Origin: Micromonospora sp. NBC_01813
GTDB lineage: Bacteria > Actinomycetota > Actinomycetes > Mycobacteriales > Micromonosporaceae
Direction of reading: 5' to 3'
Length of the DNA: 64,000 bases
Assembly: GCF_035917335.1 (NCBI RefSeq)
Contig: NZ_CP109067.1
Location: 1,924,501 to 1,988,500 of the forward strand
In this document: piece after piece, positions 1-64,000 of the stretch
How positions within the stretch are numbered: the first letter of the stretch is position 1
How the letters are laid out: each line of letters begins with the position of its first letter
Translations under genes and position numbers: made by a program
Notes under the pieces: generated by a model
Databases searched by the model: none
Told to the model about the DNA's origin: nothing
Seen by the model: the letters and a program-made list of their open reading frames with translations, nothing else

Positions 1-346
1 CGGCGTCGGACCAATCGCCCTCGACGTGGTCGAACTCGAAGTAGCAGTGGGTGGCGACCCCGCCGAGCTCGACAGCTGAGTGCGCGCCAGCCCAGTAGGC
101 GTGCTGAATATCGGTCAACGGGAACGGTTCGTAGCGGCCCGCCGGGTCGGCCGTCACCGCGACGACATCGCCTGCGACCTTGCTGCGGTCGAGCAGTTCC
201 AGTAAGGCGTCCCGCTGATCGCGAAGCGCGTCACGCAGTTCGGCGGTGAGTGCTCCCGGTGGCGCCGAGACGGCGAGTCCTCCGTCCGAGCGTCGCAGCC
301 GGACGCCCCGTTGGTGCAGTTCGCGAAGCAACTCGTGAGCGATCAA
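1..346 (-). CDS. NRPS, N-terminal fragment (TubC docking + heterocyclisation/condensation domain), cut by window edge
   Basis: Translating the minus strand from a TTG at 346 gives about 115 residues that run off the window. The first 60 or so (start IAHELLREL) match the TubC-type N-terminal docking domain of NRPS subunits. They are followed by FPLTDIQHAYW, the opening motif of condensation and especially heterocyclisation (Cy) domains. A purine-rich GGAGGAAG lies just before the TTG; no ATG or GTG in the same frame is better placed. It is 47 bp downstream of the thioesterase-bearing NRPS and probably the last seen gene of the PKS/NRPS operon. Whether the domain is C or Cy cannot be settled because its catalytic motif lies outside the window. 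Confidence 0.75.
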   Translation of the reverse strand, partial: MIAHELLRELHQRGVRLRRSDGGLAVSAPPGALTAELRDALRDQRDALLELLDRSKVAGDVVAVTADPAGRYEPFPLTDIQHAYWAGAHSAVELGGVATHCYFEFDHVEGDWSDA

Positions 347-393
347 GTCTTCCTCCGTCGCGGATGGTCGTAGTCGACGCGGTGCCGTGGCCG

Positions 394-3300
394 TCAGGTG
401 TCGGCAGACTGCATCTCGGCCGCGAGCTGGGCAGCGGACGACCCGGTGAGCAATGTGTGATGGGTTCCGGGCAGTACGACCGCCCGGACCGGTTGGCCGG
501 TCAGCTGCGACCAACCCCAGTCCGGCAAGCCAGTGTCGGGATGGCCGTCGAACTCCTCGACGACCCCGCTGTCGGCACGGATCACGATGACCGGTACCGC
601 CAGTGGCGGTGCCACGTACCGTCCGCAGGCCCGCACCACCGCACGAAAGACCGCGAAGGCGCTGTCCAATCCGGATTCGTGTGGCGCTCCGACCACCTCG
701 GTGTCCGGCCACAGGGCTGCGATGTCGGCGTCGAACCAGCGGCGTAGGACATCGTCGTCGAACCGCCGGAACTGCCGTGGCGCCGGAGCGTCGATCACGA
801 CGAGTCGCTGCACCTGGTGCCCGAGGTGACGCAGACGGTCGGCCATGGCCGCCGCCACCGCCGCTCCCGATGACCAGCCGCCGAGCCGGTACGGTCCCTT
901 CGGATGCTGCCGCAGCAACGCCGCGATGTACTGGTCCGCCAGCTCCGGCACTGACTCCGGGGTTGGCTGGCCGTTGTCGGGGCCGGGTGCCTGCATCGCG
1001 TAGACCGGACCGCTGAGGTGGGCGGCGAGTTCGGTGTAGCACAGCACCTGACCGCCGGCCGGATGGACCAGCGCCCACGGTGTTCCGGTGCTGGTCGCGG
1101 AGGGCAGGTGCACCAACGGTGACCAGCCGTCGGGCCCGGCCAGGCGGGCTGCCAGGCGTGCCACCGTACGTTCCTGCAGCAACGCGGCGAGTGGTACGGG
1201 GCGGCCGAGCCGTTGCGCGGCCAGTGCGGAGGCGCGCAACGCCGCGAACGACTGCCCCCCGAGATCGAAGAAGTCGTCATGCACACCGATCGGGTGGGCG
1301 CCCAGGACGGACTCCCATACCTCGACCAGAACCGTCTGGACGGGGTCGCTCGCCGGTACGGTGGACCGGCTGTCGGTGATTGCGTTCGAGGGTGAGAGAC
1401 GGGCCAGCCGGGCACGGTCCACCTTGCCATTGGCCGACAGCGGAAACCGATCGAGAACCACGACCTGAGCCGGGACGAGGTAGCCCGGTAGCCGCTCGGC
1501 CAGCGCGGACCGAATGCCGGCGGGGTCTGGCTCGATGCCGGTGGCGACGGTTACGAAGGCGACCAGTTGCCGCCCGGCGGCCGTGTCCCTGGCCACCACG
1601 GTGGCGGCGGTGACGTCGTGGCTGCCGACCAGTGCGTGCTCTATCTCACCAGGCTCCACCCGATAGCCTTGAACCTTGAGTTGGTTGTCTGCGCGTCCGA
1701 GAAACTCGATGTCGCCGTCGGGCAGGTAGCGACCGAGATCGCCGGTGCGGTAGAGCCGTTCACCGGTGCGCGGATGGCTGATGAACGCGGCCGCGGTCCG
1801 GGTAGGGTCTTCCAGATAGCCGCGTGCCAACCCGACCCCACCGATGTGCAGGTGTCCAGGCACCCAAGTGGGCGCGTCCCGGCTGAGGTCATCGAGCACG
1901 TACCACCGCTGACCTGCCAGCGGCCGCCCGTACGGGATACTCGTCCACCCCGGGTCGACCTCGGATACGGGGTAGATGATCGACCAGATCGACGCCTCCG
2001 TGGCACCCCCCAGGCTGACGACCTGTGCGGCCGGCGCGATCTGCCGGATCCGGTCCGGCAGATCGACAGGTACCCAGTCGCCACTCAGCAGGACGAGGCG
2101 CAGCGACGGCAGCTCCGTACCTACCTGCACGGCCGCGTCCACCAGGAGTTGTGCCAGGGCGGGCACCGAGTTCCAAACGGTGACGCCATGCCCGCTGATG
2201 AGGTCGGGCCAGGCACGGGGATCGGCGGGACCGGCGGGCGGGAGTACCAGTGCCGCACCGGCGGCAACGGAGCCGAAGATGTCGTAGACGGACAGGTCGA
2301 AGCTCAGCGACGAGACTCCGAGAAGTACGTCACCCGGGCCGACGCCGAATCTGCTGTTGATGTCGGAGATGGTGGCGGCAGGTCCTTGATGATCCAGCAC
2401 CGCGCCCTTTGGTAGTCCCGTCGATCCCGAGGTGTAGATGACGTAGGCGATGTCCGCCGGGCGAACGGTGGGCAGCGCCGGCCCGGGTTGCGTCCCTGTC
2501 ACGCTGACGGTCAGTACGGGGTGCCCGGACAACGACGCGACCCGTGCAACCATGTCGGCGGTGGTGACCACCGCGCGGACACCCGTCGTCAGCAGTCGAA
2601 GCCGTTCATCCGGCCAGTCCGGGTCGATCGGCACATAGGCCGCTCCCGCCATCAGCACGCCGAAGACCGCGACCGGCTGGGCGATGCCTCTGGCTGTCAC
2701 GACTGCCACCCGGTCGCCCGTGCCCACTCCGGCAGCGGCGATACGGCGAGCGAGCGCCGTACTGGCCTCATTCAGCTCCCGATAGGTCAGTTTGCCGTCC
2801 GGGCCGGCCACCGCCAGGTCATCTGGATTGCGTGCCGCATGCGCCGGCAGCGGTGTATGGAGCAGAGCCGCGGGTGGCGCGGGCACTACGGTGTTGAGAC
2901 GGGTCCGGTCCTGCACCTGTGACCGTGGGATAAGTGACAGCTGCCGTCCTTCCCAGGCGGTGGGCCCGGCGAGCAGCGCGAGGGCGGTGCGGTACCCGTT
3001 CTCCATCGCGTCCAGCAGGCCCGGTGGGAACATGTCCTCGATGACGTCCCAGATCACCCACAGCCCGCCGTCCGGGAGTTCCCAGAATTCGCAGTCGAAG
3101 ATCACCTGCGGCGTCTCCAAAAGGCTGAAGACGGGCGGTTCGGTGGGCCCGACGAACAAGGCGCTGCCCACCGCGAACGGGCAGACGGCCCGGCCTGGCG
3201 TATGGCGCTGCTGATTCAACGCCTGGAGGACCTTGACGCCGCTCCAGTGGGTGTGTTCCAGATCCGCCATCACCTGGCGGTGCAGCCGGACGAACCGGTC

Positions 3301-4461
3301 CCGGACAGACTCGTCGTGCCGCCAGTCGACCTCCAACGGGTAGAGCGCGGCGAAGTTGCCCAACACATCGTCGATCTGCGGATGCAGGGCGAGGCGGTGC
3401 GTCACCATATTGTTGATCAGAAAGTGCCGCGAGCCGCTCCAGGCCGAGAGCATCTCGGCATGCGCGCCCAGCAGCACCGCGGTGGGGCTCAGCCCGGCGC
3501 CGGCACCGTGCAGCTTGAGCGCCTCCCACAACGGCGCGGGGAACCGCATCTCGCGGCGGCTCAACCGGGATCGCCGGTGGGGATCCGCACCGGCCGCCAG
3601 CGGGATCGCCGGAGCGTCGGGCATCTCCGCCAGGCGGCGGGTCCAGTACTCCCGGGACCGCTGCCCGGCTGGTGACTCGGCCAGGCGGCGCAGCTCGAGA
3701 ACGCAGTCACGATAGCTGATCGACGGTGCGATCAGCGGCTCATCCGGATGGTCGTACGCTCGCAGCACGTCGCGGATCAGCCGGAAGCTGCCCGGCGCGT
3801 CGCTGAACAGGTTGTTATTGTTCCAGTGCAGGCGGGTACGACCGGGGTCGTACCGGGTCAGCCGCACATCCAGCCAAGGCCACCGATCCAGCGGCGGCTC
3901 CCGGCGACTCATCGCAGCCCGGACGGCATCGAGCTCCTGCGCGGCTTCCGGCTCTGGGCGTCCGCGCAGATCAGTGACCGGCACATGTGGGGCCACCGGA
4001 TCGGATACCACCTGCAAGGTCAGGTCGTCGCGGAGCACCACGAGATCCTTGTACTGGCGGAGCATCGCTCGGCCGAGGGCATCCGTGAACCGCTCCGGAT
4101 CGATGTCGCCGAGATCGAACTCCATGTACTGATGCGGCTGTACGTAGTGCTCCATTCCTGGCCGGGCCCCGATCAGAAAGGACTCCTGCAGGTCGGATGG
4201 CGCAAACGGGGTGTATAGGTTGTCCGGGTCGGGCGTCATGACCGGCAGGTTGGCCGGAGATGCGTAGACGGTGTTGGTGAGCAGCCGGATCAGGTCGGAC
4301 CGGGCGCCCGTCAGCCGGTCCCGCAGTGCGGGAGTGAGCGCCTCGCGGGGTGCGTCGACCCGAAGCCTGCCTTCGTCGCCGACGGAGAGCCGGATTCCTG
4401 CCGCCGCGAGGTCCCGCAGGAGTTCGTTGACATCGTTGGTAGCGGGGATGGACGTCGTCAT
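394..4461 (-). CDS. NRPS: TubC docking - Cy-like - A(Cys) - PCP - thioesterase
   Basis: This 1355-aa termination module loads an amino acid, condenses and probably cyclises it onto the upstream acyl chain, then releases the product. Order: TubC docking domain (about 1-62), condensation/heterocyclisation domain (about 80-500), adenylation domain (about 535-1010, core [11 protein letters not shown] near 674), PCP with LGGQS (Ser1071), thioesterase with GWSSG (Ser1197) and a late GTHHTL His. The adenylation pocket reads D-L-Y-N-L-S-L-I-W, the classical Cys code of thiazoline-forming synthetases. The Cy DxxxxD signature is altered to N216xxxxD221. The ATG shares 4 bp with the stop of the upstream PKS, so the two are translationally coupled. 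The expected product unit is a thiazoline; whether the altered Cy motif cyclises is open. Confidence 0.93.
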
Positions 4462-7400
4462 AGGACCAGGACCTCCCGATCGTTCTCGGTGTCGTTCTCG
4501 GAGTCCGCGCCGGTCAGGTCGTTGGCCATCAGCTGCGTGCAGATCATGTCGGCGAGTTGTCCGGTCGATGTCCCGAACAGATGCTCCGGCGCCAGATCCA
4601 CACCCAGGTCTGTCCGCAGCCGTTCACGCAGTCTGATGGTGATCAGCGAGTCCGCGCCGAGCTGGCTCAGTCGCCGGCGCTCGAAACCGTCCCGTGCCTC
4701 GGCAAGGTCGTCGGAGGTGAGGCGCAGCAGGGCGGCAGCCCGGTCGAGTAGGACACTCAGTACGGCGGAGCGGGCACTCTCCGGGTCGGATACCGCCAGC
4801 CTGGCCAGGATCTGCGGATCCGCCGGTGCCGGTGGATCGGTCACGGCCGACGGCGTCGGACGGTCCCTGGCACAGACGTTGGCAAGAAGCTCGTCCGGCC
4901 GGCCCCGCCCGGCCGCGTACCGCTGCCAGTCGACGATGGCCAGTGCGACACTGGCGGGCTGGTCGCCGGGATGCAGCAGTCCGCCGAGTGCGCTCAGCGC
5001 GGCCGCCGGGGTCAGCGGTATCAGGCCGGCTTCGGTGAGCCGTGCCAGGACGTCCGTGCGCCACGCCATACCCGTCTCGGTCCAGGGTCCCCAGCCGACG
5101 CTGACCGCCGGAAGCCCGAGACGTCGGCGGTGTCGAGCCAGGGTGTCGAGAAATCCGTTCGCCACCGTGTAGGCGGCCTGGCCCTCGGTGCCGAGAGTCG
5201 CGGACACGGATGAGTACAGTACGAAGAAGTCCAGTTCGTCAGCGGTCGTGGCCTGGTGCAGGGCCCAGGCGCCACGGACCTTCGGGGCGAGCACCCGGTC
5301 GATCCGCTCGGTGTCGTGGCCGGCGAGTGGCGCGTCAGCAAGGACGCCGGCGGCATGCACGACTCCCCGCAACGGTGGTAGGTCCTTGCGGATCCCGGCC
5401 AGGAGCAGACGCACCGCGGAATCGTCTGCCACGTCGGCCGACCGGACCTCCACCTGCACGTTCTGGGCCCGCAGGCTGTCGATCGCGGACTGGTCCGCGA
5501 CGGTCCCGGTCCCCCGGCCGGTGAGGACCAGATGGCGGGCTCCGTGGCTGGCAAGCCACCGGGCGGTGGCGATCCCCAGACCGCCGAGTCCTCCGGTGAT
5601 CAGATAGGTCGCATCCGGACGCACCGGTGGGGTGTCGACCGCCGCTGGACGTTGCGTGAGGCGGGCCTCGTGCCACTGGCCGCCACGCAGCGCCAGCCGT
5701 CGCCAGCCCTCGGTGCTGTCCGCCGCCCGCTCGATGTCGTCGAGGTTCGCCGGTCCGGGCGGCAATTCGAGGTGGACGCAGCGCACCTGCGGGTACTCGA
5801 CGGCCAGCGTCCGGGCGAGGCCGCCGGTGACGCACTCCGTCAGGTCGGGGTCGCCGCTGGTGCAGAGCACGACCGGTCCGACTCCACCGTTGGCCAGGTA
5901 CCGGTTCAGTACCGCGACCTGTTGCGCCGTCGCCCGGTGGACCGCATCGGCCGGCACCGGCTGGTCACCGTAACGGGTGTGCACGATCAGGCCGCCTGAT
6001 GCCGGCAACGGGGGCTCGGAACTGGCCATTTCCTCAAGTAGCCCAGCGACCAAGAGCGAACCTGATCGGCTGGGCTGAGCCCGCCACGTCTGCACGGTGG
6101 CCGGGTCGGTGCTGGTTGCCAGCCACGACAGCGACCCCGCGGAGACAGGCGGCTCGGGAACCTCATGCCAGCCGATCTCCAGGGCGGCGACCCGCGCTGG
6201 GGACAGCCCGACGAGCGTGCCCTGAGCTGCCCGGCGCAGGCGCAGTCCCGTCACGGTGGCAACGAGTCGGTCGTCGTCGGACCATACGGCCAGATCCAGT
6301 ACCCGGTCGCCGGTGTCGTCGATCACCTGGTGCCACGCGTGGCACCAGAGCACTGCGGGCAACGGCCCGAGCAGCCGCACCTCGGCCACGCCGACCGGCA
6401 GCCAGGTGCCGCCCGGGCTGGGCGCCAGCGCAAGAGCGGTGTGGAAGCAGCCGTCGAGCAGCACCGGATGTGCCCGGTACCATTCGTCCTCCGGTCGGCT
6501 ACGCAACTGTGCCTCGATCTGGGCTACCGCCGAGTCGCCGTCGCGCCACAGTCGCCGCAGGACCCGCAGGTCCGGTCCCAGCTCGATCCCGGCGAGGCGG
6601 GCCACGCGGTAGGTCTCCTCGACCGGCAACTCGGTCATCTGTGCGATCCGCAGCCGCGGTGGGAGCCGGGGACGGCCCTCGGTCGGATCATGATCGGGCA
6701 GTCCGGGAGTCTCGTTCGGGGCAACTGCTACGGCGTACTCTGTCCAGTCGGTCTCGCCGTCAGACCTGCCGAACACCCGGATCCGGCGGCATCCTGGGCT
6801 CTGCGTCACTTGGGTCTGCATCCGGACCGGCGATCCTTCCGGGATGACCAGCGGACGCACGACCGTCAGGTCGGCGATCGTGGCCCTCGGTCCCGGACCG
6901 TCCGTGGCGGCGGCGAGGGCCAGCTCGACGGCTGCCGATGCGGGTAGCACGCGGGCACCGTTGAGCCGGTGCTGATCGAGGTACCACGGCCCGTCCGGGT
7001 GCAGTGTTCTCGCGTACCAGCGATGCGGCGTGCCAGCCACGTTCATCGGGGCGCCCAGCAGTGGGTGCGCCGCTACCGGCGTCGGCGGCCCGCTCCTCGC
7101 CCGCTCCGGGACGAGCCAGTAGCGCTGTCGCTGGAATTGATAGGTGGGAAGGTCGGCGGCCTCCGTTTCGTCCGGCACCATGCCGCTCGGCCATTCCAAG
7201 TCGACGCCGCGGACGTAGAGTCCGGCGAGTGCTTCCAGCACCGACCGGTCCTCTGGGCAGCCCGGCACGAGAAGGGCGGCACAGCTCGCGGATTCCGGAA
7301 GGTCGGACCGGTTGCGGAGCAGCTGGGTCAGGACCGGTGTCGGCCCGAGCTCGACATAGGTGTTCACTCCGAGTCCAGCCAGACTGGCGACGGCGTCATC

Positions 7401-9734
7401 GAAACGAACCGGCCGACGTGCCTGTTCGATCCAGTAGTCCGCCCCGCCCATCGCGTCACCGCACGGCCCACCGGTCAGGGTCGAGACGATTTCCAGCTCG
7501 GCTTGGCGATAGGTCAGTCGGCCGGTCACCTCCGCCAGCGCGGAAAGGATCGGTTCCATCAGCTCGCTGTGGAAGGCATTCTCCCCGGGCAACAGCGACA
7601 CAACGATGCCTGCCTGTCTCCATCGGGCCGCTGCCTCGGTCACCGCGTCGCGCGGGCCGGAGACCACCGTGACGTCGCCGGCATTCGCCGCCGCGATCTC
7701 CAGCCCGGTCCCGGAGATCAAGTCCTGGACCTGCCCCGCACTGGCCCGGACCGCCACCATGGCTCCGGGTGCGGTCCGACTCATCAGCTCACCGCGGGCT
7801 GCGACGAACTCGCATGCGTCGGCGAGGTCGAACACCCCGGCGACGTGCGCTGCGGCGATCTCACCCACCGAGTGGCCGACCAGGTGATCGGGAACGACGC
7901 CGCACGATTCGAGCAGCCGGTACAGGGCGACCCCCGTGGCGAACAGGGCCGGCTGGGCGTAGCGGGTATCCGCGAGCATGGCCGCCTCGGCGCTGCCCGG
8001 CTCGGCGAACAGCAATGGCAGCAGTGGACGATCGAGATGCCGGGCGAACTGTTCACCGACGGCGTCGAGGGCTGCGGTGAAGGCGGGGAACCTCCGGTAC
8101 AGCGCCGCTCCTGCTCCCCCTCGCTGAGCCCCTTGACCGGGAAAGAGAAGAACGATGTACGGTGCGGCCTCGCCCTCGCCACGAACTACGGTGGCACCGG
8201 TCGGTGCGGCCGCCTGCCCGCTGATCGCGGCCAAGCCGCCTCTGAGACTCGCCGGCGGCCCGACGACGACAGCCCGTCGGATCTGCGCGGTGCGCCCGGT
8301 GGTGAGGGTCGACGCGACGCCGCCGGGGTTCTCGGTGTGCACGGACCGGTGCAGTGCCGCCGCCTGGTCGTGCAGGGCTGTGATCGTGTGGCCGCTGACC
8401 GGCCACGCCAGGACGTGGTCCGACGGGATGTTTCGGTCGACCGTCGGCTGCCGGGGAGCCTCCTCGATGATGACGTGTGCGTTGGTTCCGCTGATGCCGA
8501 ACGAGGAGACACCGGCCCGGCGGATGCGCGGCCCGGCCGGCCAGCTCCGCCCCTGTGAGAGCGGGACCACCCCGGACCAGTCCACGTGCGGCGAGGGCTC
8601 CGTCAGGTGCAGCGAACGCGGCAGCCGTCCATGCCGCATCGCCTCCACCGTCGCGATCACGCCCGCGACGCCAGCGGCCGCCTGCGTGTGGCCGATGGCC
8701 GACTTCACCGAGCGGACCCACAGGGGGTCGCTCAGCGCGCGTGCCCTACCGAAGACGGCCTGCAGCGCCCGCGCCTCGATCGGGTCGCCGAGTACGGTCC
8801 CGGTGCCGTGCGCCTCGACGACGTCGATCTCGTCGGGCTCCAACGCAGCTGCCGACAGCGCGGCTCGAAGCAATCGCTGCTGGGCGGGACCGCTCGGCGC
8901 GGTAAGTCCGTTGCTGGCGCCATCCGCGTTGATCGCGCTACCACGGACGACAGCGAGGATCGGATGTCCGGCGCGACGAGCATCGTCGAACCGTTCCAGT
9001 AGGAGAATCCCGGCGCCCTCGGCCCAGCCAGTGCCGTCGGCGTCGGCGGAGAAGGACCGGCAACGTCCGTCCGGAGACAACCCGCCCTGGGTGGCGAACT
9101 CCGTGAAGACGCCGGGGGTGGCGAGCACGGTCGCACCGCCTGCGAGCGCTATCCGGCACTCTCCGCGCTGCACCGCTCCGGCGGCCAGGTGCAGTGCCAC
9201 CAGTGACGACGAACACGCGGTGTCCACGCTTATCACCGGTCCGCGCAGGTCCAGCACGTAGGCCAGCCGACCGGAAGCGACAGCCGGGGCGGTACCGGTG
9301 AGTAGATGTCCTTCGAATCCGGCGGGTGGCCGGTCGAGTTGCCCGGCGTAACCGTTCGGGCTGATGCCCACGAACACGCCGGTGTCCGTGCCGCGCATCC
9401 GGTGTGGCGCGATCCGGGCTCGCTCGAAGGCTTCCCAGGCTAGTTCAAGTAGCAGCCGCTGCTGCGGATCCATCGCCGCCGCCTCGTGGGGTGCGATACC
9501 GAAGAACGCGGCGTCAAAACCTGCGACGTCGCGCAGGAAGCCGCCCCGGTACGCGGTCGTCGCCGCGTCGTCCCAGCCGCGGTCGCCCGGTGCCGGGCCG
9601 ACAGCGTCGACACCGTCGTCGATCAGCCGCCACAGCTTCTCGGGATCGTCCGCGCCGCCCGGATAGCGGCAGGCCATCGCGACGATCGCCACCGGCGGAG
9701 GGCCGGCCGTGCAAGTGGATCTGCGGTCACTCAT
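4458..9734 (-). CDS. Type I PKS module: KS-AT-DH-KR-ACP
   Basis: A single full extension module of about 1758 aa. [10 protein letters not shown] with Cys174, VEAHGTGT and the KSAIGH motif. AT: GHSVGE near 620 and NAFHS at the specificity site, which fits malonyl-CoA rather than methylmalonyl-CoA. DH: an HxxxGxxxxP motif ([10 protein letters not shown] near 921) and a DGCFH second motif, so it looks active. There is no enoylreductase. KR: NADP loop TGGLGGLG near 1376, catalytic Ser and Tyr (AAYTVAN), and LxD in GVLAD suggesting B-type stereochemistry. ACP: LGADSL near 1694. It therefore adds two carbons and leaves an alpha,beta double bond. I chose the ATG at 9734 because GAGGTGACC precedes it; a GTG at 9740 is in frame. 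It overlaps the upstream PKS stop. Confidence 0.93.
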
Positions 9735-12700
9735 GGTCACCTCGGGTCTGATGTGTGCCGGTGGGAGTGGCCGCGACGCCGTTGCGCGACGCCAGCAGTT
9801 CGCTCAGATGAGCGGCGAGTTCCTGGGGCGTCGGATAGTCGAACGGCAGCGTCGCGGGCAGGGAGAGGCCAGTTGCCGTAGACAGCATCCGTACCATTTC
9901 CGTACCGGCGAGAGAGTCGACACCGGCGTCGCGCAGTGCTCGCCCTGGTAGTACCGCTGCCGGACCGGGATGGCCAAGGACAGTGGCAGCTGCGCCGCGT
10001 ACCAGTCGCAGCAGTTCCCGCTGCCGTAGTCCGGTCCGGAGCTCGCCGAGCCGGCCGGCCGGCTCACGTTGGGGCTGTCGGCCATGCTCCGCCAGCCGCT
10101 GGTCCATGGCCGCGGCCAGCATCATCGGATACGGAGAAGCCACCGCCCGGTCGTAGAGATCGAGCGCGTCGGTGGGGTTCAGCACGCCGAGGCCGGAGCG
10201 AGCCAGCCGCCCCCGTTGCGTCCCACCGAGTCGTCCGGTAAGCGCGCTCGGTGTGTCCCACAGTCCCCAGGCGATGCTGGTGGCTGGCAGGCCAGCGGCG
10301 ACCCTCAGGCTGGCGAGTGCGTCGAGGAAGGCGTTGGCGGCGGCGTACGACGCCTCCCCTGCGTGCCCCAACGCGCCCGCGGTGGAGGAAAACAGCACAA
10401 ACCGGCGCACGGCCAGATCGGCCGTCAGTTCGTGGAGGTGCCACGCACCGAATGCCTTCGCCCGTAGTGCTTCCTCCAGCAGGCCGGAACTCTGCTGGCT
10501 CAGCGTCGCTGAGGGCATGACCCCGGCGGCATGCACGACGCCGACGAGCGGCGCGGTCCCAGGGATCTGGTCCACCATGCGGGCGATCGCCGCGCGATCC
10601 GCAAGATCGACGGCGACGATGTCAACGGCGCACCCGGCCACCGTCAACTCCTCCCGCAGCCGGGCGGCACCCGAGGCCTCCGGACCACGCCGACTGGCCA
10701 ACAGGAGCCGGCGCGCTCCGTGGTGACGAATCAGATGCCGGGCTACCAGGGCACCGAGTGCTCCCGTGCCGCCGGTCACCAGGACTGTGCCCGGAGGCAG
10801 CAACTCCGGGTGGGAGGTCTGCGGTACGTCGGAGAACGCCTCGGCCAGCACCGAGCCGTGCCGCACCGCGAGCCGGTCGGCAGTTTCGAGAACACCGATG
10901 GCAGCGAGCAGAGCAGTGGTGGAGCGATGCCTGGTCAGATCCAGCAGGCCGATCCGGCCGGGGTGTTCGGCCTGTGCCGCCCGGCCAAGTCCCCAGACCG
11001 CGCCGCCGGCGACATCCCGCACCGAATCGCTGGTTCCGGTCAGCACAGCCTGGCGGGTGACCAGGACCAGTCGTCCGGGAGCCGGCTCCGTCCTGGCACA
11101 CCACTGCCGGACCAGTTCGAGCACCCGGCCGGTGAGTTCCGCCGTTGCTGCCGGCACATCGTCAGTGACGGGATGGCACGGGTAGAGCAGGACCTGTGGA
11201 GTCTCGACACGGGTGAGTGCGCCAAGGTCGGCAACGCAGTGGGCATCGGGTAGACCAAGCGATGCTGCCGCAGCGGGCGTGCCCAGCACGGCGTACCTGA
11301 CCGAAGACACGCGCTTGGTGACCGGACGCCAGTCAGGTCGGATGAGGGTCGCCGGGTGTGGTGCGTTCACCGCCGACCGGGTCTGCGCCTCGGACCCGCC
11401 GCGGTGCCAGAACCGCTGACGCTGGAACGGATAGGTGGGCAGTGTCGGCAGCGGACCCTGGCCGGCCGGCAGCACCGGTGCCCAGTCAACTGGTTCTCCC
11501 CCGAGGAAGGCCCTCACATGCACATCGAGCGCCGGCCCGACCTGCTGGGGCGGTGTAGGCGTGCGGTCGTGCGGTGTGCCGGCGATCCGGGCCAGCTCGC
11601 GCATCAGGTCTCCGTTGGTGTGACCGTGCGCGACGGCCCGACACTCGAACACCTCACGGCAGGTCGCCAACAGCCGGCCCGCCGACGCCAGGTCCAGGTC
11701 AGGATGGGCGGCCAGCCAGTCGTGCAGCCGGCCGGCGTGAGCCCGCAGCGCGGCGGCGGTTCGTGCCGACAGTGGCCAGATCACGGTTGCCCCACTGGTT
11801 GCCGTCCCATCGGGATTGTCTGTCGCCGTCGCCGTCGCCGTCGCCGTCGCGATCGGCGGCGGCGCCGACTCCAGGATCAGGTGGGCGTTGGTACCGCTGA
11901 TGCCGAATGCGGAGACCGCGGCCCGACGTGGCGTTCCCCGGTCCGGCCAGGACACAGGTTCGGTGAGTACCCGTACCGCACCCCCGGTCCGGGTGACCGC
12001 AGCGGCGGGCGGTGACGCGAACAGCGTGCGCGGCAGCACGCCGTGTTCGAGGGCCAGCAGCATCTTGACGACACCGATCGCCCCGGCTGCGGCCTGGGCA
12101 TGGCCGATGTTCGACTTGATCGATCCGATCCAGAGCGGCCGATCGGCCGCGCCGTCTGGTCGGTACGCCTCGGCGAGCGCCGCCACCTCGACTGGATCGC
12201 CCAGGGCGGTGCCGGTGCCGTGGGCCTCGACGGCGTCGACATCCGATGGGTGCAGACCAGACCGACGCAACGCGGTCTCGATGACCTGGCGTTGGGCCGT
12301 ACCGTTCGGCGCGGTCAGGCCGTTGCTGGTGCCGTCAGAATTGACCGCGCTGCCCCGAATCAGTCCCAACATCCGATGGCCGTTACGCCGGGCGTCGCCG
12401 ACTCGCTCGATCACGAGCACTGCGGACCCTTCAGCCCAGGTGGTACCGTCGGCGTGGACCGAGAACGCCTTGCACCGCCCATCCGGCGCGAGCCCGCCCT
12501 GACGGGCGAACTCGGTGAACATCCCGGGGGTGGCCATCACTGCCGCACCGCCGACCAACGCCAGGTCGCAGTCGCCGGCCCACAGCCCCAAAGCTGCTTG
12601 GTGGATCGCGACCAGCGCGGAAGAACAGGCGCAGTCCACAGTGACGGCGGGTCCGTTCGTGCCGAGTACATAGGCCAGTCGACCGGAGGCCACACTGACC

Positions 12701-15700
12701 GCTGTGCCGGTGAGCCGGTAGCCGGCATCGCTCGCCGGCTCGTCATCGAGTCTATGCTCGTGCAGCCGCGGGCCGTACTCCATCGGCGTCACACCGAAGT
12801 AGATGCCGGTCTGGGCGCCCTGCAGTCGACTCGGACGGATGCCGGCGTTCTCCAGCGCCTCCCACGCTACTTCGAGCAGCAGCCGCTGTTGCGGATCCAT
12901 CGCCGCGGCTTCCCGCGGGCTGATGCCAAAGAATTCGGCATCGAAAAGTGCCGCGTCGTGCAGGAAGCCACCATGGTAGGCCCCGGGATCGTCCGGCCAC
13001 CCCCGATCATCCGGGGCGGGACCGGTGGCGTCGGTGCCGTCCGTCAGGAGGCTCCAGAGGTCGGCCATCGACGCGACCCCGCCGGGAAGACGGCATCCCA
13101 CGCCAATGATGGCCAACGCCTCGTCCCGTGGCACCGCGTCGAGGGCTGATGGCTGGTTCCGCTGCGGGGCCCTGGCTGCGGTGCCGGTACGGAGATTGCT
13201 GGTGAGCTTGGTGACCGTCGGATACTCGTACAGCGTCTCGGGCGGCAGTGGCTGTCCAGTGGCACGGGCGAGGCGGCCTGCCAGGTCGATCACGCCGATG
13301 GAGTCCAAGCCCAGGTCGCGGAACGACCGGTCGGGGGCGATGTCGGCCGTCGGTGACAATCCGAGCACCATCGCGGTCTCAGTCCGTACCAGGTGCTGAA
13401 TCCAGTTCAGGCTGTCTGCCGGGACCTCGTCGTCGGTATGCGCGACGACCGGAACCCAGTCATGCTCCTGGGCCGCTGCCGGCGCACCTGGCGATGAGGA
13501 GCCATCGTCGAGCCGGCAACTGACACGTTGGAACGGATATGTCGGCAGAGTGATCGGCTCGCCCGGCCGAAACTGTCCTGACCAGGCCACCGGGTACCCG
13601 TGCACGTGCAAGGTCGCCAGGGCCTTTCGCATCGCTGATACATCCTCGGCGGCGCCGCCGAGGACTCCCGTGACGCACTGGTCAGTTCCGGGCAGACAGC
13701 CGCGGACAAGATCAGCGATGGCACCGTCCGAACCGAGTCCGACGAAATAGCCAACGCCAAGCTCAGCGAGCGAGCCGACGGCCTCGGCGAAGCGGACCGG
13801 TTCCCGGATCTGACGAACCCAGTACTCCGCGGTGTCGACATCTCCTGATCCGACAACCTTGCCCGTGCGTGTCGAGACGAGCTTCAGTCGAGGAGCCGAC
13901 ATCGGCTTCGCCAGGGCCACGCGCGCGAAACCCTCGAGCATCGGTTCCATCAGTGCGCTGTGGAAGGCATGGGTGACCGGCAGAGGACGAACGGCAAGCC
14001 CGGCAGCCGCCAGCACCGGCAGCACCCGGCGCACTGCATCCGCATGCCCAGCGATGACCGTCGACCGCGGTCCGTTCACTGCGGCGATCTCTACTTCGTG
14101 GTCAACCAGGTACGCGAGTACGTCCTCGGGCGCAGCCCGGACCACCGCCATGGTCCCTCCCGGCAGGAGCAGGTCCATCTCGCGGCCCCGGGCGGCCACC
14201 ATGGCTACGGCGGTCTCCAGGCTGAACACCCCGGCGATATACGCCGCCGCATACTCGCCGACGGAATGCCCGGCTACGACGTCCGGCCGAACGCCAGCCT
14301 CGGCTAGCAGCGCCGCTTGGGCGATCTGGTCGGCGAAGATCGCCGGCTGGGCGTACCGCGCGAATCGAAGCAGGTCGTCATCCTGATCGACGTCGTCGAC
14401 CACCGACTGCAGCGGGCGGTCGAGCTGATCGTCGAACGCGGCGCAGGCGTCCCGGTAGGCCGACGAGTACACCGGGAACATCCGGCTGAGATTCTTGCGA
14501 GGGCCGGGCCGCCGGCCCCCTTGACCAGCGAAGACGAACGCGAGCAGGCCTGGATTCGGCCGCGTAGCAGCGGTGACGACGGCGGGATGGTCCCGCAGTC
14601 CCGCCACCGCGTCGAGAGCATCGAGCACGCCGCTGTGCCCTGGGGCCAGTACGGCGACACGGTGGCGAAAGTGTGTCCGGCCGACGGCCAAGGTACGGCA
14701 CGCCGAGTCCAGCGGTAGCCGGCCAACGCCGCCCAGTGCAGCCCGCACTCGGCTGGCCTGCGCTCTGAGCGCACCCATCGTCGAAGCGGACACAAGAAGG
14801 ACCACACCCGACGGTCCTTCGCCCTCCGGAGCCTGAGTAGGAGCGGTGCCCGGCGCCTCGGTGAGCACCATGTGACAGATCGCGCCGCCGAGGCCGAGCG
14901 AGGTGACCCCCGCGATCCGCGTACCCTGCCTTGCCGGCCAGGGCTCCAGTTCCGTTGCCACCCTCAGCCCCCACTGCGGCAATGGGAGTCTCGGCGTAGA
15001 GAAATTCACGGTGGCCGGGATTGCCCGGTGATGTAGGCACAGGAGCGTCTTCAGAAGACCCGCCGCCCCAGATGCTCCTTCAAGATGTCCCACGGCCGGC
15101 TTGACCGAACCGATTATCAACGGGTCGTCTCCAGTTCGGCCCGCCCCGAACACCTCGGCCAGTGCCCGCGCTTCAGCCCGGTCACCGGCCGGGGTCCCCG
15201 TACCGTGTGCCTCGACGTAGCCGACCTGCCCAGGGTCAACACCGGCGCGGGCGAGCGCGGCACGTACAGTGCGCGCCTGCGCGGTCGAATCTGGATCGGT
15301 CAGCCCTCGCGCACCAGATCCTCGGCCTCGGGCTGTGCCGGTGATCACCCCGTAGATCCGGTCGCCGGCGGCGACGGCAGCGTGGAGTGGTTTCAACAGG
15401 ACCAATGCCGCGCCTTCCCCTCGCACGTAGCCGTCTGCCCTGGTATCGAAGGCGCGACAGTGCCCTGTGGGTGACAGGGCACCGGCGGCAGCGGCGGACA
15501 GTGCACCGTCGGGCAGCAGATGAATGCTGACTCCACCGGCCAGCGCCATCTCGACAGCGCCGGCGGTGACGTCCTGAACAGCAAGATCGACCGCTGTCAG
15601 CGCCGACGCCTGACCCGCGTCCACGGTGAAGGACGGTCCACACAGCGCTAGGATGTCCGCGACTCGGTCGCTGATCATGTTGCGTCCCGCACCGGTGAAG

Positions 15701-16116
15701 AGATAGCGGTCAGATCGACCCACCGTGACCGCTGCATAGTCGTCGCCGGTGGTCCCGACATAGACCCCTACGTCTCGACCGCTCAGCGTGGCCGGGACGG
15801 TGCCGGCATCCTCAAGTGCCTCCCAGGCCAGCTCCAACATCAGCCGTTGCCGCGGATCCATCGCGGCAGTCTGGCGTCGGGAGATTCCGAAGAACTCCGA
15901 GTCGAACAGGTCCACCTGGTCGAGAAACCCGCCGCGGCGCACCCCTTGCGGCAGCTGTGGCGTCCCCGGCCAACGGCCGGCGGGCACCTCGGCGACCGCG
16001 GAGCGCCCAGAACTCAGCAGGTCCCAGAAGGCGACCGGATCGGGCGCGCCAGGAAGTCGACAGGCCATGCCGACGACCGCGACGGGTTGTGGCGACCCGA
16101 CTTGCCCGGAGGTCAT
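9727..16116 (-). CDS. Type I PKS: KSQ-AT-ACP loading module + AT-less KS-KR-ACP module
   Basis: A 2129-aa starter PKS. The first KS has Gln169 (VDAGQASAL) in place of the catalytic Cys, the KSQ type that decarboxylates malonyl to make an acetyl starter. Its AT (GHSVGEY, HAFHS) is malonyl-type, and the first ACP has LGLDSIG. The second KS is normal (DCACSSAL, Cys1164; VEAHGTGT). After it the usual KS-AT linker ([18 protein letters not shown]) runs within about 100 residues into the usual post-AT linker ([12 protein letters not shown]); the roughly 300-aa AT is missing. A KR (TGGTGALG near 1775; SYAAAN) and ACP (AGVDSL near 2065) follow; there is no DH. Module 2 must take its extender from another AT. 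The ATG at 16116 has only a weak ribosome site. Confidence 0.93.
11822..11851. repeat. Hexanucleotide repeat in KS2 linker
   Basis: About five units of GTCGCC (last unit diverged) encode an alternating Ala-Thr stretch on the minus strand, right after the second KS of the starter PKS. It lies at the head of the linker that normally leads into an AT, where this module has none. The repeat could be a slippage-prone remnant of the rearrangement or just a flexible linker. Confidence 0.7.
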
Positions 16117-16217
16117 CGGGCTGCACCCGGCCGACGTCGGTGTGCGACCCGCGGGCCGAGAGTCCGTGCGGTGGAGAGTCTCGATCCGCCCATCAACACC
16201 GCAGTGTCATCCTTCAC

Positions 16218-16246
16218 ACACTATTGGTCACGTAGGCGACCCAAAA
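16218..16246 (-). promoter_or_regulatory. Candidate promoter of the PKS/NRPS operon
   Basis: The 275-bp gap between the SagB-like gene and the starter PKS is markedly AT-richer than its surroundings. On the minus strand TTTTGG (16246-16241), a 17-bp spacer and TAGTGT (16223-16218) form a plausible sigma-70-type promoter about 100 bp before the PKS start. An imperfect dyad AAAAAGT N14 ACTTTTT (16243-16270) overlaps the -35 side and could bind a regulator. No other gene is visible in the gap. Confidence 0.35.
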
Positions 16247-16391
16247 AGTTCCGGAGTTTGCTGACTTTTTGATCAGTAAGGTTGTAAAGCAACTCTAACT
16301 ACCTTTGACCTGCTTGTTTCGGGTGCGTCGGTTCAGGTGCGGCGTCCTCGTGGAGCAGGAGTCAGCCGGGCGTGCGGGTGCCGGCGTCGAT

Positions 16392-17753
16392 TCATCTCAC
16401 CGGATCAACATCCCCCATCAGGTGGACATAGAGGACGCTGCTGGTAACCCCGTCGATGCCGAGGACCTCGTTCACAGCGTCATCGAAATACCCGCCCAGA
16501 CCGATACAATCTCGTCCCTGCCAGGCAGCGAGCAGCGCGAGGTTCTGGGCTAGGTGACCACACTCGACCAAGACCAGCCGGTAGGACCGGAGACCGTAGG
16601 CGAGTCGCTGATAGGTAAGGTCGGCGACCGAAAACACCCAGAGCGGACAGTCTGCAGCATCGATCCGGCCGGTCGCCTTCGGCGGCGGGAGTCGAGGGTC
16701 GAGCCACATGGACGTCGGCAGCAGGCGTTCACTGAGATCCTCCCGCGACAGCTCTTCGAGAGCATGACGGTCGGGGTCGTACAGATACAGCCCACGCGGC
16801 ACACCAGCCACCTGGTGGCAGTAGAGAAGGAGCCTGATCGGATACCGTCCGCCTCCGCTGGGGTGACTGCGCACCAGCTTCGCGGGCTGGCCTCCGGGCA
16901 GCGGCACACTGCCGGTCACGGCGGCCGAGAAGAACAGTAGACCGCCGAGAGCATCCAGACTGAAGCTGCCGACGTACCGGCCGTGCCGACTACGCCTTCT
17001 CAGCAGAACCTCCGGCAGACTCGGACCGTCGACACCGCTGGGATCTGGTCGCGGCAGCGGCACCGTCCGACCCGACAGGGGTAGCAGCGCTCGGCCGTAC
17101 TCCTCCCCCGTGCTGTCATCCGCAGCCTGGTCCGGGCCCCGGAAGGAGAAGTACTTGCTCTGCTCGTGATACTGCCGGTCGAGCGCGGACGGAGCGTCGG
17201 CGAAGAACGGCACCCGCGGTCCCGCTGAGGCGGTCACCAGTGACAGAATCCACGCCACCTCCGCGAGGTCCGCGTCAGTGAGTCCGCAGTGTTCCCGGAG
17301 ACCGTCTGCGACGAAGGCATAGAAAACACCGACGGCGTCCAGATCATCGCGCACCATGGCCCAGGCCCGCGCGTACAGCCTGGACAGCCTCGCCATCGGT
17401 CCATCGGCGAGACCAACGACCTCGTGAGCCCGGGCCGGCTTTCCGTGCCAGTCCTGCTGGTTGCGGGCGTAGGACTGTTCCGCCCGGTCCCGTGCATGCG
17501 CGTCGTCCCCCTCTATGGTCCGGGCGAACTGACGCAACCAACCGACCGAGTCCGGCCATCCGGTTCCGGTCGCCCACACGGCCGCGAGCAAGAGGTCAGC
17601 TGCAAGCCTCCGACGTCGTGCGACAGAGCTGTGCCGCTCTGCCAGCGTCCTGAGATCAGTCCTTGCCTCGGCGGACAGAGCAGAGGCCACACGCGACAGA
17701 GATGAGCTCATACATCGTTGGTCGCCACTATGACCGATCTGGTTCCTGGTCAT
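16392..17753 (-). CDS. SagB/McbC-type FMN nitroreductase-like oxidoreductase
   Basis: A 453-aa protein. About 210 N-terminal residues have no clear match; the rest is a SagB/McbC-type nitroreductase domain (RRRSRHGRY near 245, SHPSGGGRYP, and YRLVLVECGHLAQNLAL near the end). The family uses FMN to oxidise thiazolines and oxazolines to thiazoles and oxazoles, in RiPP pathways and in NRPS oxidation domains. It lies directly upstream of the PKS/NRPS genes in the same direction, so aromatising the Cys-derived thiazoline is the likely role. It could instead serve the YcaO locus, which has no dehydrogenase. The Lys of the Lys-Tyr catalytic pair known in McbC-like enzymes appears as Ala385 (AYG). 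The start at 17753 has no nearby ribosome site; another in-frame ATG is at 17711. Confidence 0.85.
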   Translation of the reverse strand: MTRNQIGHSGDQRCMSSSLSRVASALSAEARTDLRTLAERHSSVARRRRLAADLLLAAVWATGTGWPDSVGWLRQFARTIEGDDAHARDRAEQSYARNQQDWHGKPARAHEVVGLADGPMARLSRLYARAWAMVRDDLDAVGVFYAFVADGLREHCGLTDADLAEVAWILSLVTASAGPRVPFFADAPSALDRQYHEQSKYFSFRGPDQAADDSTGEEYGRALLPLSGRTVPLPRPDPSGVDGPSLPEVLLRRRSRHGRYVGSFSLDALGGLLFFSAAVTGSVPLPGGQPAKLVRSHPSGGGRYPIRLLLYCHQVAGVPRGLYLYDPDRHALEELSREDLSERLLPTSMWLDPRLPPPKATGRIDAADCPLWVFSVADLTYQRLAYGLRSYRLVLVECGHLAQNLALLAAWQGRDCIGLGGYFDDAVNEVLGIDGVTSSVLYVHLMGDVDPVR

Positions 17754-17775
17754 TCGAGGCTCTTGATCACGCCAA

Positions 17776-17785
17776 CTCCTCCTTT
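17776..17785 (-). promoter_or_regulatory. Strong ribosome binding site with 6-codon leader ORF
   Basis: The minus strand reads AAAGGAGGAG, an unusually good Shine-Dalgarno sequence, 22 bp upstream of the SagB-like ATG and so too far to serve it directly. Five bases after it a GTG opens a six-codon frame (M-I-K-S-L-E) whose TGA overlaps the SagB ATG as ATGA. Translational coupling through this mini-ORF would explain the arrangement. The same 106-bp gap must also hold the promoter of the divergent thioesterase. Confidence 0.4.
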
Positions 17786-17859
17786 GGAGCCCTTACGATG
17801 ACGATCGACCCGGGCACCGCCCCACCAACGGCTTCCTACGGTGAGGGGACACACGCTTC

Positions 17860-18630
17860 ATGACCGAGGCCCCGACGAGGAGCGCCTGGATCAGACGGTT
17901 CCGACCGTCGCCCGACGCCGCGACCAGGTTGGTCTGCTTCCCGCACGCGGGAGGCTCGGCTTCCTACTACTACCCGATGGCCCGGTGCCTGGCACCCGAC
18001 GTGGATGTGCTGTCCATGCAGTACCCGGGCCGCCAGGACCGCATCGCAGAGCCTTGCGTCGACGACATTCGTACGCTGGCAGAGTTGATGACCGCAGAGC
18101 TCCTGCCCTGGTGCGACCGCCCGCTGCTACTCTTCGGCCACAGCATGGGTGCGACCCTGGCCTTCGAGGTCGCGCTCCGGATGGACCGGGAAGGACCAAC
18201 TCCACTCGCTCTGGTCGCCTCGGGGCGACGCGCTCCGTCGACCCACCGGGACGAGCAGATGCACCTGGCGACCGACCAGGAGCTGGTCGAGGAGCTCGGC
18301 CGGCTGAACCCCGCTTCCGCTTCGGCGCTCAACGACGCCGCTCTGCTCCGCACGGCGCTGCCGGCGGTGCGTAGTGACTACCGCGCCATCGAGCGGTACC
18401 GCTGTGCACCCGCCGTACGGCTGAGCTGCCCGGTCACCGCCGTCGTCGGAGATGAGGATCCGGTCACCGACATCGAGGAGGCAATGGCGTGGGGACTTCA
18501 CACCACGTCACGGTTCCGACTACGGGTCTTCCCAGGCGGCCACTTCTTCCTGGACGACCATCCGGATGCTGTCCGGGAGGTAGTCCGTGGACACCTCCTC
18601 GCAGCGGGGAGACATCCCGACATGACGTAA
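17860..18630 (+). CDS. Type II thioesterase
   Basis: A 256-aa alpha/beta hydrolase of the stand-alone thioesterase family that clears misprimed acyl or aminoacyl groups from PKS and NRPS carrier proteins. It shows the family N-terminus LVCFPHAGGSASYYYP, the nucleophile elbow GHSMG (Ser95), a late Asp in GDEDPVTD and the catalytic His in PGGHFFL. The ATG follows GAGGGG at a usable distance. It diverges from the SagB-like gene across 106 bp, consistent with joint control with the PKS/NRPS operon. Confidence 0.93.
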   Translation: MTEAPTRSAWIRRFRPSPDAATRLVCFPHAGGSASYYYPMARCLAPDVDVLSMQYPGRQDRIAEPCVDDIRTLAELMTAELLPWCDRPLLLFGHSMGATLAFEVALRMDREGPTPLALVASGRRAPSTHRDEQMHLATDQELVEELGRLNPASASALNDAALLRTALPAVRSDYRAIERYRCAPAVRLSCPVTAVVGDEDPVTDIEEAMAWGLHTTSRFRLRVFPGGHFFLDDHPDAVREVVRGHLLAAGRHPDMT

Positions 18631-18665
18631 CTCCCCCATCGCCGACGGCTACCGCAGCTGGCAGG

Positions 18666-18698
18666 GTCCGGCGGCAGGCAGGACCTGTGCCGCCGGAC
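18666..18698. terminator. Bidirectional hairpin terminator
   Basis: An 11-bp perfect stem GTCCGGCGGCA / TGCCGCCGGAC with an 11-nt loop lies between two convergent genes, 35 bp past the thioesterase stop and 3 bp past the end of the ferredoxin-like gene on the other strand. It has no T tract, which is usual in actinomycetes. Confidence 0.75.
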
Positions 18699-18701
18699 GC
18701 G

Positions 18702-19064
18702 TCACCGGGCCGGCGCGGTGACCACCGACAGTTCCAGGATCGGCGGCAGCGGTGCCACTCCAGGTCCACCGTCGAGCACCCATCTGATCAGGTCGTCATC
18801 GATCGCTGGGGCGTCGACCAGCCCGAACCAGACCGGACGGGCGCCTGCCCGACGGGCCGCCGGTGTCGGATGCACCACGACCACGTTGGCCTGGTCGCAG
18901 ACGTCCAGGCACTGGCTCGTGCGTACCCGGTGCCGCCCAGCCAGGGCCTCCCGCAGCCGCCGCAGTTGGCCGTCGTGATCCACTGCCGGGCGCTTTGTCG
19001 GGTTGCCGCAGCAGCAGTCCCGGCACACGGTCACCGTGCATCCTACGGGCCCGATCGTTGTCAC
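18702..19064 (-). CDS. (2Fe-2S) ferredoxin-like small protein
   Basis: A 120-aa protein with Cys-rich motifs CRDCCCGNP (about 14-22) and CLDVC (about 52-56), then VVVVHP, the layout of thioredoxin-fold [2Fe-2S] ferredoxins found beside metal-uptake and corrinoid genes. It is the last gene of the riboswitch-controlled operon and its GTG overlaps the previous stop by 4 bp. A role in delivering electrons for metal or corrinoid reduction after import is inference; no enzyme partner is proven. Confidence 0.7.
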   Translation of the reverse strand: MTTIGPVGCTVTVCRDCCCGNPTKRPAVDHDGQLRRLREALAGRHRVRTSQCLDVCDQANVVVVHPTPAARRAGARPVWFGLVDAPAIDDDLIRWVLDGGPGVAPLPPILELSVVTAPAR

Positions 19065-19900
19065 TGGCGTGTCTCCTCGTCATCATGACCGCTTCGGCCA
19101 GGAAGTCCGGCACTGTCGGGGCGCCAGCGGAGTCGAGGACACGCTGCGCAGTGTCCGGCCTCATCACCGCTGTCGTAGGGCTCGGAGTGGATCCGGTACA
19201 GCAGGCAGCAGGTGCCGTTGGTCAGCAGGAAGCCGTTGGTGGCGGTCACCGGCGGATCCAGGCGGGGCCGGGTGCGCAGCGGCACCCGACTGGCGAGGTT
19301 GTCACTGAGCCGACCGGCAGCCGACCAGGCGGTCACAGGATCCCGACCCGCGGCCAGGGCGCGGCGGTGGATCTGGTCCGCGACGTGCCCCCACAGGCCG
19401 GGCAGGCCGTAGCGGGTCCGGGCGGCGACGTGTCTGAAGATCGGGGCGAGGAAGGCAGCAACCTCGTCCGCCGCCGCGTCGAGCAGTTCGCCGTCGGCGG
19501 GCAGGCCGGGTTCGCCGAGGCGGCGCAGGCGCGCCCTGGGTACGGCGAGCGCGTCGAACCACCGGCCGTCGGGGTGCACTCGGGCATGGACCGGGCCGGG
19601 CCGCAGGGTCCACAGCGCGCGGTGCGCCGTGACGGCGACGGCGATCGGTCCGGCGACCGCGTGGGCTAGGTAGAGGCCGTGGAACGCTCCGGCGACGCCG
19701 GGATCGCCGCAGGCGTCGGTGGCGAGCATCGCGTCGATCGAGCGTTGGACCGCGTCGACCCGGCCCAGACCAGTCAGGTCGACCCATTCCCGCCCGTCGG
19801 CCGGGTCGGGTGGTGCGCTGCTCAGCTGCAGGTCGCCGCAGCGTGCGGTCACGGCGCCCAGCAGTTGGTCGAGCGTCACGACTTGGCCGGCTCCGGTCAC
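19061..19900 (-). CDS. FhuF-like (2Fe-2S) ferric-siderophore reductase family protein
   Basis: About 279 aa from a GTG at 19900 that overlaps the preceding stop (GTGA). The C-terminus carries CCLLYRI and, about ten residues on, CAACPR: the C-C-x10-C-x2-C motif of FhuF-type proteins, which bind a [2Fe-2S] cluster and reduce ferric siderophores in the cytoplasm. The rest is a helical region typical of the family. A longer reading frame extends into the upstream gene but is not supported. Its place behind two binding-protein genes and a permease fits reductive release of an imported metal chelate. Because the operon has a cobalamin riboswitch, reduction of a corrinoid or cobalt complex is an alternative. 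Confidence 0.8.
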   Translation of the reverse strand: MTGAGQVVTLDQLLGAVTARCGDLQLSSAPPDPADGREWVDLTGLGRVDAVQRSIDAMLATDACGDPGVAGAFHGLYLAHAVAGPIAVAVTAHRALWTLRPGPVHARVHPDGRWFDALAVPRARLRRLGEPGLPADGELLDAAADEVAAFLAPIFRHVAARTRYGLPGLWGHVADQIHRRALAAGRDPVTAWSAAGRLSDNLASRVPLRTRPRLDPPVTATNGFLLTNGTCCLLYRIHSEPYDSGDEAGHCAACPRLRWRPDSAGLPGRSGHDDEETRQ

Positions 19901-20964
19901 TGGAACCGGTCGGGGTGCAGCGCCCGGGCGATCTGCGCCGCGGTGTCGGCGTTGCGGACTCCGCTGAACAGGCCGGGGAAGGGCACGACGACGAACCGCT
20001 GGTCGCGGACGGCCGTCACGTCGGACAGCGCCGGGGAGGCGAGATACTTGTCGACCTCCTTCTGTCCGTCGGCGACGGTCATGTCCGCGCCACAGCATGG
20101 GGCGAGCACGATGACGTCCGGGTCGCGGCGTACGAAGTCCTCGACGGACACGCTGGCCTGGCGGGTGGCGACGTCCGCGTAGGCGTTCGTGCCGCCGGCG
20201 ATGTCGATGATCTCCTGGGTGATGCCGCTGCCGCCCTGGACCGACACGGTTCCGTCGTCGCGGAGGGTGCCGACGGCGACGCTGACCGAGGTGTCGGCGC
20301 CGCTGACGCGCTGGCGGGTGTCATCGACGGTGGCCTGCATCGCGGCGATGATCTCGGCCGCCAGGTCCGCTTCGCCGAGAAGTTCACCGACCTGGGTGAT
20401 GTCGGCGTACGTCGTTTCGAACGTGGCCTGCGCCAGCTGCAGCGGGTTGCCCTCGCCGGGCTCCCCCGCCGGACACCATTCACCGAAGACATAGCTTTCG
20501 ATGCCCTGCTGCGCCAGGTCGTCCTGGCTGCCGAGGACGGCGGGGGTGAAGGCGTCGTTGAAGGCGCTGAGCACGAAGTCCGGGGACAGCGAGTAGAGCC
20601 GTTCCTTGCTGGGATAGTCGTCGTTGTACGGGACCTCGGCCTGAGCCGTGGCGTACTCGGGCAGGATCTCGTTGTCCAGAAAGGCCGATCCGATGAGCCG
20701 GTCGCTGGCACCGAGGGCGTGCACCAGTTCGATGGCTGGGTGGAAGACGGCGAAGATCCGCTGCGGCGGGGTGTCCAGGGTGATCGTGCGCTGGCAGGAT
20801 TCCACGGTGATCGGTCCGGTGGCCGCGGTGGGCGCGGCGGCGGGGTCGGTCCGGTTGGAGTCGGAGGTGCTGGTGCAGCCGGCGACGGCGATGACGCCGG
20901 CGAGGGCGGCTGCGGTGACAGCGCGTCGGCTGCGGGTGGATGCTGTCACGGTCGGTCCTGTCAT
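19897..20964 (-). CDS. ABC transporter substrate-binding lipoprotein (FecB/BtuF-type)
   Basis: A 355-aa protein with a Sec signal and lipobox AVAGC (Cys30), so it is membrane-anchored outside the cell. The body is a class III periplasmic-binding fold as used for siderophores, haem and cobalamin (PPQRIFAVFHPAIELVHALG; SPDFVLSAFNDAF). It feeds the permease/ATPase pair of the same operon. The ATG overlaps the previous stop by 4 bp. An adjacent Cys pair (APCCGAD near 300) is unusual and could bind metal. Ligand identity is not visible; the riboswitch favours a corrinoid, the FhuF neighbour a ferric chelate. Confidence 0.88.
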   Translation of the reverse strand: MTGPTVTASTRSRRAVTAAALAGVIAVAGCTSTSDSNRTDPAAAPTAATGPITVESCQRTITLDTPPQRIFAVFHPAIELVHALGASDRLIGSAFLDNEILPEYATAQAEVPYNDDYPSKERLYSLSPDFVLSAFNDAFTPAVLGSQDDLAQQGIESYVFGEWCPAGEPGEGNPLQLAQATFETTYADITQVGELLGEADLAAEIIAAMQATVDDTRQRVSGADTSVSVAVGTLRDDGTVSVQGGSGITQEIIDIAGGTNAYADVATRQASVSVEDFVRRDPDVIVLAPCCGADMTVADGQKEVDKYLASPALSDVTAVRDQRFVVVPFPGLFSGVRNADTAAQIARALHPDRFQ

Positions 20965-21947
20965 GGTCGCTCCGGTTGATCGGTGGGTTCGACGTCCTGG
21001 CCGGTGGGTTCGACGTCCTGGCCGGTGGGTTCGACGTCCTGGTCGATGAGTCCGGTGTCGTTGGGCAGAGCCGCGAAGGCCGTCGCGAGGTGCTCGAGCG
21101 CGTCGATGTTGTTGGCACCTTCGACGGTGTCGCGCAGCGGCAGGACGACGGCGGGCAGGTCACCGACGCGCCAGGCGGTGATCTCGGGTCGGGCCCGCAG
21201 ACGGTCGAGCTTGTCCGCGACGTCGAGTGGGCCGTAGTCGCTGACCAGCAGCACGTGCGGGCGGGCTCCGGTGGCGAGCTGATGCCAGGGCACCCAGCCG
21301 TAGGTGAACGGCCGATCGGCGGTTACGGGTTCACCGCCGACCCGACGCAGCAGGTCGGTCACCACGGCGGCACCGCCGGCGGTGAGCACGTCGTCGTTGC
21401 GGGGCATGTCGAGCACGAAGACCCGCCGTGGTGGGTTACGTCGCGCACGCGCGGCGACGGCGTCGATCCGGGTACGCCATCTGGCGGTGACCGTGTCTGC
21501 CCGGTCGGCGAGGCCAAGGACGTGGCCGAGGACGACCGTGTCGTCGATCGTCGAGTGGATCGTGGCCGGTGTGATGACGGGTGCGTCCTCCAGCGCGGCC
21601 TCGGTGAGCAGGAAGGATCGGATGCCGCGTCGGGCCAGGGCGGCGCGGGTGCCGAGGGCGTCGTCGCCGAATGCCTCGTTGTCGCCGGCGACCACGAGGT
21701 CGGGCGCGTGGGAGAGGATGTCGGCGAGTGTCGGGAAGCGACGCGGCAGTAGTGGGATCCGCGCCCGGGTGGTGGCGGGCAGCGTCGACCAGCCGCCATC
21801 GGTGTCGTTGGCTGCGACGACGCGGTCGACGGCGCCCAGCGCCTCGAGCATCGACAGTGGGCCGCTGTCGATGGTGACGACCCGCCGCGCCGGTGTCGCG
21901 AACTCGCCGACGAGGCCCGGCTGGTAGGTCAGTTCGTCACCGGGCAC
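20961..21947 (-). CDS. Second binding-protein-like protein, apparently without signal peptide
   Basis: A 328-aa protein of the same class III solute-binding fold (ARRVVTIDSGPLSMLEALG; HAPDLVVAGDNEAFG). It opens with a hydrophilic sequence and has no hydrophobic signal or lipobox from the GTG at 21947. Either it works in the cytoplasm, or the true start lies upstream inside the ATPase gene, which the sequence does not support. Its C-terminus holds three copies of QDVEPTG/D encoded by a 21-bp tandem repeat. It lies between the ATPase and the lipoprotein genes and overlaps both. Function is open: perhaps a cytoplasmic ligand acceptor. Confidence 0.75.
   Translation of the reverse strand: MPGDELTYQPGLVGEFATPARRVVTIDSGPLSMLEALGAVDRVVAANDTDGGWSTLPATTRARIPLLPRRFPTLADILSHAPDLVVAGDNEAFGDDALGTRAALARRGIRSFLLTEAALEDAPVITPATIHSTIDDTVVLGHVLGLADRADTVTARWRTRIDAVAARARRNPPRRVFVLDMPRNDDVLTAGGAAVVTDLLRRVGGEPVTADRPFTYGWVPWHQLATGARPHVLLVSDYGPLDVADKLDRLRARPEITAWRVGDLPAVVLPLRDTVEGANNIDALEHLATAFAALPNDTGLIDQDVEPTGQDVEPTGQDVEPTDQPERP
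20981..21042. repeat. Three 21-bp tandem repeats inside a coding region
   Basis: The unit CGGTGGGTTCGACGTCCTGG plus one base occurs three times head to tail with no mismatch over the core. It keeps the reading frame and encodes repeated acidic heptapeptides at the C-terminus of the binding-protein-like gene. Copy number may vary between strains. Confidence 0.9.
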
Positions 21948-22764
21948 TGTCGGCTCCGGTGGATGTGGCCGGGACGGGGTCGGCCGGCGGCGGTCCGAGT
22001 GGGGCGTACACGAGTTGAGTTCCTCCGGTCAGTGGGTTGACGACGGTGGCGGCGCGGACCCCGAAGACCTGCTCGACCAGGGCGGGTTCGATGACTTGTG
22101 CGGGGTCGCCGCTGGCCACGAGCACACCGGCGTTGAGCACATGCACGGCGTCGCAGTAGGCCAACGCCAGGTTGAGGTCGTGCACGGCCGCCAGCACGGT
22201 GAGCCCCAGCCCTCGCAGCAGACGCAGGACCTCGTGCTGTGCGGCGATGTCGAGGTGGTTGGTGGGTTCGTCGAGCACGAGCAGGTCGGCGCGTTGGGCC
22301 AGCGCGCGGGCGATGAGTACGCGTTGACGCTCGCCCCCGGACAGCGTGGCGAAGGCTCGGTGCCGTAGGTGGGTGGCGTCCACCCGGGTCAGGCAGTGGT
22401 CGAGCCAGGCGAGGTCGGCCGGGGTGTCGGGGTCGAATGCCCGTTTGTACGGGGTCAGGCCCATGGCGACGACGTCGGCGACGGTCAACTCGAGCGCGTG
22501 GTCGCGTTCCTGCAGGACGACGGCGAGCCGGCGGGCGAGGGCGCGCGGGCGTAGCCGGGGAAGGCTGGTGCCGTCGAGCCGGACGTCGCCGGGGTGTGGG
22601 CGTACGACGCGGTAGCCGGCACGCAGCAGCGTCGTCTTGCCGGCACCGTTCGGGCCGAGGATTCCGGCGATCGTGCCACGTCGCACGGTGATCGAGACGT
22701 CCCGCACGAGGTCACGGCCGGCGACGTGCACGGTGACCGCGTCGAAGTCGAGCACCCCGGTCAC
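21937..22764 (-). CDS. ABC transporter ATP-binding protein (FecE/BtuD-type)
   Basis: A 275-aa ATPase: Walker A GPNGAGKTT near 35, signature LSGGERQR, Walker B LLVLDEPTNHLD and the H-loop AVHDLNLA, the pattern of siderophore/cobalamin importer ATPases. The C-terminal FGVR..VNPLTG segment is also typical. I chose the GTG at 22764, which overlaps the permease stop as GTGA; the frame stays open upstream but only as antisense of the permease gene. It energises the neighbouring FecCD permease. Confidence 0.93.
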   Translation of the reverse strand: MTGVLDFDAVTVHVAGRDLVRDVSITVRRGTIAGILGPNGAGKTTLLRAGYRVVRPHPGDVRLDGTSLPRLRPRALARRLAVVLQERDHALELTVADVVAMGLTPYKRAFDPDTPADLAWLDHCLTRVDATHLRHRAFATLSGGERQRVLIARALAQRADLLVLDEPTNHLDIAAQHEVLRLLRGLGLTVLAAVHDLNLALAYCDAVHVLNAGVLVASGDPAQVIEPALVEQVFGVRAATVVNPLTGGTQLVYAPLGPPPADPVPATSTGADSAR

Positions 22765-23849
22765 GCGGTGACCCCCAGTCCGCTGCGGCCGCCGCGGCGC
22801 AGCAGCAGCCAGAGGAAGAACGGTCCGCCGCAGAGCGCGGTCAGCACCCCCAGGGGAAGCTCCGCTGGGGCGGCCACGGTACGGGCCGCGAGGTCGGCCA
22901 GCACGAGGAACGACGCACCGGTGAGCATCGCCACCGGCAGCACGGCCCGATGGTCGGCACCCATGACGAGCCGTACGGCGTGCGGGGCCATCAGCCCGAC
23001 GAAGCCCACCGCGCCCACCCCGGCGACCGCCACGGCCGTCATCAGCGCGCAGACGCCCAGGAGCAGGTACCGTTCCCGGGCGACGTCGACGCCGAGGGTG
23101 GCGGCGGACTCTTCTCCGCCGCTGATGGCGTTGAGGACCCGGGCTCGCGCCAGCAGTGCCACGCCGCCGGCAGCGGCCACCACGGCGGTCAGTGCGACCA
23201 CGTCCCAACGGGCCCCCGCCACCGTGCCGAGCAGCCAGAACAGCACCCCACGCACCGCCTGGTGGTCGGGTGAGCTGATCACCAGGTAGCTGGTGACCGC
23301 TGACAGGACGTACGAGACGACGACGCCGGCCAGCACCATCTGCACCGGTCCGGCCCGGCCGCTTCGGCGGCCGAGCGCGGTGACCAGCAGCACCGCCAGC
23401 AACGCGCCGAGGAAGGCGCCCGAGGGCAGGGCGTAGACGCCCCAGGACGACAACGCACCGAGCAGCGCCACCACCGCTGCGCCCACCGACGCTCCCGAGG
23501 AGACTCCGAGCAGGTAGGGGTCGGCGAGTGGGTTACGCAGCAGCGTCTGCATCACCGCGCCGACGGCGGCGAGCGCGGCACCGACCACGGCGGCCAGCGC
23601 CGCACGGGGCATCCGGACCAGCCAGACGATCTGTTCGTCGCCGCGCGGCCAGGTCACCGGGACCGGGGCGAGTAGCCGGCCGCCGGTGTTGTTCCAGGCC
23701 ACCGACCACACGGTCGTCGCCTTCACCTGCACCGGTCCGAGGCTCACCCCGGCGGTGAGGCAGGCGACGGTGACGACGATCAGGATGGCGACGACAGCGG
23801 CGACGGGCAAGCTACGGGCGCGCACGTCGGCGCCGTACGCGCGGTTCAC
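22761..23849 (-). CDS. FecCD-family ABC permease
   Basis: About 362 aa, polytopic, with the family motifs LLRNPLADPYLLGVSSGA and GFVGLMAPHAVRLVMG, so it is a BtuC/FecCD-type permease for siderophore, haem or cobalamin import. It is the first gene after the cobalamin riboswitch. The start is uncertain: the GTG at 23849 is taken because the protein then begins a short distance before the first membrane segment; a GTG at 23825 is also possible. It is coupled to the ATPase by a 4-bp overlap. Confidence 0.9.
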   Translation of the reverse strand: MNRAYGADVRARSLPVAAVVAILIVVTVACLTAGVSLGPVQVKATTVWSVAWNNTGGRLLAPVPVTWPRGDEQIVWLVRMPRAALAAVVGAALAAVGAVMQTLLRNPLADPYLLGVSSGASVGAAVVALLGALSSWGVYALPSGAFLGALLAVLLVTALGRRSGRAGPVQMVLAGVVVSYVLSAVTSYLVISSPDHQAVRGVLFWLLGTVAGARWDVVALTAVVAAAGGVALLARARVLNAISGGEESAATLGVDVARERYLLLGVCALMTAVAVAGVGAVGFVGLMAPHAVRLVMGADHRAVLPVAMLTGASFLVLADLAARTVAAPAELPLGVLTALCGGPFFLWLLLRRGGRSGLGVTA

Positions 23850-23940
23850 CCCCCGCCGCTGTCGGTGGGGGTTTCCAGGGCTGCCCAGGCAGCACGACGT
23901 CGACCACGGTGCCTCCACGCCTCGTAGAGCCGTACGTTGC

Positions 23941-24118
23941 GGGGCGCGGTCGGTCTTCTGGCTCCCGGATCACAGCCGGCACCCGGCCTTCCCGGGCCGG
24001 GGTGGCCCAGTGGCGTCGCGAGGGGTGCCCGCTCCCCGGTCACAGCTGCGAGGGCAGCGCCGGACTCACACCGGCTTCCCACTACCGCGACCCGTTTCGG
24101 ACCAGCGGAAACTAGCAC
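23941..24118 (-). ncRNA. Cobalamin riboswitch
   Basis: Read on the minus strand this leader contains the conserved landmarks of the cobalamin (B12) riboswitch in the right order: GGGAAGCCGGTGTGAGTCCG, CGCTGCCC, a GCAGCTGTGA segment, the B12-box element GCCACTGGGCC, then GGGAAGGCCGGGTGCCGGC, and the closing GGGAGCCAGAAGACC. It lies about 90 nt before the FecCD permease gene in the same direction. High adenosylcobalamin should lower expression of the downstream uptake operon. The remaining leader (23850-23940) holds no gene I can support; it may carry the expression platform. Confidence 0.93.
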
Positions 24119-24184
24119 ACGTGCCGTGGTGCGTCCCACCGCTGAGGTCCGCTGCCCGGGGTATCCGCGCATGCCGATCGCGTC

Positions 24185-25573
24185 TCAGTGCGGCAGAGGA
24201 GTCAGCCGCGGCTGGCCGCGACCCTGCAGCAGCCGTGCCAGACGGGCACCGCCGAGCAGCGGAAACGCCGCTGCCGCGTTGCTGTACAGGCCGGGCACGA
24301 CGGCACGTACGACGTGGAGCCCGGCCCAGCGTACGTCGGGTGTGGTCACGTCGACGGCGACGGCGTCGAACCCGTGGGCCTGGACCTGGTCGACCAGGAG
24401 CCGGACGCGCCGCGCCGCGCCCGGGTCGGCCTGGGCGGGCGCGACGGGGCCAGCGGATCGGGACGGCCGGGCAGGCTCTGCGGGGTGGGCCGGGCGGGTG
24501 GAGGTGTCGGCCAGGGGCCAGCTGTCGACGGCGTCGATCAGCCCGTGTGCCAGCTCGGGGTCCAGGTATGCCTGCAGATGGCATCCGGGGTCGGTGGCGT
24601 CGTGCCAGTCGGTGCGGTAGTCGCGCAGGTAGGTCCGGTCGGCCCGCCAGGGCTTCAGCGGGCTGCCGGGTGCGGCGGCCACCGCGGCGAAGGCGCCGTG
24701 CGGGTCGTCGAGGTCACGCATCACCATCTGTACGTGCAGCGCTTCGGCGAGCGCCTTGGCTGCGGCCGTGTCTGGGTCGGGGTGGCAGGCGGTGCCCAGG
24801 GTGACATAGTCGTCGACGGTGTCGTGCACGAGCGCGCCGAGCACCGGGAGTCCGAGTTCGCTCGGGAACCGGCAGAGCCGGGTCCGTAGGGCACCGGTCG
24901 CTCCCGTCGCCGGTCCCCGCAGCCACGCCGGCGTCGGCAGGCGTGCCCCCACCAGCCTCGCCGTCCAGGTCAGCGTCATGGCGTCGCGTTCGACGAGTTC
25001 GGACAGGGCGCTGGCGACCGCCGCGTCCGTCGTCGTGCCGGCGCCGATCCCGGCGTACGCGGTGGCGGTGACCGCAGGCAGGTCGCGGTAGCGGTAGCTG
25101 GTCCACACCAGGGCGGCCGGCACCCATACCGGTTCGCCGGTCGGGAGCCGCTGTCCACGGACCCATTCGGCGGGGGTGTCCCGGGTGAACGGCACGAAGG
25201 GGAAACCGGCGGCGGCGTACTGGTCGACGTCGTACAACGGCAGGGTCTGCGGGTCCACCGCGTCGTCACCGTCGGCGGTGAGCTGGGTCCAGGTCGCGAC
25301 GGGCAGGTCGGGCGGGACGAGGTTGCCGCAGTAGCGTTCCACCGCCTCGCCGACGGCGGCGCCCTCGGCTGCTGTCGGATCCCACAACGCGGCACCCATC
25401 CCGGACGGGTCGCTACGCCAGGCGCAGAACGCGGTGGTGTCGCTGATGACGGAACGGACCAGGTGCAGCGCGGCGGGCAGGTGCGGGTGGCGTGGGTAGG
25501 GCTCGACGCGGCGTATGACGCCGGTACGCGCGTCGACGAGCCCGCCGGGGACCGCTGCGCGCTGGCCGGTCAC
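24185..25573 (-). CDS. YcaO-domain protein B (RiPP backbone-modifying, cyclodehydratase type)
   Basis: A 462-aa YcaO protein. This ATP-dependent family activates peptide amides to form azolines, amidines or thioamides. The family ATP/Mg motifs are all present: GEAVERYCGN, SELVERDAMT and KALAEAL. It ends in LTPLPH, a reduced form of the Pro-rich C-terminus of azoline-forming YcaOs. The GTG at 25573 overlaps the stop of the second YcaO gene (GTGA). The two YcaOs are clearly related over their whole length, so this looks like a duplicated pair that either forms a heteromer or modifies different residues. It is the last gene of the RiPP operon. Confidence 0.92.
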   Translation of the reverse strand: MTGQRAAVPGGLVDARTGVIRRVEPYPRHPHLPAALHLVRSVISDTTAFCAWRSDPSGMGAALWDPTAAEGAAVGEAVERYCGNLVPPDLPVATWTQLTADGDDAVDPQTLPLYDVDQYAAAGFPFVPFTRDTPAEWVRGQRLPTGEPVWVPAALVWTSYRYRDLPAVTATAYAGIGAGTTTDAAVASALSELVERDAMTLTWTARLVGARLPTPAWLRGPATGATGALRTRLCRFPSELGLPVLGALVHDTVDDYVTLGTACHPDPDTAAAKALAEALHVQMVMRDLDDPHGAFAAVAAAPGSPLKPWRADRTYLRDYRTDWHDATDPGCHLQAYLDPELAHGLIDAVDSWPLADTSTRPAHPAEPARPSRSAGPVAPAQADPGAARRVRLLVDQVQAHGFDAVAVDVTTPDVRWAGLHVVRAVVPGLYSNAAAAFPLLGGARLARLLQGRGQPRLTPLPH

Positions 25574-26982
25574 GAGTACGGCAGGGGGTCGAGCATCAGG
25601 TCCTCCTCGCGTAGTGGTGCGGATGTCCAGCCCAGACTGGATGGCTCGGCGTAGAGCCGCGGCACACCGAGCAGCGGGAAGGCGGCGGGTGCGTACGCGG
25701 CGACGCCGGGCACGACGACCCGGGCGACATGCAGCCCGGCCAGCCGCACGTCCGGGGTGGAGAGGTCGGTCCACAGGGGTTGCAGCCCGGCAGCCAGCAG
25801 TGCCCGCAGCGGGCCTCCGGTGGCGCGGGCGGCGGCGTCGAGGTCGGCAGCGCTCACCCGACTCTGCGGCCGGCGCAGGCGCGGCAGCAGGCGCTGTTGC
25901 ACCGACGGGTCGAGGTAGAGCTGGGTGTGGCAGGCAAGGTCATGGACGTCGCGCAGGTCGGCGCGGTAGTCGGCCGCGTAGCCGCGGTCGGCGCGAAACG
26001 GCCGGTACGGGTGGGCGTACGCCGCGCCAGTGGCCACGGCCCGCCACAGCGCGGACGCCGGGTCGAGGAGCTCAGCCGCGACGGCGAGGCCGTCGAGCGC
26101 TTCCAGCAGCGCCTTGCGCAGCGCGGCCGTGGTGTCGGTCCGGCAGGCGGCGCCCAACGCGCAGGTGCCGTCGCGGGGGTCGGCCACCAGGGCCGCGACG
26201 ACTGGCAGCCCGAGCCGGTTCGGGACGGCCAGCACCGTCGCCGTCAGCGACTCCGACAGTCCCTGCCGCGCCGGCCGGGCCGCCAGGAGCGCCTCGACCT
26301 GCTCCTCCACGCCGTCGAGGGCGACGGTGGGCCCGCCGCCGAGCCACCAGACCGTCAGCGCGTCGCGCTCCACCACTTCGAGCAGTGCCCGGTGGCAGGC
26401 GTCAGCCGGTGTGGTGGCGGCGGCGATGCCGGCGTACATCTGCAGGTTCGTCGCGGGCAGGCCGTCGTGGCCGGGATTCAGCACGACCAGCGACGCCGGC
26501 ACGAGCAGGGTGTCGCCGCTGGCGTCGGTGGTGGTGTCGGCAGTGGCCGACCGGCTGGGCTGGTCGAGCGGTCGCGCCGGCACCCAGCGCATCGGCAGGT
26601 CCCGGGTCATGGGGACGAACGGGAAGCCCGGTGCGGCGTACTGGGCGGTGGAGTAGAGCGGCACCGCCTGTGGGTCGAGTGCGGCGACGCCGTCGGCCCG
26701 CAGCTGGTCGAAGGTCGCGACGCGGACCCCGCAGGGCGGTGCGTTACCGCAGTAGCGTTCGACGGCTTCGCCGAGGGCTGCGGCCCGGGCCGCGTCCGGA
26801 TCGTCGAACGCCGAGCCGTGACCGGTCGGGTCCGCCCGCCAGTCGGCGAACCGCCCGGTGGCGGCGACCTGCGCCGTCGCGGCCGTGTACGAGCGGGGGA
26901 AGCCGTCGCGGGGTGCGTCGGCCACCACCCGCCGGACGACGCCGGTGCGTTCGTCGACGAGCAGGGCAGCCGGCCCGTTCAC
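25570..26982 (-). CDS. YcaO-domain protein A (RiPP backbone-modifying, cyclodehydratase type)
   Basis: A 470-aa paralogue of the next gene. It has the YcaO signatures GEAVERYCGN, LLEVVERDALT and RKALLEALDG, and ends in LDPLPYS. It starts at a GTG overlapping the CocE-like hydrolase stop. It differs by a Ser/Thr/Asp-rich insert (about 148-162, SRSATADTTTDASGD). With the ocin-ThiF-like protein encoded nearby it should form the heterocyclase that acts on the 48-aa precursor. The chemistry (azoline, amidine or thioamide) cannot be told from sequence; no TfuA partner for thioamidation is in the locus. Confidence 0.92.
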   Translation of the reverse strand: MNGPAALLVDERTGVVRRVVADAPRDGFPRSYTAATAQVAATGRFADWRADPTGHGSAFDDPDAARAAALGEAVERYCGNAPPCGVRVATFDQLRADGVAALDPQAVPLYSTAQYAAPGFPFVPMTRDLPMRWVPARPLDQPSRSATADTTTDASGDTLLVPASLVVLNPGHDGLPATNLQMYAGIAAATTPADACHRALLEVVERDALTVWWLGGGPTVALDGVEEQVEALLAARPARQGLSESLTATVLAVPNRLGLPVVAALVADPRDGTCALGAACRTDTTAALRKALLEALDGLAVAAELLDPASALWRAVATGAAYAHPYRPFRADRGYAADYRADLRDVHDLACHTQLYLDPSVQQRLLPRLRRPQSRVSAADLDAAARATGGPLRALLAAGLQPLWTDLSTPDVRLAGLHVARVVVPGVAAYAPAAFPLLGVPRLYAEPSSLGWTSAPLREEDLMLDPLPYS

Positions 26983-28640
26983 CGCGCAGCCGCCTCGTCG
27001 AGCACCGGCAGGACGACCCGGGTCGGCTGGTCACCGCCGTGGTGGACCCGCTGCCGGGCGACGGTCCACGTCGTGGCGAGGGTGCGGTCCCCGGCGCGGT
27101 TGAGGCTCCGGGCGAGGTCGGGGAAGTCGCTGCTGCTGATCTGCAGCAGCAGGGCGGAGCCGACGGGGACACATGCCGCCACCGGGGTGAGTCGGAGGTC
27201 GATGCCACCGTCGGCGGCGGTGGGCCGGTGCCGGGCACTGCCGTGGGCGAGCGACAGCACGGATCCGTCGGCCCGCCGTTCCAGCAGACGTACCACCCAG
27301 TCGGTGTCGGCCGCGTCGGTGTCGACGTGCAGCACCGCCACCGGGTCGCCGGCCAGGGTCACCGGTGCCGGCAGCGGGCCGCTGTCGTAGTGCACGGTGT
27401 CGGTTCGGTGCAGCAGGTCGCGGCGGTCGGCCCCGGGGGCGCGTGACGGGAACGGGTCGGCCGGGTCGTCGAGGTAGCTGGTCGCCCCCGATCGGCTGCC
27501 GGGGCGGCGGGTCAACGCGCCGCTGGCGGTGGCGTACCAGATCGTCGCCGTGGTCAGGCCGGGCGGCCAGGTTGATGCCTCGCGCCACTGGTCGACGCCG
27601 GGCAGGAAGTAGGTTACCTGATCGCGACGACGGTCCGGGGCGGGCAGAGCGGTGGCGGTCAGCCAGTCGGACAGCAGCGGACCCAGCAGTCGACGCGCCC
27701 GCGGTCCGTGTTCGCGCGCGCCGACGCGGGTGGCGCCGGACAGGCCGAATCCGTGGTCCCACGGACCGAGCACCATCGTGCGATGGGGACGGTTCGCGAC
27801 GGCGGCGCCGACCAACTGCCACAGCCGTACCGTTTCCGGCAGGAACAGGTCGTACCATCCGCCGACGTGCAACGTCGGCATGTCCAGGCCGGCCAGATCG
27901 GCGTCGGACAGTTCGCCCGCGCCTACGGCGGCGGCGTCGGGGCGCAGCACCTCGCGCCAGCGCCGGGTCCGGGGCCAGGCGTGGTCGCCGATCTCGGCGA
28001 CCGGTAGCCGGAGCAGCAGGTCCGGCTCGGCGGCGAGCATCCGTTCGGTGAGCTGCACTCGGCTGGTGCGGCCCTCACCGTGCAGGAACCACCAGCCGGC
28101 GTGTTCGGCGAGCCGCAGGATGCCGCTGGGCTCGAACTTGGCCGTCCGCAGCCCCAGGCTCGGGGCCACGCTCAGCACCGCGCGCACCACGCCCGGCCGG
28201 CTGACGGCCGCCGCCCAGGCGCAGAACGCCGAGTACGAGGCCCCGTAGGTGACGACCGGTCGGCCGGCGGCCCACGGCTGTTGCGCCAGCCAGTCGATGG
28301 TCGCCGCGCCGTCGGCGGCCTCGTGGTGGTAGGGCTGCCAGTCGCCGTCGCTGTCGTAGCGGCCGCGCACATCCTGGACGACGGTCGTGACGCCCCGGCG
28401 GCTCCACGCCAACGCCTCGTCGGTCATCCGGGAGCGGCCGTAGGCGGTGCGCACGAGCAGCACGGGGCCGTGACCAACGGAATCCTCGCCGGCGACGGCG
28501 CCGGGAGAGCCAGCGCCGCTGCCACCGCTGTCGCCGCTGCCAGCGCTGTCGCCGGAAAGGTAGACGTCGGCGGTGAGCCGGTGCCCGGCCGGACGGCCGG
28601 GCACCGGGACGTGTACCCCGCCGAGCACGCGGCGGGTCAC
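26979..28640 (-). CDS. CocE/NonD-type (X-Pro dipeptidyl-peptidase-like) hydrolase
   Basis: A 553-aa alpha/beta hydrolase with a C-terminal jelly-roll domain, the S15/CocE architecture. Catalytic elements: nucleophile in YGASYSAF (about 150), Asp in GGWYDLF, His in GPWDHGF. There is no signal peptide, so it acts in the cytoplasm. A Gly/Ser-rich insert (about 32-50) interrupts an early strand. The GTG at 28640 overlaps the previous stop, placing it inside the RiPP operon between the leader-binding protein and the YcaOs. It could remove the leader (cutting near Pro27, Pro39 or Pro45 of the precursor) or hydrolyse or acylate the mature peptide. That role is inference from context. Confidence 0.85.
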   Translation of the reverse strand: MTRRVLGGVHVPVPGRPAGHRLTADVYLSGDSAGSGDSGGSGAGSPGAVAGEDSVGHGPVLLVRTAYGRSRMTDEALAWSRRGVTTVVQDVRGRYDSDGDWQPYHHEAADGAATIDWLAQQPWAAGRPVVTYGASYSAFCAWAAAVSRPGVVRAVLSVAPSLGLRTAKFEPSGILRLAEHAGWWFLHGEGRTSRVQLTERMLAAEPDLLLRLPVAEIGDHAWPRTRRWREVLRPDAAAVGAGELSDADLAGLDMPTLHVGGWYDLFLPETVRLWQLVGAAVANRPHRTMVLGPWDHGFGLSGATRVGAREHGPRARRLLGPLLSDWLTATALPAPDRRRDQVTYFLPGVDQWREASTWPPGLTTATIWYATASGALTRRPGSRSGATSYLDDPADPFPSRAPGADRRDLLHRTDTVHYDSGPLPAPVTLAGDPVAVLHVDTDAADTDWVVRLLERRADGSVLSLAHGSARHRPTAADGGIDLRLTPVAACVPVGSALLLQISSSDFPDLARSLNRAGDRTLATTWTVARQRVHHGGDQPTRVVLPVLDEAAAR

Positions 28641-29563
28641 GGATCTACCGCGGTCGGCGGCAGCGGCAGGACCGGATGGGCCAACGGGGCCGGCTCGCCG
28701 GGCACGCACTCGATCTGGTGGTTGCGGCCGGGCGCGGGTTCTCCCCGCAGATGCGCCAGCACGTCGCGGGCGGTGTAGCCGGCCGCGACCGCGACCTCGG
28801 GCCCTGCCGGCCACTGCTGTTCGCGGCCCTCGTCGGCGATCTCCAGGTGCGCCCACAGCGCCCGCAGCTCGTCCGCCGCGCCAGCTGCGAGGCGCCGCCC
28901 TCGCAGGTCGCGGTAGCCCGCGGAGACTCCGGGGACGCCAAACGGGCCTATGACGAACCGGTCCCCTTCGACCAGGACCAGATGACGGGCGGTGCCGTGC
29001 GCGGCACACCAGTCGTCGACCAGCAGCCAGTGCCGGTCGGGTAGGCGCGCGGCGACGGAGACGACCACGTCGGCCGACGCGACGGCGGCCTCGTCCACCG
29101 GTCCGTGTCGCACGTGGACACCCTGGTGCTCGCCGAGAATAGTGGCGAGTGCGTCGGCTGGTGGACCGCCTCCGTCGAGATGTACGACCCCGCGTACCGC
29201 GCCGGCGGATGTCGCGTCCGACGGGGACACGGTCACCACACCTGCCCGGCGCAGAGCGTCGAGCACTGGGCCCGCCTGCGGCAGCCGACACAGCAGCTCG
29301 GAGCGGGTGTGCCGGCCAACGCGCAGCAACGGCCCCAGCCGGTCGAAGTCGTCGTACCCCCGCAGTCGGCTGAACCGGTCGCCCGGGCCGGCGCAGCGCC
29401 ACACGCCGTCTGGGCCGGCGTAGAGCTCACGTCCCGGCGCGAGCCGCCACAACCCGGTCAGGTAACCACTGCCGTGACTGGCGGGTTCGGAGGAGTCCCG
29501 GGTGGAGGGAACCGCAGGTGGGAGCCCAGATAGGGCGCCCACCTGCGAGGAGTGTCCTGCCAC
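28637..29563 (-). CDS. Ocin-ThiF-like precursor leader-binding protein of a YcaO RiPP system
   Basis: About 308 aa. The C-terminal two thirds resemble the ocin-ThiF-like proteins that bind the precursor leader and deliver it to YcaO enzymes (SADVVVSVAARLPDRHW, DDWCAAHGTARHLVL, FVIGPFGVPG, then YRDLRGRRLA). The E1/ThiF fold is degenerate and I see no ATP-binding loop, as expected for the family. The start is unsettled: a GTG at 29563 is 8 bp after the precursor stop; a GTG at 29542 lies inside the intervening hairpin. The reading frame stays open far upstream through the precursor but in another frame, so those residues are not real. Confidence 0.8.
   Translation of the reverse strand: MAGHSSQVGALSGLPPAVPSTRDSSEPASHGSGYLTGLWRLAPGRELYAGPDGVWRCAGPGDRFSRLRGYDDFDRLGPLLRVGRHTRSELLCRLPQAGPVLDALRRAGVVTVSPSDATSAGAVRGVVHLDGGGPPADALATILGEHQGVHVRHGPVDEAAVASADVVVSVAARLPDRHWLLVDDWCAAHGTARHLVLVEGDRFVIGPFGVPGVSAGYRDLRGRRLAAGAADELRALWAHLEIADEGREQQWPAGPEVAVAAGYTARDVLAHLRGEPAPGRNHQIECVPGEPAPLAHPVLPLPPTAVDP
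29514..29546 (-). terminator. Hairpin between RiPP precursor and modification genes (attenuator-like)
   Basis: On the minus strand GCAGGTGGG and CCCACCTGC pair perfectly over 9 bp, with an inner GCCC/GGGC stem and a TATCT loop. It begins about 25 nt after the precursor stop and lies at the 5' end of the next gene. Such hairpins in RiPP operons usually stop part of the transcripts, so that precursor is made in excess over enzymes. It could also mask the start of the leader-binding protein. Confidence 0.65.
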
Positions 29564-29570
29564 GTCGCTG

Positions 29571-29717
29571 TCAGGCGTCCGTGGGCTCCGCCCACTCGAA
29601 CGGGGTGTGCAGCAGCGAGTTGTGCTTGTGCAGGGCCGGGATGACCTCCTGGTCCTCGACCGCCTCGAACGTGATCGCCTCGTCCTCGACTGCTTCGAAC
29701 GTGACTGCGTCGCCCAT
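29571..29717 (-). CDS. RiPP precursor peptide (48 aa) of the YcaO locus
   Basis: A 48-residue peptide starting MGDAVTFEAVEDEA and ending FEWAEPTDA. It has a good ribosome site (GGAGG, 5 bp before the ATG) and a promoter just upstream. The leader contains a perfect duplication of TFEAVED (residues 6-12 and 16-22) encoded by a 30-bp direct repeat. The likely core after Pro27 is ALHKHNSLLHTPFEWAEPT. It has no Cys; the only candidates for heterocyclisation are Ser34, Thr38 and Thr46, and three His residues stand out. It is followed at once by the leader-binding, hydrolase and YcaO genes and diverges from an exporter. I do not recognise the peptide family. Alternatively the duplicated stretch could be partly core. 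Confidence 0.85.
   Translation of the reverse strand: MGDAVTFEAVEDEAITFEAVEDQEVIPALHKHNSLLHTPFEWAEPTDA
29652..29705. repeat. 30-bp direct repeat in the precursor leader
   Basis: Two copies of GTCCTCGACnGCnTCGAACGTGA, offset by exactly 30 bp, encode the doubled acidic heptapeptide of the precursor leader. The period preserves the reading frame. Confidence 0.85.
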
Positions 29718-29799
29718 GCGAACCTCCGCTGCTCGGCCGGAGAGCAGTCGCCCCCCGGATCGGGTGACTTGTTGCGACGATGTCGCCACAACGGGTTTA

Positions 29800-29828
29800 A
29801 CGCTATGGTCGTACCGTCCATTCGTCAA
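29800..29828 (-). promoter_or_regulatory. Promoter of the RiPP operon
   Basis: On the minus strand TTGACG (29828-29823), a 17-bp spacer and TAGCGT (29805-29800) form a good housekeeping-type promoter. The expected transcript start near 29793 gives a leader of about 75 nt before the precursor ATG. It is the best -35 element I found in the window. Confidence 0.65.
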
Positions 29829-29847
29829 GGCTGATGGGAGCGCTCGG

Positions 29848-31128
29848 GTGGAGCCGGACACTGTGGCTGCGACGTCCGGGGCCGCGCCGCCGCCCGGGCC
29901 CGGGTCGGACCGCGCTGTGCCGTCGGTGCGGCGGTGGCGGGTCGCGGCGCAGGTCCTGCCGGTGATGGCACCGGCGTTCGTGGCGCGCCTACCGGTGGGC
30001 ATGTACTCCATCGCGCTCCTGCTGCTGCTGAGCGAAGGCACCGGCTCGTACGCGATCGCGGGCACGGCGACGGCCGGATACTGGGCGGCGACCGGGGTGG
30101 GTGCTCCGATCGCTGGCCGACTCGCCGACCGACGGGGCGCGGTCGTCGTGCTCGCCGTGCTCGCCGCGGTGCACGCGGTGGCCCTGGTGGCGCTGGTGCT
30201 CCTGGTCCGCGGGGTGTCCCCGGGTGCGGCGTCGGGTGCGACGATAACCGCGGCCGTTGCGATGGCCGCCCTGGCGGGGTTGACCCAGCCGCCGGTCGCC
30301 GCCGTCGTCCGGGCGCACTGGTCGCGCCGGTTCGGCGGCGACGAGGCGGCGCTGCGCACCGCGCTGGCCGTGGAGGCCGTCGTCGGGGAGACCGTGTTCA
30401 TCGCCGGGCCGCTGCTCGTCGCGGTCGTCGGTGTCGTGGGAGGTCCACCGGTGGCGATGCTGGCCGGGGCGGCGATGACCGCCGCCGGCACCTGGTGGCT
30501 GGTCACCGCGACCGCCGTCCGCCACGCCCCCGCCATCACCCCGCCTCCGGGCACCCGGTGGGCCGCGCTCGCGGTGCCCGGGCTGCGGGTCCTCACCGTG
30601 GCGCAGACCCTGCTGTTCGCGGGATTCGCGTGCGTAGAGGTCGGTGTCCTGGCGACCGCCGGTGAACGCGGTGCCGGTTGGGCGGCCGGTGTGCTGCTGG
30701 CGGTGTGGGCAGCGGCGAGTGTCGTCGGCGCGCTGCTCTGGGCGGCGCGCGACTGGCCGGGACCGGCGCCCTGGCAGCTGGTGGCTCTGCTCACGGTCGG
30801 TGCCGTCGGCACGGCCACGATCACTCTGCCGACGTCGTGGCCGGCGATCGGCGCCGCGCTGGTGCTGTCCGGGCTGTGCATCGCGCCGGCGGGGATCGTC
30901 ATCCAGACCGTGTTGACGCAGGTGACCGACCCGGCGCGACGCACCGAGTCGTTCGCGTGGCTGACCACAGCCGCGGTGCTCGGCTCGTCGATCGCCACGA
31001 TGGGCGCCGGTTGGCTGGTGCAGGCGCACGGAGCGACGACCGTACTGCACACGGCTGCGGTGTGCGCCGCTACGGCCGCGGCGGTGGCGCTACTCGGCCG
31101 GCGGACGCTGCACCCCGCCGGACGCTGA
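29848..31128 (+). CDS. MFS transporter, probable RiPP exporter
   Basis: A 426-aa polytopic protein with about 12 hydrophobic segments and an MFS-type GRLADRRGAV loop after the third segment. The start is the GTG at 29848, preceded by GGGAG. It diverges from the precursor gene across 130 bp that hold the RiPP promoter, and it is the only transporter next to the YcaO locus. Export of the mature peptide or self-protection is therefore the likely job. Substrate specificity cannot be read from sequence. The opposite strand is open over the same span but is only a high-GC shadow. Confidence 0.85.
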   Translation: MEPDTVAATSGAAPPPGPGSDRAVPSVRRWRVAAQVLPVMAPAFVARLPVGMYSIALLLLLSEGTGSYAIAGTATAGYWAATGVGAPIAGRLADRRGAVVVLAVLAAVHAVALVALVLLVRGVSPGAASGATITAAVAMAALAGLTQPPVAAVVRAHWSRRFGGDEAALRTALAVEAVVGETVFIAGPLLVAVVGVVGGPPVAMLAGAAMTAAGTWWLVTATAVRHAPAITPPPGTRWAALAVPGLRVLTVAQTLLFAGFACVEVGVLATAGERGAGWAAGVLLAVWAAASVVGALLWAARDWPGPAPWQLVALLTVGAVGTATITLPTSWPAIGAALVLSGLCIAPAGIVIQTVLTQVTDPARRTESFAWLTTAAVLGSSIATMGAGWLVQAHGATTVLHTAAVCAATAAAVALLGRRTLHPAGR

Positions 31129-31231
31129 CCGCCGGACCCCGTATGCACCGCTTCGACGCTGCCGGCACCGGATCCACCGCTGTTGTCGCGACCGGGGGCC
31201 AGATCGACCGCTGCGACGACCGGGCGACAGG

Positions 31232-32974
31232 TCAGCCCCGCGTCGACAGACGCCAGCGGCCGGCGCGTTCGTGGGCGGTCCACAACGCACGGTACGTGGC
31301 GCTGGTCGCCAGCACCTGATCGTGCGTGCCGGTGCAGGTGACCCGGCCGCCGGCAAGGACCACGACCTGGTCGGCGTACGGCGCGATCGCCAGGCGGTGG
31401 GTGACGACGACCACCGCCGTCCCCTCGTCGCGCAGCCGGGTCAGCGTGTCGATGACCTGCTGCTCGTGGCCGGTGTCCAACGCCGCGACGGGCTCGTCGA
31501 GCAGCAGCAACGGGGCGTCACTCAGCAGCGCCCGGGCCAGGGCCACCCGCTGCCGTTCGCCTCCGGACAACCGGTTGCCCAGCTCGCCTACCTCGGCGTC
31601 GTAGCCACCGGGCAGTTCGTCGACGACGTGCTGGCAGGCGGCGGCCCGGGCAGCGGCTTCCACCTGGGCGAACGCGGCGTCCGGACGCCCGGCGAGGATG
31701 TTGTCCAGCACGGAGCCGGAGAACAGGCATGGACGCTGCGGCACGAACGCGACCGTCGCGGGCGTGCGCACCTGCCCCATGGTAGGACGCCACAGCCGGG
31801 CAGCGAGATGCAGCAGCGATGTCTTACCCGCCCCGGACGTGCCCACCACCACGGTGAGCGTTGCGGGCGGGCACGTCAGCGACACATGGTCGAGTGCCGG
31901 CGGTCGTCCGTCGCCGTAGGAGAAGGTGACGCCGTCCAGGATCAAGCCGTCGCCTGCCTCCTCCGGCGGCGTCGGACCCGCAACGGCGACGTGCTCGTCG
32001 TAGAAGCGTCGCACCCGCGCCACCGAAGCGGCCGTACGCGGCAGACTGTCGAGCCGACCCGCCAGCTCCCCGATCGGCTGGGCGACCCGCAGGGCGAGCA
32101 CCAGCGCCGCGGCCACCCGGGCGCCGTCGGCACCGGGAGCGCCCGCGACGGCCACCGCGGCCGCCCCGGTCAGGGCCGCGACGACCAGGAGGTCCACCAG
32201 CAGGACGAAGGCGGCGTAGGCGGGGACGACCCGGCGCAGGATGCGGGTGTTGACGTCGCGGTAGGCGGCCACCGCCCGCCCGAGGGCGTTGCCGCGCTGC
32301 TCGACCAGCCCGAAGGCGCGGATGACCTCGATGCCGTCGACGTGTTCGACCACCGCCTTGTCCAGGTCCGCACGGCTGTCCCGGTGTTCGGTGGCGAAGC
32401 GGGCGTAGCGGCCCTGCGCCCACCGGTAGACGGGCGCCCCGGCGGCCTGGACCACCACCAGCGAAGCGGCCACCACCGGTTCCACGACGAACAACGCCAC
32501 GAGTGCGGTGACCGGCGTCATGGTCAGCCGCACCAGCTCCGGCAGCGTCCAACCTAAATAGTTCTCCACCACCCGGATGTCACTGCCGAGGACCGTGCCG
32601 GCGTCGTCGCCGGCGAGCAGTCCACGCTGGCCCGGCCACGGCCCGACCAGCCCACGCACCCCGGCGGCACGCAGCCCGGCGCCCGTGTCGTAGCACGCGG
32701 TCCACGTCACCCGAGCGGCCGCGTACGCGGTCGCCGACTGCAGACCAACCAGCAGCAGACAGCCCGCGGCGTAACCGGCCACCCGGGCACCGTCCAGGAC
32801 GCCGGAGGACAGGTCGACCAACGCCAGGACCGCCAGGATCGCCGGCCCGCACGCGAGCACACCTTCAAGCGCACGCAACACCAGCCCGGCGAGCAGACGA
32901 GAGCGTCCCGGCCCGGCCAGGAACAGCGCGTCGCGGGCGACGGTATGCAGCCGGGGCGCCGTCACGACTGCCAC
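31232..32974 (-). CDS. ABC half-transporter (permease-ATPase), second of a pair
   Basis: A 580-aa fusion: six membrane segments (about 1-310), then an ATPase with Walker A GTSGAGKTS, signature LSGGERQR and Walker B LLLLDEPVAALD. It overlaps the first half-transporter by 13 bp, so the two should form a heterodimer. Pairs of this type next to FecCD siderophore genes resemble IrtAB and YbtPQ, exporter-fold proteins that import ferric siderophores; export is the alternative. It closes the operon. The 103 bp after it, up to the convergent MFS gene, hold no clear terminator. Confidence 0.9.
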   Translation of the reverse strand: MAVVTAPRLHTVARDALFLAGPGRSRLLAGLVLRALEGVLACGPAILAVLALVDLSSGVLDGARVAGYAAGCLLLVGLQSATAYAAARVTWTACYDTGAGLRAAGVRGLVGPWPGQRGLLAGDDAGTVLGSDIRVVENYLGWTLPELVRLTMTPVTALVALFVVEPVVAASLVVVQAAGAPVYRWAQGRYARFATEHRDSRADLDKAVVEHVDGIEVIRAFGLVEQRGNALGRAVAAYRDVNTRILRRVVPAYAAFVLLVDLLVVAALTGAAAVAVAGAPGADGARVAAALVLALRVAQPIGELAGRLDSLPRTAASVARVRRFYDEHVAVAGPTPPEEAGDGLILDGVTFSYGDGRPPALDHVSLTCPPATLTVVVGTSGAGKTSLLHLAARLWRPTMGQVRTPATVAFVPQRPCLFSGSVLDNILAGRPDAAFAQVEAAARAAACQHVVDELPGGYDAEVGELGNRLSGGERQRVALARALLSDAPLLLLDEPVAALDTGHEQQVIDTLTRLRDEGTAVVVVTHRLAIAPYADQVVVLAGGRVTCTGTHDQVLATSATYRALWTAHERAGRWRLSTRG

Positions 32975-34821
32975 AACCTGGCGTACCGGCCACCGGCGGC
33001 GACCAGGTCGGCGTGCCGGCCCTGCTCGACCAGCCGGCCGCCGTCGAGCACGGCGATGGTGTCGGCTCCGGCCACCGTCCGTAGCCGATGGGCGACCACC
33101 AGGAGGGTACGTCCGACGGCGAGGTTCGTCAGCGCGTCCTGCACCAGGGTCGCGTTGTCCGGGTCCACGTGAGCGGTTGCCTCGTCCAGGATGACCACCG
33201 GGGCGTCGTGCAGCACCGCCCGGGCGATCGCCAACCGCTGCCGCTCCCCTGCCGACAAACGGGAGCCGCGCTCACCCAGCGGCGTGTCCAGTCCGTCCGG
33301 CAGCCGGTCGACGACCTCCTCGAGGCGGGCGGCCCGCAGTGCGTCCCGCAGCTGGTCCGTCGTCGCGTCCGCACGCCCGACCCGCAGGTTGGCGGCGACG
33401 GTGTCGTCGAAGAGAAAGACGTCCTGGAAGACGAACGTCACCAGCTGACGCAGCCGGTGGGCCGGAAGGTCGCGTACGTCCACGCCGTCGATGAGCACCG
33501 CGCCGGTCTGCGGATCGAAGAACCGGCCCGCCAGTCGAACCAGCGTCGTCTTGCCCGCCCCCGAGGCGCCCACCAGCGCGGTCAGGGAACCCAGCGCGCA
33601 GATCAGCGTCACTCCGTCGACGGCCGGCCGGCTCGTGCCCGGGTAGCTGAACGTGACGTCGCGCAACTCCAGCAGCCCACGCCCGGCGCCCCCACCGTCG
33701 GCTGCCGCGGTGTCCCCGGCGGTGTGTGCCGGCGTGTCCCTGACGGGGTCGACGGTTGTCGTCGGGCGGGGCGGTGGCAGGCTCGCGGCGTCGAGCAGTT
33801 CCTGCAATCCGTTGGCGGCGCTGGTCAGCAGGGCGAGGCGCATCGAGTGGTGGTAGAACCGCAGCAGCGGCGCGCTGTACCCGCCGCCGACGACCAGGAC
33901 GACGACCAGCTGGGCGGGCGTCACCGCGCCGAGGTCCAACCGCCACAGCCCCAACGGCAGCAGGACCGCCAGCGGGGCGGCCAGCAGGACCGCGAACGCC
34001 GTTCCCGCCGGCAGGAACGCCGCCGCCCAGTCGCGTTCACGCGCCGCGTACGCCGCAGCGCAGTCACACGACCGACCCACCGGCCCACGGCGGTGCGCCC
34101 CGGGCAGCAGATGCAGCACCGGCAGACCGCGCAGCACCTCCAGCACGGCACCGCTCCACGCCGACCAGGCAGCGTGGGTACGCGCCTGCATCACGTCGGC
34201 ACCACGCAGCGCCCGGGTCAACGCGGCGAACGCCAGCAGCACCACCACGACCGCCGCCAGCGCCAGAGACGGATCCACGGTGACCAGCCACACGGTAACC
34301 GCGACCCACACCACCGCCGCCGAGACCATCTCGGGCACTCCGTGCGCGACGAAGACCTCCAACTCCTCCACATCATCGGTGAGCAGCGCCCGCATCTGTC
34401 CAGCGCGCGGCCCGGTGACCCGGCCGAGCGGCACCTGGTGCAGCCGGTCCACCAGGCGGCCGCGCAGCCGCACCGACAGCACGTCGAACGCGACGTCATG
34501 GCTGACCGCCAACCCCCACGCCCACAGCGCCGAGCGCGCCACCGAGATCACCAGAGCCAACGCCGTCCAGCGCGCGATGTCGGCGCCGCTCGCGGCACCG
34601 TCGAGTAACATTCCACCGACGTGCGCGAGCACGACGTAGACAGCGACCTCACCTGCCGTGGCCACCACGGTGAGCGCCACCGCACCGGCCAGCCGCCGCC
34701 GACCGGGCCGGGCGAAGCCCAGCATCAGGCCGACACCTCGCCACAACGACACCGTGCCCACACCGCCGGGGTCCGGGCCGGCAACCGCGGCACCCGCGGC
34801 ATCGCCCACCTGACCGCTCAT
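32962..34821 (-). CDS. ABC half-transporter (permease-ATPase), first of a pair
   Basis: A 619-aa fusion: membrane domain (about 40-330), a Thr/Ala/Gly-rich linker, then an ATPase with Walker A GASGAGKTT, a modified signature LSAGERQR and Walker B VVILDEATAHVD. Its partner keeps the standard LSGGE, so the two nucleotide sites are slightly asymmetric. The start overlaps the FecE-type gene by 4 bp. Together with the binding lipoprotein and FecCD permease it suggests a two-route or two-step metallophore uptake system like IrtAB or YbtPQ (context-based inference). Confidence 0.9.
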   Translation of the reverse strand: MSGQVGDAAGAAVAGPDPGGVGTVSLWRGVGLMLGFARPGRRRLAGAVALTVVATAGEVAVYVVLAHVGGMLLDGAASGADIARWTALALVISVARSALWAWGLAVSHDVAFDVLSVRLRGRLVDRLHQVPLGRVTGPRAGQMRALLTDDVEELEVFVAHGVPEMVSAAVVWVAVTVWLVTVDPSLALAAVVVVLLAFAALTRALRGADVMQARTHAAWSAWSGAVLEVLRGLPVLHLLPGAHRRGPVGRSCDCAAAYAARERDWAAAFLPAGTAFAVLLAAPLAVLLPLGLWRLDLGAVTPAQLVVVLVVGGGYSAPLLRFYHHSMRLALLTSAANGLQELLDAASLPPPRPTTTVDPVRDTPAHTAGDTAAADGGGAGRGLLELRDVTFSYPGTSRPAVDGVTLICALGSLTALVGASGAGKTTLVRLAGRFFDPQTGAVLIDGVDVRDLPAHRLRQLVTFVFQDVFLFDDTVAANLRVGRADATTDQLRDALRAARLEEVVDRLPDGLDTPLGERGSRLSAGERQRLAIARAVLHDAPVVILDEATAHVDPDNATLVQDALTNLAVGRTLLVVAHRLRTVAGADTIAVLDGGRLVEQGRHADLVAAGGRYARLWQS

Positions 34822-35606
34822 GCTTGCGGGTCCCCGTCAGCGTCCCACAGGAACAGGTGCGCCCGGCCGGTGACCGGATGACTGGTCAATCGCGACCGCA
34901 CCCCGAAAACCCGGGCCACCAGCTCCGGCCGCAGGACCTCCTCCGCCGGTCCGACGGCGACGACGCTGCCGCGGTCGAGCAGGACGATCCGGTCGGCGTA
35001 GGCGGCGGCCAGGTTGAGATCGTGCAGCGCGGCCAGGGTGGTGACTCGCCGCGAACGCACCAGCCGCAGGGTCTGCAACTGGTGCGCGACGTCCAGATGG
35101 TTGGTCGGCTCGTCCAACACCAGCACTCCCGTCCGTTGCGCCAGCACCCGCGCCAGCAGCACCCGCTGCCGCTCGCCGCCGGACAGGTGCGAAAACCGAC
35201 GGCCCGCCAGATGCTCCACCCCGGCCGACGCCATCGCCTCCCGCACCACCGCCTCGTCCTGCGCCGGCCGGCTCTGGTGCGGCAGCCGACCCAGCCGCAC
35301 CACCTCCACCACCGTCAGGTCCACATCGGTCGGGCGCTCCTGCGGCAACGCGGTCAGCAGCCGTGCCACCGCTGTCGCACCCGTGCGCCAGACATCGGCC
35401 TGCCCGGCGTGCACCGCGCCGGCCGCCGGTCGCAGCGCCCGGTACACCGCGCGCAGCAGCGAACTCTTGCCACTGCCGTTCGGCCCGACCACAGCGACCA
35501 CCTCACCGGGCTGGCACAGCACCGTCACACCGCTGACGACCGCTCGCCCGTCCAGGTGCACCCGCAGGTCCGTCACGCGCAGCGGCAACGCGTCCGTCCC
35601 GCTCAC
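34818..35606 (-). CDS. ABC transporter ATP-binding protein (FecE-type)
   Basis: A 262-aa ATPase of the siderophore/cobalamin class: Walker A GPNGSGKSS, signature LSGGERQR, Walker B VLVLDEPTNHLD, H-loop ALHDLNLA and the typical C-terminal FGVR..SHPVTGR. It overlaps both neighbours by 4 bp and powers the FecCD permease encoded just upstream. It is a paralogue of the ATPase at 21937-22764. Confidence 0.93.
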   Translation of the reverse strand: MSGTDALPLRVTDLRVHLDGRAVVSGVTVLCQPGEVVAVVGPNGSGKSSLLRAVYRALRPAAGAVHAGQADVWRTGATAVARLLTALPQERPTDVDLTVVEVVRLGRLPHQSRPAQDEAVVREAMASAGVEHLAGRRFSHLSGGERQRVLLARVLAQRTGVLVLDEPTNHLDVAHQLQTLRLVRSRRVTTLAALHDLNLAAAYADRIVLLDRGSVVAVGPAEEVLRPELVARVFGVRSRLTSHPVTGRAHLFLWDADGDPQA

Positions 35607-36712
35607 CCGGTCCTCCCCCGCCGACGTACGAGCAACGCCGCGAGCACCGGAGCGCCGACGACCCCGGTGACCACGCCGATGGGCAGCTCACGGGGTGCCA
35701 GGACGGTGCGCGCCAACAGGTCGGCGACGACGAGGAACAACGCACCCGCCAACGCCGCCGCCGGCAACAGGCGCCGGTGGGCGGCGCCGAGAACCAGTCG
35801 TACGGCGTGCGGCACCACCAGCCCCACGAACCCGATCGCACCCGACACCGCGACCGCCGTCCCAGTGAGGACGGCCGCCAGCATGGCGAACACCCCCCGC
35901 GCCACCTGTGGGCGCACGCCCAGGCTGGTCGCGGTCTCGTCGCCGAGCAGCAATGCGTCGAGCCGTTGCCCGGCCAGCACCGCGATCACCCCGATGAGCA
36001 GGGTCACCACGGCGGGCAGCGCCAGCATCGACCACCGCGCCGCCCCCACCGAGCCGGCCAGCCAGAACAACGCCGAACTCGTCTTCGCCGGGTTGTCGGC
36101 CAGCAGCAGCAGAAAGTTCACCACGGCCTGCAGGGCGTAGCCGACCGCCACCCCCGCCAACAGCAGACGGGTCACGCTGTCCGGCCCGGCGGCCCGGCCC
36201 AGCGCGGCGACCACCGCGAACGCCACGGCAGCGCCCAGCATCGCCGCCACGGACGTCGAGGTCACCCCGAAGGCCGCGGTGCCCAGCACGATCACGGCGA
36301 CGGCGCCCACCGACGCACCCTGCGACACTCCCAGCAGGTACGGATCGGCCAGCGGGTTGCGGGCGATGGCCTGTACCAGGGTGCCCGCGACCGCCAGCGC
36401 CGCCCCGACGATCATCGCCAGCAGTACGCGCGGCAACCGGAGGTTGAACACGATGTCCTCGGCCGTCGCATCCCAGGTGACCTCGCCCCACGCGGTGAGC
36501 CGGAAGGCCAGGATGGACGCGACGGTGTCCAGCGGCACCGGCACCTGCCCCGACCCGACCGACGCCAGACCCGCCGCGACCAGGGCCGCTGCCAGCACCG
36601 CGCACGCTGCCACACCGCGTCCGACGCCGGGCCCGGCACCCGCGCGGTCGGGGGCGTCGCCGGGGCCGGCCGGACCGGTGTCCAGTGGTGACGGCGAGGC
36701 GGCCGCCGTCAC
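35603..36712 (-). CDS. FecCD-family ABC permease
   Basis: A 369-aa permease with nine to ten membrane segments and the family motifs RNPLADPYLLGVSQGASVGA and GFVGLVVPHAVRLVLG. It follows the binding lipoprotein gene by 21 bp and is coupled to the ATPase by 4 bp. The N-terminal 35 residues are hydrophilic and Pro/Gly-rich, so a later start is possible. It imports a metal chelate (siderophore class); the exact ligand is not visible. Confidence 0.92.
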   Translation of the reverse strand: MTAAASPSPLDTGPAGPGDAPDRAGAGPGVGRGVAACAVLAAALVAAGLASVGSGQVPVPLDTVASILAFRLTAWGEVTWDATAEDIVFNLRLPRVLLAMIVGAALAVAGTLVQAIARNPLADPYLLGVSQGASVGAVAVIVLGTAAFGVTSTSVAAMLGAAVAFAVVAALGRAAGPDSVTRLLLAGVAVGYALQAVVNFLLLLADNPAKTSSALFWLAGSVGAARWSMLALPAVVTLLIGVIAVLAGQRLDALLLGDETATSLGVRPQVARGVFAMLAAVLTGTAVAVSGAIGFVGLVVPHAVRLVLGAAHRRLLPAAALAGALFLVVADLLARTVLAPRELPIGVVTGVVGAPVLAALLVRRRGRTG

Positions 36713-36733
36713 CGGGACCGCCCGTCCACGCCG

Positions 36734-37795
36734 CTACCGGAACGCATCCGGGTGCAGCTGACGCGCCAACTCGGCCACCCCATCCGCGTTGCGTACGCTG
36801 CCCGCGCCCACCAGCCAGTAGTCCAAAGTGGCGAACCGTTCCTCACGCACCGCCCGCATCGAACGCGTCGCCGGATTGGTCGCCAGCGCCTCGCGGCCGG
36901 CGGCGAAGGCCTCCTGACGTTCCTGCTCGCCGCCGTAGCCGTAGCTCAGCAGCAGGATCACGTCAGGGTCGCGCCGGGGGATCTCCTCCCAGGTCGTCGC
37001 CGCGAAGCTGTCGTCCAGGTCACCGAAGACATTGCGCCCGCCGGCCAGCTCGATCACCGCATTGACCGTGTGCCGGTTACCCAACGCCGATCCAGGGCTG
37101 GTCTCCTGGGCCTCCTCGACCGTGTACGCCCACACCGTCGGCCGGTCGGCGTCGGCCACCCTCGACTGCACGTCGGCCACCGTCGCTCGCATGTCGGTGA
37201 CCAGTTCCTGCGCCCGCTGCGGCACGCCCATCAACCGCCCGACGTTGTCCAGGTCGCGGTACACCAGGTCGAGCGTGGTCTGTGCAGCGGCCACGGGTGC
37301 GCAGTCAGTCGAGAACGCCAGGTACGACGCGATGCCACGCTCGGCCAGATCCGCCTGGGAAGCCGCGCCGGAAGCCTCGAACGTCGAGGTGAAGTCGCTG
37401 ATCACCAGATCCGGCCGCTCGGCCAACAGCACCTCGCGGCTCACCGGATCGTAGCTGCCCGGCACGTACGGGCCGGTCAGGCTGCGCACCTGCTCCCCGG
37501 CCGCCTGGAACTGCGGCGGAAACGTCCCCGGCCGCACCGACTCCCCGGAGCCCACGACGGCGTCCTCGACACCCAGCCAGAACAGGTACTCCAGCATCGT
37601 CGCGCTCAACGGCACCACGCGCTCCGGCTTCTGCGCAACGGTCACATCCTTGCCGTCGCACTCCTGCACCGTCACCGGGTAGCCCTCACCCGGGGCACTC
37701 GCTTGCGGATCCGGCGACCGGGTCGCCTCGCCACACGCCGCCACCGTCATGGCGACCGCCACGGCCGCCACCGGAACCCGCCACCTGTTGTTCAT
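36734..37795 (-). CDS. ABC transporter substrate-binding lipoprotein (siderophore class)
   Basis: A 353-aa lipoprotein with signal peptide and lipobox TVAAC (Cys21). The class III binding fold is clear (PERVVPLSATMLEYLFWLG; ERPDLVISDFTSTFEA; RRDPDVILLLSYG). It resembles the lipoprotein at 19897-20964, including the C-terminal ARQLHPDAF. It is the first gene of the second uptake operon and faces a Fur-family gene across a short region with a palindrome, so metal-dependent repression is likely. Confidence 0.9.
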   Translation of the reverse strand: MNNRWRVPVAAVAVAMTVAACGEATRSPDPQASAPGEGYPVTVQECDGKDVTVAQKPERVVPLSATMLEYLFWLGVEDAVVGSGESVRPGTFPPQFQAAGEQVRSLTGPYVPGSYDPVSREVLLAERPDLVISDFTSTFEASGAASQADLAERGIASYLAFSTDCAPVAAAQTTLDLVYRDLDNVGRLMGVPQRAQELVTDMRATVADVQSRVADADRPTVWAYTVEEAQETSPGSALGNRHTVNAVIELAGGRNVFGDLDDSFAATTWEEIPRRDPDVILLLSYGYGGEQERQEAFAAGREALATNPATRSMRAVREERFATLDYWLVGAGSVRNADGVAELARQLHPDAFR

Positions 37796-37825
37796 CCCGA
37801 ACCGTCGATCCCTTCGGACGCCCTT

Positions 37826-37844
37826 ACTGCGATGGGGTCACAGT
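37826..37844. promoter_or_regulatory. Candidate Fur-family operator
   Basis: ACTGCGA TGGGG TCACAGT is an inverted repeat with six of seven pairs matching, in the gap between the divergent binding lipoprotein (start 37795) and the Fur-family gene (start about 37951). Its size and position suit a Fur/Zur-type dimer controlling both directions. It does not look like the textbook A/T-rich Fur box, so a different specificity is expected. Confidence 0.5.
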
Positions 37845-37950
37845 ATGCCGGGCCCGGCGGTCCGTGACGATCGAGGCCTCTCCGCCGCCTCCGGCGCCGT
37901 CGGTGGCCCGGCCTGCGCCGCTGGTGACGGCGTTCGGCGATGATTGGCCG

Positions 37951-38415
37951 ATGACCAGGATTTCCAGCGTGACGGCGGCCGACCCTGGCGACGTCGTCGC
38001 GGAGATAACCGCCGCGCTGCACGCGAGGGGCGAGCGGATGACCACGCCCCGTCGCACGGTCGTCGAAGTGCTGGCACGGAAGCCGGGCCACCTGACGGCG
38101 GAGCAGGTCGTCGCCGTCACAGCCTCACCCGTACATCGTGCGAGCGTCTACCGCACCCTCGACGCCCTCTGCGACCTCGGCGTGGTCCAGCACATCCACG
38201 TCGGGCACGGCGCGACCGCGTACCATCTCGTCGACCCCAGTGGGCCACACCCGCACGGCCAGTGCCGTCACTGTGGCCACATCTACGATCTCCCCCGGCG
38301 CATACTCGACGCAGCGACCCGCCGGCTCCACCGCGACATCGGCTTCCGACTCGACGCCCACCACGTCGCGCTGTCCGGAGTCTGCGCCAGCTGCGCGACG
38401 ACCGACATCGACTGA
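37951..38415 (+). CDS. Fur/Zur-family metal-responsive repressor
   Basis: About 154 aa from the ATG at 37951; a GTG at 37864 would add 29 Pro/Ala-rich residues. The winged helix is typical (RGERMTTPRRTVVEVL; HLTAEQVVA; ASVYRTLDALCDLGVVQHIH). The dimer domain has two CxxC pairs (CRHC and CASC) for structural zinc and several His residues (PHPHGQ, DAHH) for the sensing metal. Family members repress iron, zinc or other metal uptake genes when metal-bound. Divergence from a siderophore-type operon points to iron or zinc. The metal cannot be fixed from sequence. Confidence 0.9.
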   Translation: MTRISSVTAADPGDVVAEITAALHARGERMTTPRRTVVEVLARKPGHLTAEQVVAVTASPVHRASVYRTLDALCDLGVVQHIHVGHGATAYHLVDPSGPHPHGQCRHCGHIYDLPRRILDAATRRLHRDIGFRLDAHHVALSGVCASCATTDID

Positions 38416-38523
38416 GCCGGGTCCAGCTGAACCTAAACGATCGGGCGTCGCGACGTGGTCCCGCCGATCGGTACCCGGCCGCGGTGGCGTCACCCGGCCG
38501 CTGACTGCGATGGAGGTACGACG

Positions 38524-39318
38524 ATGAGCCGAATCAGACGGTCAAGGTTGGTGCGGCGGTCGGCGCTGCGGCTGGCGGCTGTCGGGTTGCTCGGTGTCCC
38601 GACAGCGGTGCTGCTGCCGGGAGGCCTCGCTGCGGCGCACGTCACTGTCGTCCCGGCGCAGGCGGTCCGCGGCGCGACGGTCCCGTTGACATTTCGAGTG
38701 CCCAACGAACGGTCCGACGCCAGCACCGTCGAGATCACGGTCCAGCTGCCGACCGATCCACCGATCACCTCCGCAGCGGTCCGCGAAACACCGGGATGGC
38801 GGGCGGAGGTGACCCGGGCTGCGGCGGCGGGCGGGTCGGATCAGCCGGCCGTGACGACGGTGACCTGGCGGGCGTTGTCCGCCGAAGCCGCGATCGACGG
38901 CGACCAGTTCCAGGACTTCGTGGTGATGCTCGGGCCGGTGCCCGACACCGAGCGGGTCGTGTTCCAGGCCCGGCAGACGTACTCCGACCAGCAGGTCGTC
39001 GTATGGGATGAGCCGCCAACGTCGGACGGAGCAGAGCCGGCCCGGCCGGCACCGGTGCTGTGGCCGGTCGACGCGGGCGACGAGACCCTGGTGGAGGGCC
39101 ACGCTCACGGCGGCCCGGCGGGCTCGGTCCGGTCGACGGGCGGCGCGATGTCAGGCGCGGCGCTCGGTGTCGCAGTCGCCGCGTTGGTGGTCGCCGTGGC
39201 GGCGCTGCTGCTCGCGTTGGCGCAGCGGACGCGGCCGGCGCGGCCGGCGCCTACCGCGTTGCCGCCGTTGCCGGGTCGGCGCATTCCGCCGAGGCCACCG
39301 TCCGAGAACGCATCCTGA
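38524..39318 (+). CDS. YcnI/DUF1775 copper-associated secreted membrane protein
   Basis: A 264-aa protein with a signal peptide ending near LAAAH. The mature chain starts with HVTVVPAQAVRGA, the N-terminal His used for copper binding in YcnI-type (DUF1775) proteins. After the domain comes a linker, one membrane segment (about 205-232) and a short basic Pro-rich tail inside the cell. GGAGGT precedes the ATG at 38524. YcnI genes usually accompany CopC/CopD, which fits the copper genes in this part of the window. The 108 bp before it hold nothing distinct. Confidence 0.88.
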   Translation: MSRIRRSRLVRRSALRLAAVGLLGVPTAVLLPGGLAAAHVTVVPAQAVRGATVPLTFRVPNERSDASTVEITVQLPTDPPITSAAVRETPGWRAEVTRAAAAGGSDQPAVTTVTWRALSAEAAIDGDQFQDFVVMLGPVPDTERVVFQARQTYSDQQVVVWDEPPTSDGAEPARPAPVLWPVDAGDETLVEGHAHGGPAGSVRSTGGAMSGAALGVAVAALVVAVAALLLALAQRTRPARPAPTALPPLPGRRIPPRPPSENAS

Positions 39319-39458
39319 TGTAGTCGGACGGGACGGCCGCCTGGTTCCCGCGATCAACGATTGTCGCGAATGACGGATGAACGTCTGCTTCTGCTGTCCA
39401 TGGCCGAGAGACGCAGCTAGCGTGAGTGGATCGGCACGGCTCTCACCTGGAGGCGGCA

Positions 39459-39671
39459 ATGGCAGCCGAGGAACTCGTTCATGTCCTGACCCTGTGTGGG
39501 AACTGCAGTTGCGGTTGTCCGGAGCTCTACATCGACCCGTCCGCTCCCATTGAGCAGCGAATCGTGATCTCCGATGACTTCGGGAGCACCATCCGGCTCA
39601 GTCCGGCCCAGCTCGGCGACATCGTCGAGCTCGCCCGCGCAGGCTCTCTCGATGAGGCGACCAAGGCCTAG
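39459..39671 (+). CDS. Small Cys-rich protein, unknown function
   Basis: A 70-aa protein starting at an ATG with GGAGG at good distance. Near the N-terminus it has the cluster CGNCSCGCPEL (about 13-23), four Cys within eight residues, followed by an acidic strand-rich region and a short helix (LSPAQLGDIVELARAG). The cluster could hold zinc, copper or an Fe-S centre. I do not recognise the family. It stands alone, followed by a strong terminator, among copper genes, so a role in copper binding is possible but unproven. Confidence 0.75.
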   Translation: MAAEELVHVLTLCGNCSCGCPELYIDPSAPIEQRIVISDDFGSTIRLSPAQLGDIVELARAGSLDEATKA

Positions 39672-39720
39672 CCAGCTACCCTGCGGGCAGTCACACAGGG
39701 CGTTCCCGGCCCGCGTCCAA

Positions 39721-39753
39721 CGCGCCGTGACCAGTGTTTATGGTCACGGCGCG
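39721..39753. terminator. Strong hairpin terminator
   Basis: CGCGCCGTGACCA and TGGTCACGGCGCG form a perfect 13-bp stem around a 7-nt loop, 50 bp past the small Cys-rich gene. ATTG follows, with no long T run. It should stop transcription before the copper efflux genes. Confidence 0.85.
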
Positions 39754-39799
39754 ATTGCGTGTCCGGAATAGGATCCGTCACGGTCACGCCGGCCGGGAA

Positions 39800-39818
39800 C
39801 TGGGGATGATCCCCCCAG
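39800..39818. promoter_or_regulatory. CsoR-like palindrome upstream of copZ-copA
   Basis: CTGGGG ATGATCC CCCCAG is a palindrome of G and C tracts flanked by A/T, the general look of CsoR-type copper repressor sites. It lies about 190 bp before copZ. No csoR gene is in the window, so the match is suggestive only. Confidence 0.4.
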
Positions 39819-40007
39819 AAACGCGGTCGTCCCCTGAACCGATACCTCGACGGTGCCGTACCATCATCTGTGGGCAGCCGAGCAACCGGCCGGAAGAGTG
39901 GCCGACGAATTCCGGGTATTTTCCAGAACGGACCGTGATCCCCTCACGTCGTCCGTCGACAAACCCTGTTCAATCTGCCCTTCTCTCATGATCGAGGTAG
40001 AGGATCC

Positions 40008-40220
40008 ATGGAACTGTCGTACCAGGTCCGCGGTATGAACTGCGACCACTGTGTTCAGTCCGTCACCAAGACGGTCGGCGCGTTGCCGGCAGTCGGCTCC
40101 GTCCAGGTGGACCTGCCGACCGGTACGGTCACCGTGACCAGCGCGGCCGCCGTACCGCTCGATGATCTGCGTGCCGCGGTGGACGACGCCGGCTTCGAAC
40201 TGATCGGTGCCGCGAGGTGA
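40008..40220 (+). CDS. copZ: Copper chaperone CopZ (heavy-metal-associated domain)
   Basis: A 70-aa single HMA domain with the metal site GMNCDHC (Cys12, Cys15) and the beta-alpha-beta-beta-alpha-beta length of CopZ/Atx1 chaperones. It carries Cu(I) in the cytoplasm to the P-type ATPase, whose gene overlaps its stop by 4 bp. Confidence 0.95.
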   Translation: MELSYQVRGMNCDHCVQSVTKTVGALPAVGSVQVDLPTGTVTVTSAAAVPLDDLRAAVDDAGFELIGAAR

Positions 40221-42448
40221 CGACGAGCGTCGACACCCACAGCGTCACCCTGCGGATCGCCGGGATGACCTGCGCGGCCTGCGCCGGCCGGATCGAACGC
40301 CGACTCAACCGGATGACCGGGGTCCACGCCAGCGTCAACTTCGCCACCGAGAAGGCGTACATCGAGCATCCGGCCGCTGTCTCGGTCACCGAGCTGACCG
40401 AGACCGTGCGGGCGCTCGGCTATTCCGCGCTGCCGCCGAGTCAGCCCGCACCGGTGGACGGGGCCGCGACGTCGGCCACCGCCGGTTGGCGGCTCGTCGG
40501 CGCGGCCGCCGGGACGGTTCCGGTGGTGGTGCTGTCCATGACGCCAGGCTTGCAGTTCGATTACTGGCAGTGGCTGGTCGCGGTGCTCACCACTCCGGTC
40601 GTCGTCTGGGCGGGTTGGCCGTTCCACCGGGCCGCCGTCGCCGGCCTGCGCCACCGCACCGCGACCATGGACACGCTCGTGTCGCTCGGCGCGGTCGTGT
40701 CCTACCTGTGGAGTGTGTGGGCGCTCGTCGGCGGTGCCGCTGGCGATCCGGCGATGCGCATGGCGATGTCGTGGCGGCCCGGCCACGGGCACGACATCTA
40801 CTTTGAGGTCGGCGCCGCGCTGGTGACGTTTCTGCTCACCGGTCGGTGGCTGGAGGCCCGGGCCCGGCACCGGGCAGGGTCGGCGATCCGGGCGTTGGCC
40901 ACGCTCAGTGCACGGGACGTCGCTGTGGTCGGCGACGATGGCCACGCCGAGCGTCGGATCCCGGTGGCGCAGTTGCGGGTCGGCGACCGCTTCGTCGTCC
41001 GTCCCGGCGAGAAGGTCGCCACCGACGGAGTCGTCGAGGCGGGCGCGAGCGCGATCGACGTCAGCATGCTGACCGGGGAGAGTGTGCCGATCGAGGTCGC
41101 ACCTGGCGCGGCGGTGGTGGGCGCGACGGTGAATGTCGGCGGGCGGCTCCTGGTGCGGGCTACCCGGGTCGGTGAGGACACCCGGCTGGCGCAGATCGCT
41201 CGCCTGGTCACCGAGGCGCAGAGCGGCAAGGCCAAGGCTCAGCGGCTCGCCGACGCCGTCGCCGGGGTCTTCGTCCCGCTCGTCGTCGTGCTCGCCCTGG
41301 CCACGCTGGCCGGCTGGTGGGCGGCCGGTGCCCCGGGCACCGCCGTCGGCGCGGCGGTCGCCGTGCTGATCGTCGCCTGCCCGTGTGCGCTCGGCCTGGC
41401 AACCCCGACCGCGTTGCTGGTCGGCACCGGCCGGGGCGCGCAGGTCGGGGTACTGATCCGGGGTGCCGCCGCGCTCGAGTCGGCCCGGCGGATCGACACC
41501 GTCGTGCTCGACAAGACGGGGACGCTGACCACGGGTCGGATGCGGGTCGTGGACGTCCTGCCGGTGCCCGGTGTCGACCGCCGGGACCTGCTGCGCCGGG
41601 CAGCCGCCGTCGAACAGTACGCGGAGCATCCGATCGCCCACGCGATCGTGCAGGCCGCTGCCGAGGACGGGCCAGATCTGCCGGAGGCCGACGAGTTCGC
41701 CGCCCTGCCGGGCCTCGGCGCGCGCGCTGTCGTGGACGGTACCCAGGTGCTGGTCGGCCGGGCCGAGATGCTGACCGAGGCCGGAGTGCCGGACGTCGCC
41801 GCCCACCCAGCCGCCGGTGGACACACCGTCGTACATGTGGCCTGGAACGGCCGGAACCGGGGGGTGATCACCGTTTCGGACGGGCTTCGCCCGACCGCTG
41901 TGGCCGCCCTGGACCGGCTGCGCGGGCTCGGGCTGCGCCCCGTGCTACTCACCGGCGACACCGCCGAGGCCGCCGCTCCGGTCGCCGACCGCCTCGGCGG
42001 GCCCGAGGTGATCGCCGAGGTCCTGCCGGAGGAGAAACAGCAGGTGATCCGGGCGCTGCGGGCCAGTGGCCGGACCGTCGCCATGGTCGGTGACGGGGTC
42101 AACGACGCGGCAGCGCTGGCCGAGGCCGACCTCGGGGTGGCGGTAGCGTCCGGCGCGGATGTGGCGATCGAGGCCAGCGACATCACGCTGCTGCGGATCC
42201 GCCATGGCGATGTCGACCTGCTCGGCGTGGTCGACGCGATCGGACTGTCCCGGGCGACGCTGCGGGTGGTCAAGGTGAACCTGTTCTGGGCGCTGGCATA
42301 CAACGTGGCGGCGATCCCGTTGGCGGCGTTCGGGCTGGTCAGCCCGATGGCCGCCGCCGCGGCGATGGCCTGCTCAAGTCTGCTCGTCGTCGGCAACAGT
42401 CTGCGGCTGTTCCGGTGGCGTCCAGTCGGCGGCGCCGAGCGCTCATAG
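40217..42448 (+). CDS. copA: Copper-translocating P1B-type ATPase CopA
   Basis: A 743-aa Cu(I) efflux ATPase. One N-terminal HMA domain (GMTCAAC, Cys19/Cys22), eight expected membrane helices, the transport motif CPC near 387, phosphorylation motif DKTGTLT near 431, the P1B HP element (EHPIAHAI) and the hinge GDGVNDAAAL. Length is normal. Start: GTG at 40217 overlapping the copZ stop. It exports Cu(I) from the cytoplasm, opposite in effect to the inferred copper-metallophore uptake genes nearby. Confidence 0.96.
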   Translation: MTTSVDTHSVTLRIAGMTCAACAGRIERRLNRMTGVHASVNFATEKAYIEHPAAVSVTELTETVRALGYSALPPSQPAPVDGAATSATAGWRLVGAAAGTVPVVVLSMTPGLQFDYWQWLVAVLTTPVVVWAGWPFHRAAVAGLRHRTATMDTLVSLGAVVSYLWSVWALVGGAAGDPAMRMAMSWRPGHGHDIYFEVGAALVTFLLTGRWLEARARHRAGSAIRALATLSARDVAVVGDDGHAERRIPVAQLRVGDRFVVRPGEKVATDGVVEAGASAIDVSMLTGESVPIEVAPGAAVVGATVNVGGRLLVRATRVGEDTRLAQIARLVTEAQSGKAKAQRLADAVAGVFVPLVVVLALATLAGWWAAGAPGTAVGAAVAVLIVACPCALGLATPTALLVGTGRGAQVGVLIRGAAALESARRIDTVVLDKTGTLTTGRMRVVDVLPVPGVDRRDLLRRAAAVEQYAEHPIAHAIVQAAAEDGPDLPEADEFAALPGLGARAVVDGTQVLVGRAEMLTEAGVPDVAAHPAAGGHTVVHVAWNGRNRGVITVSDGLRPTAVAALDRLRGLGLRPVLLTGDTAEAAAPVADRLGGPEVIAEVLPEEKQQVIRALRASGRTVAMVGDGVNDAAALAEADLGVAVASGADVAIEASDITLLRIRHGDVDLLGVVDAIGLSRATLRVVKVNLFWALAYNVAAIPLAAFGLVSPMAAAAAMACSSLLVVGNSLRLFRWRPVGGAERS

Positions 42449-43126
42449 CGCCGCGAGCAGGGCGGCACTCATCGCGGCCGACATCAGCGAATGGAACGCC
42501 GCCTCCCCTGGGGCGCCAAGGAACCAGGAGACGAACGCGGCATAGCTCGGGGACCGGGTCGGCTGTCGCCCGCCGTCGAACGCGGCCGGGCGACGGCTGA
42601 CCCAGAGCCACCACAGGGCCGACACCCCGAGCCAGCCCGCGAAGAGGACCGTGACGACCGTGGCGGTTCCGCTCGTGACATGGTGTACATGTGCCGCCGT
42701 GCCGTAGCTGCCGTGGCCAGGCGAGTCGTGTACCCCGAGGAACATCCACGCCATCGCGGCCATGGCGACCCCGTGGTTGACCTGTCCGAAGCGCACCCAG
42801 GCCGGCTCCTCATGACTGTGTACCGCCGTGAGCAGAAACCACAGCGTGGCGAGGACGAACCCGGCCGCCTGCAGACCCCACAGGTCACCGACGTCGGTAA
42901 ACCAGAGCATGACGATCATGCTCACGCTCATCGCCAGATGGGCGGCGTCGCCGACCCACATCCGCCACCGGCCACCGTGTCCGAATCCAGCGACGTGTGC
43001 CACGCACCGCCAGAGACAGTACGTCCCGACGACGACAAATGCGGCTGTGAGCAGCCACCGAACGGCGGTCGAGGGAACCACCGGCACCTCCCACAAGCGC
43101 GCTGCTCGCTGGTCGAGCGTGGCCAC
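42443..43126 (-). CDS. DUF5134-like polytopic membrane protein
   Basis: A 227-aa protein with about six membrane segments and several His/Met-rich positions (GDAAHLAMSVSM, HSHEEP, HDSPGHGSYGTAAHVHH, HSLMSAAMSAAL). It resembles actinobacterial DUF5134 proteins of unknown function, often found beside copper genes. The His and Met residues suggest metal contact, perhaps copper. It converges on copA with a 6-bp tail overlap. The GTG start at 43126 is not certain. Confidence 0.7.
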   Translation of the reverse strand: MATLDQRAARLWEVPVVPSTAVRWLLTAAFVVVGTYCLWRCVAHVAGFGHGGRWRMWVGDAAHLAMSVSMIVMLWFTDVGDLWGLQAAGFVLATLWFLLTAVHSHEEPAWVRFGQVNHGVAMAAMAWMFLGVHDSPGHGSYGTAAHVHHVTSGTATVVTVLFAGWLGVSALWWLWVSRRPAAFDGGRQPTRSPSYAAFVSWFLGAPGEAAFHSLMSAAMSAALLAAL

Positions 43127-43434
43127 CCGCGATGGAAGCCGGGTCGCGACGTCGCGCCAATCGACGTTGCGACCCGGATGTTCCCGGTGTCCCTACTCAT
43201 CTGCGTCATTGGTCGAGCAGGCCAGCGCGGTGGTTCCCGCCAGCGGCAAGGTTCGTGATCGCCGAATCCGGGCACCATCTCCAGCACAAGGTCCATGGTG
43301 GACCCTTTTCGCAACCTGTTCGCTCTGGGGCCTGGCGCCGAATGTCGGACGGAGCCGGAGCAGATCGGAGCAGTCGGGCCGAGCCTCGGAGCCGCGTGTG
43401 CCACGAACACGACCCCGAGGCGACTTGGGAGGGG
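43127..43434. other. 308-bp intergenic region, no gene supported
   Basis: Between the DUF5134-like gene and the FcoT-like gene. A minus-strand frame starting MDLVLEMVPGFG near 43296 soon degenerates into Arg/Pro-rich sequence and is not supported as a gene. I found no clear hairpin or operator. Confidence 0.5.
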
Positions 43435-43938
43435 TCAGCCGGTCGCCCTCGGTGCGATGGCGACCCGGGCCGTCCCGACAGCGAGACCTCGGCCGGCGTC
43501 AGTGAACCGGAAGCCGGTATCGATCGAGATCAACGGTTCCCGATCGACCCAGAGCGTTCGGGCGATGACCCGCTCGATGGTCAACTGTCCGACGAACGAA
43601 CGCGGGTCGAGCGGCCTGCGGAACTCGTTCGTGCTTTTGACGATCAGGACGTCAGGCAGCCGCCGCCGCCAGTAGTCGTCCAGGGTCCAGTGAGCCAGCG
43701 CCGGCTCGGTGCGGTCTCGGACCGCTGCGCCCAGCGCGGTGTAGAGCAACTGGTTGTAGCAGATGGACACTTCGACGGCGTTGAGATGACCGGTGTCGTC
43801 GATATAGCAGGACTCCGGGATGGCAAGCCTGCCCTCGGTGCGTCGTCCATGCACACTGGCCGACAGCAGGTAACGACAGTGCGGCTTGTAACAGGACAGC
43901 ACCTCGGTCAGGAGGTCCTCCGCGACAGCCGTGCTCAC
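43435..43938 (-). CDS. FcoT/ScoD-like thioesterase of isonitrile lipid biosynthesis
   Basis: A 167-aa hot-dog-fold protein of the FcoT type (Rv0098 of M. tuberculosis; ScoD of Streptomyces). In isonitrile lipopeptide clusters this enzyme works on the ACP-bound unsaturated acyl chain, adding glycine and releasing the N-carboxymethyl amino acid used by the oxygenase. Recognisable parts are [26 protein letters not shown] and the closing [18 protein letters not shown]. Its GTG overlaps the oxygenase stop by 4 bp, the same pairing as in Rv0097-Rv0098. Function is assigned by family and context. Confidence 0.85.
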
Positions 43939-44795
43939 CGGTCAGATCGCGGATCGTCGTACACAGTCACCCGGTAGGACACCGTCGGTTCGGGGGTGGT
44001 GGTGTGCAGCGCCCGGTGCACCAGGCTCCTGTTGTCCCAGACCAGGATGTCGCCCTTGTCGTAGGTCTGCAGGTGGATGGCAGGGTGGGTGAAGGTGTCG
44101 TCGAGCTGGCCCGTGTGCTCCAGCAGTTCGCGCAGCAGGTCGGGTCGTGACCGACCGTCGGCGTCGGTGATCGACAGGGTGAAACCGGCACTCAGGTAGA
44201 GGATGGTCTCGTCGGTGTGGCGGTGCGGGTACGCGGTCGGCAGTTGCACCGGCGGGGTCTTGGCGTCGACCTCGTCGATCACCTCCGACAGCGGTCGGTA
44301 CACGTCGCTGGGGCGAATCTTGAAGTACCGGCGGACGCTGTGGGTGGCCGTGGTGTCCTTGACCGCTAGTTTGAGCTCCTCGGGCAGGGTCTCGTACGCC
44401 CTGCACAGGTCGATGAAGTAGGTGCCCCGGTTCCTGGTGGGCACGACCTGCGGATAGATGAAGGTGATGTCGAACGGGCGGGGCATGAACTGGTAGTCCG
44501 AATGCCAGAACTTGCCGGTCTTGGGGACCCCGATCTGCTTCTCACCGTCGGAGACGTTGGAGGAGACGAACACCTCGGGTACGTCCGGGTGATGGTAGAT
44601 CGGCTCGTAGTAGGCCGCAGGTTCGCCGAAGCGGGAACCCAGCGTGAGGAAGCCTTGCGGATCGAGATCCTGGCCCTTGATGACCACGATCTTCTCCCGG
44701 TAGACGGCGGCTCTGACCTCGCGTACGTCGTCGTCAGAGGTCGGGTCGAAGCCCTCCACGACCAGGCCGAGGCCGGCCTGCTTGCTGGTCTTCAT
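43935..44795 (-). CDS. Isonitrile-forming Fe(II)/2-oxoglutarate oxygenase (ScoE/Rv0097-like)
   Basis: A 286-aa TauD-fold oxygenase. Iron ligands are His98 and Asp100 (FWHSDYQF) and His260; His264 and Arg275 follow at the spacing I recall for the ScoE active site, as does the YYEPIY tyrosine cluster (62-67). ScoE-type enzymes oxidatively decarboxylate an N-carboxymethyl beta-amino acid to an isonitrile. Taurine dioxygenases share the fold, but the FcoT and ACP neighbours favour the isonitrile role. GAGGAG lies before the ATG, 15 bp after the ACP gene. Product use as a copper ligand is inferred from the copper genes around. Confidence 0.9.
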
Positions 44796-44810
44796 GGTGA
44801 TTCTCCTCGG

Positions 44811-45047
44811 TCAGCGAGCGGTGACGTACGTGACCAGGTCACCGACGGTGGTGATCCCCGGCAGGTCGTCGTCGGGGATCTCGATCCCGTGATCGCGCTC
44901 CAACGAAAAAAGCAGATCGACGAAGCTCATCGAGTCGACGCCGATCTCATCGAAGGTGTACTCTTCCTCAAGGTGCGGTAGTGGGTCGTCGGGGTTGAGT
45001 GCGAGGGCGAAATCACGCACCAGTTCACGGATCTGTTCTGCTGTCAC
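44811..45047 (-). CDS. Acyl carrier protein (ScoB/Rv0100-like)
   Basis: A 78-aa acidic carrier protein with the phosphopantetheine site GVDSM (Ser39). It starts at a GTG overlapping the KAS III stop by 4 bp and is followed by the oxygenase and thioesterase genes. In the known pathway the ACP is loaded by a FadD10-like ligase, here encoded at 59754-61286, with a short enoyl chain that receives glycine. Confidence 0.93.
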   Translation of the reverse strand: MTAEQIRELVRDFALALNPDDPLPHLEEEYTFDEIGVDSMSFVDLLFSLERDHGIEIPDDDLPGITTVGDLVTYVTAR

Positions 45048-46087
45048 AACACGCGTTCTCCTTCTGTTCGGGCGGCGGCTTCCGTTCGGGCAGCGACGAC
45101 GAGTTCCGGCCAGGTGAGAGCCGCCGCCCCCCACGTTGTCCCACCGCCGAAGGCGGTGAGCAGCACCCGGTCGCCCCGGCTGAGTACCCCGGCAGCAGCC
45201 GCGTCGGCCAGCGCGAGGGGAACCGACGCCGCGACAGTGTTACCCACATCCGCGATGTTGGAGTAGACCCGTTCCGGTGCGATTCCCAACTCTGCGCCGA
45301 CCGTGGCCAGGATTCGGGCGTTGGCCTGGTGGGCGATCAGATGGTCGACCTCTCCGGATCTCCAGTCGGCCAGAGCCAGCACCGACTGAGCGGTCGCCGT
45401 CATCCGCCGGACGGCGTGCCGGTAGACCGCCTGGCCCCGCATGACGAACCAGCGATCATCCTCATCCACGCCATCGCGTCGGGGCCGCCGGGATCCGCCG
45501 GCTGGCACGGTGATCAGGTCCTCCTGGGTACCGTCGGCACCAAGATCGAAGCCGAGCAGCTCACCGGGCTCCCCCGGCTCGCCCGCGCGCAGCACCATCG
45601 CGCCGGCGCCATCGCCGAAGACCGCCGCGGTGGCCCGATCGTCGGGGTCAAGGATCGTGGAGAAGGCGTCAGCGCCGATCAGCAGGACTCGCCCGGCGGT
45701 GCCCGCCGCGATCATGCCGTCAGCTACGGAGAGCGCGTAGACGAATCCGGAGCACACGGCGGAGATGTCGAACGCGGGGACCGTGCCCAATCCCAGCCGG
45801 GCGGCGACGACCGGCGCGGTGGCCGGACACGGCCGATCCGGAGTAGCTGTGGCGAGGATCACCATATCGACGTCGGTGCTACCGGCCGATTCGAGAGCCA
45901 ACCGCCCTGCGACCACCGCGAGGTCTGATGTCGACTGCCCAGGCTCGACGCGGCGGCGCGCCGAAATGCCGGTCCGACTGACGATCCACGCGTCGGTGGT
46001 GTCGAAGTGACGGGCCAACTCGGCGTTGGTCACCACCCGATCAGGTGTACAACCGCCGATGCCCGCTACAACAGATGATCTACGCAC
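45044..46087 (-). CDS. FabH-like ketoacyl-ACP synthase III
   Basis: A 347-aa KAS III with intact Cys112 (AVCSGF), His in AHQANARIL and Asn in DVGNTVAASVP. It could condense an acyl-CoA with malonyl-ACP or transfer an acyl group to the next-door ACP. It is first in the ACP-oxygenase-thioesterase operon, an addition I do not know from the standard sco or Rv0097-Rv0101 clusters. It might make the fatty chain itself or link the isonitrile unit to a partner. The GTG start at 46087 gives a normal FabH N-terminus (VVAGIGGCTPDRVV). It diverges from a permease gene. Confidence 0.9.
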   Translation of the reverse strand: MRRSSVVAGIGGCTPDRVVTNAELARHFDTTDAWIVSRTGISARRRVEPGQSTSDLAVVAGRLALESAGSTDVDMVILATATPDRPCPATAPVVAARLGLGTVPAFDISAVCSGFVYALSVADGMIAAGTAGRVLLIGADAFSTILDPDDRATAAVFGDGAGAMVLRAGEPGEPGELLGFDLGADGTQEDLITVPAGGSRRPRRDGVDEDDRWFVMRGQAVYRHAVRRMTATAQSVLALADWRSGEVDHLIAHQANARILATVGAELGIAPERVYSNIADVGNTVAASVPLALADAAAAGVLSRGDRVLLTAFGGGTTWGAAALTWPELVVAARTEAAARTEGERVL

Positions 46088-46113
46088 GGTCCAATGGTCG
46101 CGCTCTGACCAGG

Positions 46114-46141
46114 GAAAGTTCCCGTCAGTGTCGGAACTTTC
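46114..46141. promoter_or_regulatory. Perfect inverted repeat in divergent promoter region
   Basis: GAAAGTTCC N10 GGAACTTTC, nine perfect pairs with about one helical turn between arm edges, fills the 80-bp gap between the KAS III operon and the FecCD permease. Its place suggests an operator for a dimeric regulator acting in both directions. A terminator is unlikely because both genes point away from it. Confidence 0.65.
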
Positions 46142-46167
46142 AGCGAGTCCACCCCGACTTCTGGATC

Positions 46168-47085
46168 ATGGCGTTGTTCCCCGACCGCTGGCACCGCCGG
46201 CTGCCCGTGGCTGCCCTCGGGCTCATGCTCCTGCTCACCCCAGGGGTGGTAGCGGTGGTCGCCGTACCCGACCCGACCCTGGTGCTGGCAGCCGCTGCGG
46301 CCGGAGCCGGGCTGGGACTGGCCGGGGTGTGTCTGCGGACGCTGCTTCGTGATCCGCTCGCCGACCCCCAGCTGGTCGGTGTGTCCTCGGGTGCCGCGCT
46401 CGGAGCGGTGGTCGCGCTCGCGCTGGGGGCGACCGCCACGGTCTCGGTGGCCGGTTCAGCGTTCGTCGGGGCGTTGGCCGGCCTGCTCGTCGTGCTGGTG
46501 TTGGCTCGGGCCCGGCCCGCGTCCGGGGTCCTGCTGACCGGCGTCGGCGTCACGTACGCGGCCACGGCGCTGGTCGCCGTCGCGCAGTCCTACACCACGC
46601 CGCGCCTTTCGCCGGATCTGGTGTTCTGGCTGCTCGGCGCAGACGCCGATGGGATCTGGGCGGGGGCGGCGGTGCCCGCGTCGGCCACGGTCCTGTGCGC
46701 GGGAGTACTGATGAGCCGGACCCGGGCGATCGACGCCGCCATCGCCGATGCGGACAGCACGGCGTTCCGCATGTCAGCGACCCGGACCCGGGTGCTGCTC
46801 CTGGTGGCCTGTGCTCTGCTGACCGCGGCCTCGGTCAGCAGCGTCGGCGGGGTCGGCTTCGTCGGGCTCCTGGCGTCGCACGCCGCGCAACGGCTGGTCG
46901 GCGTCGGCCACCTGCGCGTCATGCCGGTCGCGATGGTCATCGGCGCGGCCACGGTGGTGGCGGCTGTCCTGGTGAGTCAACGGGTCGGCTCGACCGGCCG
47001 GGTCCCGGTCGGGGTCGTCACCGCCGCGGTGGGGGCACCGCTGTTCATCACGTTGCTACGAAGCCGAACAAGGAGTGCCAGGTGA
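46168..47085 (+). CDS. FecCD-family ABC permease next to isonitrile genes
   Basis: About 305 aa, polytopic, with LLRDPLADPQLVGVSSGAAL and GFVGLLASHAAQRLVG. The ATG at 46168 gives the normal cytoplasmic N-terminus; the frame opens earlier (46045) but only inside the divergent gene. It forms an importer with the ATPase that follows, yet no binding protein gene is nearby. Divergence from the isonitrile genes suggests uptake of a metal-isonitrile complex, which is inference. Confidence 0.9.
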   Translation: MALFPDRWHRRLPVAALGLMLLLTPGVVAVVAVPDPTLVLAAAAAGAGLGLAGVCLRTLLRDPLADPQLVGVSSGAALGAVVALALGATATVSVAGSAFVGALAGLLVVLVLARARPASGVLLTGVGVTYAATALVAVAQSYTTPRLSPDLVFWLLGADADGIWAGAAVPASATVLCAGVLMSRTRAIDAAIADADSTAFRMSATRTRVLLLVACALLTAASVSSVGGVGFVGLLASHAAQRLVGVGHLRVMPVAMVIGAATVVAAVLVSQRVGSTGRVPVGVVTAAVGAPLFITLLRSRTRSAR

Positions 47086-47846
47086 AGGTGGAGGTACGTT
47101 CGGTGACGGTCACCGTCGACGGTGACCGTCTGATCGGTGATGCCGGATTCGTCGCTGAGCCCGGCACGGTGACCGGTCTGGTCGGCCCGAACGGTGCCGG
47201 AAAGACGACTCTGCTGCGCTGCGTTTCCCGGGCGGTGCGACCGGCCGCCGGCACGGTATCGGTCGGCGCTGAGGACGTATGGCGCGCTGGCGCGCGTTCG
47301 GTGGGCCGACGGGTCGCGGTGGTCGCCCAGCACACCGGTGGGTCGGTCGGCTGGTCCGCCGGGGAGACCGTCGAGATGGGTCGCTACCCGTACCGGGGCC
47401 TACTGGCCCGGGGCGATGGGGACACCACGATCGTGCGATCGGCGCTGTCCGCGGTCGGCATGGCCTGGGCTGCGGATCGGCACGTCGCACAGTTGTCCGG
47501 CGGCGAGCGCCAGCGGGTGATGCTGGCCCGGGCGCTGGCCCAGCGGGCACCGGTGCTGCTGCTGGACGAGCCCGGCAGCCACCTGGATGTCCGGGCCCGG
47601 CTGGAACTGTTCGACCTGGTCCGCGGGGTCGGCGCCACCACCGTCGTCGCGCTGGGTGACCTCGACGACGCGGTCACCCACTGCGACCGGCTGGTCATGT
47701 TGCACCGGGGTGCGGTGGTCGCGGCGGGAACTCCGCTGGAGGTGTTGACCGCGGAGCGGGTGAGCGAGGTCTTCGGGGTGCGCTGTGCGATCGTCCCGCA
47801 CCCGCTGACCGGACGACCACATCTGGTGACGGCGGCGGTGCCGTGA
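47082..47846 (+). CDS. ABC transporter ATP-binding protein (FecE-type)
   Basis: A 254-aa ATPase with Walker A GPNGAGKTT, signature LSGGERQR, Walker B VLLLDEPGSHLD (Gly-Ser where relatives have Thr-Asn) and a modified H-loop ALGDLDDA, in which the usual His is Gly. The switch His normally needed for ATP hydrolysis is therefore not where expected. Its GTG overlaps the permease stop by 4 bp. Confidence 0.9.
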   Translation: MKVEVRSVTVTVDGDRLIGDAGFVAEPGTVTGLVGPNGAGKTTLLRCVSRAVRPAAGTVSVGAEDVWRAGARSVGRRVAVVAQHTGGSVGWSAGETVEMGRYPYRGLLARGDGDTTIVRSALSAVGMAWAADRHVAQLSGGERQRVMLARALAQRAPVLLLDEPGSHLDVRARLELFDLVRGVGATTVVALGDLDDAVTHCDRLVMLHRGAVVAAGTPLEVLTAERVSEVFGVRCAIVPHPLTGRPHLVTAAVP

Positions 47847-47905
47847 CCAGGTGCCCGCGAGGGCACTGCGGGACAGGGCAGCGGCCAGGCCCGTCGCGAT
47901 TATTT

Positions 47906-47918
47906 CTACATGACGTAG
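47906..47918. promoter_or_regulatory. BlaI/CopY-like palindrome before the glycan operon
   Basis: CTACA TGA CGTAG lies in the AT-rich part of the 217-bp gap between the ATPase gene and the first glycosyltransferase. It matches the palindrome at 58609-58623 except for one arm base. A possible -10, TAGTAT (47916-47921), overlaps it on the plus strand. The TACA/TGTA core is typical of BlaI, MecI and CopY repressor sites. Confidence 0.5.
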
Positions 47919-48063
47919 TATTCGTTCCCCGATGGGACGTGGAGAGGCGGTCGTCCGTGGGTTCAGTCGTGATGCTCGGTGTCGGATCACAGCGGGCAGT
48001 CGCACCGGTGGCGTCCAGCCGGACGGCCCGCGTTGCACGGCCCGGCCCCGGCCAGGTACGACC

Positions 48064-48882
48064 ATGACCGGGAGCACGCCCGGGCCACCCCGGGTTTCGG
48101 TAGTGATTCCCTCCCTCGACGAGGCCGACAACCTGGAGGCGGTCATCCCCGGGGTCGCCGCCGAGTACGAGGTCATCGTGGTCGAAGGCGTCCGGTACCG
48201 GCGTACCAGCGAATTGCTGCGCCACCTCAGGCCGGACGCGATCGTCGTCGAGCAGAACCGCTACGGCAAAGGCAACGCGCTCGCCTGCGGATTCGCCGCG
48301 GCCACCGGCGACATCATCGTGATGTTCGACGCCGACGGATCAGCCGACAGCGCCGAGATTGCCCGGTTCGTCGACGCGGTGGCTCAAGGAGCGGACTTCG
48401 CCAAGGGAACCCGCACCAACGGCGGTGGCAGCGACGACATCACCGTTCTGCGCGGCATCGGCAACTGGGGGCTGACCAGGCTCACCAACCTGCTGTTCCG
48501 CACCCGCTACTCCGACCTGTGCTACGGCTTCAACGCCTTCCGCCGCGAGGTACTGCCGGTACTCGACATCCCGCTACCCGACGCCAGCGACGGTCCGATG
48601 CGCTGGGGCGAAGGCTTCGAGGTGGAGACCCTGATCAACTGTCGGGTCGCGCGGGCAGGCATCACCGTCGTCGAGGTACCGAGCCACGAACGACGCCGGG
48701 TGCACGGCGTGAGCAACCTCAACGCGTGGCGCGACGGCAAACGGGTGCTGCGTACCCTGCTACGCGAGCGGCGCCGCCCGCCGACGCGTCCCACGCCGTC
48801 GATGTCCATGCCCACCATCCCCGCGCCCCGGGTCCCCGAGGCCGAGATCGATACCACCCTCCAGGAGCGACCCGCCGGATGA
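48064..48882 (+). CDS. Family 2 glycosyltransferase (polyprenyl-phosphate type)
   Basis: A 272-aa GT-A enzyme: PRVSVVIPSLDEADNL start, DAD metal motif in IVMFDADGS (about 87-92), and a C-terminal region like polyprenyl-phosphate mannosyl- or glucosyltransferases (RYSDLCYGFNAFRR). The ATG at 48064 follows CCAGGT. It opens a plus-strand operon in which every gene overlaps the next, so all products probably act on one envelope or extracellular glycan. The sugar is unknown. Confidence 0.88.
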   Translation: MTGSTPGPPRVSVVIPSLDEADNLEAVIPGVAAEYEVIVVEGVRYRRTSELLRHLRPDAIVVEQNRYGKGNALACGFAAATGDIIVMFDADGSADSAEIARFVDAVAQGADFAKGTRTNGGGSDDITVLRGIGNWGLTRLTNLLFRTRYSDLCYGFNAFRREVLPVLDIPLPDASDGPMRWGEGFEVETLINCRVARAGITVVEVPSHERRRVHGVSNLNAWRDGKRVLRTLLRERRRPPTRPTPSMSMPTIPAPRVPEAEIDTTLQERPAG

Positions 48883-50855
48883 GCGCCCGCACACCCCCCA
48901 CCCTCGGCGTCGTCGTCTGCACCTACACCGATCACAGGGAGGCCGGCCTGGGTCGGTTGATCGACGCGGTCACCGCAGAACTCGGTCCGGCCGACCGGCT
49001 GTACGTCGTCGTCGACCACAACCCGTCACTAGCTGGCCGGATCGCCGAACAGACTGCGGCAGCGGTCGCCGTGACCGTCCTGGAGAACACCCGCTCGCGG
49101 GGACTCTCCGGCGCCCGCAACTGCGGTGTCGAAGCGGGCGGGGAGGACGTCGTGGTCTTCTTCGACGACGACGCCGTGCCCCGGACCGGCTGGGCGGCGG
49201 CCGTCCACGAGCGGTTCGCCCGGACCGACAGCAACAACGCCGACATCGTCGGCGGTGCCGTCACCCCGGTCTGGGCCGGACGGGCGCAGTCGCCAGCCTG
49301 GTTTCCGCCCGAGTACGGCTGGGTGGTCGGCTGCGACTACCCCGGTTTGCCCGGCGACGGAGCCCGGGTACGTAATCCCATCGGGGCCTGCATGGCGGTG
49401 CGACGTCAGGTGTTCGACCAGGTCGGCCTGTTCACCGAGAGCGTCGGGCGGCGCGGCGAACTGCCGATCGGCTGCGAGGAGACCGAACTCGCCATCCGGC
49501 TCACCGCCAGCCGGCCGCAGGCCCGAATCCTGCGGGACACCCGGTTGCAGGTCGACCATCTCGTACCGGCGCAACGGCAGCGCCCGACGTACCTGGTCCG
49601 CCGCTGCTTCCACGAGGGACGGTCAAAGGCCCGGTTGGTCCGGCTGGCCGGTCGGGCCGCCCTGTCCACCGAGGCCGCTCACGTCTCCGGCACCCTCGCC
49701 CGCGCCTGGCGACGTGACGCGGCCCGACTGCTACGCGGTGAAGCCGCTGCCGCCGCCCGGTTGGCGCTGAGCCTGCTCGGGCTGGGCTGCGCCGGGGCGG
49801 GATACCTCGTCGGCATCCCCGCCCGACGGGTCACCCCCGGCGCCCCCGCCGGTGGATCCGCGACCCGGCGTGCCGACGTCACCATCGTGCTGTGCACCCT
49901 GGGCACCAGCCCACACCTACCCGACAGTGTCGAGGCGCTGCTCCGGCAGGATCTGCCCGCGATCGATGTCGTCGTCGTCGACAACGACCCGGCGTCCGGC
50001 ACCACCCGTACCGTCCTGTCCGGTCTGGCCGACGACCGGCTCCGAATCGTCGACGAACCCCGGCGCGGGCTGTCGCACGCGCGCAACCGGGGAGTTCACG
50101 TCGCACGGTCGGCGGTGGTCGCCTTCACCGACGACGACGCGATCGCCGACCCCGACTGGGCGCGGAACCTGGTGGCTGGCTTCGGCGACCCGGTTGACGG
50201 GATCGTCTGCGTGACCGGCCGGGTGCTCGCCGCCGCGACCGACACCGATCCGCAACGGTGGTTCGAGGCCGGTGCCGGATTCGACAAGGGCGCCAACCCG
50301 CTGGTGTGGCGGCCCGGACCCGGCGACGACCCGCACCCAGACGCCGGGCCACGCGGGCCGCTGTACCCGTTCGCCGCCGGCGAGTTCGGCTCTGGCAACA
50401 ACATGGCCTTCCGCCGGTCGTTCCTACTCACCACCGGCGGGTTCGCCGCCGCACTCGGCGCCGGTGCCCCGACCCGGGGCGGCGAGGACCTGGACATGTT
50501 CCGGCGAGTGGTGCTCGCCGGACACGGGCTCCGCTACGAGCCCACCGCGGTGGTCCGCCACCACCACCGGCCCACCTTCGCCGCCCTCCGGGCGCAGATG
50601 TACGCCTACGGAACCGGAATGGCGGCCAGCGTCACCCGGTACGCGCTGTCGAGCCCGGCGGCGTTCGCGCGGATCGTCCTCCGGCTGCCCGACGCCGCCG
50701 CGATGCTGTTGAGTCCGGCGTCGCCGAAGAACATCCGCAAGGACCCCGGCTATCCGCGGGCCCTCGACCGAGCCGAACGCGCCGGCTACCTCGCCGGGCC
50801 GGTGCTGTTCCTTGCCGCGGCGACGCGGGAAGCTCTCAGCGGAGGGCCTCGGTGA
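48879..50855 (+). CDS. Fusion of two family 2 glycosyltransferase domains
   Basis: A 658-aa protein carrying two GT-A domains. Domain 1 (about 8-230): VVVCTYTDHREA, FFDDDAVP, then CEETELAIR. Domain 2 (about 325-590): TIVLCTLGTSPHLPDSVEALL, FTDDDAI, GGEDLDMF. Both keep the acidic metal motif. A hydrophobic stretch (about 293-310) between them may touch the membrane. Two activities in one chain suggest that a repeating disaccharide or two successive linkages are made. The ATG overlaps the previous stop by 4 bp. Confidence 0.88.
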   Translation: MSARTPPTLGVVVCTYTDHREAGLGRLIDAVTAELGPADRLYVVVDHNPSLAGRIAEQTAAAVAVTVLENTRSRGLSGARNCGVEAGGEDVVVFFDDDAVPRTGWAAAVHERFARTDSNNADIVGGAVTPVWAGRAQSPAWFPPEYGWVVGCDYPGLPGDGARVRNPIGACMAVRRQVFDQVGLFTESVGRRGELPIGCEETELAIRLTASRPQARILRDTRLQVDHLVPAQRQRPTYLVRRCFHEGRSKARLVRLAGRAALSTEAAHVSGTLARAWRRDAARLLRGEAAAAARLALSLLGLGCAGAGYLVGIPARRVTPGAPAGGSATRRADVTIVLCTLGTSPHLPDSVEALLRQDLPAIDVVVVDNDPASGTTRTVLSGLADDRLRIVDEPRRGLSHARNRGVHVARSAVVAFTDDDAIADPDWARNLVAGFGDPVDGIVCVTGRVLAAATDTDPQRWFEAGAGFDKGANPLVWRPGPGDDPHPDAGPRGPLYPFAAGEFGSGNNMAFRRSFLLTTGGFAAALGAGAPTRGGEDLDMFRRVVLAGHGLRYEPTAVVRHHHRPTFAALRAQMYAYGTGMAASVTRYALSSPAAFARIVLRLPDAAAMLLSPASPKNIRKDPGYPRALDRAERAGYLAGPVLFLAAATREALSGGPR

Positions 50856-53023
50856 CCGCGACCGATGAATTGTCGGCCACCACGCCGCTCGCGAACGCAC
50901 GGCGCCGGGGCGGGCGGGTCGAGCGGTCCGCAATCGCGCTTACCGCTGTCCTTGCTCTGCTCGTGCCGGTCTTGATCTGGTGGCGCATCGACCTACCGGG
51001 CCGCGCGCTGCTCGCGGTCGGATTCGCGCTGACGAGTCCCGGGGTGCCGCTGGCCATCTTGCTGTTCCCCAGGAACCGCCCGCTGTGGCTGGCCACCGCC
51101 CCGGCTCTGTCGACAGCCGCCCTCGTGCTGCTCACCGTCACCCAGGCACTGACCGACACCTGGAGCCCATCGGTTGCGGCCTCGGTGCTCGCGGTCGCGA
51201 CCGCCGCGACCGTGGTGCCTGCCTGGAGCACCTGCCTTCCATGGGGACGACCACGAGGAATCCGCCTCTCACCGACCAAGGTCGTCCGGTACCTACCGTG
51301 GGCGGTCCTGGCCGGTGCCGCAGCGCTGTGGATCTGGGCGGTGCGCATCGTCGACCTCTCCCAGACTGGCGCGCTCGGCCTGATCGAGGTCCTGCCATGG
51401 CAGTACGTCGCTGCCCTGTGCACGGTGCTGGCCACGGCCGTGGCCGCGCTGCGCCGCCGACGGACCGTCGTACTGGCCGCCACTGCGGTGCTCACCGTCA
51501 CGATGATCACTACGTTCGTCTCCTTCGCAGACGGCGGCGCGGTCGTCGGGACCGGGTACGTGCATGTGGGCTTCGCCGACGCCATCGCCCGCTCTGGTGT
51601 GCTGCTGACCGCAACAGACGCCCGGTTCAGCTGGCCCGGGTTCTTCACCGCGGTCGCCGCGCTCAGCCAGTGGGCCGGGCTGACCGACGCGGCCCCACTG
51701 CTGCTGGCCTACCCGGCCGTGATCGGCAGCCTCTACATCGCCCCGCTGTACGTCCTCGGCCTGGCCGTCACCCGCGACCCCCGGCTGGCCTGGACCGGGG
51801 TGCTGCTGTTCTCCTGCGGCAACTGGGTCCAGCAGGACTACTTCTCCCCACAGTCGGTGGGGCTGCTCTTCTTCATCGTGATCCTCGCGGTGATCTTCTG
51901 GCAGACGTCAGCGGCGCAGGTCCCGCCGGTCCGGGGATGGCCGCTCACCCGGCTGTGGACGATGGTGCGCCGCACCCCGAGCCGGCCGACCACGGTGTCT
52001 CAGGGCCGGCCGGTCGTGATGCCTGCAGGCCGGACGGTCGCCGTCGAGGTGACGCTGCTGGTACTCGCGGCCGCGCTGGTGGTGACCCACCAACTGACCC
52101 CGGTCACGCTCATCGTCGCGCTCACCCTGCTGGCGCTGACCGGTACGATCCGCTCGCGAACGCTCTGGTTCGCGGTCGGTGTGCTCTTCTCCACCTGGTT
52201 CGCCTTCGGCGCCACCGACTGGTGGACTGGACACCTGTCGGTCCTGATCAACGGATTCGGCCAGGTCGAGCAGGCGGTGAGCGCGGGCGTCACCAACCGG
52301 GTACGCGGCGACGAGGCGTACCAGTTCATGCAGCGGCTACGGATCGGCTGGTCCGCGTTGTTCGCCCTGGCCGGGTTCGCCGGCTGGCTGTTGAGCCGCC
52401 GGCTGTTCCCGATGACGGCGACCGCCGCCGTCGTCGCCGCGCCCGGGGTGCTCGTCGCCGCTCAGTCCTACGGCGGCGAGATCGTGCTACGGGTGTTCCT
52501 CTACGCGCTGCCGATGCTCGCCGTGCTCAGTGCGGTCATGCTCGGTCGGCTGGTGCGGTCCACCCGCCGCCCGGCCGCGGTCGCCCTCGCCGTGCTACTC
52601 GGGCTGGGTGCCATCGGTCTGACCGCGGTACGCGGCGCGAACACCGCTTTCGAGCGCAACCCCGCCGATGTGGTGGCGACGGCGTACCGGATCGTCGGCG
52701 AGGCGCCGACCGGGAGCACCGTCTGGCCGCTGTTTACCGACGGCACGCTACGGGCGACGCGGGTCGGGCAGGTCTGGTCGGCCGACATCGCCGGCGGTGA
52801 CGGCACGGCGTTCCAGCGGCTGCTACGCGCCGAGCCGGACTATGTGGTTCTGACCCGGTCCCGGCAGCAGTACGAGCACATCGTCAACGGGGCGCTGCCC
52901 ACCTGGTTCGACACCGTCGCCCGGCAACTCGTCGTCACTGGTCGCTACCAGGTCATCGAGCGGTCGGCCAACGTGACCGTGCTCGCCCGGATCGACGACA
53001 CGGCGCAGCGGAGGCCAGAGTGA
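50852..53023 (+). CDS. Large polytopic membrane protein, glycan polymerase/GT-C-like
   Basis: A 723-aa protein with about 13 membrane segments, a long outer loop near the middle (GTGYVHVGFADAIARSG...FSWPGFF) and a soluble C-terminal part of about 120 residues. The layout suits a lipid-linked-sugar-dependent glycosyltransferase or polysaccharide polymerase. No signature motif allows a firm call. Start: GTG overlapping the previous stop. Confidence 0.75.
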   Translation: MTATDELSATTPLANARRRGGRVERSAIALTAVLALLVPVLIWWRIDLPGRALLAVGFALTSPGVPLAILLFPRNRPLWLATAPALSTAALVLLTVTQALTDTWSPSVAASVLAVATAATVVPAWSTCLPWGRPRGIRLSPTKVVRYLPWAVLAGAAALWIWAVRIVDLSQTGALGLIEVLPWQYVAALCTVLATAVAALRRRRTVVLAATAVLTVTMITTFVSFADGGAVVGTGYVHVGFADAIARSGVLLTATDARFSWPGFFTAVAALSQWAGLTDAAPLLLAYPAVIGSLYIAPLYVLGLAVTRDPRLAWTGVLLFSCGNWVQQDYFSPQSVGLLFFIVILAVIFWQTSAAQVPPVRGWPLTRLWTMVRRTPSRPTTVSQGRPVVMPAGRTVAVEVTLLVLAAALVVTHQLTPVTLIVALTLLALTGTIRSRTLWFAVGVLFSTWFAFGATDWWTGHLSVLINGFGQVEQAVSAGVTNRVRGDEAYQFMQRLRIGWSALFALAGFAGWLLSRRLFPMTATAAVVAAPGVLVAAQSYGGEIVLRVFLYALPMLAVLSAVMLGRLVRSTRRPAAVALAVLLGLGAIGLTAVRGANTAFERNPADVVATAYRIVGEAPTGSTVWPLFTDGTLRATRVGQVWSADIAGGDGTAFQRLLRAEPDYVVLTRSRQQYEHIVNGALPTWFDTVARQLVVTGRYQVIERSANVTVLARIDDTAQRRPE

Positions 53024-53238
53024 GTCAACTGCAACTGGTGACCGGGCCGGTGACCGGGGCGGCGGTCGTCGCGGCGCTCGCCGTCTACGCCGCGTCGGTG
53101 CTGCTACGCGAACGGCGCGGCGGCGGGGCACGGGTCACCGACCTGGCGACGTCCCGGCCCTACCTGACCGCGATGTTCGTTCTCGCCGGAATGGTCGGCG
53201 TGGTATTGCTGGTGCTACGGCTGGGGGCGCTGTCGTGA
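53020..53238 (+). CDS. Small two-helix membrane protein
   Basis: A 72-aa protein with two hydrophobic helices (about 12-28 and 48-68) separated by a basic loop (RERRGGGAR). It starts with a GTG overlapping the polytopic protein and ends overlapping the next gene, so it is real by position. It may be an accessory subunit of the large membrane protein. Function unknown. Confidence 0.7.
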   Translation: MSQLQLVTGPVTGAAVVAALAVYAASVLLRERRGGGARVTDLATSRPYLTAMFVLAGMVGVVLLVLRLGALS

Positions 53239-54305
53239 AACGGATGCTGGTCACTGGCGCCGCCGTGCTGCTCACGATCGCGGTGGCGCTCGGCGGAACA
53301 CTCGCCGGCCGATGGACCCCGCAGTTGTCGCAGTTGCGTACCGGGGATCCGGAGCTGGTGCAACGGGCCGCGCCGTTGCTGACCGGGGTGCGGCACGCGG
53401 CGTCGGTCTGCTACGCCACCGATGAGGACATCCGGTACGCGCACTTCGGATCCGACGAGCGGAAGCGCTACGAGATCGCCTCACTGACCAAGACCTTCAC
53501 CGGCGAACTGCTGGCCGACTCCGTCGCCCGGGGCGAAGTCCGCCTCGACACCCGGGTCGGCGACCTGCTCGATCTCGGCGACGCCCCGATCGCCGACGCG
53601 ACCCTGCAGGACCTGGCGACCTACCGCTCCGGGCTGGGCGAATGGGGCGACGACACCCGCGACGATACCCTCCGCCGCTGGTGGGTGGAGGACGTCCGGG
53701 CCGGCACCGTCCACGACATCGACCTACCCGAACTTCTCGACCGCGCCCGGCAGGATCCGCTGTCCACCCGAGGGCTGTTCGCCTACTCGAACATCGGGAT
53801 AGCACTGCTCGGGCATGCGCTCGCCGCCGCTGCGGACATCGACTACCCGACCCTGCTGCGGCAGCGGCTGATCGAGCCACTGGAACTGGTCGACACCCGG
53901 CTGGGCACCTCTGAGTACCACAACCGCCCGCGTGGCTTCGCCGAGAACGGCCGGCGCAGCCCGCCGTGGAACCTCGGTGCCTACGCCCCGGCCGGGTCCG
54001 GGATCTCCACGATCGCCGACATGTGCCGCTACGCCCAACGGCTGGTCACCGCCGACACCGAGGAGGCGGTCGAGGAAGGGCTGCCCGTCGCGCGGATGGT
54101 GGCCGATGGTGGTGACGGCGACGGTGTCGGGCTCGGCTGGTACGTGCGGCGCAACGAGGACGGTCCGGTTGCCTGGAAAACCGGACGGACCGGCGGGTTC
54201 GCCAGCATGATCGCCATTGCCGACGGTCGGGCCGTGGTCGTCCTCAGCGACACCGCCAGCCCCGTCGACGACCTGGTGTGGGACCTGATCGACCGTGCGC
54301 CCTGA
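53235..54305 (+). CDS. Secreted or anchored serine beta-lactamase/DD-peptidase-fold protein
   Basis: A 356-aa protein with an N-terminal membrane anchor or signal (about 4-24). The penicillin-binding fold motifs are SLTK (Ser83, Lys86), YSN and KTGRTGG. It resembles class C beta-lactamases and D-Ala carboxypeptidase or esterase relatives. In a glycan operon, an esterase, transesterase or peptidoglycan-trimming role is more likely than antibiotic resistance (inference). Confidence 0.88.
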   Translation: MKRMLVTGAAVLLTIAVALGGTLAGRWTPQLSQLRTGDPELVQRAAPLLTGVRHAASVCYATDEDIRYAHFGSDERKRYEIASLTKTFTGELLADSVARGEVRLDTRVGDLLDLGDAPIADATLQDLATYRSGLGEWGDDTRDDTLRRWWVEDVRAGTVHDIDLPELLDRARQDPLSTRGLFAYSNIGIALLGHALAAAADIDYPTLLRQRLIEPLELVDTRLGTSEYHNRPRGFAENGRRSPPWNLGAYAPAGSGISTIADMCRYAQRLVTADTEEAVEEGLPVARMVADGGDGDGVGLGWYVRRNEDGPVAWKTGRTGGFASMIAIADGRAVVVLSDTASPVDDLVWDLIDRAP

Positions 54306-55284
54306 GCCGCCGCCGGTCAGCGTCGTCATGCCGGTCCGGGACGCGGCCGACTATCTGCCGCAGGCGCTGGCGCAGTTGGCCGCGATCGAGGGACCACACG
54401 AAATCGTGCTCGTTGACGACGGGTCGACCGACGGCGGCGCAGAGCTGCTCACCGAGTTCTGCCGCGACCGGCCCGACCGCCGGTTGGTCAGCCTCGCCGC
54501 ACCGGTGGGTGCCGCGACGGCCCGCGACCGGGGAATCGCACAGGCCGCCGGTCGCTACATCTGGTGCTGCGACGTCGACGACGAATGGGAACCGGGCCTG
54601 GTGGCACGGCTGCTACAGACCGCCACCGAGACCGACTCCGACATCGTGTGCTGCCGCGCCGAACGGGTCGAGGCCGACGGGCGTACCTGGCTGATGGAGG
54701 GCCCGGACGTGGCCGAGATCGCCGGGCGCTCGGCGTTCGCCGGCCTCGTCCTCGCTGGCACTCTGCGCGGATACCTGTGGAACAAGCTGTTCCGGGCGTC
54801 GACGCTGCGGCCCACCAACCGGCGCAGGCTCACCTCCCAGGACGACTTCCTGGTCCTGCTCGACGCGCTGGACCGGGCCGACCGCGTCGCGTTCGTCCCG
54901 GACGTGCTCTACCGCTACGTCGAACGACCCGGGTCGGTCAGTACCGGGGACGCGCTGCGGCTGGAGAACACCGCGTTCTGCTGCGACGAGGCGTTGGCCC
55001 GGCTCGGACCCCGGCTGCCGCAGCGGCGACGGGACGCCACCCTGGGCTACTTCCGTCTCTGGTTCCACGCCGTGCCGTGCGCCACCACCCCGGTCCATCA
55101 AGGATGGGATGCGCGCGTGGCGGCCGAGGTGCGGCGCCGGGCGCGCCGGCACATCCGGTGGCGGGCGATCGGCACCGCGCTGCGGCACCGTCGGGTGGGA
55201 CTTGCCGGGCACGCGCTGCTGATCAAGACAACCGGGCCGCTGTTTCCCCCGCTGTACCGGACAGCCAGGAGGCTCCTGCAGTGA
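54295..55284 (+). CDS. Family 2 glycosyltransferase
   Basis: A 329-aa GT-A enzyme: PPVSVVMPVRDAADYL, IVLVDDGSTDGG, a CDVDDEWEPG metal motif near 83-92 and the acidic SQDDFLVLLDAL. It overlaps the previous gene by 11 bp. It is expected to add a sugar to the same glycan. Confidence 0.9.
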   Translation: MRPEPPPVSVVMPVRDAADYLPQALAQLAAIEGPHEIVLVDDGSTDGGAELLTEFCRDRPDRRLVSLAAPVGAATARDRGIAQAAGRYIWCCDVDDEWEPGLVARLLQTATETDSDIVCCRAERVEADGRTWLMEGPDVAEIAGRSAFAGLVLAGTLRGYLWNKLFRASTLRPTNRRRLTSQDDFLVLLDALDRADRVAFVPDVLYRYVERPGSVSTGDALRLENTAFCCDEALARLGPRLPQRRRDATLGYFRLWFHAVPCATTPVHQGWDARVAAEVRRRARRHIRWRAIGTALRHRRVGLAGHALLIKTTGPLFPPLYRTARRLLQ

Positions 55285-56147
55285 CCAGAAGACACCCGGC
55301 TCGGGTCGCCGCAGCGGCGACGGTGGTGGCGGTCGTCGCGACCGTGGCGTTGGCTGCGGCTGGCGGTACGCTGCCCTCGATGGCCGCTGTCCCGACCGAC
55401 TGCCAGCCACCGGGCGAGCCGTGGCCCGTGGGCTTCGTCGACGACTTCGACGACGCGACCCTCGGCCCGAACTGGTCGGTCTACACCGGCCAGCCGAGCT
55501 CGGATCCGCGGACCCGCTGGCACCGCAACCAGGTGACGGTCCGCGACGGTGCCCTGGTGCTGTCCGGTCAGCCCCGGCCGGACGGTTCAGGGCTCTGGTT
55601 CACCGGCGGGGTGTCGAATTGGCGCCAGGCACGGGTCTACGGCCGCTGGGACATCCGGTTCCGGGCCCCGGCCAGCCCGGTGCTCAGCTACCACTTCCTG
55701 CTGTGGCCACAGGCGGAGCGTTGGCCGCCGGAGATCGACATCATCGAGGGATTCACCGAGACCCGTCAGCGGGCCGAGACGTTCGTCCACTGGGTGGATC
55801 CGGACGGTGGCGGGCGGCGACGTGCCCAGTTCACCGCCCAGGCGGACTTCACCCAATGGCGTACGGCGTCCGTGGTCTGGACCCCGGACGCGGTCTGTTT
55901 CAGTGTCGACGGTGCGCCGGTCGGCGCAGTGACCGGTGCCGCCGTGCCGCACGAGCCGATGTGGCTCGCGTTGCAGACCGAGACCCAGGTCGGCGGTACG
56001 GCGACCGGCGGTGAACACTACGTCGAGGTGGACCAGGTACGGATCAGCGCGCTGGCGGCCGCAGACCCGGGTCGGGGTGGCCGGGAGCCGCTGCCGACCA
56101 GCGTGCCGGCACCGGCCCGGGCGCAGCGAACGCGGCCGACCCTGTAG
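55281..56147 (+). CDS. Secreted GH16-family glycoside hydrolase/transglycosylase
   Basis: A 288-aa protein with a signal peptide and the GH16 catalytic motif EIDIIE (Glu151, Asp153, Glu156). It has a jelly-roll fold with a terminal Pro-rich tail. GH16 enzymes cut or rearrange beta-linked glucans, galactans and related polymers. As last gene of the operon it probably trims or releases the polysaccharide made by the upstream enzymes. Confidence 0.9.
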   Translation: MTRRHPARVAAAATVVAVVATVALAAAGGTLPSMAAVPTDCQPPGEPWPVGFVDDFDDATLGPNWSVYTGQPSSDPRTRWHRNQVTVRDGALVLSGQPRPDGSGLWFTGGVSNWRQARVYGRWDIRFRAPASPVLSYHFLLWPQAERWPPEIDIIEGFTETRQRAETFVHWVDPDGGGRRRAQFTAQADFTQWRTASVVWTPDAVCFSVDGAPVGAVTGAAVPHEPMWLALQTETQVGGTATGGEHYVEVDQVRISALAAADPGRGGREPLPTSVPAPARAQRTRPTL

Positions 56148-56149
56148 GA

Positions 56150-56185
56150 CACGGCCGGCCTGGCGGGCCAGGCTGGCCTGCCGTG
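56150..56185. terminator. Bidirectional hairpin terminator
   Basis: Nested inverted repeats CACGGC/GCCGTG and GCCTGG-CGGG-CCAGGC fill the 39-bp gap between the convergent GH16 and glycosyltransferase genes. Confidence 0.7.
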
Positions 56186-56186
56186 G

Positions 56187-57323
56187 TCAGCGGCGCCCTG
56201 GTCCGGACGCGGCGGCCACCCGGTCGTAGAGATCCTCGAGGGCGGCGGTGCGGCGGCGGATGTCGTACTGTTCGCAGACCCGGGCCTGGCCGGCGGTGCC
56301 GAGCCGGGCCGCAAGCGTCGGGTCGGCGAGCAGCCGCACGAGCGCGGCCGCCAACCCGCGCTGATCGCCCTCGTCGACCAGCAGACCGGTCACCCCGTCG
56401 ACGACGGCTTCGACGACGCCGCCGTGGCGGTAGGCGACCACCGGCAGTCCGGCGGCGGCGGCTTCGAGAAAGACCAGGCCGAACCCTTCGGCGTCGCCGT
56501 CCGGTGCGGTGCGCGACGGTCCAATGAAGACCTTGGCGCGGTCGAGGTGGTGACGCACCGAGTCCGGGGGCAACGCGCCGGTGAAGGTGATGTCGAGGCC
56601 CCGGGCCGCCGCGTCGGCTTCGGCGGCGGCCCGCAACGGCCCGTCGCCGATGAAGACACAGCGTGGGGTCAGGGCCGCCGGCACTGCCGCTATCGCTGCG
56701 ACCGCGTCGACGACGCCCTTCTTCGCCACGAACCGACCGACGAAGACCACATCGTAGGACGGGGCGGGCCGGGGTCTCGCGGCGGTGCGCTGCAGCCGGA
56801 TGCCGATCGGCAGCACGACGGTACGGGCAGGGTCGGCGCCGTGGGCGAGGACCCGGTCGCGGATGAACTCCGACACCGCGACCACCGCGTCCGCCCGGCG
56901 CAGGACCTGGCGCAGTCGTCGCCGGGCCCGGTGCCCACGCAGCCCTCCGGCGGCGGGCAGGGCGGTGACGTCGTACCCGTGCACGGTGACGACCAACGGC
57001 ACCCTGGCCCGCCACACCGCCCGCAGGACCATCCAGGCGTCCTTGCCGAAATGGGCGTGGACCAGGTCCGGCCGGGTCCGGTCCAGCGCGGCGGCCAGAC
57101 GCGGTGACCGTCCGGTGAGGTCGGCCAGGGCCAGCCGGATCCGGTCTGCGATACCGCGTCCGAAGACCACCGTGTCCGTGCCGCGCGACAGCGGCGAGGC
57201 GACCCGGACGCTACCCAACAGGGTCGGCGTCCAGCGGCTCAGGGCGTCGGTCTGGTCGCGGATGAAGGTCTCCGAACCGCGCAGCAGCTCCAACCGCCAC
57301 ACGGTGACCCGTTGGCCGCTCAT
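56187..57323 (-). CDS. Family 4 glycosyltransferase
   Basis: A 378-aa GT-B enzyme: LVHAHFGKDAW, TVHGYDV, VVFVGRFVAKKGV near 185 and the nucleotide-sugar motif EGFGLVFLEAAAAGLPVVA. It is typical of polysaccharide chain-building transferases. Its ATG overlaps the flippase stop by 4 bp. It is convergent with, and probably part of, the glycan system on the plus strand. Confidence 0.92.
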   Translation of the reverse strand: MSGQRVTVWRLELLRGSETFIRDQTDALSRWTPTLLGSVRVASPLSRGTDTVVFGRGIADRIRLALADLTGRSPRLAAALDRTRPDLVHAHFGKDAWMVLRAVWRARVPLVVTVHGYDVTALPAAGGLRGHRARRRLRQVLRRADAVVAVSEFIRDRVLAHGADPARTVVLPIGIRLQRTAARPRPAPSYDVVFVGRFVAKKGVVDAVAAIAAVPAALTPRCVFIGDGPLRAAAEADAAARGLDITFTGALPPDSVRHHLDRAKVFIGPSRTAPDGDAEGFGLVFLEAAAAGLPVVAYRHGGVVEAVVDGVTGLLVDEGDQRGLAAALVRLLADPTLAARLGTAGQARVCEQYDIRRRTAALEDLYDRVAAASGPGRR

Positions 57324-58609
57324 TGGTCGGCCCGCAGGGTTCGGCGCAGCAGGATGACCAGTGGTGGGGTGGCGGCGGCAAGGACGAGCAGGTCGTGGAC
57401 GGCGTAGGCCCACGCGACGGCGACGATGCCCATCGGTTCCAGCCACAGCACGACCAGGGCCACCAGCACGACCGAGCCGACCGCCTGCACCGCCATCGGG
57501 TAGGCGATCTGACGATGCACCCTCGCCAGGGCACCGTAGAGGTAGCCGGGACCGGACAGCAGGTGGACCACGCCCATGACCAGCAGCAGGGGTGTGCCGG
57601 CGGCGGCGTACTCGCTGCCGTAGAGCAGCAGCGCGACCGGCCCGGCGACACCGACGGCCAGTCCGCGCAGCAGGCAGACAGCGACCAGCACCCGGATGAA
57701 CGAACGGGTCAGGGCCGGCAGGTCGGCTCCTGGGCGAGCGGCGGCACTGACGTACGGGCCGCTGGCCAGCGACATCACCAGCAGCGAGGCGGTGACCACC
57801 GTCCAGGCGATGTTGTAGTACGCGGCTTGCTCGACGCCCACTGTCGCCAGCACCGCCACCGGGATGACCAGACCGGGCACCGACTGGGCCAGCATCCAGC
57901 CGAACGAGACTCCGGCGTAGCCGGCCAGTTCGCGCGATGGTGGCAGCGAGGACGGTTCGACCCGGCCGCGTCGACGCAGGGCCACGAACAGCAGGCTCTC
58001 GACGATGACGACCGCGACAGCGGCAGGAACGATCCAGCCGGCGACAATGGCAAACCCGCTGCCCGACGACGACACCGCGACGATGGCGGCGAGTTTGGCC
58101 ACCGCATGGGCGGTGTTCTTTGCGGCCGCCCAGCGCGCCCGGTGCACCCCGATGACGACGGAGTCGAGCAGCGCGAAGGCGGCGAGGATGGTGACCGCCG
58201 CGACGAAGGCCAGCGACTGCGCCCAACCAGTGGTCAGATCGCCTGCGGCGACGGCGACGAAGCCAGCGCCGAGTACGACGGAAAGGCAGCCGGACAGCGC
58301 CAGTCCGGCGGCGATCAACCGGCCGCGCAGCTCGCCGGCGGCTGGCAGGAAACGTTCGAAGAGCGGACCGAGGCTGAGATTGGCCACGCTGGCGAGCACG
58401 GTCGCGGCGTTGACCGCTGTGGTGGCCTGCCCGACTGCCTCGACCGGGTAGAGGCGGGTCGCCGCCATCCAGAACACGAGTCCGAGCACGGAGGTCGCGG
58501 CGCTCGACAGGACCAGGCTCGCGGCGTCACCCCGGAGTCGGCCGGCACCGGGCCGAGGCGCGGTGGCCGGGCCGGGGGCGTCCGAGCGCGGGGCCGACCA
58601 GGTCTTCAT
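57320..58609 (-). CDS. Polysaccharide flippase/O-antigen-type transporter (MATE/MOP superfamily)
   Basis: A 429-aa protein with about 12 membrane segments, starting LRGDAASLVLSSAATSVLGLVFW, like Wzx and related flippases that move lipid-linked oligosaccharides outward. The ATG at 58609 directly abuts a palindrome that contains a good -10 element, so the mRNA is probably leaderless. It pairs with the GT4 gene. Confidence 0.88.
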   Translation of the reverse strand: MKTWSAPRSDAPGPATAPRPGAGRLRGDAASLVLSSAATSVLGLVFWMAATRLYPVEAVGQATTAVNAATVLASVANLSLGPLFERFLPAAGELRGRLIAAGLALSGCLSVVLGAGFVAVAAGDLTTGWAQSLAFVAAVTILAAFALLDSVVIGVHRARWAAAKNTAHAVAKLAAIVAVSSSGSGFAIVAGWIVPAAVAVVIVESLLFVALRRRGRVEPSSLPPSRELAGYAGVSFGWMLAQSVPGLVIPVAVLATVGVEQAAYYNIAWTVVTASLLVMSLASGPYVSAAARPGADLPALTRSFIRVLVAVCLLRGLAVGVAGPVALLLYGSEYAAAGTPLLLVMGVVHLLSGPGYLYGALARVHRQIAYPMAVQAVGSVVLVALVVLWLEPMGIVAVAWAYAVHDLLVLAAATPPLVILLRRTLRADQ

Positions 58610-58623
58610 CTACATATTGTAGA
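58609..58623. promoter_or_regulatory. BlaI/CopY-like operator overlapping a leaderless promoter
   Basis: TCTACA TAT TGTAGA is a perfect palindrome. On the minus strand it contains TACAAT, a good -10 hexamer, six bases before the flippase ATG, which implies transcription starting at or next to the ATG. No clear -35 is visible. A repressor bound here would block the -10. The site also lies about 115 bp before the plus-strand carrier-thioesterase gene. Confidence 0.6.
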
Positions 58624-58736
58624 ATTCCGATCGTGGACATGATCGCACCACTCCCCCCGCCCCGGCCTGCGCCAACGTCGGCCGGCGGGCCGTTTCGCAG
58701 GATCGCCGCGGCACGGGCGCGGGCAGGACGGGCAGC

Positions 58737-59738
58737 GTGAACCCGGACGAGGTCGTCCCGCCCCGCACCTCCATGGAGCGGGAGGTCGCCCGCGCCTGGT
58801 CCGGCGCGCTCGGCATCGACCCGATCGGCCGTGACGACCGGTTCACCGACCTCGGCGGGACCTCGCTCGCCGCGGAGAAGGTGCTTGTCGACCTACGGAC
58901 CCGGCTCGCCGTACCCGCCGAGGCGGATCTGTTCTCCGACGCGCCGACCCTGGCTGAGCTCGCCGAACGGATCGAGAAGCGGCGTCGGGCCCAGTTCCGC
59001 TCCGGTACGACGACCTGCGTACGGCTCGGCGGCCCGAGCGACCCGGTCGAACCACCGGTGTTCTGCTTCGCCGGTGCCGGCGCCACCGGGGTCTCCTTCC
59101 TCGGACTCGCCGCCGCCCTGGGTAGCCAGCGGACCGTCTACGCCGCGCACGCACACGGCTACACATCGCGGGCACTGCCGTCCTGGACGGTACGGAGCCA
59201 CGCACGACGGCACCTGCGCGACGTGCTGCGCCACCAGCCCGACGGCCCCTACTACCTGGTCGGCCACTCGTTCGGCGGCCACATCGCGCTGGCCGTCGCC
59301 GACCTACTCGCCGCCCGCGGCCGTGAGGTCGCCGCCGTGGTCCTGCTCGACACGGTCCTGAAGAAGACCCCGCACGGTTCGGTGGCCGACTACCGGCAGG
59401 GCGCTGCGGCAACTCCCCCGCCGCTGGCCGAACGGCTACGCACCCATCTGCGGGTGCTCACCGCCGGGATCGTGCAGTACGACGCCCCGACCCAGCAGGC
59501 CGCTTTCTGGGAGCGGGACATCCGCGCGCAGAACCGGATCCGACCCGGTGCCGTCCCGGCCAACACGGTGGTGCTGGTGTCCGACCAGAACGCCGATCAG
59601 GAGGCGCTCTGGGCCCAGTCGGCCGGGCCACGGATCCGGCGGGTCCCCGGCGACCACTACGCCGTCCTCAACGCCCCCGTACAGATCCGCGCGATCGCCG
59701 AGGAACTCGCGACGCCGGACACACGACCAACCTCCTGA
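58737..59738 (+). CDS. Carrier protein-thioesterase didomain
   Basis: A 333-aa protein: a carrier domain with DLGGTSL (Ser43), then an NRPS-type thioesterase with GHSFGG (Ser178) and a late DHYAVL His. It looks like the last two domains of an NRPS without condensation or adenylation parts. It could accept an aminoacyl or isonitrile-acyl unit from a separate enzyme and release it. It lies 15 bp before the ligase gene, so it belongs to the isonitrile/copper operon. Start: GTG at 58737 after GGACGGG. Confidence 0.9.
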   Translation: MNPDEVVPPRTSMEREVARAWSGALGIDPIGRDDRFTDLGGTSLAAEKVLVDLRTRLAVPAEADLFSDAPTLAELAERIEKRRRAQFRSGTTTCVRLGGPSDPVEPPVFCFAGAGATGVSFLGLAAALGSQRTVYAAHAHGYTSRALPSWTVRSHARRHLRDVLRHQPDGPYYLVGHSFGGHIALAVADLLAARGREVAAVVLLDTVLKKTPHGSVADYRQGAAATPPPLAERLRTHLRVLTAGIVQYDAPTQQAAFWERDIRAQNRIRPGAVPANTVVLVSDQNADQEALWAQSAGPRIRRVPGDHYAVLNAPVQIRAIAEELATPDTRPTS

Positions 59739-59753
59739 CCGCCGAGGAGCCTC

Positions 59754-61286
59754 ATGATCCACCACCCCCAGTTGAGCACGATGACCGACACCATCACGTT
59801 CCACAGCACCCGGATCCCTGACCGCCCAGCGGTGCTGACCAGCACCGGACAGCGGTCGACCTACCGGGAGCTCGCCCAGGCCAGCGAGGCGCTCGCCGCC
59901 GGTCTCGTCACGCTCGGTGTCGGTGCCGGCGACCGGGTGGCCTACCTAGGTCGCGAAGCACCCGCCTACTGGGAGCTGCTGTTCGCCGCCGCCAGGATCG
60001 GCGCGGTGCTGGTGCCGGTGAACTGGCGACTGACCGCTGTCGAGGTGGAGCACATCCTGGTGGACTCGGACACCGTGGTGGTCTTCCTCGACGGGGACCA
60101 CCCGCTACGCGGTACGACCGGCCGACACGAGGTGATCACCGACACGGGCTACCCGGCCTGGCGGGACACCCTGCGCCCGCCCGCGCCACCGTACGACGCC
60201 ACCCCTTCGACGCCGCTCGCCCAGCTGTACACCAGCGGCACGACCGGGCTACCCAAGGGCGTCCTGCTGCCGCACCGCAGCTTCTTCGCCATCCGGGACT
60301 CGCTCGCTGACGCGGGCCTCGACTGGATCGACTGGATCGACGGTGACATCGCCCTGATCGGCATCCCCGGGTTCCACATCGGTGGCCTGTGGTTCGCGAC
60401 TCAGGCGTTCCACGCCGGTGCAGCCGTCTACAGCATGCCGGTCTTCGACCCGGCCACTGTCCGCCGAGCGGTCCGCGACGACGGCGTGACCACCGCGATC
60501 TTCGTGCCCGCCATGATGCGTTCCATCGTCTCCGACGGCCAAGGGGCGGACGACTTCACCGGGCTCCGCAAGATCATCTACGGCGGTGCACCGATCTCCG
60601 AGGCGCTACTCGAAGAGTCCGTCCGGGTCTTCGACTGTGACTTCGCCCAGATCTACGGCCTGACCGAGACCGGCAACACCGCGATCTGCCTCCCACCGGA
60701 CCAGCACGTGCCCGGTTCCCCCCGACTGCGGGCGGCCGGCCGACCGTACCCAGGGGTCGAGGTCCGCATCGTCACCGACGGCCTTGAGGTCCCGCAGGGC
60801 AGCGTCGGCGAGGTGCACCTGCGGACCCCGGCGGCGATGCTCGGCTACTGGAACCTGCCGGACGCGACCGCGGCGACCCTGGTCGACGGCTGGGTACGCA
60901 CGGGCGACGCGGGCTATCTCGACAGCGAGGGGTACCTCTACATCCAGGACCGGGTAAAGGACATGATCCTGGTCGCTGGCGAGAACGTGTTTCCCGCCGA
61001 GATCGAGAACGCCCTCGCCGCCCATCCGAAGGTCGCCGATGCCGCCGTCGTCGGAGTGCCGGATGAACACACCGGCGAAGCGGTGCTCGCCCACGTCGTG
61101 TTCCGCCCCGGTGAGCAGGCGAGCACCCGGGAGTTGATGCTCTTCCTCCGTAGCCGGCTCGCCGACTTCAAGCTGCCCAACCGCTACGAGGTCATCGACG
61201 CCGTGCCACGTAACCCGAGTGGAAAGATCCTCCGCCGAGAACTACGCGAGCCGTACTGGCAGGGGCATGAGAGGCGGGTCAATTGA
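59754..61286 (+). CDS. FadD10/ScoC-like fatty acyl-AMP (acyl-ACP) ligase
   Basis: A 510-aa ANL-family ligase with YTSGTTGLPKG near 160, YGLTETGN, the TGDAGYLD loop and C-terminal PRNPSGKILRREL. In isonitrile clusters a FadD10-type ligase loads a short fatty acid on the dedicated ACP; here that ACP is encoded at 44811-45047, about 15 kb away. A ribosome site GAGGAG precedes the ATG. It could be a general acyl-CoA ligase, but its carrier-protein and copper-gene neighbours favour the specialised role. Confidence 0.85.
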   Translation: MIHHPQLSTMTDTITFHSTRIPDRPAVLTSTGQRSTYRELAQASEALAAGLVTLGVGAGDRVAYLGREAPAYWELLFAAARIGAVLVPVNWRLTAVEVEHILVDSDTVVVFLDGDHPLRGTTGRHEVITDTGYPAWRDTLRPPAPPYDATPSTPLAQLYTSGTTGLPKGVLLPHRSFFAIRDSLADAGLDWIDWIDGDIALIGIPGFHIGGLWFATQAFHAGAAVYSMPVFDPATVRRAVRDDGVTTAIFVPAMMRSIVSDGQGADDFTGLRKIIYGGAPISEALLEESVRVFDCDFAQIYGLTETGNTAICLPPDQHVPGSPRLRAAGRPYPGVEVRIVTDGLEVPQGSVGEVHLRTPAAMLGYWNLPDATAATLVDGWVRTGDAGYLDSEGYLYIQDRVKDMILVAGENVFPAEIENALAAHPKVADAAVVGVPDEHTGEAVLAHVVFRPGEQASTRELMLFLRSRLADFKLPNRYEVIDAVPRNPSGKILRRELREPYWQGHERRVN

Positions 61287-62296
61287 GCCGGTCCGCCGCC
61301 ATGGCCGGGTGCGTCGCGGGGGCGGCCCTGCTGTCGAGCCTGATCGTTCCGGCCACGGCACTGGCCGGCGAGCCCACCGAACTCGACGCTTCTGCCGGAC
61401 ACTGGTCGATGCGCACCGTTGCCGACACTCCCCGCATCGGGGAGCTGGTACTGGTCGCCAACGAACCCGGTGGACGTACGAGTGTCGAACTCACCGTCGA
61501 AAACCCCGGCGACAAGGCGGTCACCGTCGCCGTATCGACCGCGGCGGTCAGCACCGACGGCGGCGCCCTGGCCTACACCGAGTCGGACAGCGTCCTCGAC
61601 CCGGTCAACTGGGTCGCCGTACCGCAGGAACAACAGCGCATCACCGTACCGCCCGGCGAATCCGCCGCCGTCACCGTCACCGTCCGTACCCCGACCGCCG
61701 CTACCGGCGGCGACTACGCGGCCGGCGTCACCGCCGTCGCGTCGGACACCGGCGAGCGCCGGGCCGTCCCGTTGCTGGTCCGGGTGCCCGGCAGCCGGCC
61801 GTCCGGCCTGGAGCTGGCCGACGCCGACGCGCTGCAGACCCAGGGCACCGCCGGCTGGCCGCTCACCGGGTCGGTCCGACCGATCCGGTACCGGGTGGTC
61901 AACACCGGAACCACCGTCGTCGCGGGCCAGCTCAGCGTCGGGCTGGCAACCGTGTTCGACCGGTTCGCGGTCGTCGACGACGTCGGCGAGGTCGTCCTGC
62001 TGCCCGGCGACGAGGTCACCGGCACGGTCACCGGCACGGTGCCGCCCTCTGGGCCCGTCGCCCTCGAAGCCCGGGTCCGGGTCGGCTACCTGGGTCCGGA
62101 CGGCAGCGAACGCAGCTACCTCGTGCAGGCGACCGGCCCGAGCACGTTCGCCTTCCCCTGGTGGCTCTCCGCCGCGGCGCTCACGGTCCTCACCGTGACA
62201 ACGGCGGGATGGGCCACCGCACGACGGCGGCGAATCAGAGCCCTGGGCACGGCACCGCGCCCTCGGCAACCCGCCCAACCCGACGATTCGGAGTAG
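61283..62296 (+). CDS. Secreted, C-terminally anchored beta-sandwich protein (DUF916-like)
   Basis: A 337-aa protein with a signal peptide (cleavage near LAG), two Ig-like repeats (VELTVENPGDKAVTVAVS and later YRVVNTGTTVVAGQLSVG), one membrane helix (about 292-312) and a basic cytoplasmic tail. It looks like the extracellular WxL-interacting/DUF916-type proteins. It overlaps the ligase stop by 4 bp through a TTG start, so it is in the copper operon, perhaps as a surface scaffold for the copper proteins. Function unknown. Confidence 0.7.
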   Translation: MSRSAAMAGCVAGAALLSSLIVPATALAGEPTELDASAGHWSMRTVADTPRIGELVLVANEPGGRTSVELTVENPGDKAVTVAVSTAAVSTDGGALAYTESDSVLDPVNWVAVPQEQQRITVPPGESAAVTVTVRTPTAATGGDYAAGVTAVASDTGERRAVPLLVRVPGSRPSGLELADADALQTQGTAGWPLTGSVRPIRYRVVNTGTTVVAGQLSVGLATVFDRFAVVDDVGEVVLLPGDEVTGTVTGTVPPSGPVALEARVRVGYLGPDGSERSYLVQATGPSTFAFPWWLSAAALTVLTVTTAGWATARRRRIRALGTAPRPRQPAQPDDSE

Positions 62297-62301
62297 GACC
62301 G

Positions 62302-62949
62302 ATGAACACCACACATCCCACACGGCGGCGGGTCGCCACAGCGCTGGCCGCGCTCGGCGCGGCAGCGGCCGCCGTCCTGACGATCGGTTCTCCCGCCCAC
62401 GCCCATGACCAGGTGATCGAGCAGTTCCCGAAGGCGGACGCCCAGCTACCCGAGGCACCGGACCGGATCTCGCTTACCTTCACCTCGCCGGTGCTCGACA
62501 TCGGGGCCATCATGATGGTCGTGGACCCGTCCGGAAAGAACTGGGCCACCGGGGATGCGACGATCACCGACGCGGCCGTCGTGCAGCCGCTGCCGGAGGA
62601 CATGGCCGACGGCAACTACCAGGTGCGGTGGCGGGTGGTCTCCGGTGACGGGCACCCGCTCAGTGAGAGCTTCCTCTTCTCCGTCGGCGACGTGACCGGC
62701 GCGCCGACCTTTCCCGAACCGGCCTCCGGCGCGGAGCCGACCGACGGCCTGGACAACGCGAACCAGGGCGAGTTCGCCCTGACCGGCGCCATCGACGACA
62801 CCACACAGTCACAGCAGGCGGTGCCCCGCGCCGCGCTGTTCGGCTTCGGCGGCACCGTCCTCGGGCTGCTCCTGTTCACCATTGGCAGATCCGCTGCTGG
62901 CCGCCCAGGCCGGCGGTCTCGGCCTGACCTGAAAGGGACGACACCATGA
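62302..62949 (+). CDS. copC: Copper resistance protein CopC
   Basis: A 215-aa protein. The signal peptide ends at AHAH, so the mature chain starts with the His that binds Cu(II) in CopC. The domain shows PDRISLTFTSPV and the conserved SGDGHPLSESFLFSV near its end. A C-terminal helix (about 180-196) anchors it. It has no CopD partner in the window. Confidence 0.92.
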   Translation: MNTTHPTRRRVATALAALGAAAAAVLTIGSPAHAHDQVIEQFPKADAQLPEAPDRISLTFTSPVLDIGAIMMVVDPSGKNWATGDATITDAAVVQPLPEDMADGNYQVRWRVVSGDGHPLSESFLFSVGDVTGAPTFPEPASGAEPTDGLDNANQGEFALTGAIDDTTQSQQAVPRAALFGFGGTVLGLLLFTIGRSAAGRPGRRSRPDLKGTTP

Positions 62950-63476
62950 ACGGACTCCGGAGCAGCGTCGCCGCTGCCGCCCTCGCGCTCGGCCTTCTCG
63001 GCGGAGTCGCCGGGTGCACCGACGCGAACGCCACCGACACCTCGACCGGGGACGACGTCACGTCGGCCGCCGCCGAGCAGGCCGCCGACGTGACGGTGCA
63101 GGACACCTGGGTCAAGGCGGTCGACTCGGGCATGACGGCGGCGTTCGGCCTGCTGGTCAACGACAGCGACCGGGACGTACGGGTGGTGTCCTCCACCTCG
63201 GACGCGTCCCCTGTGATGGAACTGCACGAGACGGTGGAGAGCACCGACGGCCAGATGGTGATGCGGGAGAAGGACGGCGGCTTCATCATCCCGGCGAACT
63301 CGCAGTACGTGCTCCAGCCCGGAGCCAACCACCTGATGCTGATGGACGTCGTCCAGCCGATCAAGGCAGGCGACGTGGTCACGTTCGCCGTGGAGTTCGA
63401 GGACGGCTCGGCCTTCGAGTTCGAGGCCCCGGTCAAGGACTACACGGGCGCCAACGAAAGGTACGTCGATGAGTGA
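62946..63476 (+). CDS. PCu(A)C-type periplasmic copper chaperone lipoprotein
   Basis: A 176-aa lipoprotein (lipobox GVAGC, Cys24) with the copper site of the PCuAC family: His in MELHETV, Met in MVMREKDGG and HLMLM, matching H-x(n)-M-x(n)-H-x-M. It hands Cu(I) to cytochrome oxidase or other cuproenzymes. It overlaps CopC by 4 bp and the peroxidase by 8 bp. Confidence 0.93.
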   Translation: MNGLRSSVAAAALALGLLGGVAGCTDANATDTSTGDDVTSAAAEQAADVTVQDTWVKAVDSGMTAAFGLLVNDSDRDVRVVSSTSDASPVMELHETVESTDGQMVMREKDGGFIIPANSQYVLQPGANHLMLMDVVQPIKAGDVVTFAVEFEDGSAFEFEAPVKDYTGANERYVDE

Positions 63477-64000
63477 GACACCGCAGGGCAGCTCGCCGAT
63501 GCCGTCGGTGCGACCGGCCGGCGAGCGCAGCCGTCGGTCGGTGCTGTTCGGGGGCGTCGCCGCCGCCGGAATCGGCGCGGCCGCCGCCGTCGGCGTCGAA
63601 TCGTTCGTCGGCGACCGGGAGGCGCAAGCACGCGCAGCCGCGCTGTCCGCCGCCGACAGCGCGAACGGACCGAAGACCGTGCCGTTCCATGGTGTGCACC
63701 AGGCCGGGGTGGAGATGGTGCCGCAGGCGTTCCAGAATCTCGTCGCGCTCACGCTGCGCCCCGAGGCGGACCGGGATGCCATCCGGCGGCTGCTGATCAC
63801 CCTCACCGACGATGCCGCCCGGTTGACCGGTGGCACCTACGCCCTCGCCGACTCCGAGCCGGAACTGGCGCTCATCCCGGCCCGGCTTACGGTCACCTTC
63901 GGATTCGGCCGTGGCCTCATCGACCGGGTCGCCCCGGACGCAGCGCCCGACTGGCTCACCGACCTGCCGCCGTTCGGGGAGGACCGACTGCAGGACCGGT
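63469..64000 (+). CDS. Dye-decolorising (DyP/EfeB-type) peroxidase, N-terminal part
   Basis: The first 177 residues are visible. A twin-arginine signal (RSRRSVLFGGVAAAG) is followed by the N-terminal DyP domain (HGVHQAGVEMVPQ; TFGFGRGLIDR). DyP peroxidases are haem enzymes exported by Tat; EfeB relatives work in iron acquisition. Its place after CopC and PCuAC suggests a role in copper or oxidative chemistry outside the cell. It is cut by the window end, so the haem ligand is not seen. Confidence 0.9.
   Translation, partial: MSETPQGSSPMPSVRPAGERSRRSVLFGGVAAAGIGAAAAVGVESFVGDREAQARAAALSAADSANGPKTVPFHGVHQAGVEMVPQAFQNLVALTLRPEADRDAIRRLLITLTDDAARLTGGTYALADSEPELALIPARLTVTFGFGRGLIDRVAPDAAPDWLTDLPPFGEDRLQDR

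Follow-up and report, generated by a model that had tools for sequence, protein, structure and literature searches.

Within the 64,000-nucleotide stretch of Micromonospora sp. NBC_01813 DNA that was analysed (the window; genome G000), isonitrile genes, a glycan locus and copper-related genes lie in one 20-kb run, FcoT to DyP, the whole of which is collinear in a genome of another genus (G306). FcoT, ScoE, ACP, KAS III, FecCD, FecE, PCP-TE, ligase and the copper genes were found where the initial annotation had placed them. Its features are:

43435..43938, minus strand: FcoT/ScoD-like glycyl transferase-thioesterase (PF10862, 164 bits, 2.5e-48; PDB 5wsy, 142 bits; 73% in G306)
43935..44795, minus strand: ScoE-type Fe/2OG isonitrile-forming oxidase/decarboxylase (NCBIfam NF049937, 446.5 bits; PDB 6dch, 401.8 bits)
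44811..45047, minus strand: acyl carrier protein (ACP), DSM serine (PF00550; 79% in G306)
45044..46087 (gene caller start 46036), minus strand: KAS III (NF006829, 377.5 bits, passing the cut-off of 249)
46168..47085, plus strand: FecCD-type importer permease (PF01032)
47082..47846, plus strand: FecE-type importer ATPase (81% in G306; BLAST relatives at 46-58% beside FecCD in other loci)
47906..47918, no strand: palindrome CTACATGACGTAG, in the FecE/GT1 gap, one mismatch to CTACAN3TGTAG; exact in the same gap of G306
47932..48882 (start uncertain: ATG 47932, gene caller 48103), plus strand: glycosyltransferase GT1, family 2 (PF00535)
48879..50855, plus strand: double-domain glycosyltransferase GT2 (PF00535, two stretches)
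50852..53023, plus strand: MEM, membrane protein of 723 aa in which a simple scan shows 14 hydrophobic segments; glycan-locus marker
53020..53238, plus strand: P72, 72-aa membrane protein after MEM (75% in G306)
53235..54305, plus strand: serine hydrolase, beta-lactamase/esterase family, N-terminal hydrophobic segment (PF00144; 39% in Corynebacterium)
54295..55284, plus strand: glycosyltransferase GT3 (PF00535)
55281..56147, plus strand: GH16 glycoside hydrolase, N-terminal hydrophobic segment (PF00722)
56187..57323, minus strand: glycosyltransferase GT4, group 1/4 domains (PF00534, PF13439)
57320..58609, minus strand: FLIP, 429-aa multi-pass membrane protein, 'flippase-like' from context only (79% in G306, 51% in Corynebacterium)
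58610..58622, no strand: palindrome CTACATATTGTAG, in the divergent FLIP/PCP-TE gap; exact in the same gap of G306
58737..59738, plus strand: stand-alone PCP-TE didomain (PF00550, PF00975)
59754..61286, plus strand: acyl-AMP ligase, isonitrile-cluster type (PF00501; clade with G306 and Corynebacterium, 100/99)
61283..62296, plus strand: WxLIP-like protein, N-terminal hydrophobic segment, probably surface (PF06030, 1.7e-9)
62302..62949, plus strand: CopC (PF04234)
62946..63476, plus strand: PCuAC copper chaperone, accessory paralog (PF04314)
63469..64000, running on to 64746 past the window, plus strand: DyP peroxidase (TIGR01412, 76.8 bits for the partial frame, under cut-off)

The set known from diisonitrile lipopeptide clusters (ACP, ScoE, FcoT and an acyl ligase) is all found in the locus. 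ScoE passes the curated NF049937 cut-off of 400, reaches 96 bits against the taurine dioxygenase model, and has H98, D100, R123, K159, H260, H264 and R275 aligned to ScoE ligand or substrate residues in 6dch. Among these are the 2-His-1-Asp ligands H98, D100 and H260 (presumably His132, Asp134 and His295 in ScoE numbering) and the equivalents of Arg310 and Lys193 (R275 and K159). That the oxygenase is not TauD-like was borne out by a tree in which 28 ScoE rows, the window's included, part from 16 TauD-like relatives of the same family on a branch with 100/99. FcoT scores 187.7 bits with the ScoD (2E)-enoyl-ACP glycyltransferase model NF049938, under its curated cut-off of 250, and the Corynebacterium counterparts considered below score 395.5 for ScoE, slightly under 400, and 157 for FcoT, far under 250. 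KAS III has its Cys, His and Asn motifs all in place. The ligase gives 239 bits with the FadD10 model, far under the cut-off of 726, the general PRK06187 subfamily being its best model (500 bits). With a true ScoE, FcoT, carrier protein, KAS III, acyl ligase and PCP-TE, the enzyme set proposed for isonitrile formation is intact.

The view that the cluster is merely split into two blocks had to be given up: the approximately 14 kb between them is filled by a conserved glycan locus (glycosyltransferases, membrane proteins and GH16) that is part of the whole. A Pfam scan of MEM and FLIP gave no family match, so that 'glycan assembly' rests on the glycosyltransferases and GH16. In all 14 Micromonosporaceae and all 20 Mycobacteriaceae s.l. 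neighbourhoods examined, glycan loci of this family were present without isonitrile genes. Both blocks do co-occur in related genomes, isonitrile-glycan loci having been found in four: this genome, the collinear G306, a shorter version in Corynebacterium sp. TAE3-ERU12 and a related one in Nocardia flavorosea. The Corynebacterium order is ScoE-FcoT-GT1-GT2-MEM-P72-serine hydrolase-GT3-GT4-FLIP-PCPTE-ligase-WxL, with a four-base overlap between FcoT and GT1; BLAST turned up no ACP, KAS III, GH16, CopC or PCuAC relative in this locus. In N. flavorosea the order is FecCD-FecE-GT1-GT2-MEM-P72-GH16...FLIP|PCPTE-ScoE-FcoT-ligase-GT87-ACP-NRPS; there the glycan block adjoins a full isonitrile NRPS and so need not replace one. 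(P72 counterparts in Corynebacterium and Nocardia were judged by size and place only.) In G000 and G306 alike the palindrome lies ahead of both the glycan operon and the operon of PCP-TE, ligase and copper genes, and so links the two.

The claim that no NRPS adjoins the locus held, also just beyond the right end of the window. Among the 24 condensation-domain matches listed for this genome none falls between C1:1,928,658 and 5,100,066, hence none is close to the locus on the right; there is none within FcoT-DyP nor within 3 Mb rightward. The nearest leftward, about 39 kb from FcoT, is in a hybrid PKS/NRPS cluster (window 1-15942) without counterpart beside the G306 locus. G306 has no condensation domain over cut-off near its locus, the nearest being about 0.7 Mb away (one match about 18 kb to the left has 21.2 bits, under the cut-off of 30.6). 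KAS III was not sustained as the NRPS replacement: eight NRPS-type relatives, among 53 named loci, carry one as well, with KAS3-ACP-ScoE-FcoT-ligase-NRPS in a row. Nor need the usual NRPS be dimodular, as had been assumed; the NRPS reading frames of the eight closest-built relatives have 1302-1665 aa, and PMC7949033 gives ScoA as 158 kDa. What stands of the suggested NRPS-light route to an isonitrile copper ligand is the isonitrile genes, the lack of an adjacent NRPS and the linkage to copper genes.

The PCP-TE has its carrier serine at Ser43 and a TE triad of Ser178, Asp205 and His307. Five stand-alone PCP-TEs and 16 A-PCP-TEs form one clade (21 of 51 rows, 100/99), all 21 members having the triad, and the six TEs of isonitrile NRPSs fall outside it. 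All but one of the 16 A-PCP-TEs sit in glycan loci; for the exception, G343, about 40 kb contain no relative of GT1, GT2, MEM or FLIP. The N. flavorosea PCP-TE beside ScoE has Pfam thioesterase/hydrolase matches and none to a carrier family, with the carrier serine motif present. Judged by this tree, the PCP-TE is a member of the glycan-locus family and not of the NRPS thioesterases. The Asp that holds the alpha-amino group is absent from the A domain in 17 of 17 aligned A-PCP-TEs, so that the chassis should load acids without an alpha-amino group. The window PCP-TE has no fused A domain, and a separate isonitrile-type ligase gene starts 15 bases downstream.

Front and back ends are, on their phylogenies, of different origin. 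The ligases of G000, G306 and Corynebacterium form one clade (100/99), and the ScoE of G000 and G306 groups with NRPS-type Pseudonocardiaceae; from these two placements it appears that acid supply was exchanged while the chassis was kept. [A clade of G000/G306 ScoE with Corynebacterium ScoE was rejected, AU p 0.003.]

The proposed association with copper genes held for one side only. PCP-TE, ligase, WxL protein, CopC, PCuAC and DyP overlap their neighbours or are at most 15 bases apart, in an order kept in G306. CopZ (HMA) and YcnI (DUF1775) were confirmed by Pfam, and for CopA, an ORF of 743 aa, BLAST gives relatives at 47-56% in many loci, but these three are not syntenic in G306. PCuAC is at 45-54% to the copies of the genus, a second genomic copy being at 72-80% to them. 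Downstream of DyP are an M48 peptidase, a BlaI-family regulator, VKOR and DsbA. No binding protein adjoins FecCD/FecE; the SBP at 36734-37795 belongs with another importer. The copper-related context of the locus is CopC, PCuAC and the importer, with a putative chalkophore role.

From the gene content, synteny and phylogeny observed, we infer a product and an acyl transfer. Tentatively, at somewhat less than even confidence, the 20-kb unit is taken to be an isonitrile-glycan locus in which an isonitrile fatty acid on the PCP is transferred by the TE to a copper-handling glycan or glycolipid. KAS III and its ACP, with housekeeping reductase and dehydratase, would supply an enoyl thioester. By known family chemistry FcoT would add glycine and release the 3-(carboxymethylamino) acid, which ScoE would convert to a beta-isocyano fatty acid. 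The ligase would load this on the PCP, and the TE would acylate a hydroxyl or amino group on a glycan or glycolipid built by GT1-GT4, MEM and FLIP (the TE could instead hydrolyse or oligomerise). At or outside the cell surface the decorated glycan would bind Cu(I), which WxL/CopC/PCuAC and the FecCD/FecE importer would take over from it. The absent NRPS normally couples two isonitrile acids with an amino acid; here several isonitriles would instead be gathered on the glycan. A broader and more doubtful proposal is that of a general actinobacterial chassis for metal-binding glycans, whose PCP-TE decorates polysaccharide with whichever metal-ligand acid is supplied (3,4-AHBA aminophenol, catechol DHB or, here for copper, a beta-isocyano fatty acid), the present locus specifying a polymer-bound chalkophore.

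The same gene evidence would fit a small glycosylated isonitrile, its acid released, oligomerised or esterified by the PCP-TE, glycosylated by one or a few of the glycosyltransferases and exported as a soluble glycolipid chalkophore, with no polymer. Glycosylated isonitriles such as rhabduscin are known (compare PMC6386379), and a GT87 gene overlaps both ligase and ACP in the N. flavorosea isonitrile operon. However, four GT genes, GH16, MEM and FLIP exceed the needs of a monoglycoside, related blocks are found in loci without isonitrile genes, and this product is considered rather unlikely. Less probable again is supply in trans, whereby front block, ligase and PCP-TE feed a distant NRPS to make an ordinary diisonitrile lipopeptide and the glycan genes are mere neighbours. 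All four genomes have condensation-domain matches elsewhere (24 listed in G000, 21 in G306, 7 in Corynebacterium, 61 in Nocardia); candidate partners include the window's own PKS/NRPS and a 2719-aa NRPS (C1:1193513-1197718). Full-length NRPS matches in G000 reach 37%, and in N. flavorosea the glycan block still has an isonitrile NRPS next to it. The partner NRPSs of the nearest relatives (those of L040-L057 with a match) are, though, at 50-62% to the Kutzneria NRPS and more distant ones at 24-42%. Further, no NRPS is near the G306 locus or on the Corynebacterium locus contig, whose genome's seven matches are on another contig, and the shared promoter motif and FcoT/GT1 overlap tie the glycan genes in.

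A similarly low probability attaches to a free isonitrile fatty acid acting as antibiotic or signal, in the manner of amycomicin (which we take to be a fatty acid), with the TE for release only and the copper genes for self-protection. A KAS3-ScoE-P450-like-FcoT-ACP-PKS locus does exist in the family (L093), and passages of PMC13273461 attribute amycomicin to a PKS-type cluster that includes an isonitrile step, making no mention of an NRPS. Among the genes scanned in 43435-63999, though, there is no PKS or P450; an importer is present, and other genera keep the glycan chassis. Glycan loci without isonitrile genes being common, the arrangement might even be fortuitous, an isonitrile cluster minus its NRPS beside an unrelated glycan locus. 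Collinearity in two genera, the compact Corynebacterium version, overlapping genes, the shared palindrome and the placement of the PCP-TE in the glycan-locus clade make that very improbable.

Known isonitrile chalkophores are small peptides. If the isonitrile-glycan reading is right, a locus conserved across genera, with a glycan-linked acyl-transfer module where the peptide synthetase would be, puts isonitriles to use in a new way, pointing to immobilised or polymeric metallophores, and the TE reaction is directly testable. Isonitriles are known copper binders, and the locus suggests that in some bacteria such groups may be attached to a glycan. PCP-TE, glycan block and acid supply together would be a genomic handle for other decorated glycans, the aryl-acid version frequent in the Mycobacteriaceae s.l. 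neighbourhoods examined included. An open-access full-text literature search found no earlier description of an isonitrile-glycan locus.

The diisonitrile lipopeptide clusters sco (Streptomyces), SF2768 and mycobacterial nrp/Rv0097-Rv0101 likewise have ScoE, FcoT, acyl ligase and ACP. Unlike them, this locus has no NRPS, a glycan-clade PCP-TE, and a built-in glycan block and CopC/PCuAC/DyP operon. For mycobacteria a copper starvation role is reported in PMC9600254. Pseudonocardiaceae/Actinomadura NRPS loci (L040-L043, L046, L048, L051 and L057) share the KAS3-ACP-ScoE-FcoT order, with ScoE up to 80% identical, and six of the eight have importer genes close by, but they keep ligase and NRPS beside FcoT; a MEM relative is absent from seven of these eight genomes, Kutzneria having distant ones, far away. 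Amycomicin-type clusters, in which AmcQ is presumably ScoE-like, have a PKS and P450s and, unlike this locus, are not known to carry glycan genes. The isonitrile step is common to both, passages of PMC13273461 naming AmcQ and not mentioning an NRPS. Rhabduscin-type systems differ from this locus in being without ScoE. Their chemistry is that of IsnA/IsnB from tyrosine, and rhabduscin is an isonitrile joined to a sugar and surface-associated. The Corynebacterium locus (L067, L260-L262) shares ScoE, FcoT, a glycan block of the same order, PCP-TE, ligase and WxL protein, but its ScoE is from another lineage. The fused A-PCP-TE glycan loci (Mycobacteriaceae s.l.; G003, G321, G324) share GT1, GT2, MEM, GH16, FLIP and a homologous PCP-TE, and have 3,4-AHBA-type or catechol (DHB) genes alongside in place of ScoE/FcoT (in the 20 Mycobacteriaceae s.l. 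neighbourhoods, 3,4-AHBA-type genes are present in 11 and an A-PCP-TE in 12).

The window, at C1:1,924,501-1,988,500 of a genome (G000) that is a single contig of 7.63 Mb, had been read by the initial annotation as holding a split, probable chalkophore locus joined to copper genes. Though that observation stands, its interpretation shifts to a 20-kb unit that includes glycan genes and has a carrier-thioesterase didomain (PCP-TE) of a glycan-locus clade. Minus-strand genes for KAS III, ACP, ScoE and FcoT overlap or are at most 15 bases apart. Divergent from them are FecCD, FecE, glycosyltransferases GT1 and GT2, a 723-residue membrane protein (MEM), a 72-residue protein (P72), a serine hydrolase, GT3 and GH16; each overlaps the next, except that FecE and GT1 are set about 85 bases apart. 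GT4 and a 429-residue membrane protein (FLIP; neither it nor MEM matched PDB profiles) come after GH16 on the minus strand, and PCP-TE, an acyl-AMP ligase, a WxL protein, CopC, PCuAC and DyP start divergently from FLIP, separated by no more than 15 bases. A second genus (genome G306) has all the genes from FcoT to DyP in unchanged order, at 62-86% protein identity, and the 20 kb very probably constitute one functional locus. Beyond DyP, both genomes have M48 peptidase and BlaI-type genes, in reversed orientation, and VKOR and DsbA flank the locus on the right in G000, on the left in G306.

Since the gaps from PCP-TE to DyP are so short, the copper genes look like part of one operon with PCP-TE and the ligase. 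This upholds the CopC/PCuAC/DyP side of the copper link proposed initially, but not its YcnI, CopZ and CopA side: these genes, like those for Fur and DUF5134, are left of the locus in the window and have no synteny in G306. The window PCuAC has 45-54% identity to the copies in five sister genomes, versus 72-80% for the second G000 copy (a sixth sister genome has no match), and is an added paralog. That the product serves copper is, on balance, favoured. Elsewhere in the window are:

39459-39671, plus strand: small protein with a CGNCSCGCPELY motif, adjoining YcnI and CopZ/CopA, with no family match
1-38415: separate cluster, perhaps for another metallophore, with a nitroreductase-like protein, a TE-family protein, two YcaO proteins, S15 peptidase, MFS and two ABC transporter proteins (membrane and ATPase domains); FecE/FecCD/SBP-like genes and then a Fur-family gene complete it
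394-15942: hybrid PKS/NRPS of that cluster

The window ScoE scores 446.5 bits to its own equivalog model (cut-off 400) versus 96 to the taurine dioxygenase model, its nearest solved structures are of ScoE proper, and it conserves the metal ligands as well as the substrate-holding arginine and lysine. Grouping with taurine dioxygenases, which had been named as the result to tell against an isonitrile route, is not found: in a 44-row tree a 100/99 branch separates 28 ScoE rows from 16 TauD-like ones taken from the same family. FcoT has its Pfam domain but scores below the ScoD equivalog cut-off, and KAS III, PCP and TE have the expected motifs. The locus very probably makes a β-isocyano fatty acid. 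ScoE chemistry and ScoA size are dealt with in PMC7949033, and a role in copper for diisonitrile lipopeptides, nrp and fadD10 in PMC9600254. ScoE above the cut-off occurs in 15 of 354 genomes of the family, and within the genus only in G000 (one of seven). Three plasmid records have ScoE relatives, and the cyanobacterium Halotia branconii carries one (48%) on a plasmid (NZ_CP124544.1:73504-74358).

KAS III had been thought to stand in place of the usual NRPS. This is ruled out: a named-genome scan gave 53 loci, in eight of which (L040-L043, L046, L048, L051, L057) KAS III, ACP, ScoE, FcoT, ligase and NRPS are consecutive, and since the two occur there together KAS III belongs to the normal gene set of that subtype. 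The Kutzneria NRPS, used as query, finds at best 37% in G000 over full length, up to 45% over shorter stretches and 49% over one 86-residue piece; the nearest relatives give 50-62%, those further off 24-42%. Descent of PCP-TE as a remnant of an isonitrile NRPS is ruled out by a 51-row tree. In it, five stand-alone PCP-TEs of isonitrile loci and 16 with a fused adenylation domain (A-PCP-TEs) are one clade (100/99), outside which are 23 NRPS TEs, one NRPS-type TE of G174 and six isonitrile-NRPS TEs (6 of 13 such loci passed the coordinate filter, which also dropped G712). The stand-alone proteins group inside the clade (91/93), the TE triad is conserved in 21/21 members, and 15 of the 16 A-PCP-TEs are from loci with glycan-block genes, the G343 locus being without them. 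Among plasmids, 29 records match PCP-TE, all below 60% identity; seven of the best ten are annotated as NRPS.

Other architectures are seen around ScoE. Seven genomes (L044, which is L100, L045, L055, L096, L097, L103, L104) have CopA, ScoE, an NRPS with a PCP-TE match at its end and SBP-FecCD-FecE, with a KAS-like gene in six; tblastn found neither FcoT nor FadD10 orthologs there. L093, of the same family, has KAS III, ScoE, a 408-residue protein (P450-like by eye), FcoT, an ACP-like gene and a large PKS-like frame, and is amycomicin-like (amycomicin being treated in PMC13273461); L095, L098, L099 and L101 have a similar ScoE-FcoT gap. In Actinophytocola oryzae (L092) only a small ACP-like gene adjoins ScoE, an importer is some 6 kb off, and there are no FcoT, ligase or NRPS relatives within 10 kb.

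MEM was sought in the 35 genomes behind 36 of the 53 named loci, and matched in three: Corynebacterium sp. TAE3-ERU12, Nocardia flavorosea and Kutzneria (whose copies are megabases away from its ScoE locus). The Corynebacterium locus, about 15 kb in a 2.2-Mb genome, has the order ScoE-FcoT-GT1-GT2-MEM-P72-serine hydrolase-GT3-GT4-FLIP-PCP-TE-ligase-WxL, with a four-base overlap between FcoT and GT1. BLAST found no KAS III, ACP or GH16 relatives in it, and because no ACP was found the PCP of PCP-TE may be the sole carrier; the seven C-domain matches of this genome are all on another contig than the locus. In N. flavorosea, FecCD-FecE-GT1-GT2-MEM-P72-GH16 precede a pair of PCP-TEs and FLIP, and ScoE-FcoT-ligase-GT87-ACP-NRPS come next, so that a full NRPS adjoins the glycan block. 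The GT87 glycosyltransferase gene (L065:12928-14166), within the isonitrile operon, overlaps those for ligase and ACP.

In a first MEM tree (33 rows) seven metallophore-linked rows fell in one clade. The block as a general marker of metallophore loci is ruled out by 20 further Mycobacteriaceae s.l. neighbourhoods (from 30 matching genomes, G378 and G376 aside; some truncated at contig ends), where the block is present in whole or in part and relatives of ScoE, FcoT, FecCD, binding proteins and WxL are missing. Isonitrile genes are likewise absent from 14/14 neighbourhoods of more distant Micromonosporaceae, a sample that left out 11 further rows of the 33-row tree. With 14/14 and 20/20 loci lacking them, isonitrile supply (four loci found) is a rare variant of the glycan chassis and not its usual use. 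In a 42-row MEM tree all 19 rows from PCP-TE-bearing loci are within a 27-row clade, whose remaining members are seven rows that lack PCP-TE and one cut contig; of the 15 rows outside it 14 lack PCP-TE, and the last is that of Kutzneria, its neighbourhood being outside the comparison. G174 and G343, with A-PCP-TE and no MEM match, are not in this tree.

The adenylation domains fused to clade TEs lack the α-amino-binding aspartate (Asp235 of PheA) in 17/17, so they should activate acids without an α-amino group. Among the Mycobacteriaceae s.l. loci (L294-L332) the glycan locus is frequent. Of 20 neighbourhoods, 12 have a fused A-PCP-TE, and in 11, as also in G003, genes of 3,4-AHBA type lie beside it. 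These encode DHQS II and a DhnA-type aldolase, related to BagC/FevH and BagB/FevI and below those cut-offs (family tests on the G003 copies only). DHB-type genes are beside A-PCP-TEs in G003, G321, G324 and G174, accompanied by an NRPS in G003, G324 and G174 (G321 is only partly covered). An aryl-decorated polysaccharide is possible for L294-L332. The acids 3,4-AHBA and DHB both have metal-binding groups.

The ligase and ScoE have different histories. A 100/99 clade unites the ligases of G000, G306 and Corynebacterium, and the AU test (p 0.0003) rejects a grouping of the first two with four ligases from Pseudonocardiaceae. In the 42-row tree MEM of the same three genomes alone forms a clade (100/100); the four isonitrile rows are not monophyletic (two changes) and come together in 6% of bootstrap trees. 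ScoE of G000 and G306 groups with that of Actinosynnema, of NRPS type (SH-aLRT 92, in a tree cut from 68 to 54 rows by removing 14 mycobacterial or duplicate rows); in the 44-row tree these three, with Actinosynnema next-nearest, are the smallest supported three-row set holding the window ScoE (97/91). The AU test (p 0.003) rejects uniting the three NRPS-less ScoEs in one clade, the Corynebacterium one being a long branch. The simplest reading would be that the glycan/PCP-TE/ligase chassis gained acid-supply genes more than once, and in the Micromonosporaceae and Corynebacterium cases without an NRPS.

A palindrome, CTACAN3TGTAG, is in two gaps of the window:

58610-58622: exact copy, FLIP/PCP-TE gap
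47906-47918: copy with one mismatch, FecE/GT1 gap

With up to one mismatch 0.20 is expected by chance, and two were reached in 4/100 shuffles. G306 has exact copies in the same two gaps (one match, up to one mismatch, in 9/200 and 17/200 shuffles of its two 20-kb stretches). All four sites have TCTACAT...GTAG..TTC in common. In a search of loci rather than whole genomes exact copies are in six of 332, all six from G000/G306 loci, and the Corynebacterium stretch has no TACA-N2-4-TGTA. In both genera the palindrome ties the glycan operon to the one that holds PCP-TE, ligase and copper genes. That it is a CopY/BlaI operator is only a guess: no copy precedes the BlaI-type gene, and CopY box spacing differs. 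As the motif was first noticed by eye, and tree groups were named after viewing neighbourhoods or earlier matches, the figures from AU tests, clades and shuffles are to be taken as descriptive.

Judged by its descent, by gene order and by co-control, PCP-TE would transfer its acyl chain to the glycan; that it puts the isonitrile acid on a glycan or glycolipid is a tentative reading, a shade under an even chance. Among the matches listed, open-access titles and abstract openings gave no description of an isonitrile joined to a glycan locus, and no literature was found on a glycan locus of L294-L332 type with 3,4-AHBA-type genes; nothing relevant was found on isonitrile, siderophore or AHBA with polysaccharide. 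PCP-TE matches parts of the Pks13 (61 bits) and EntF (66 bits) models, in each case falling far short of the cut-off. A carrier-thioesterase handing an acyl chain to a sugar has its precedent in mycobacterial Pks13 with trehalose.
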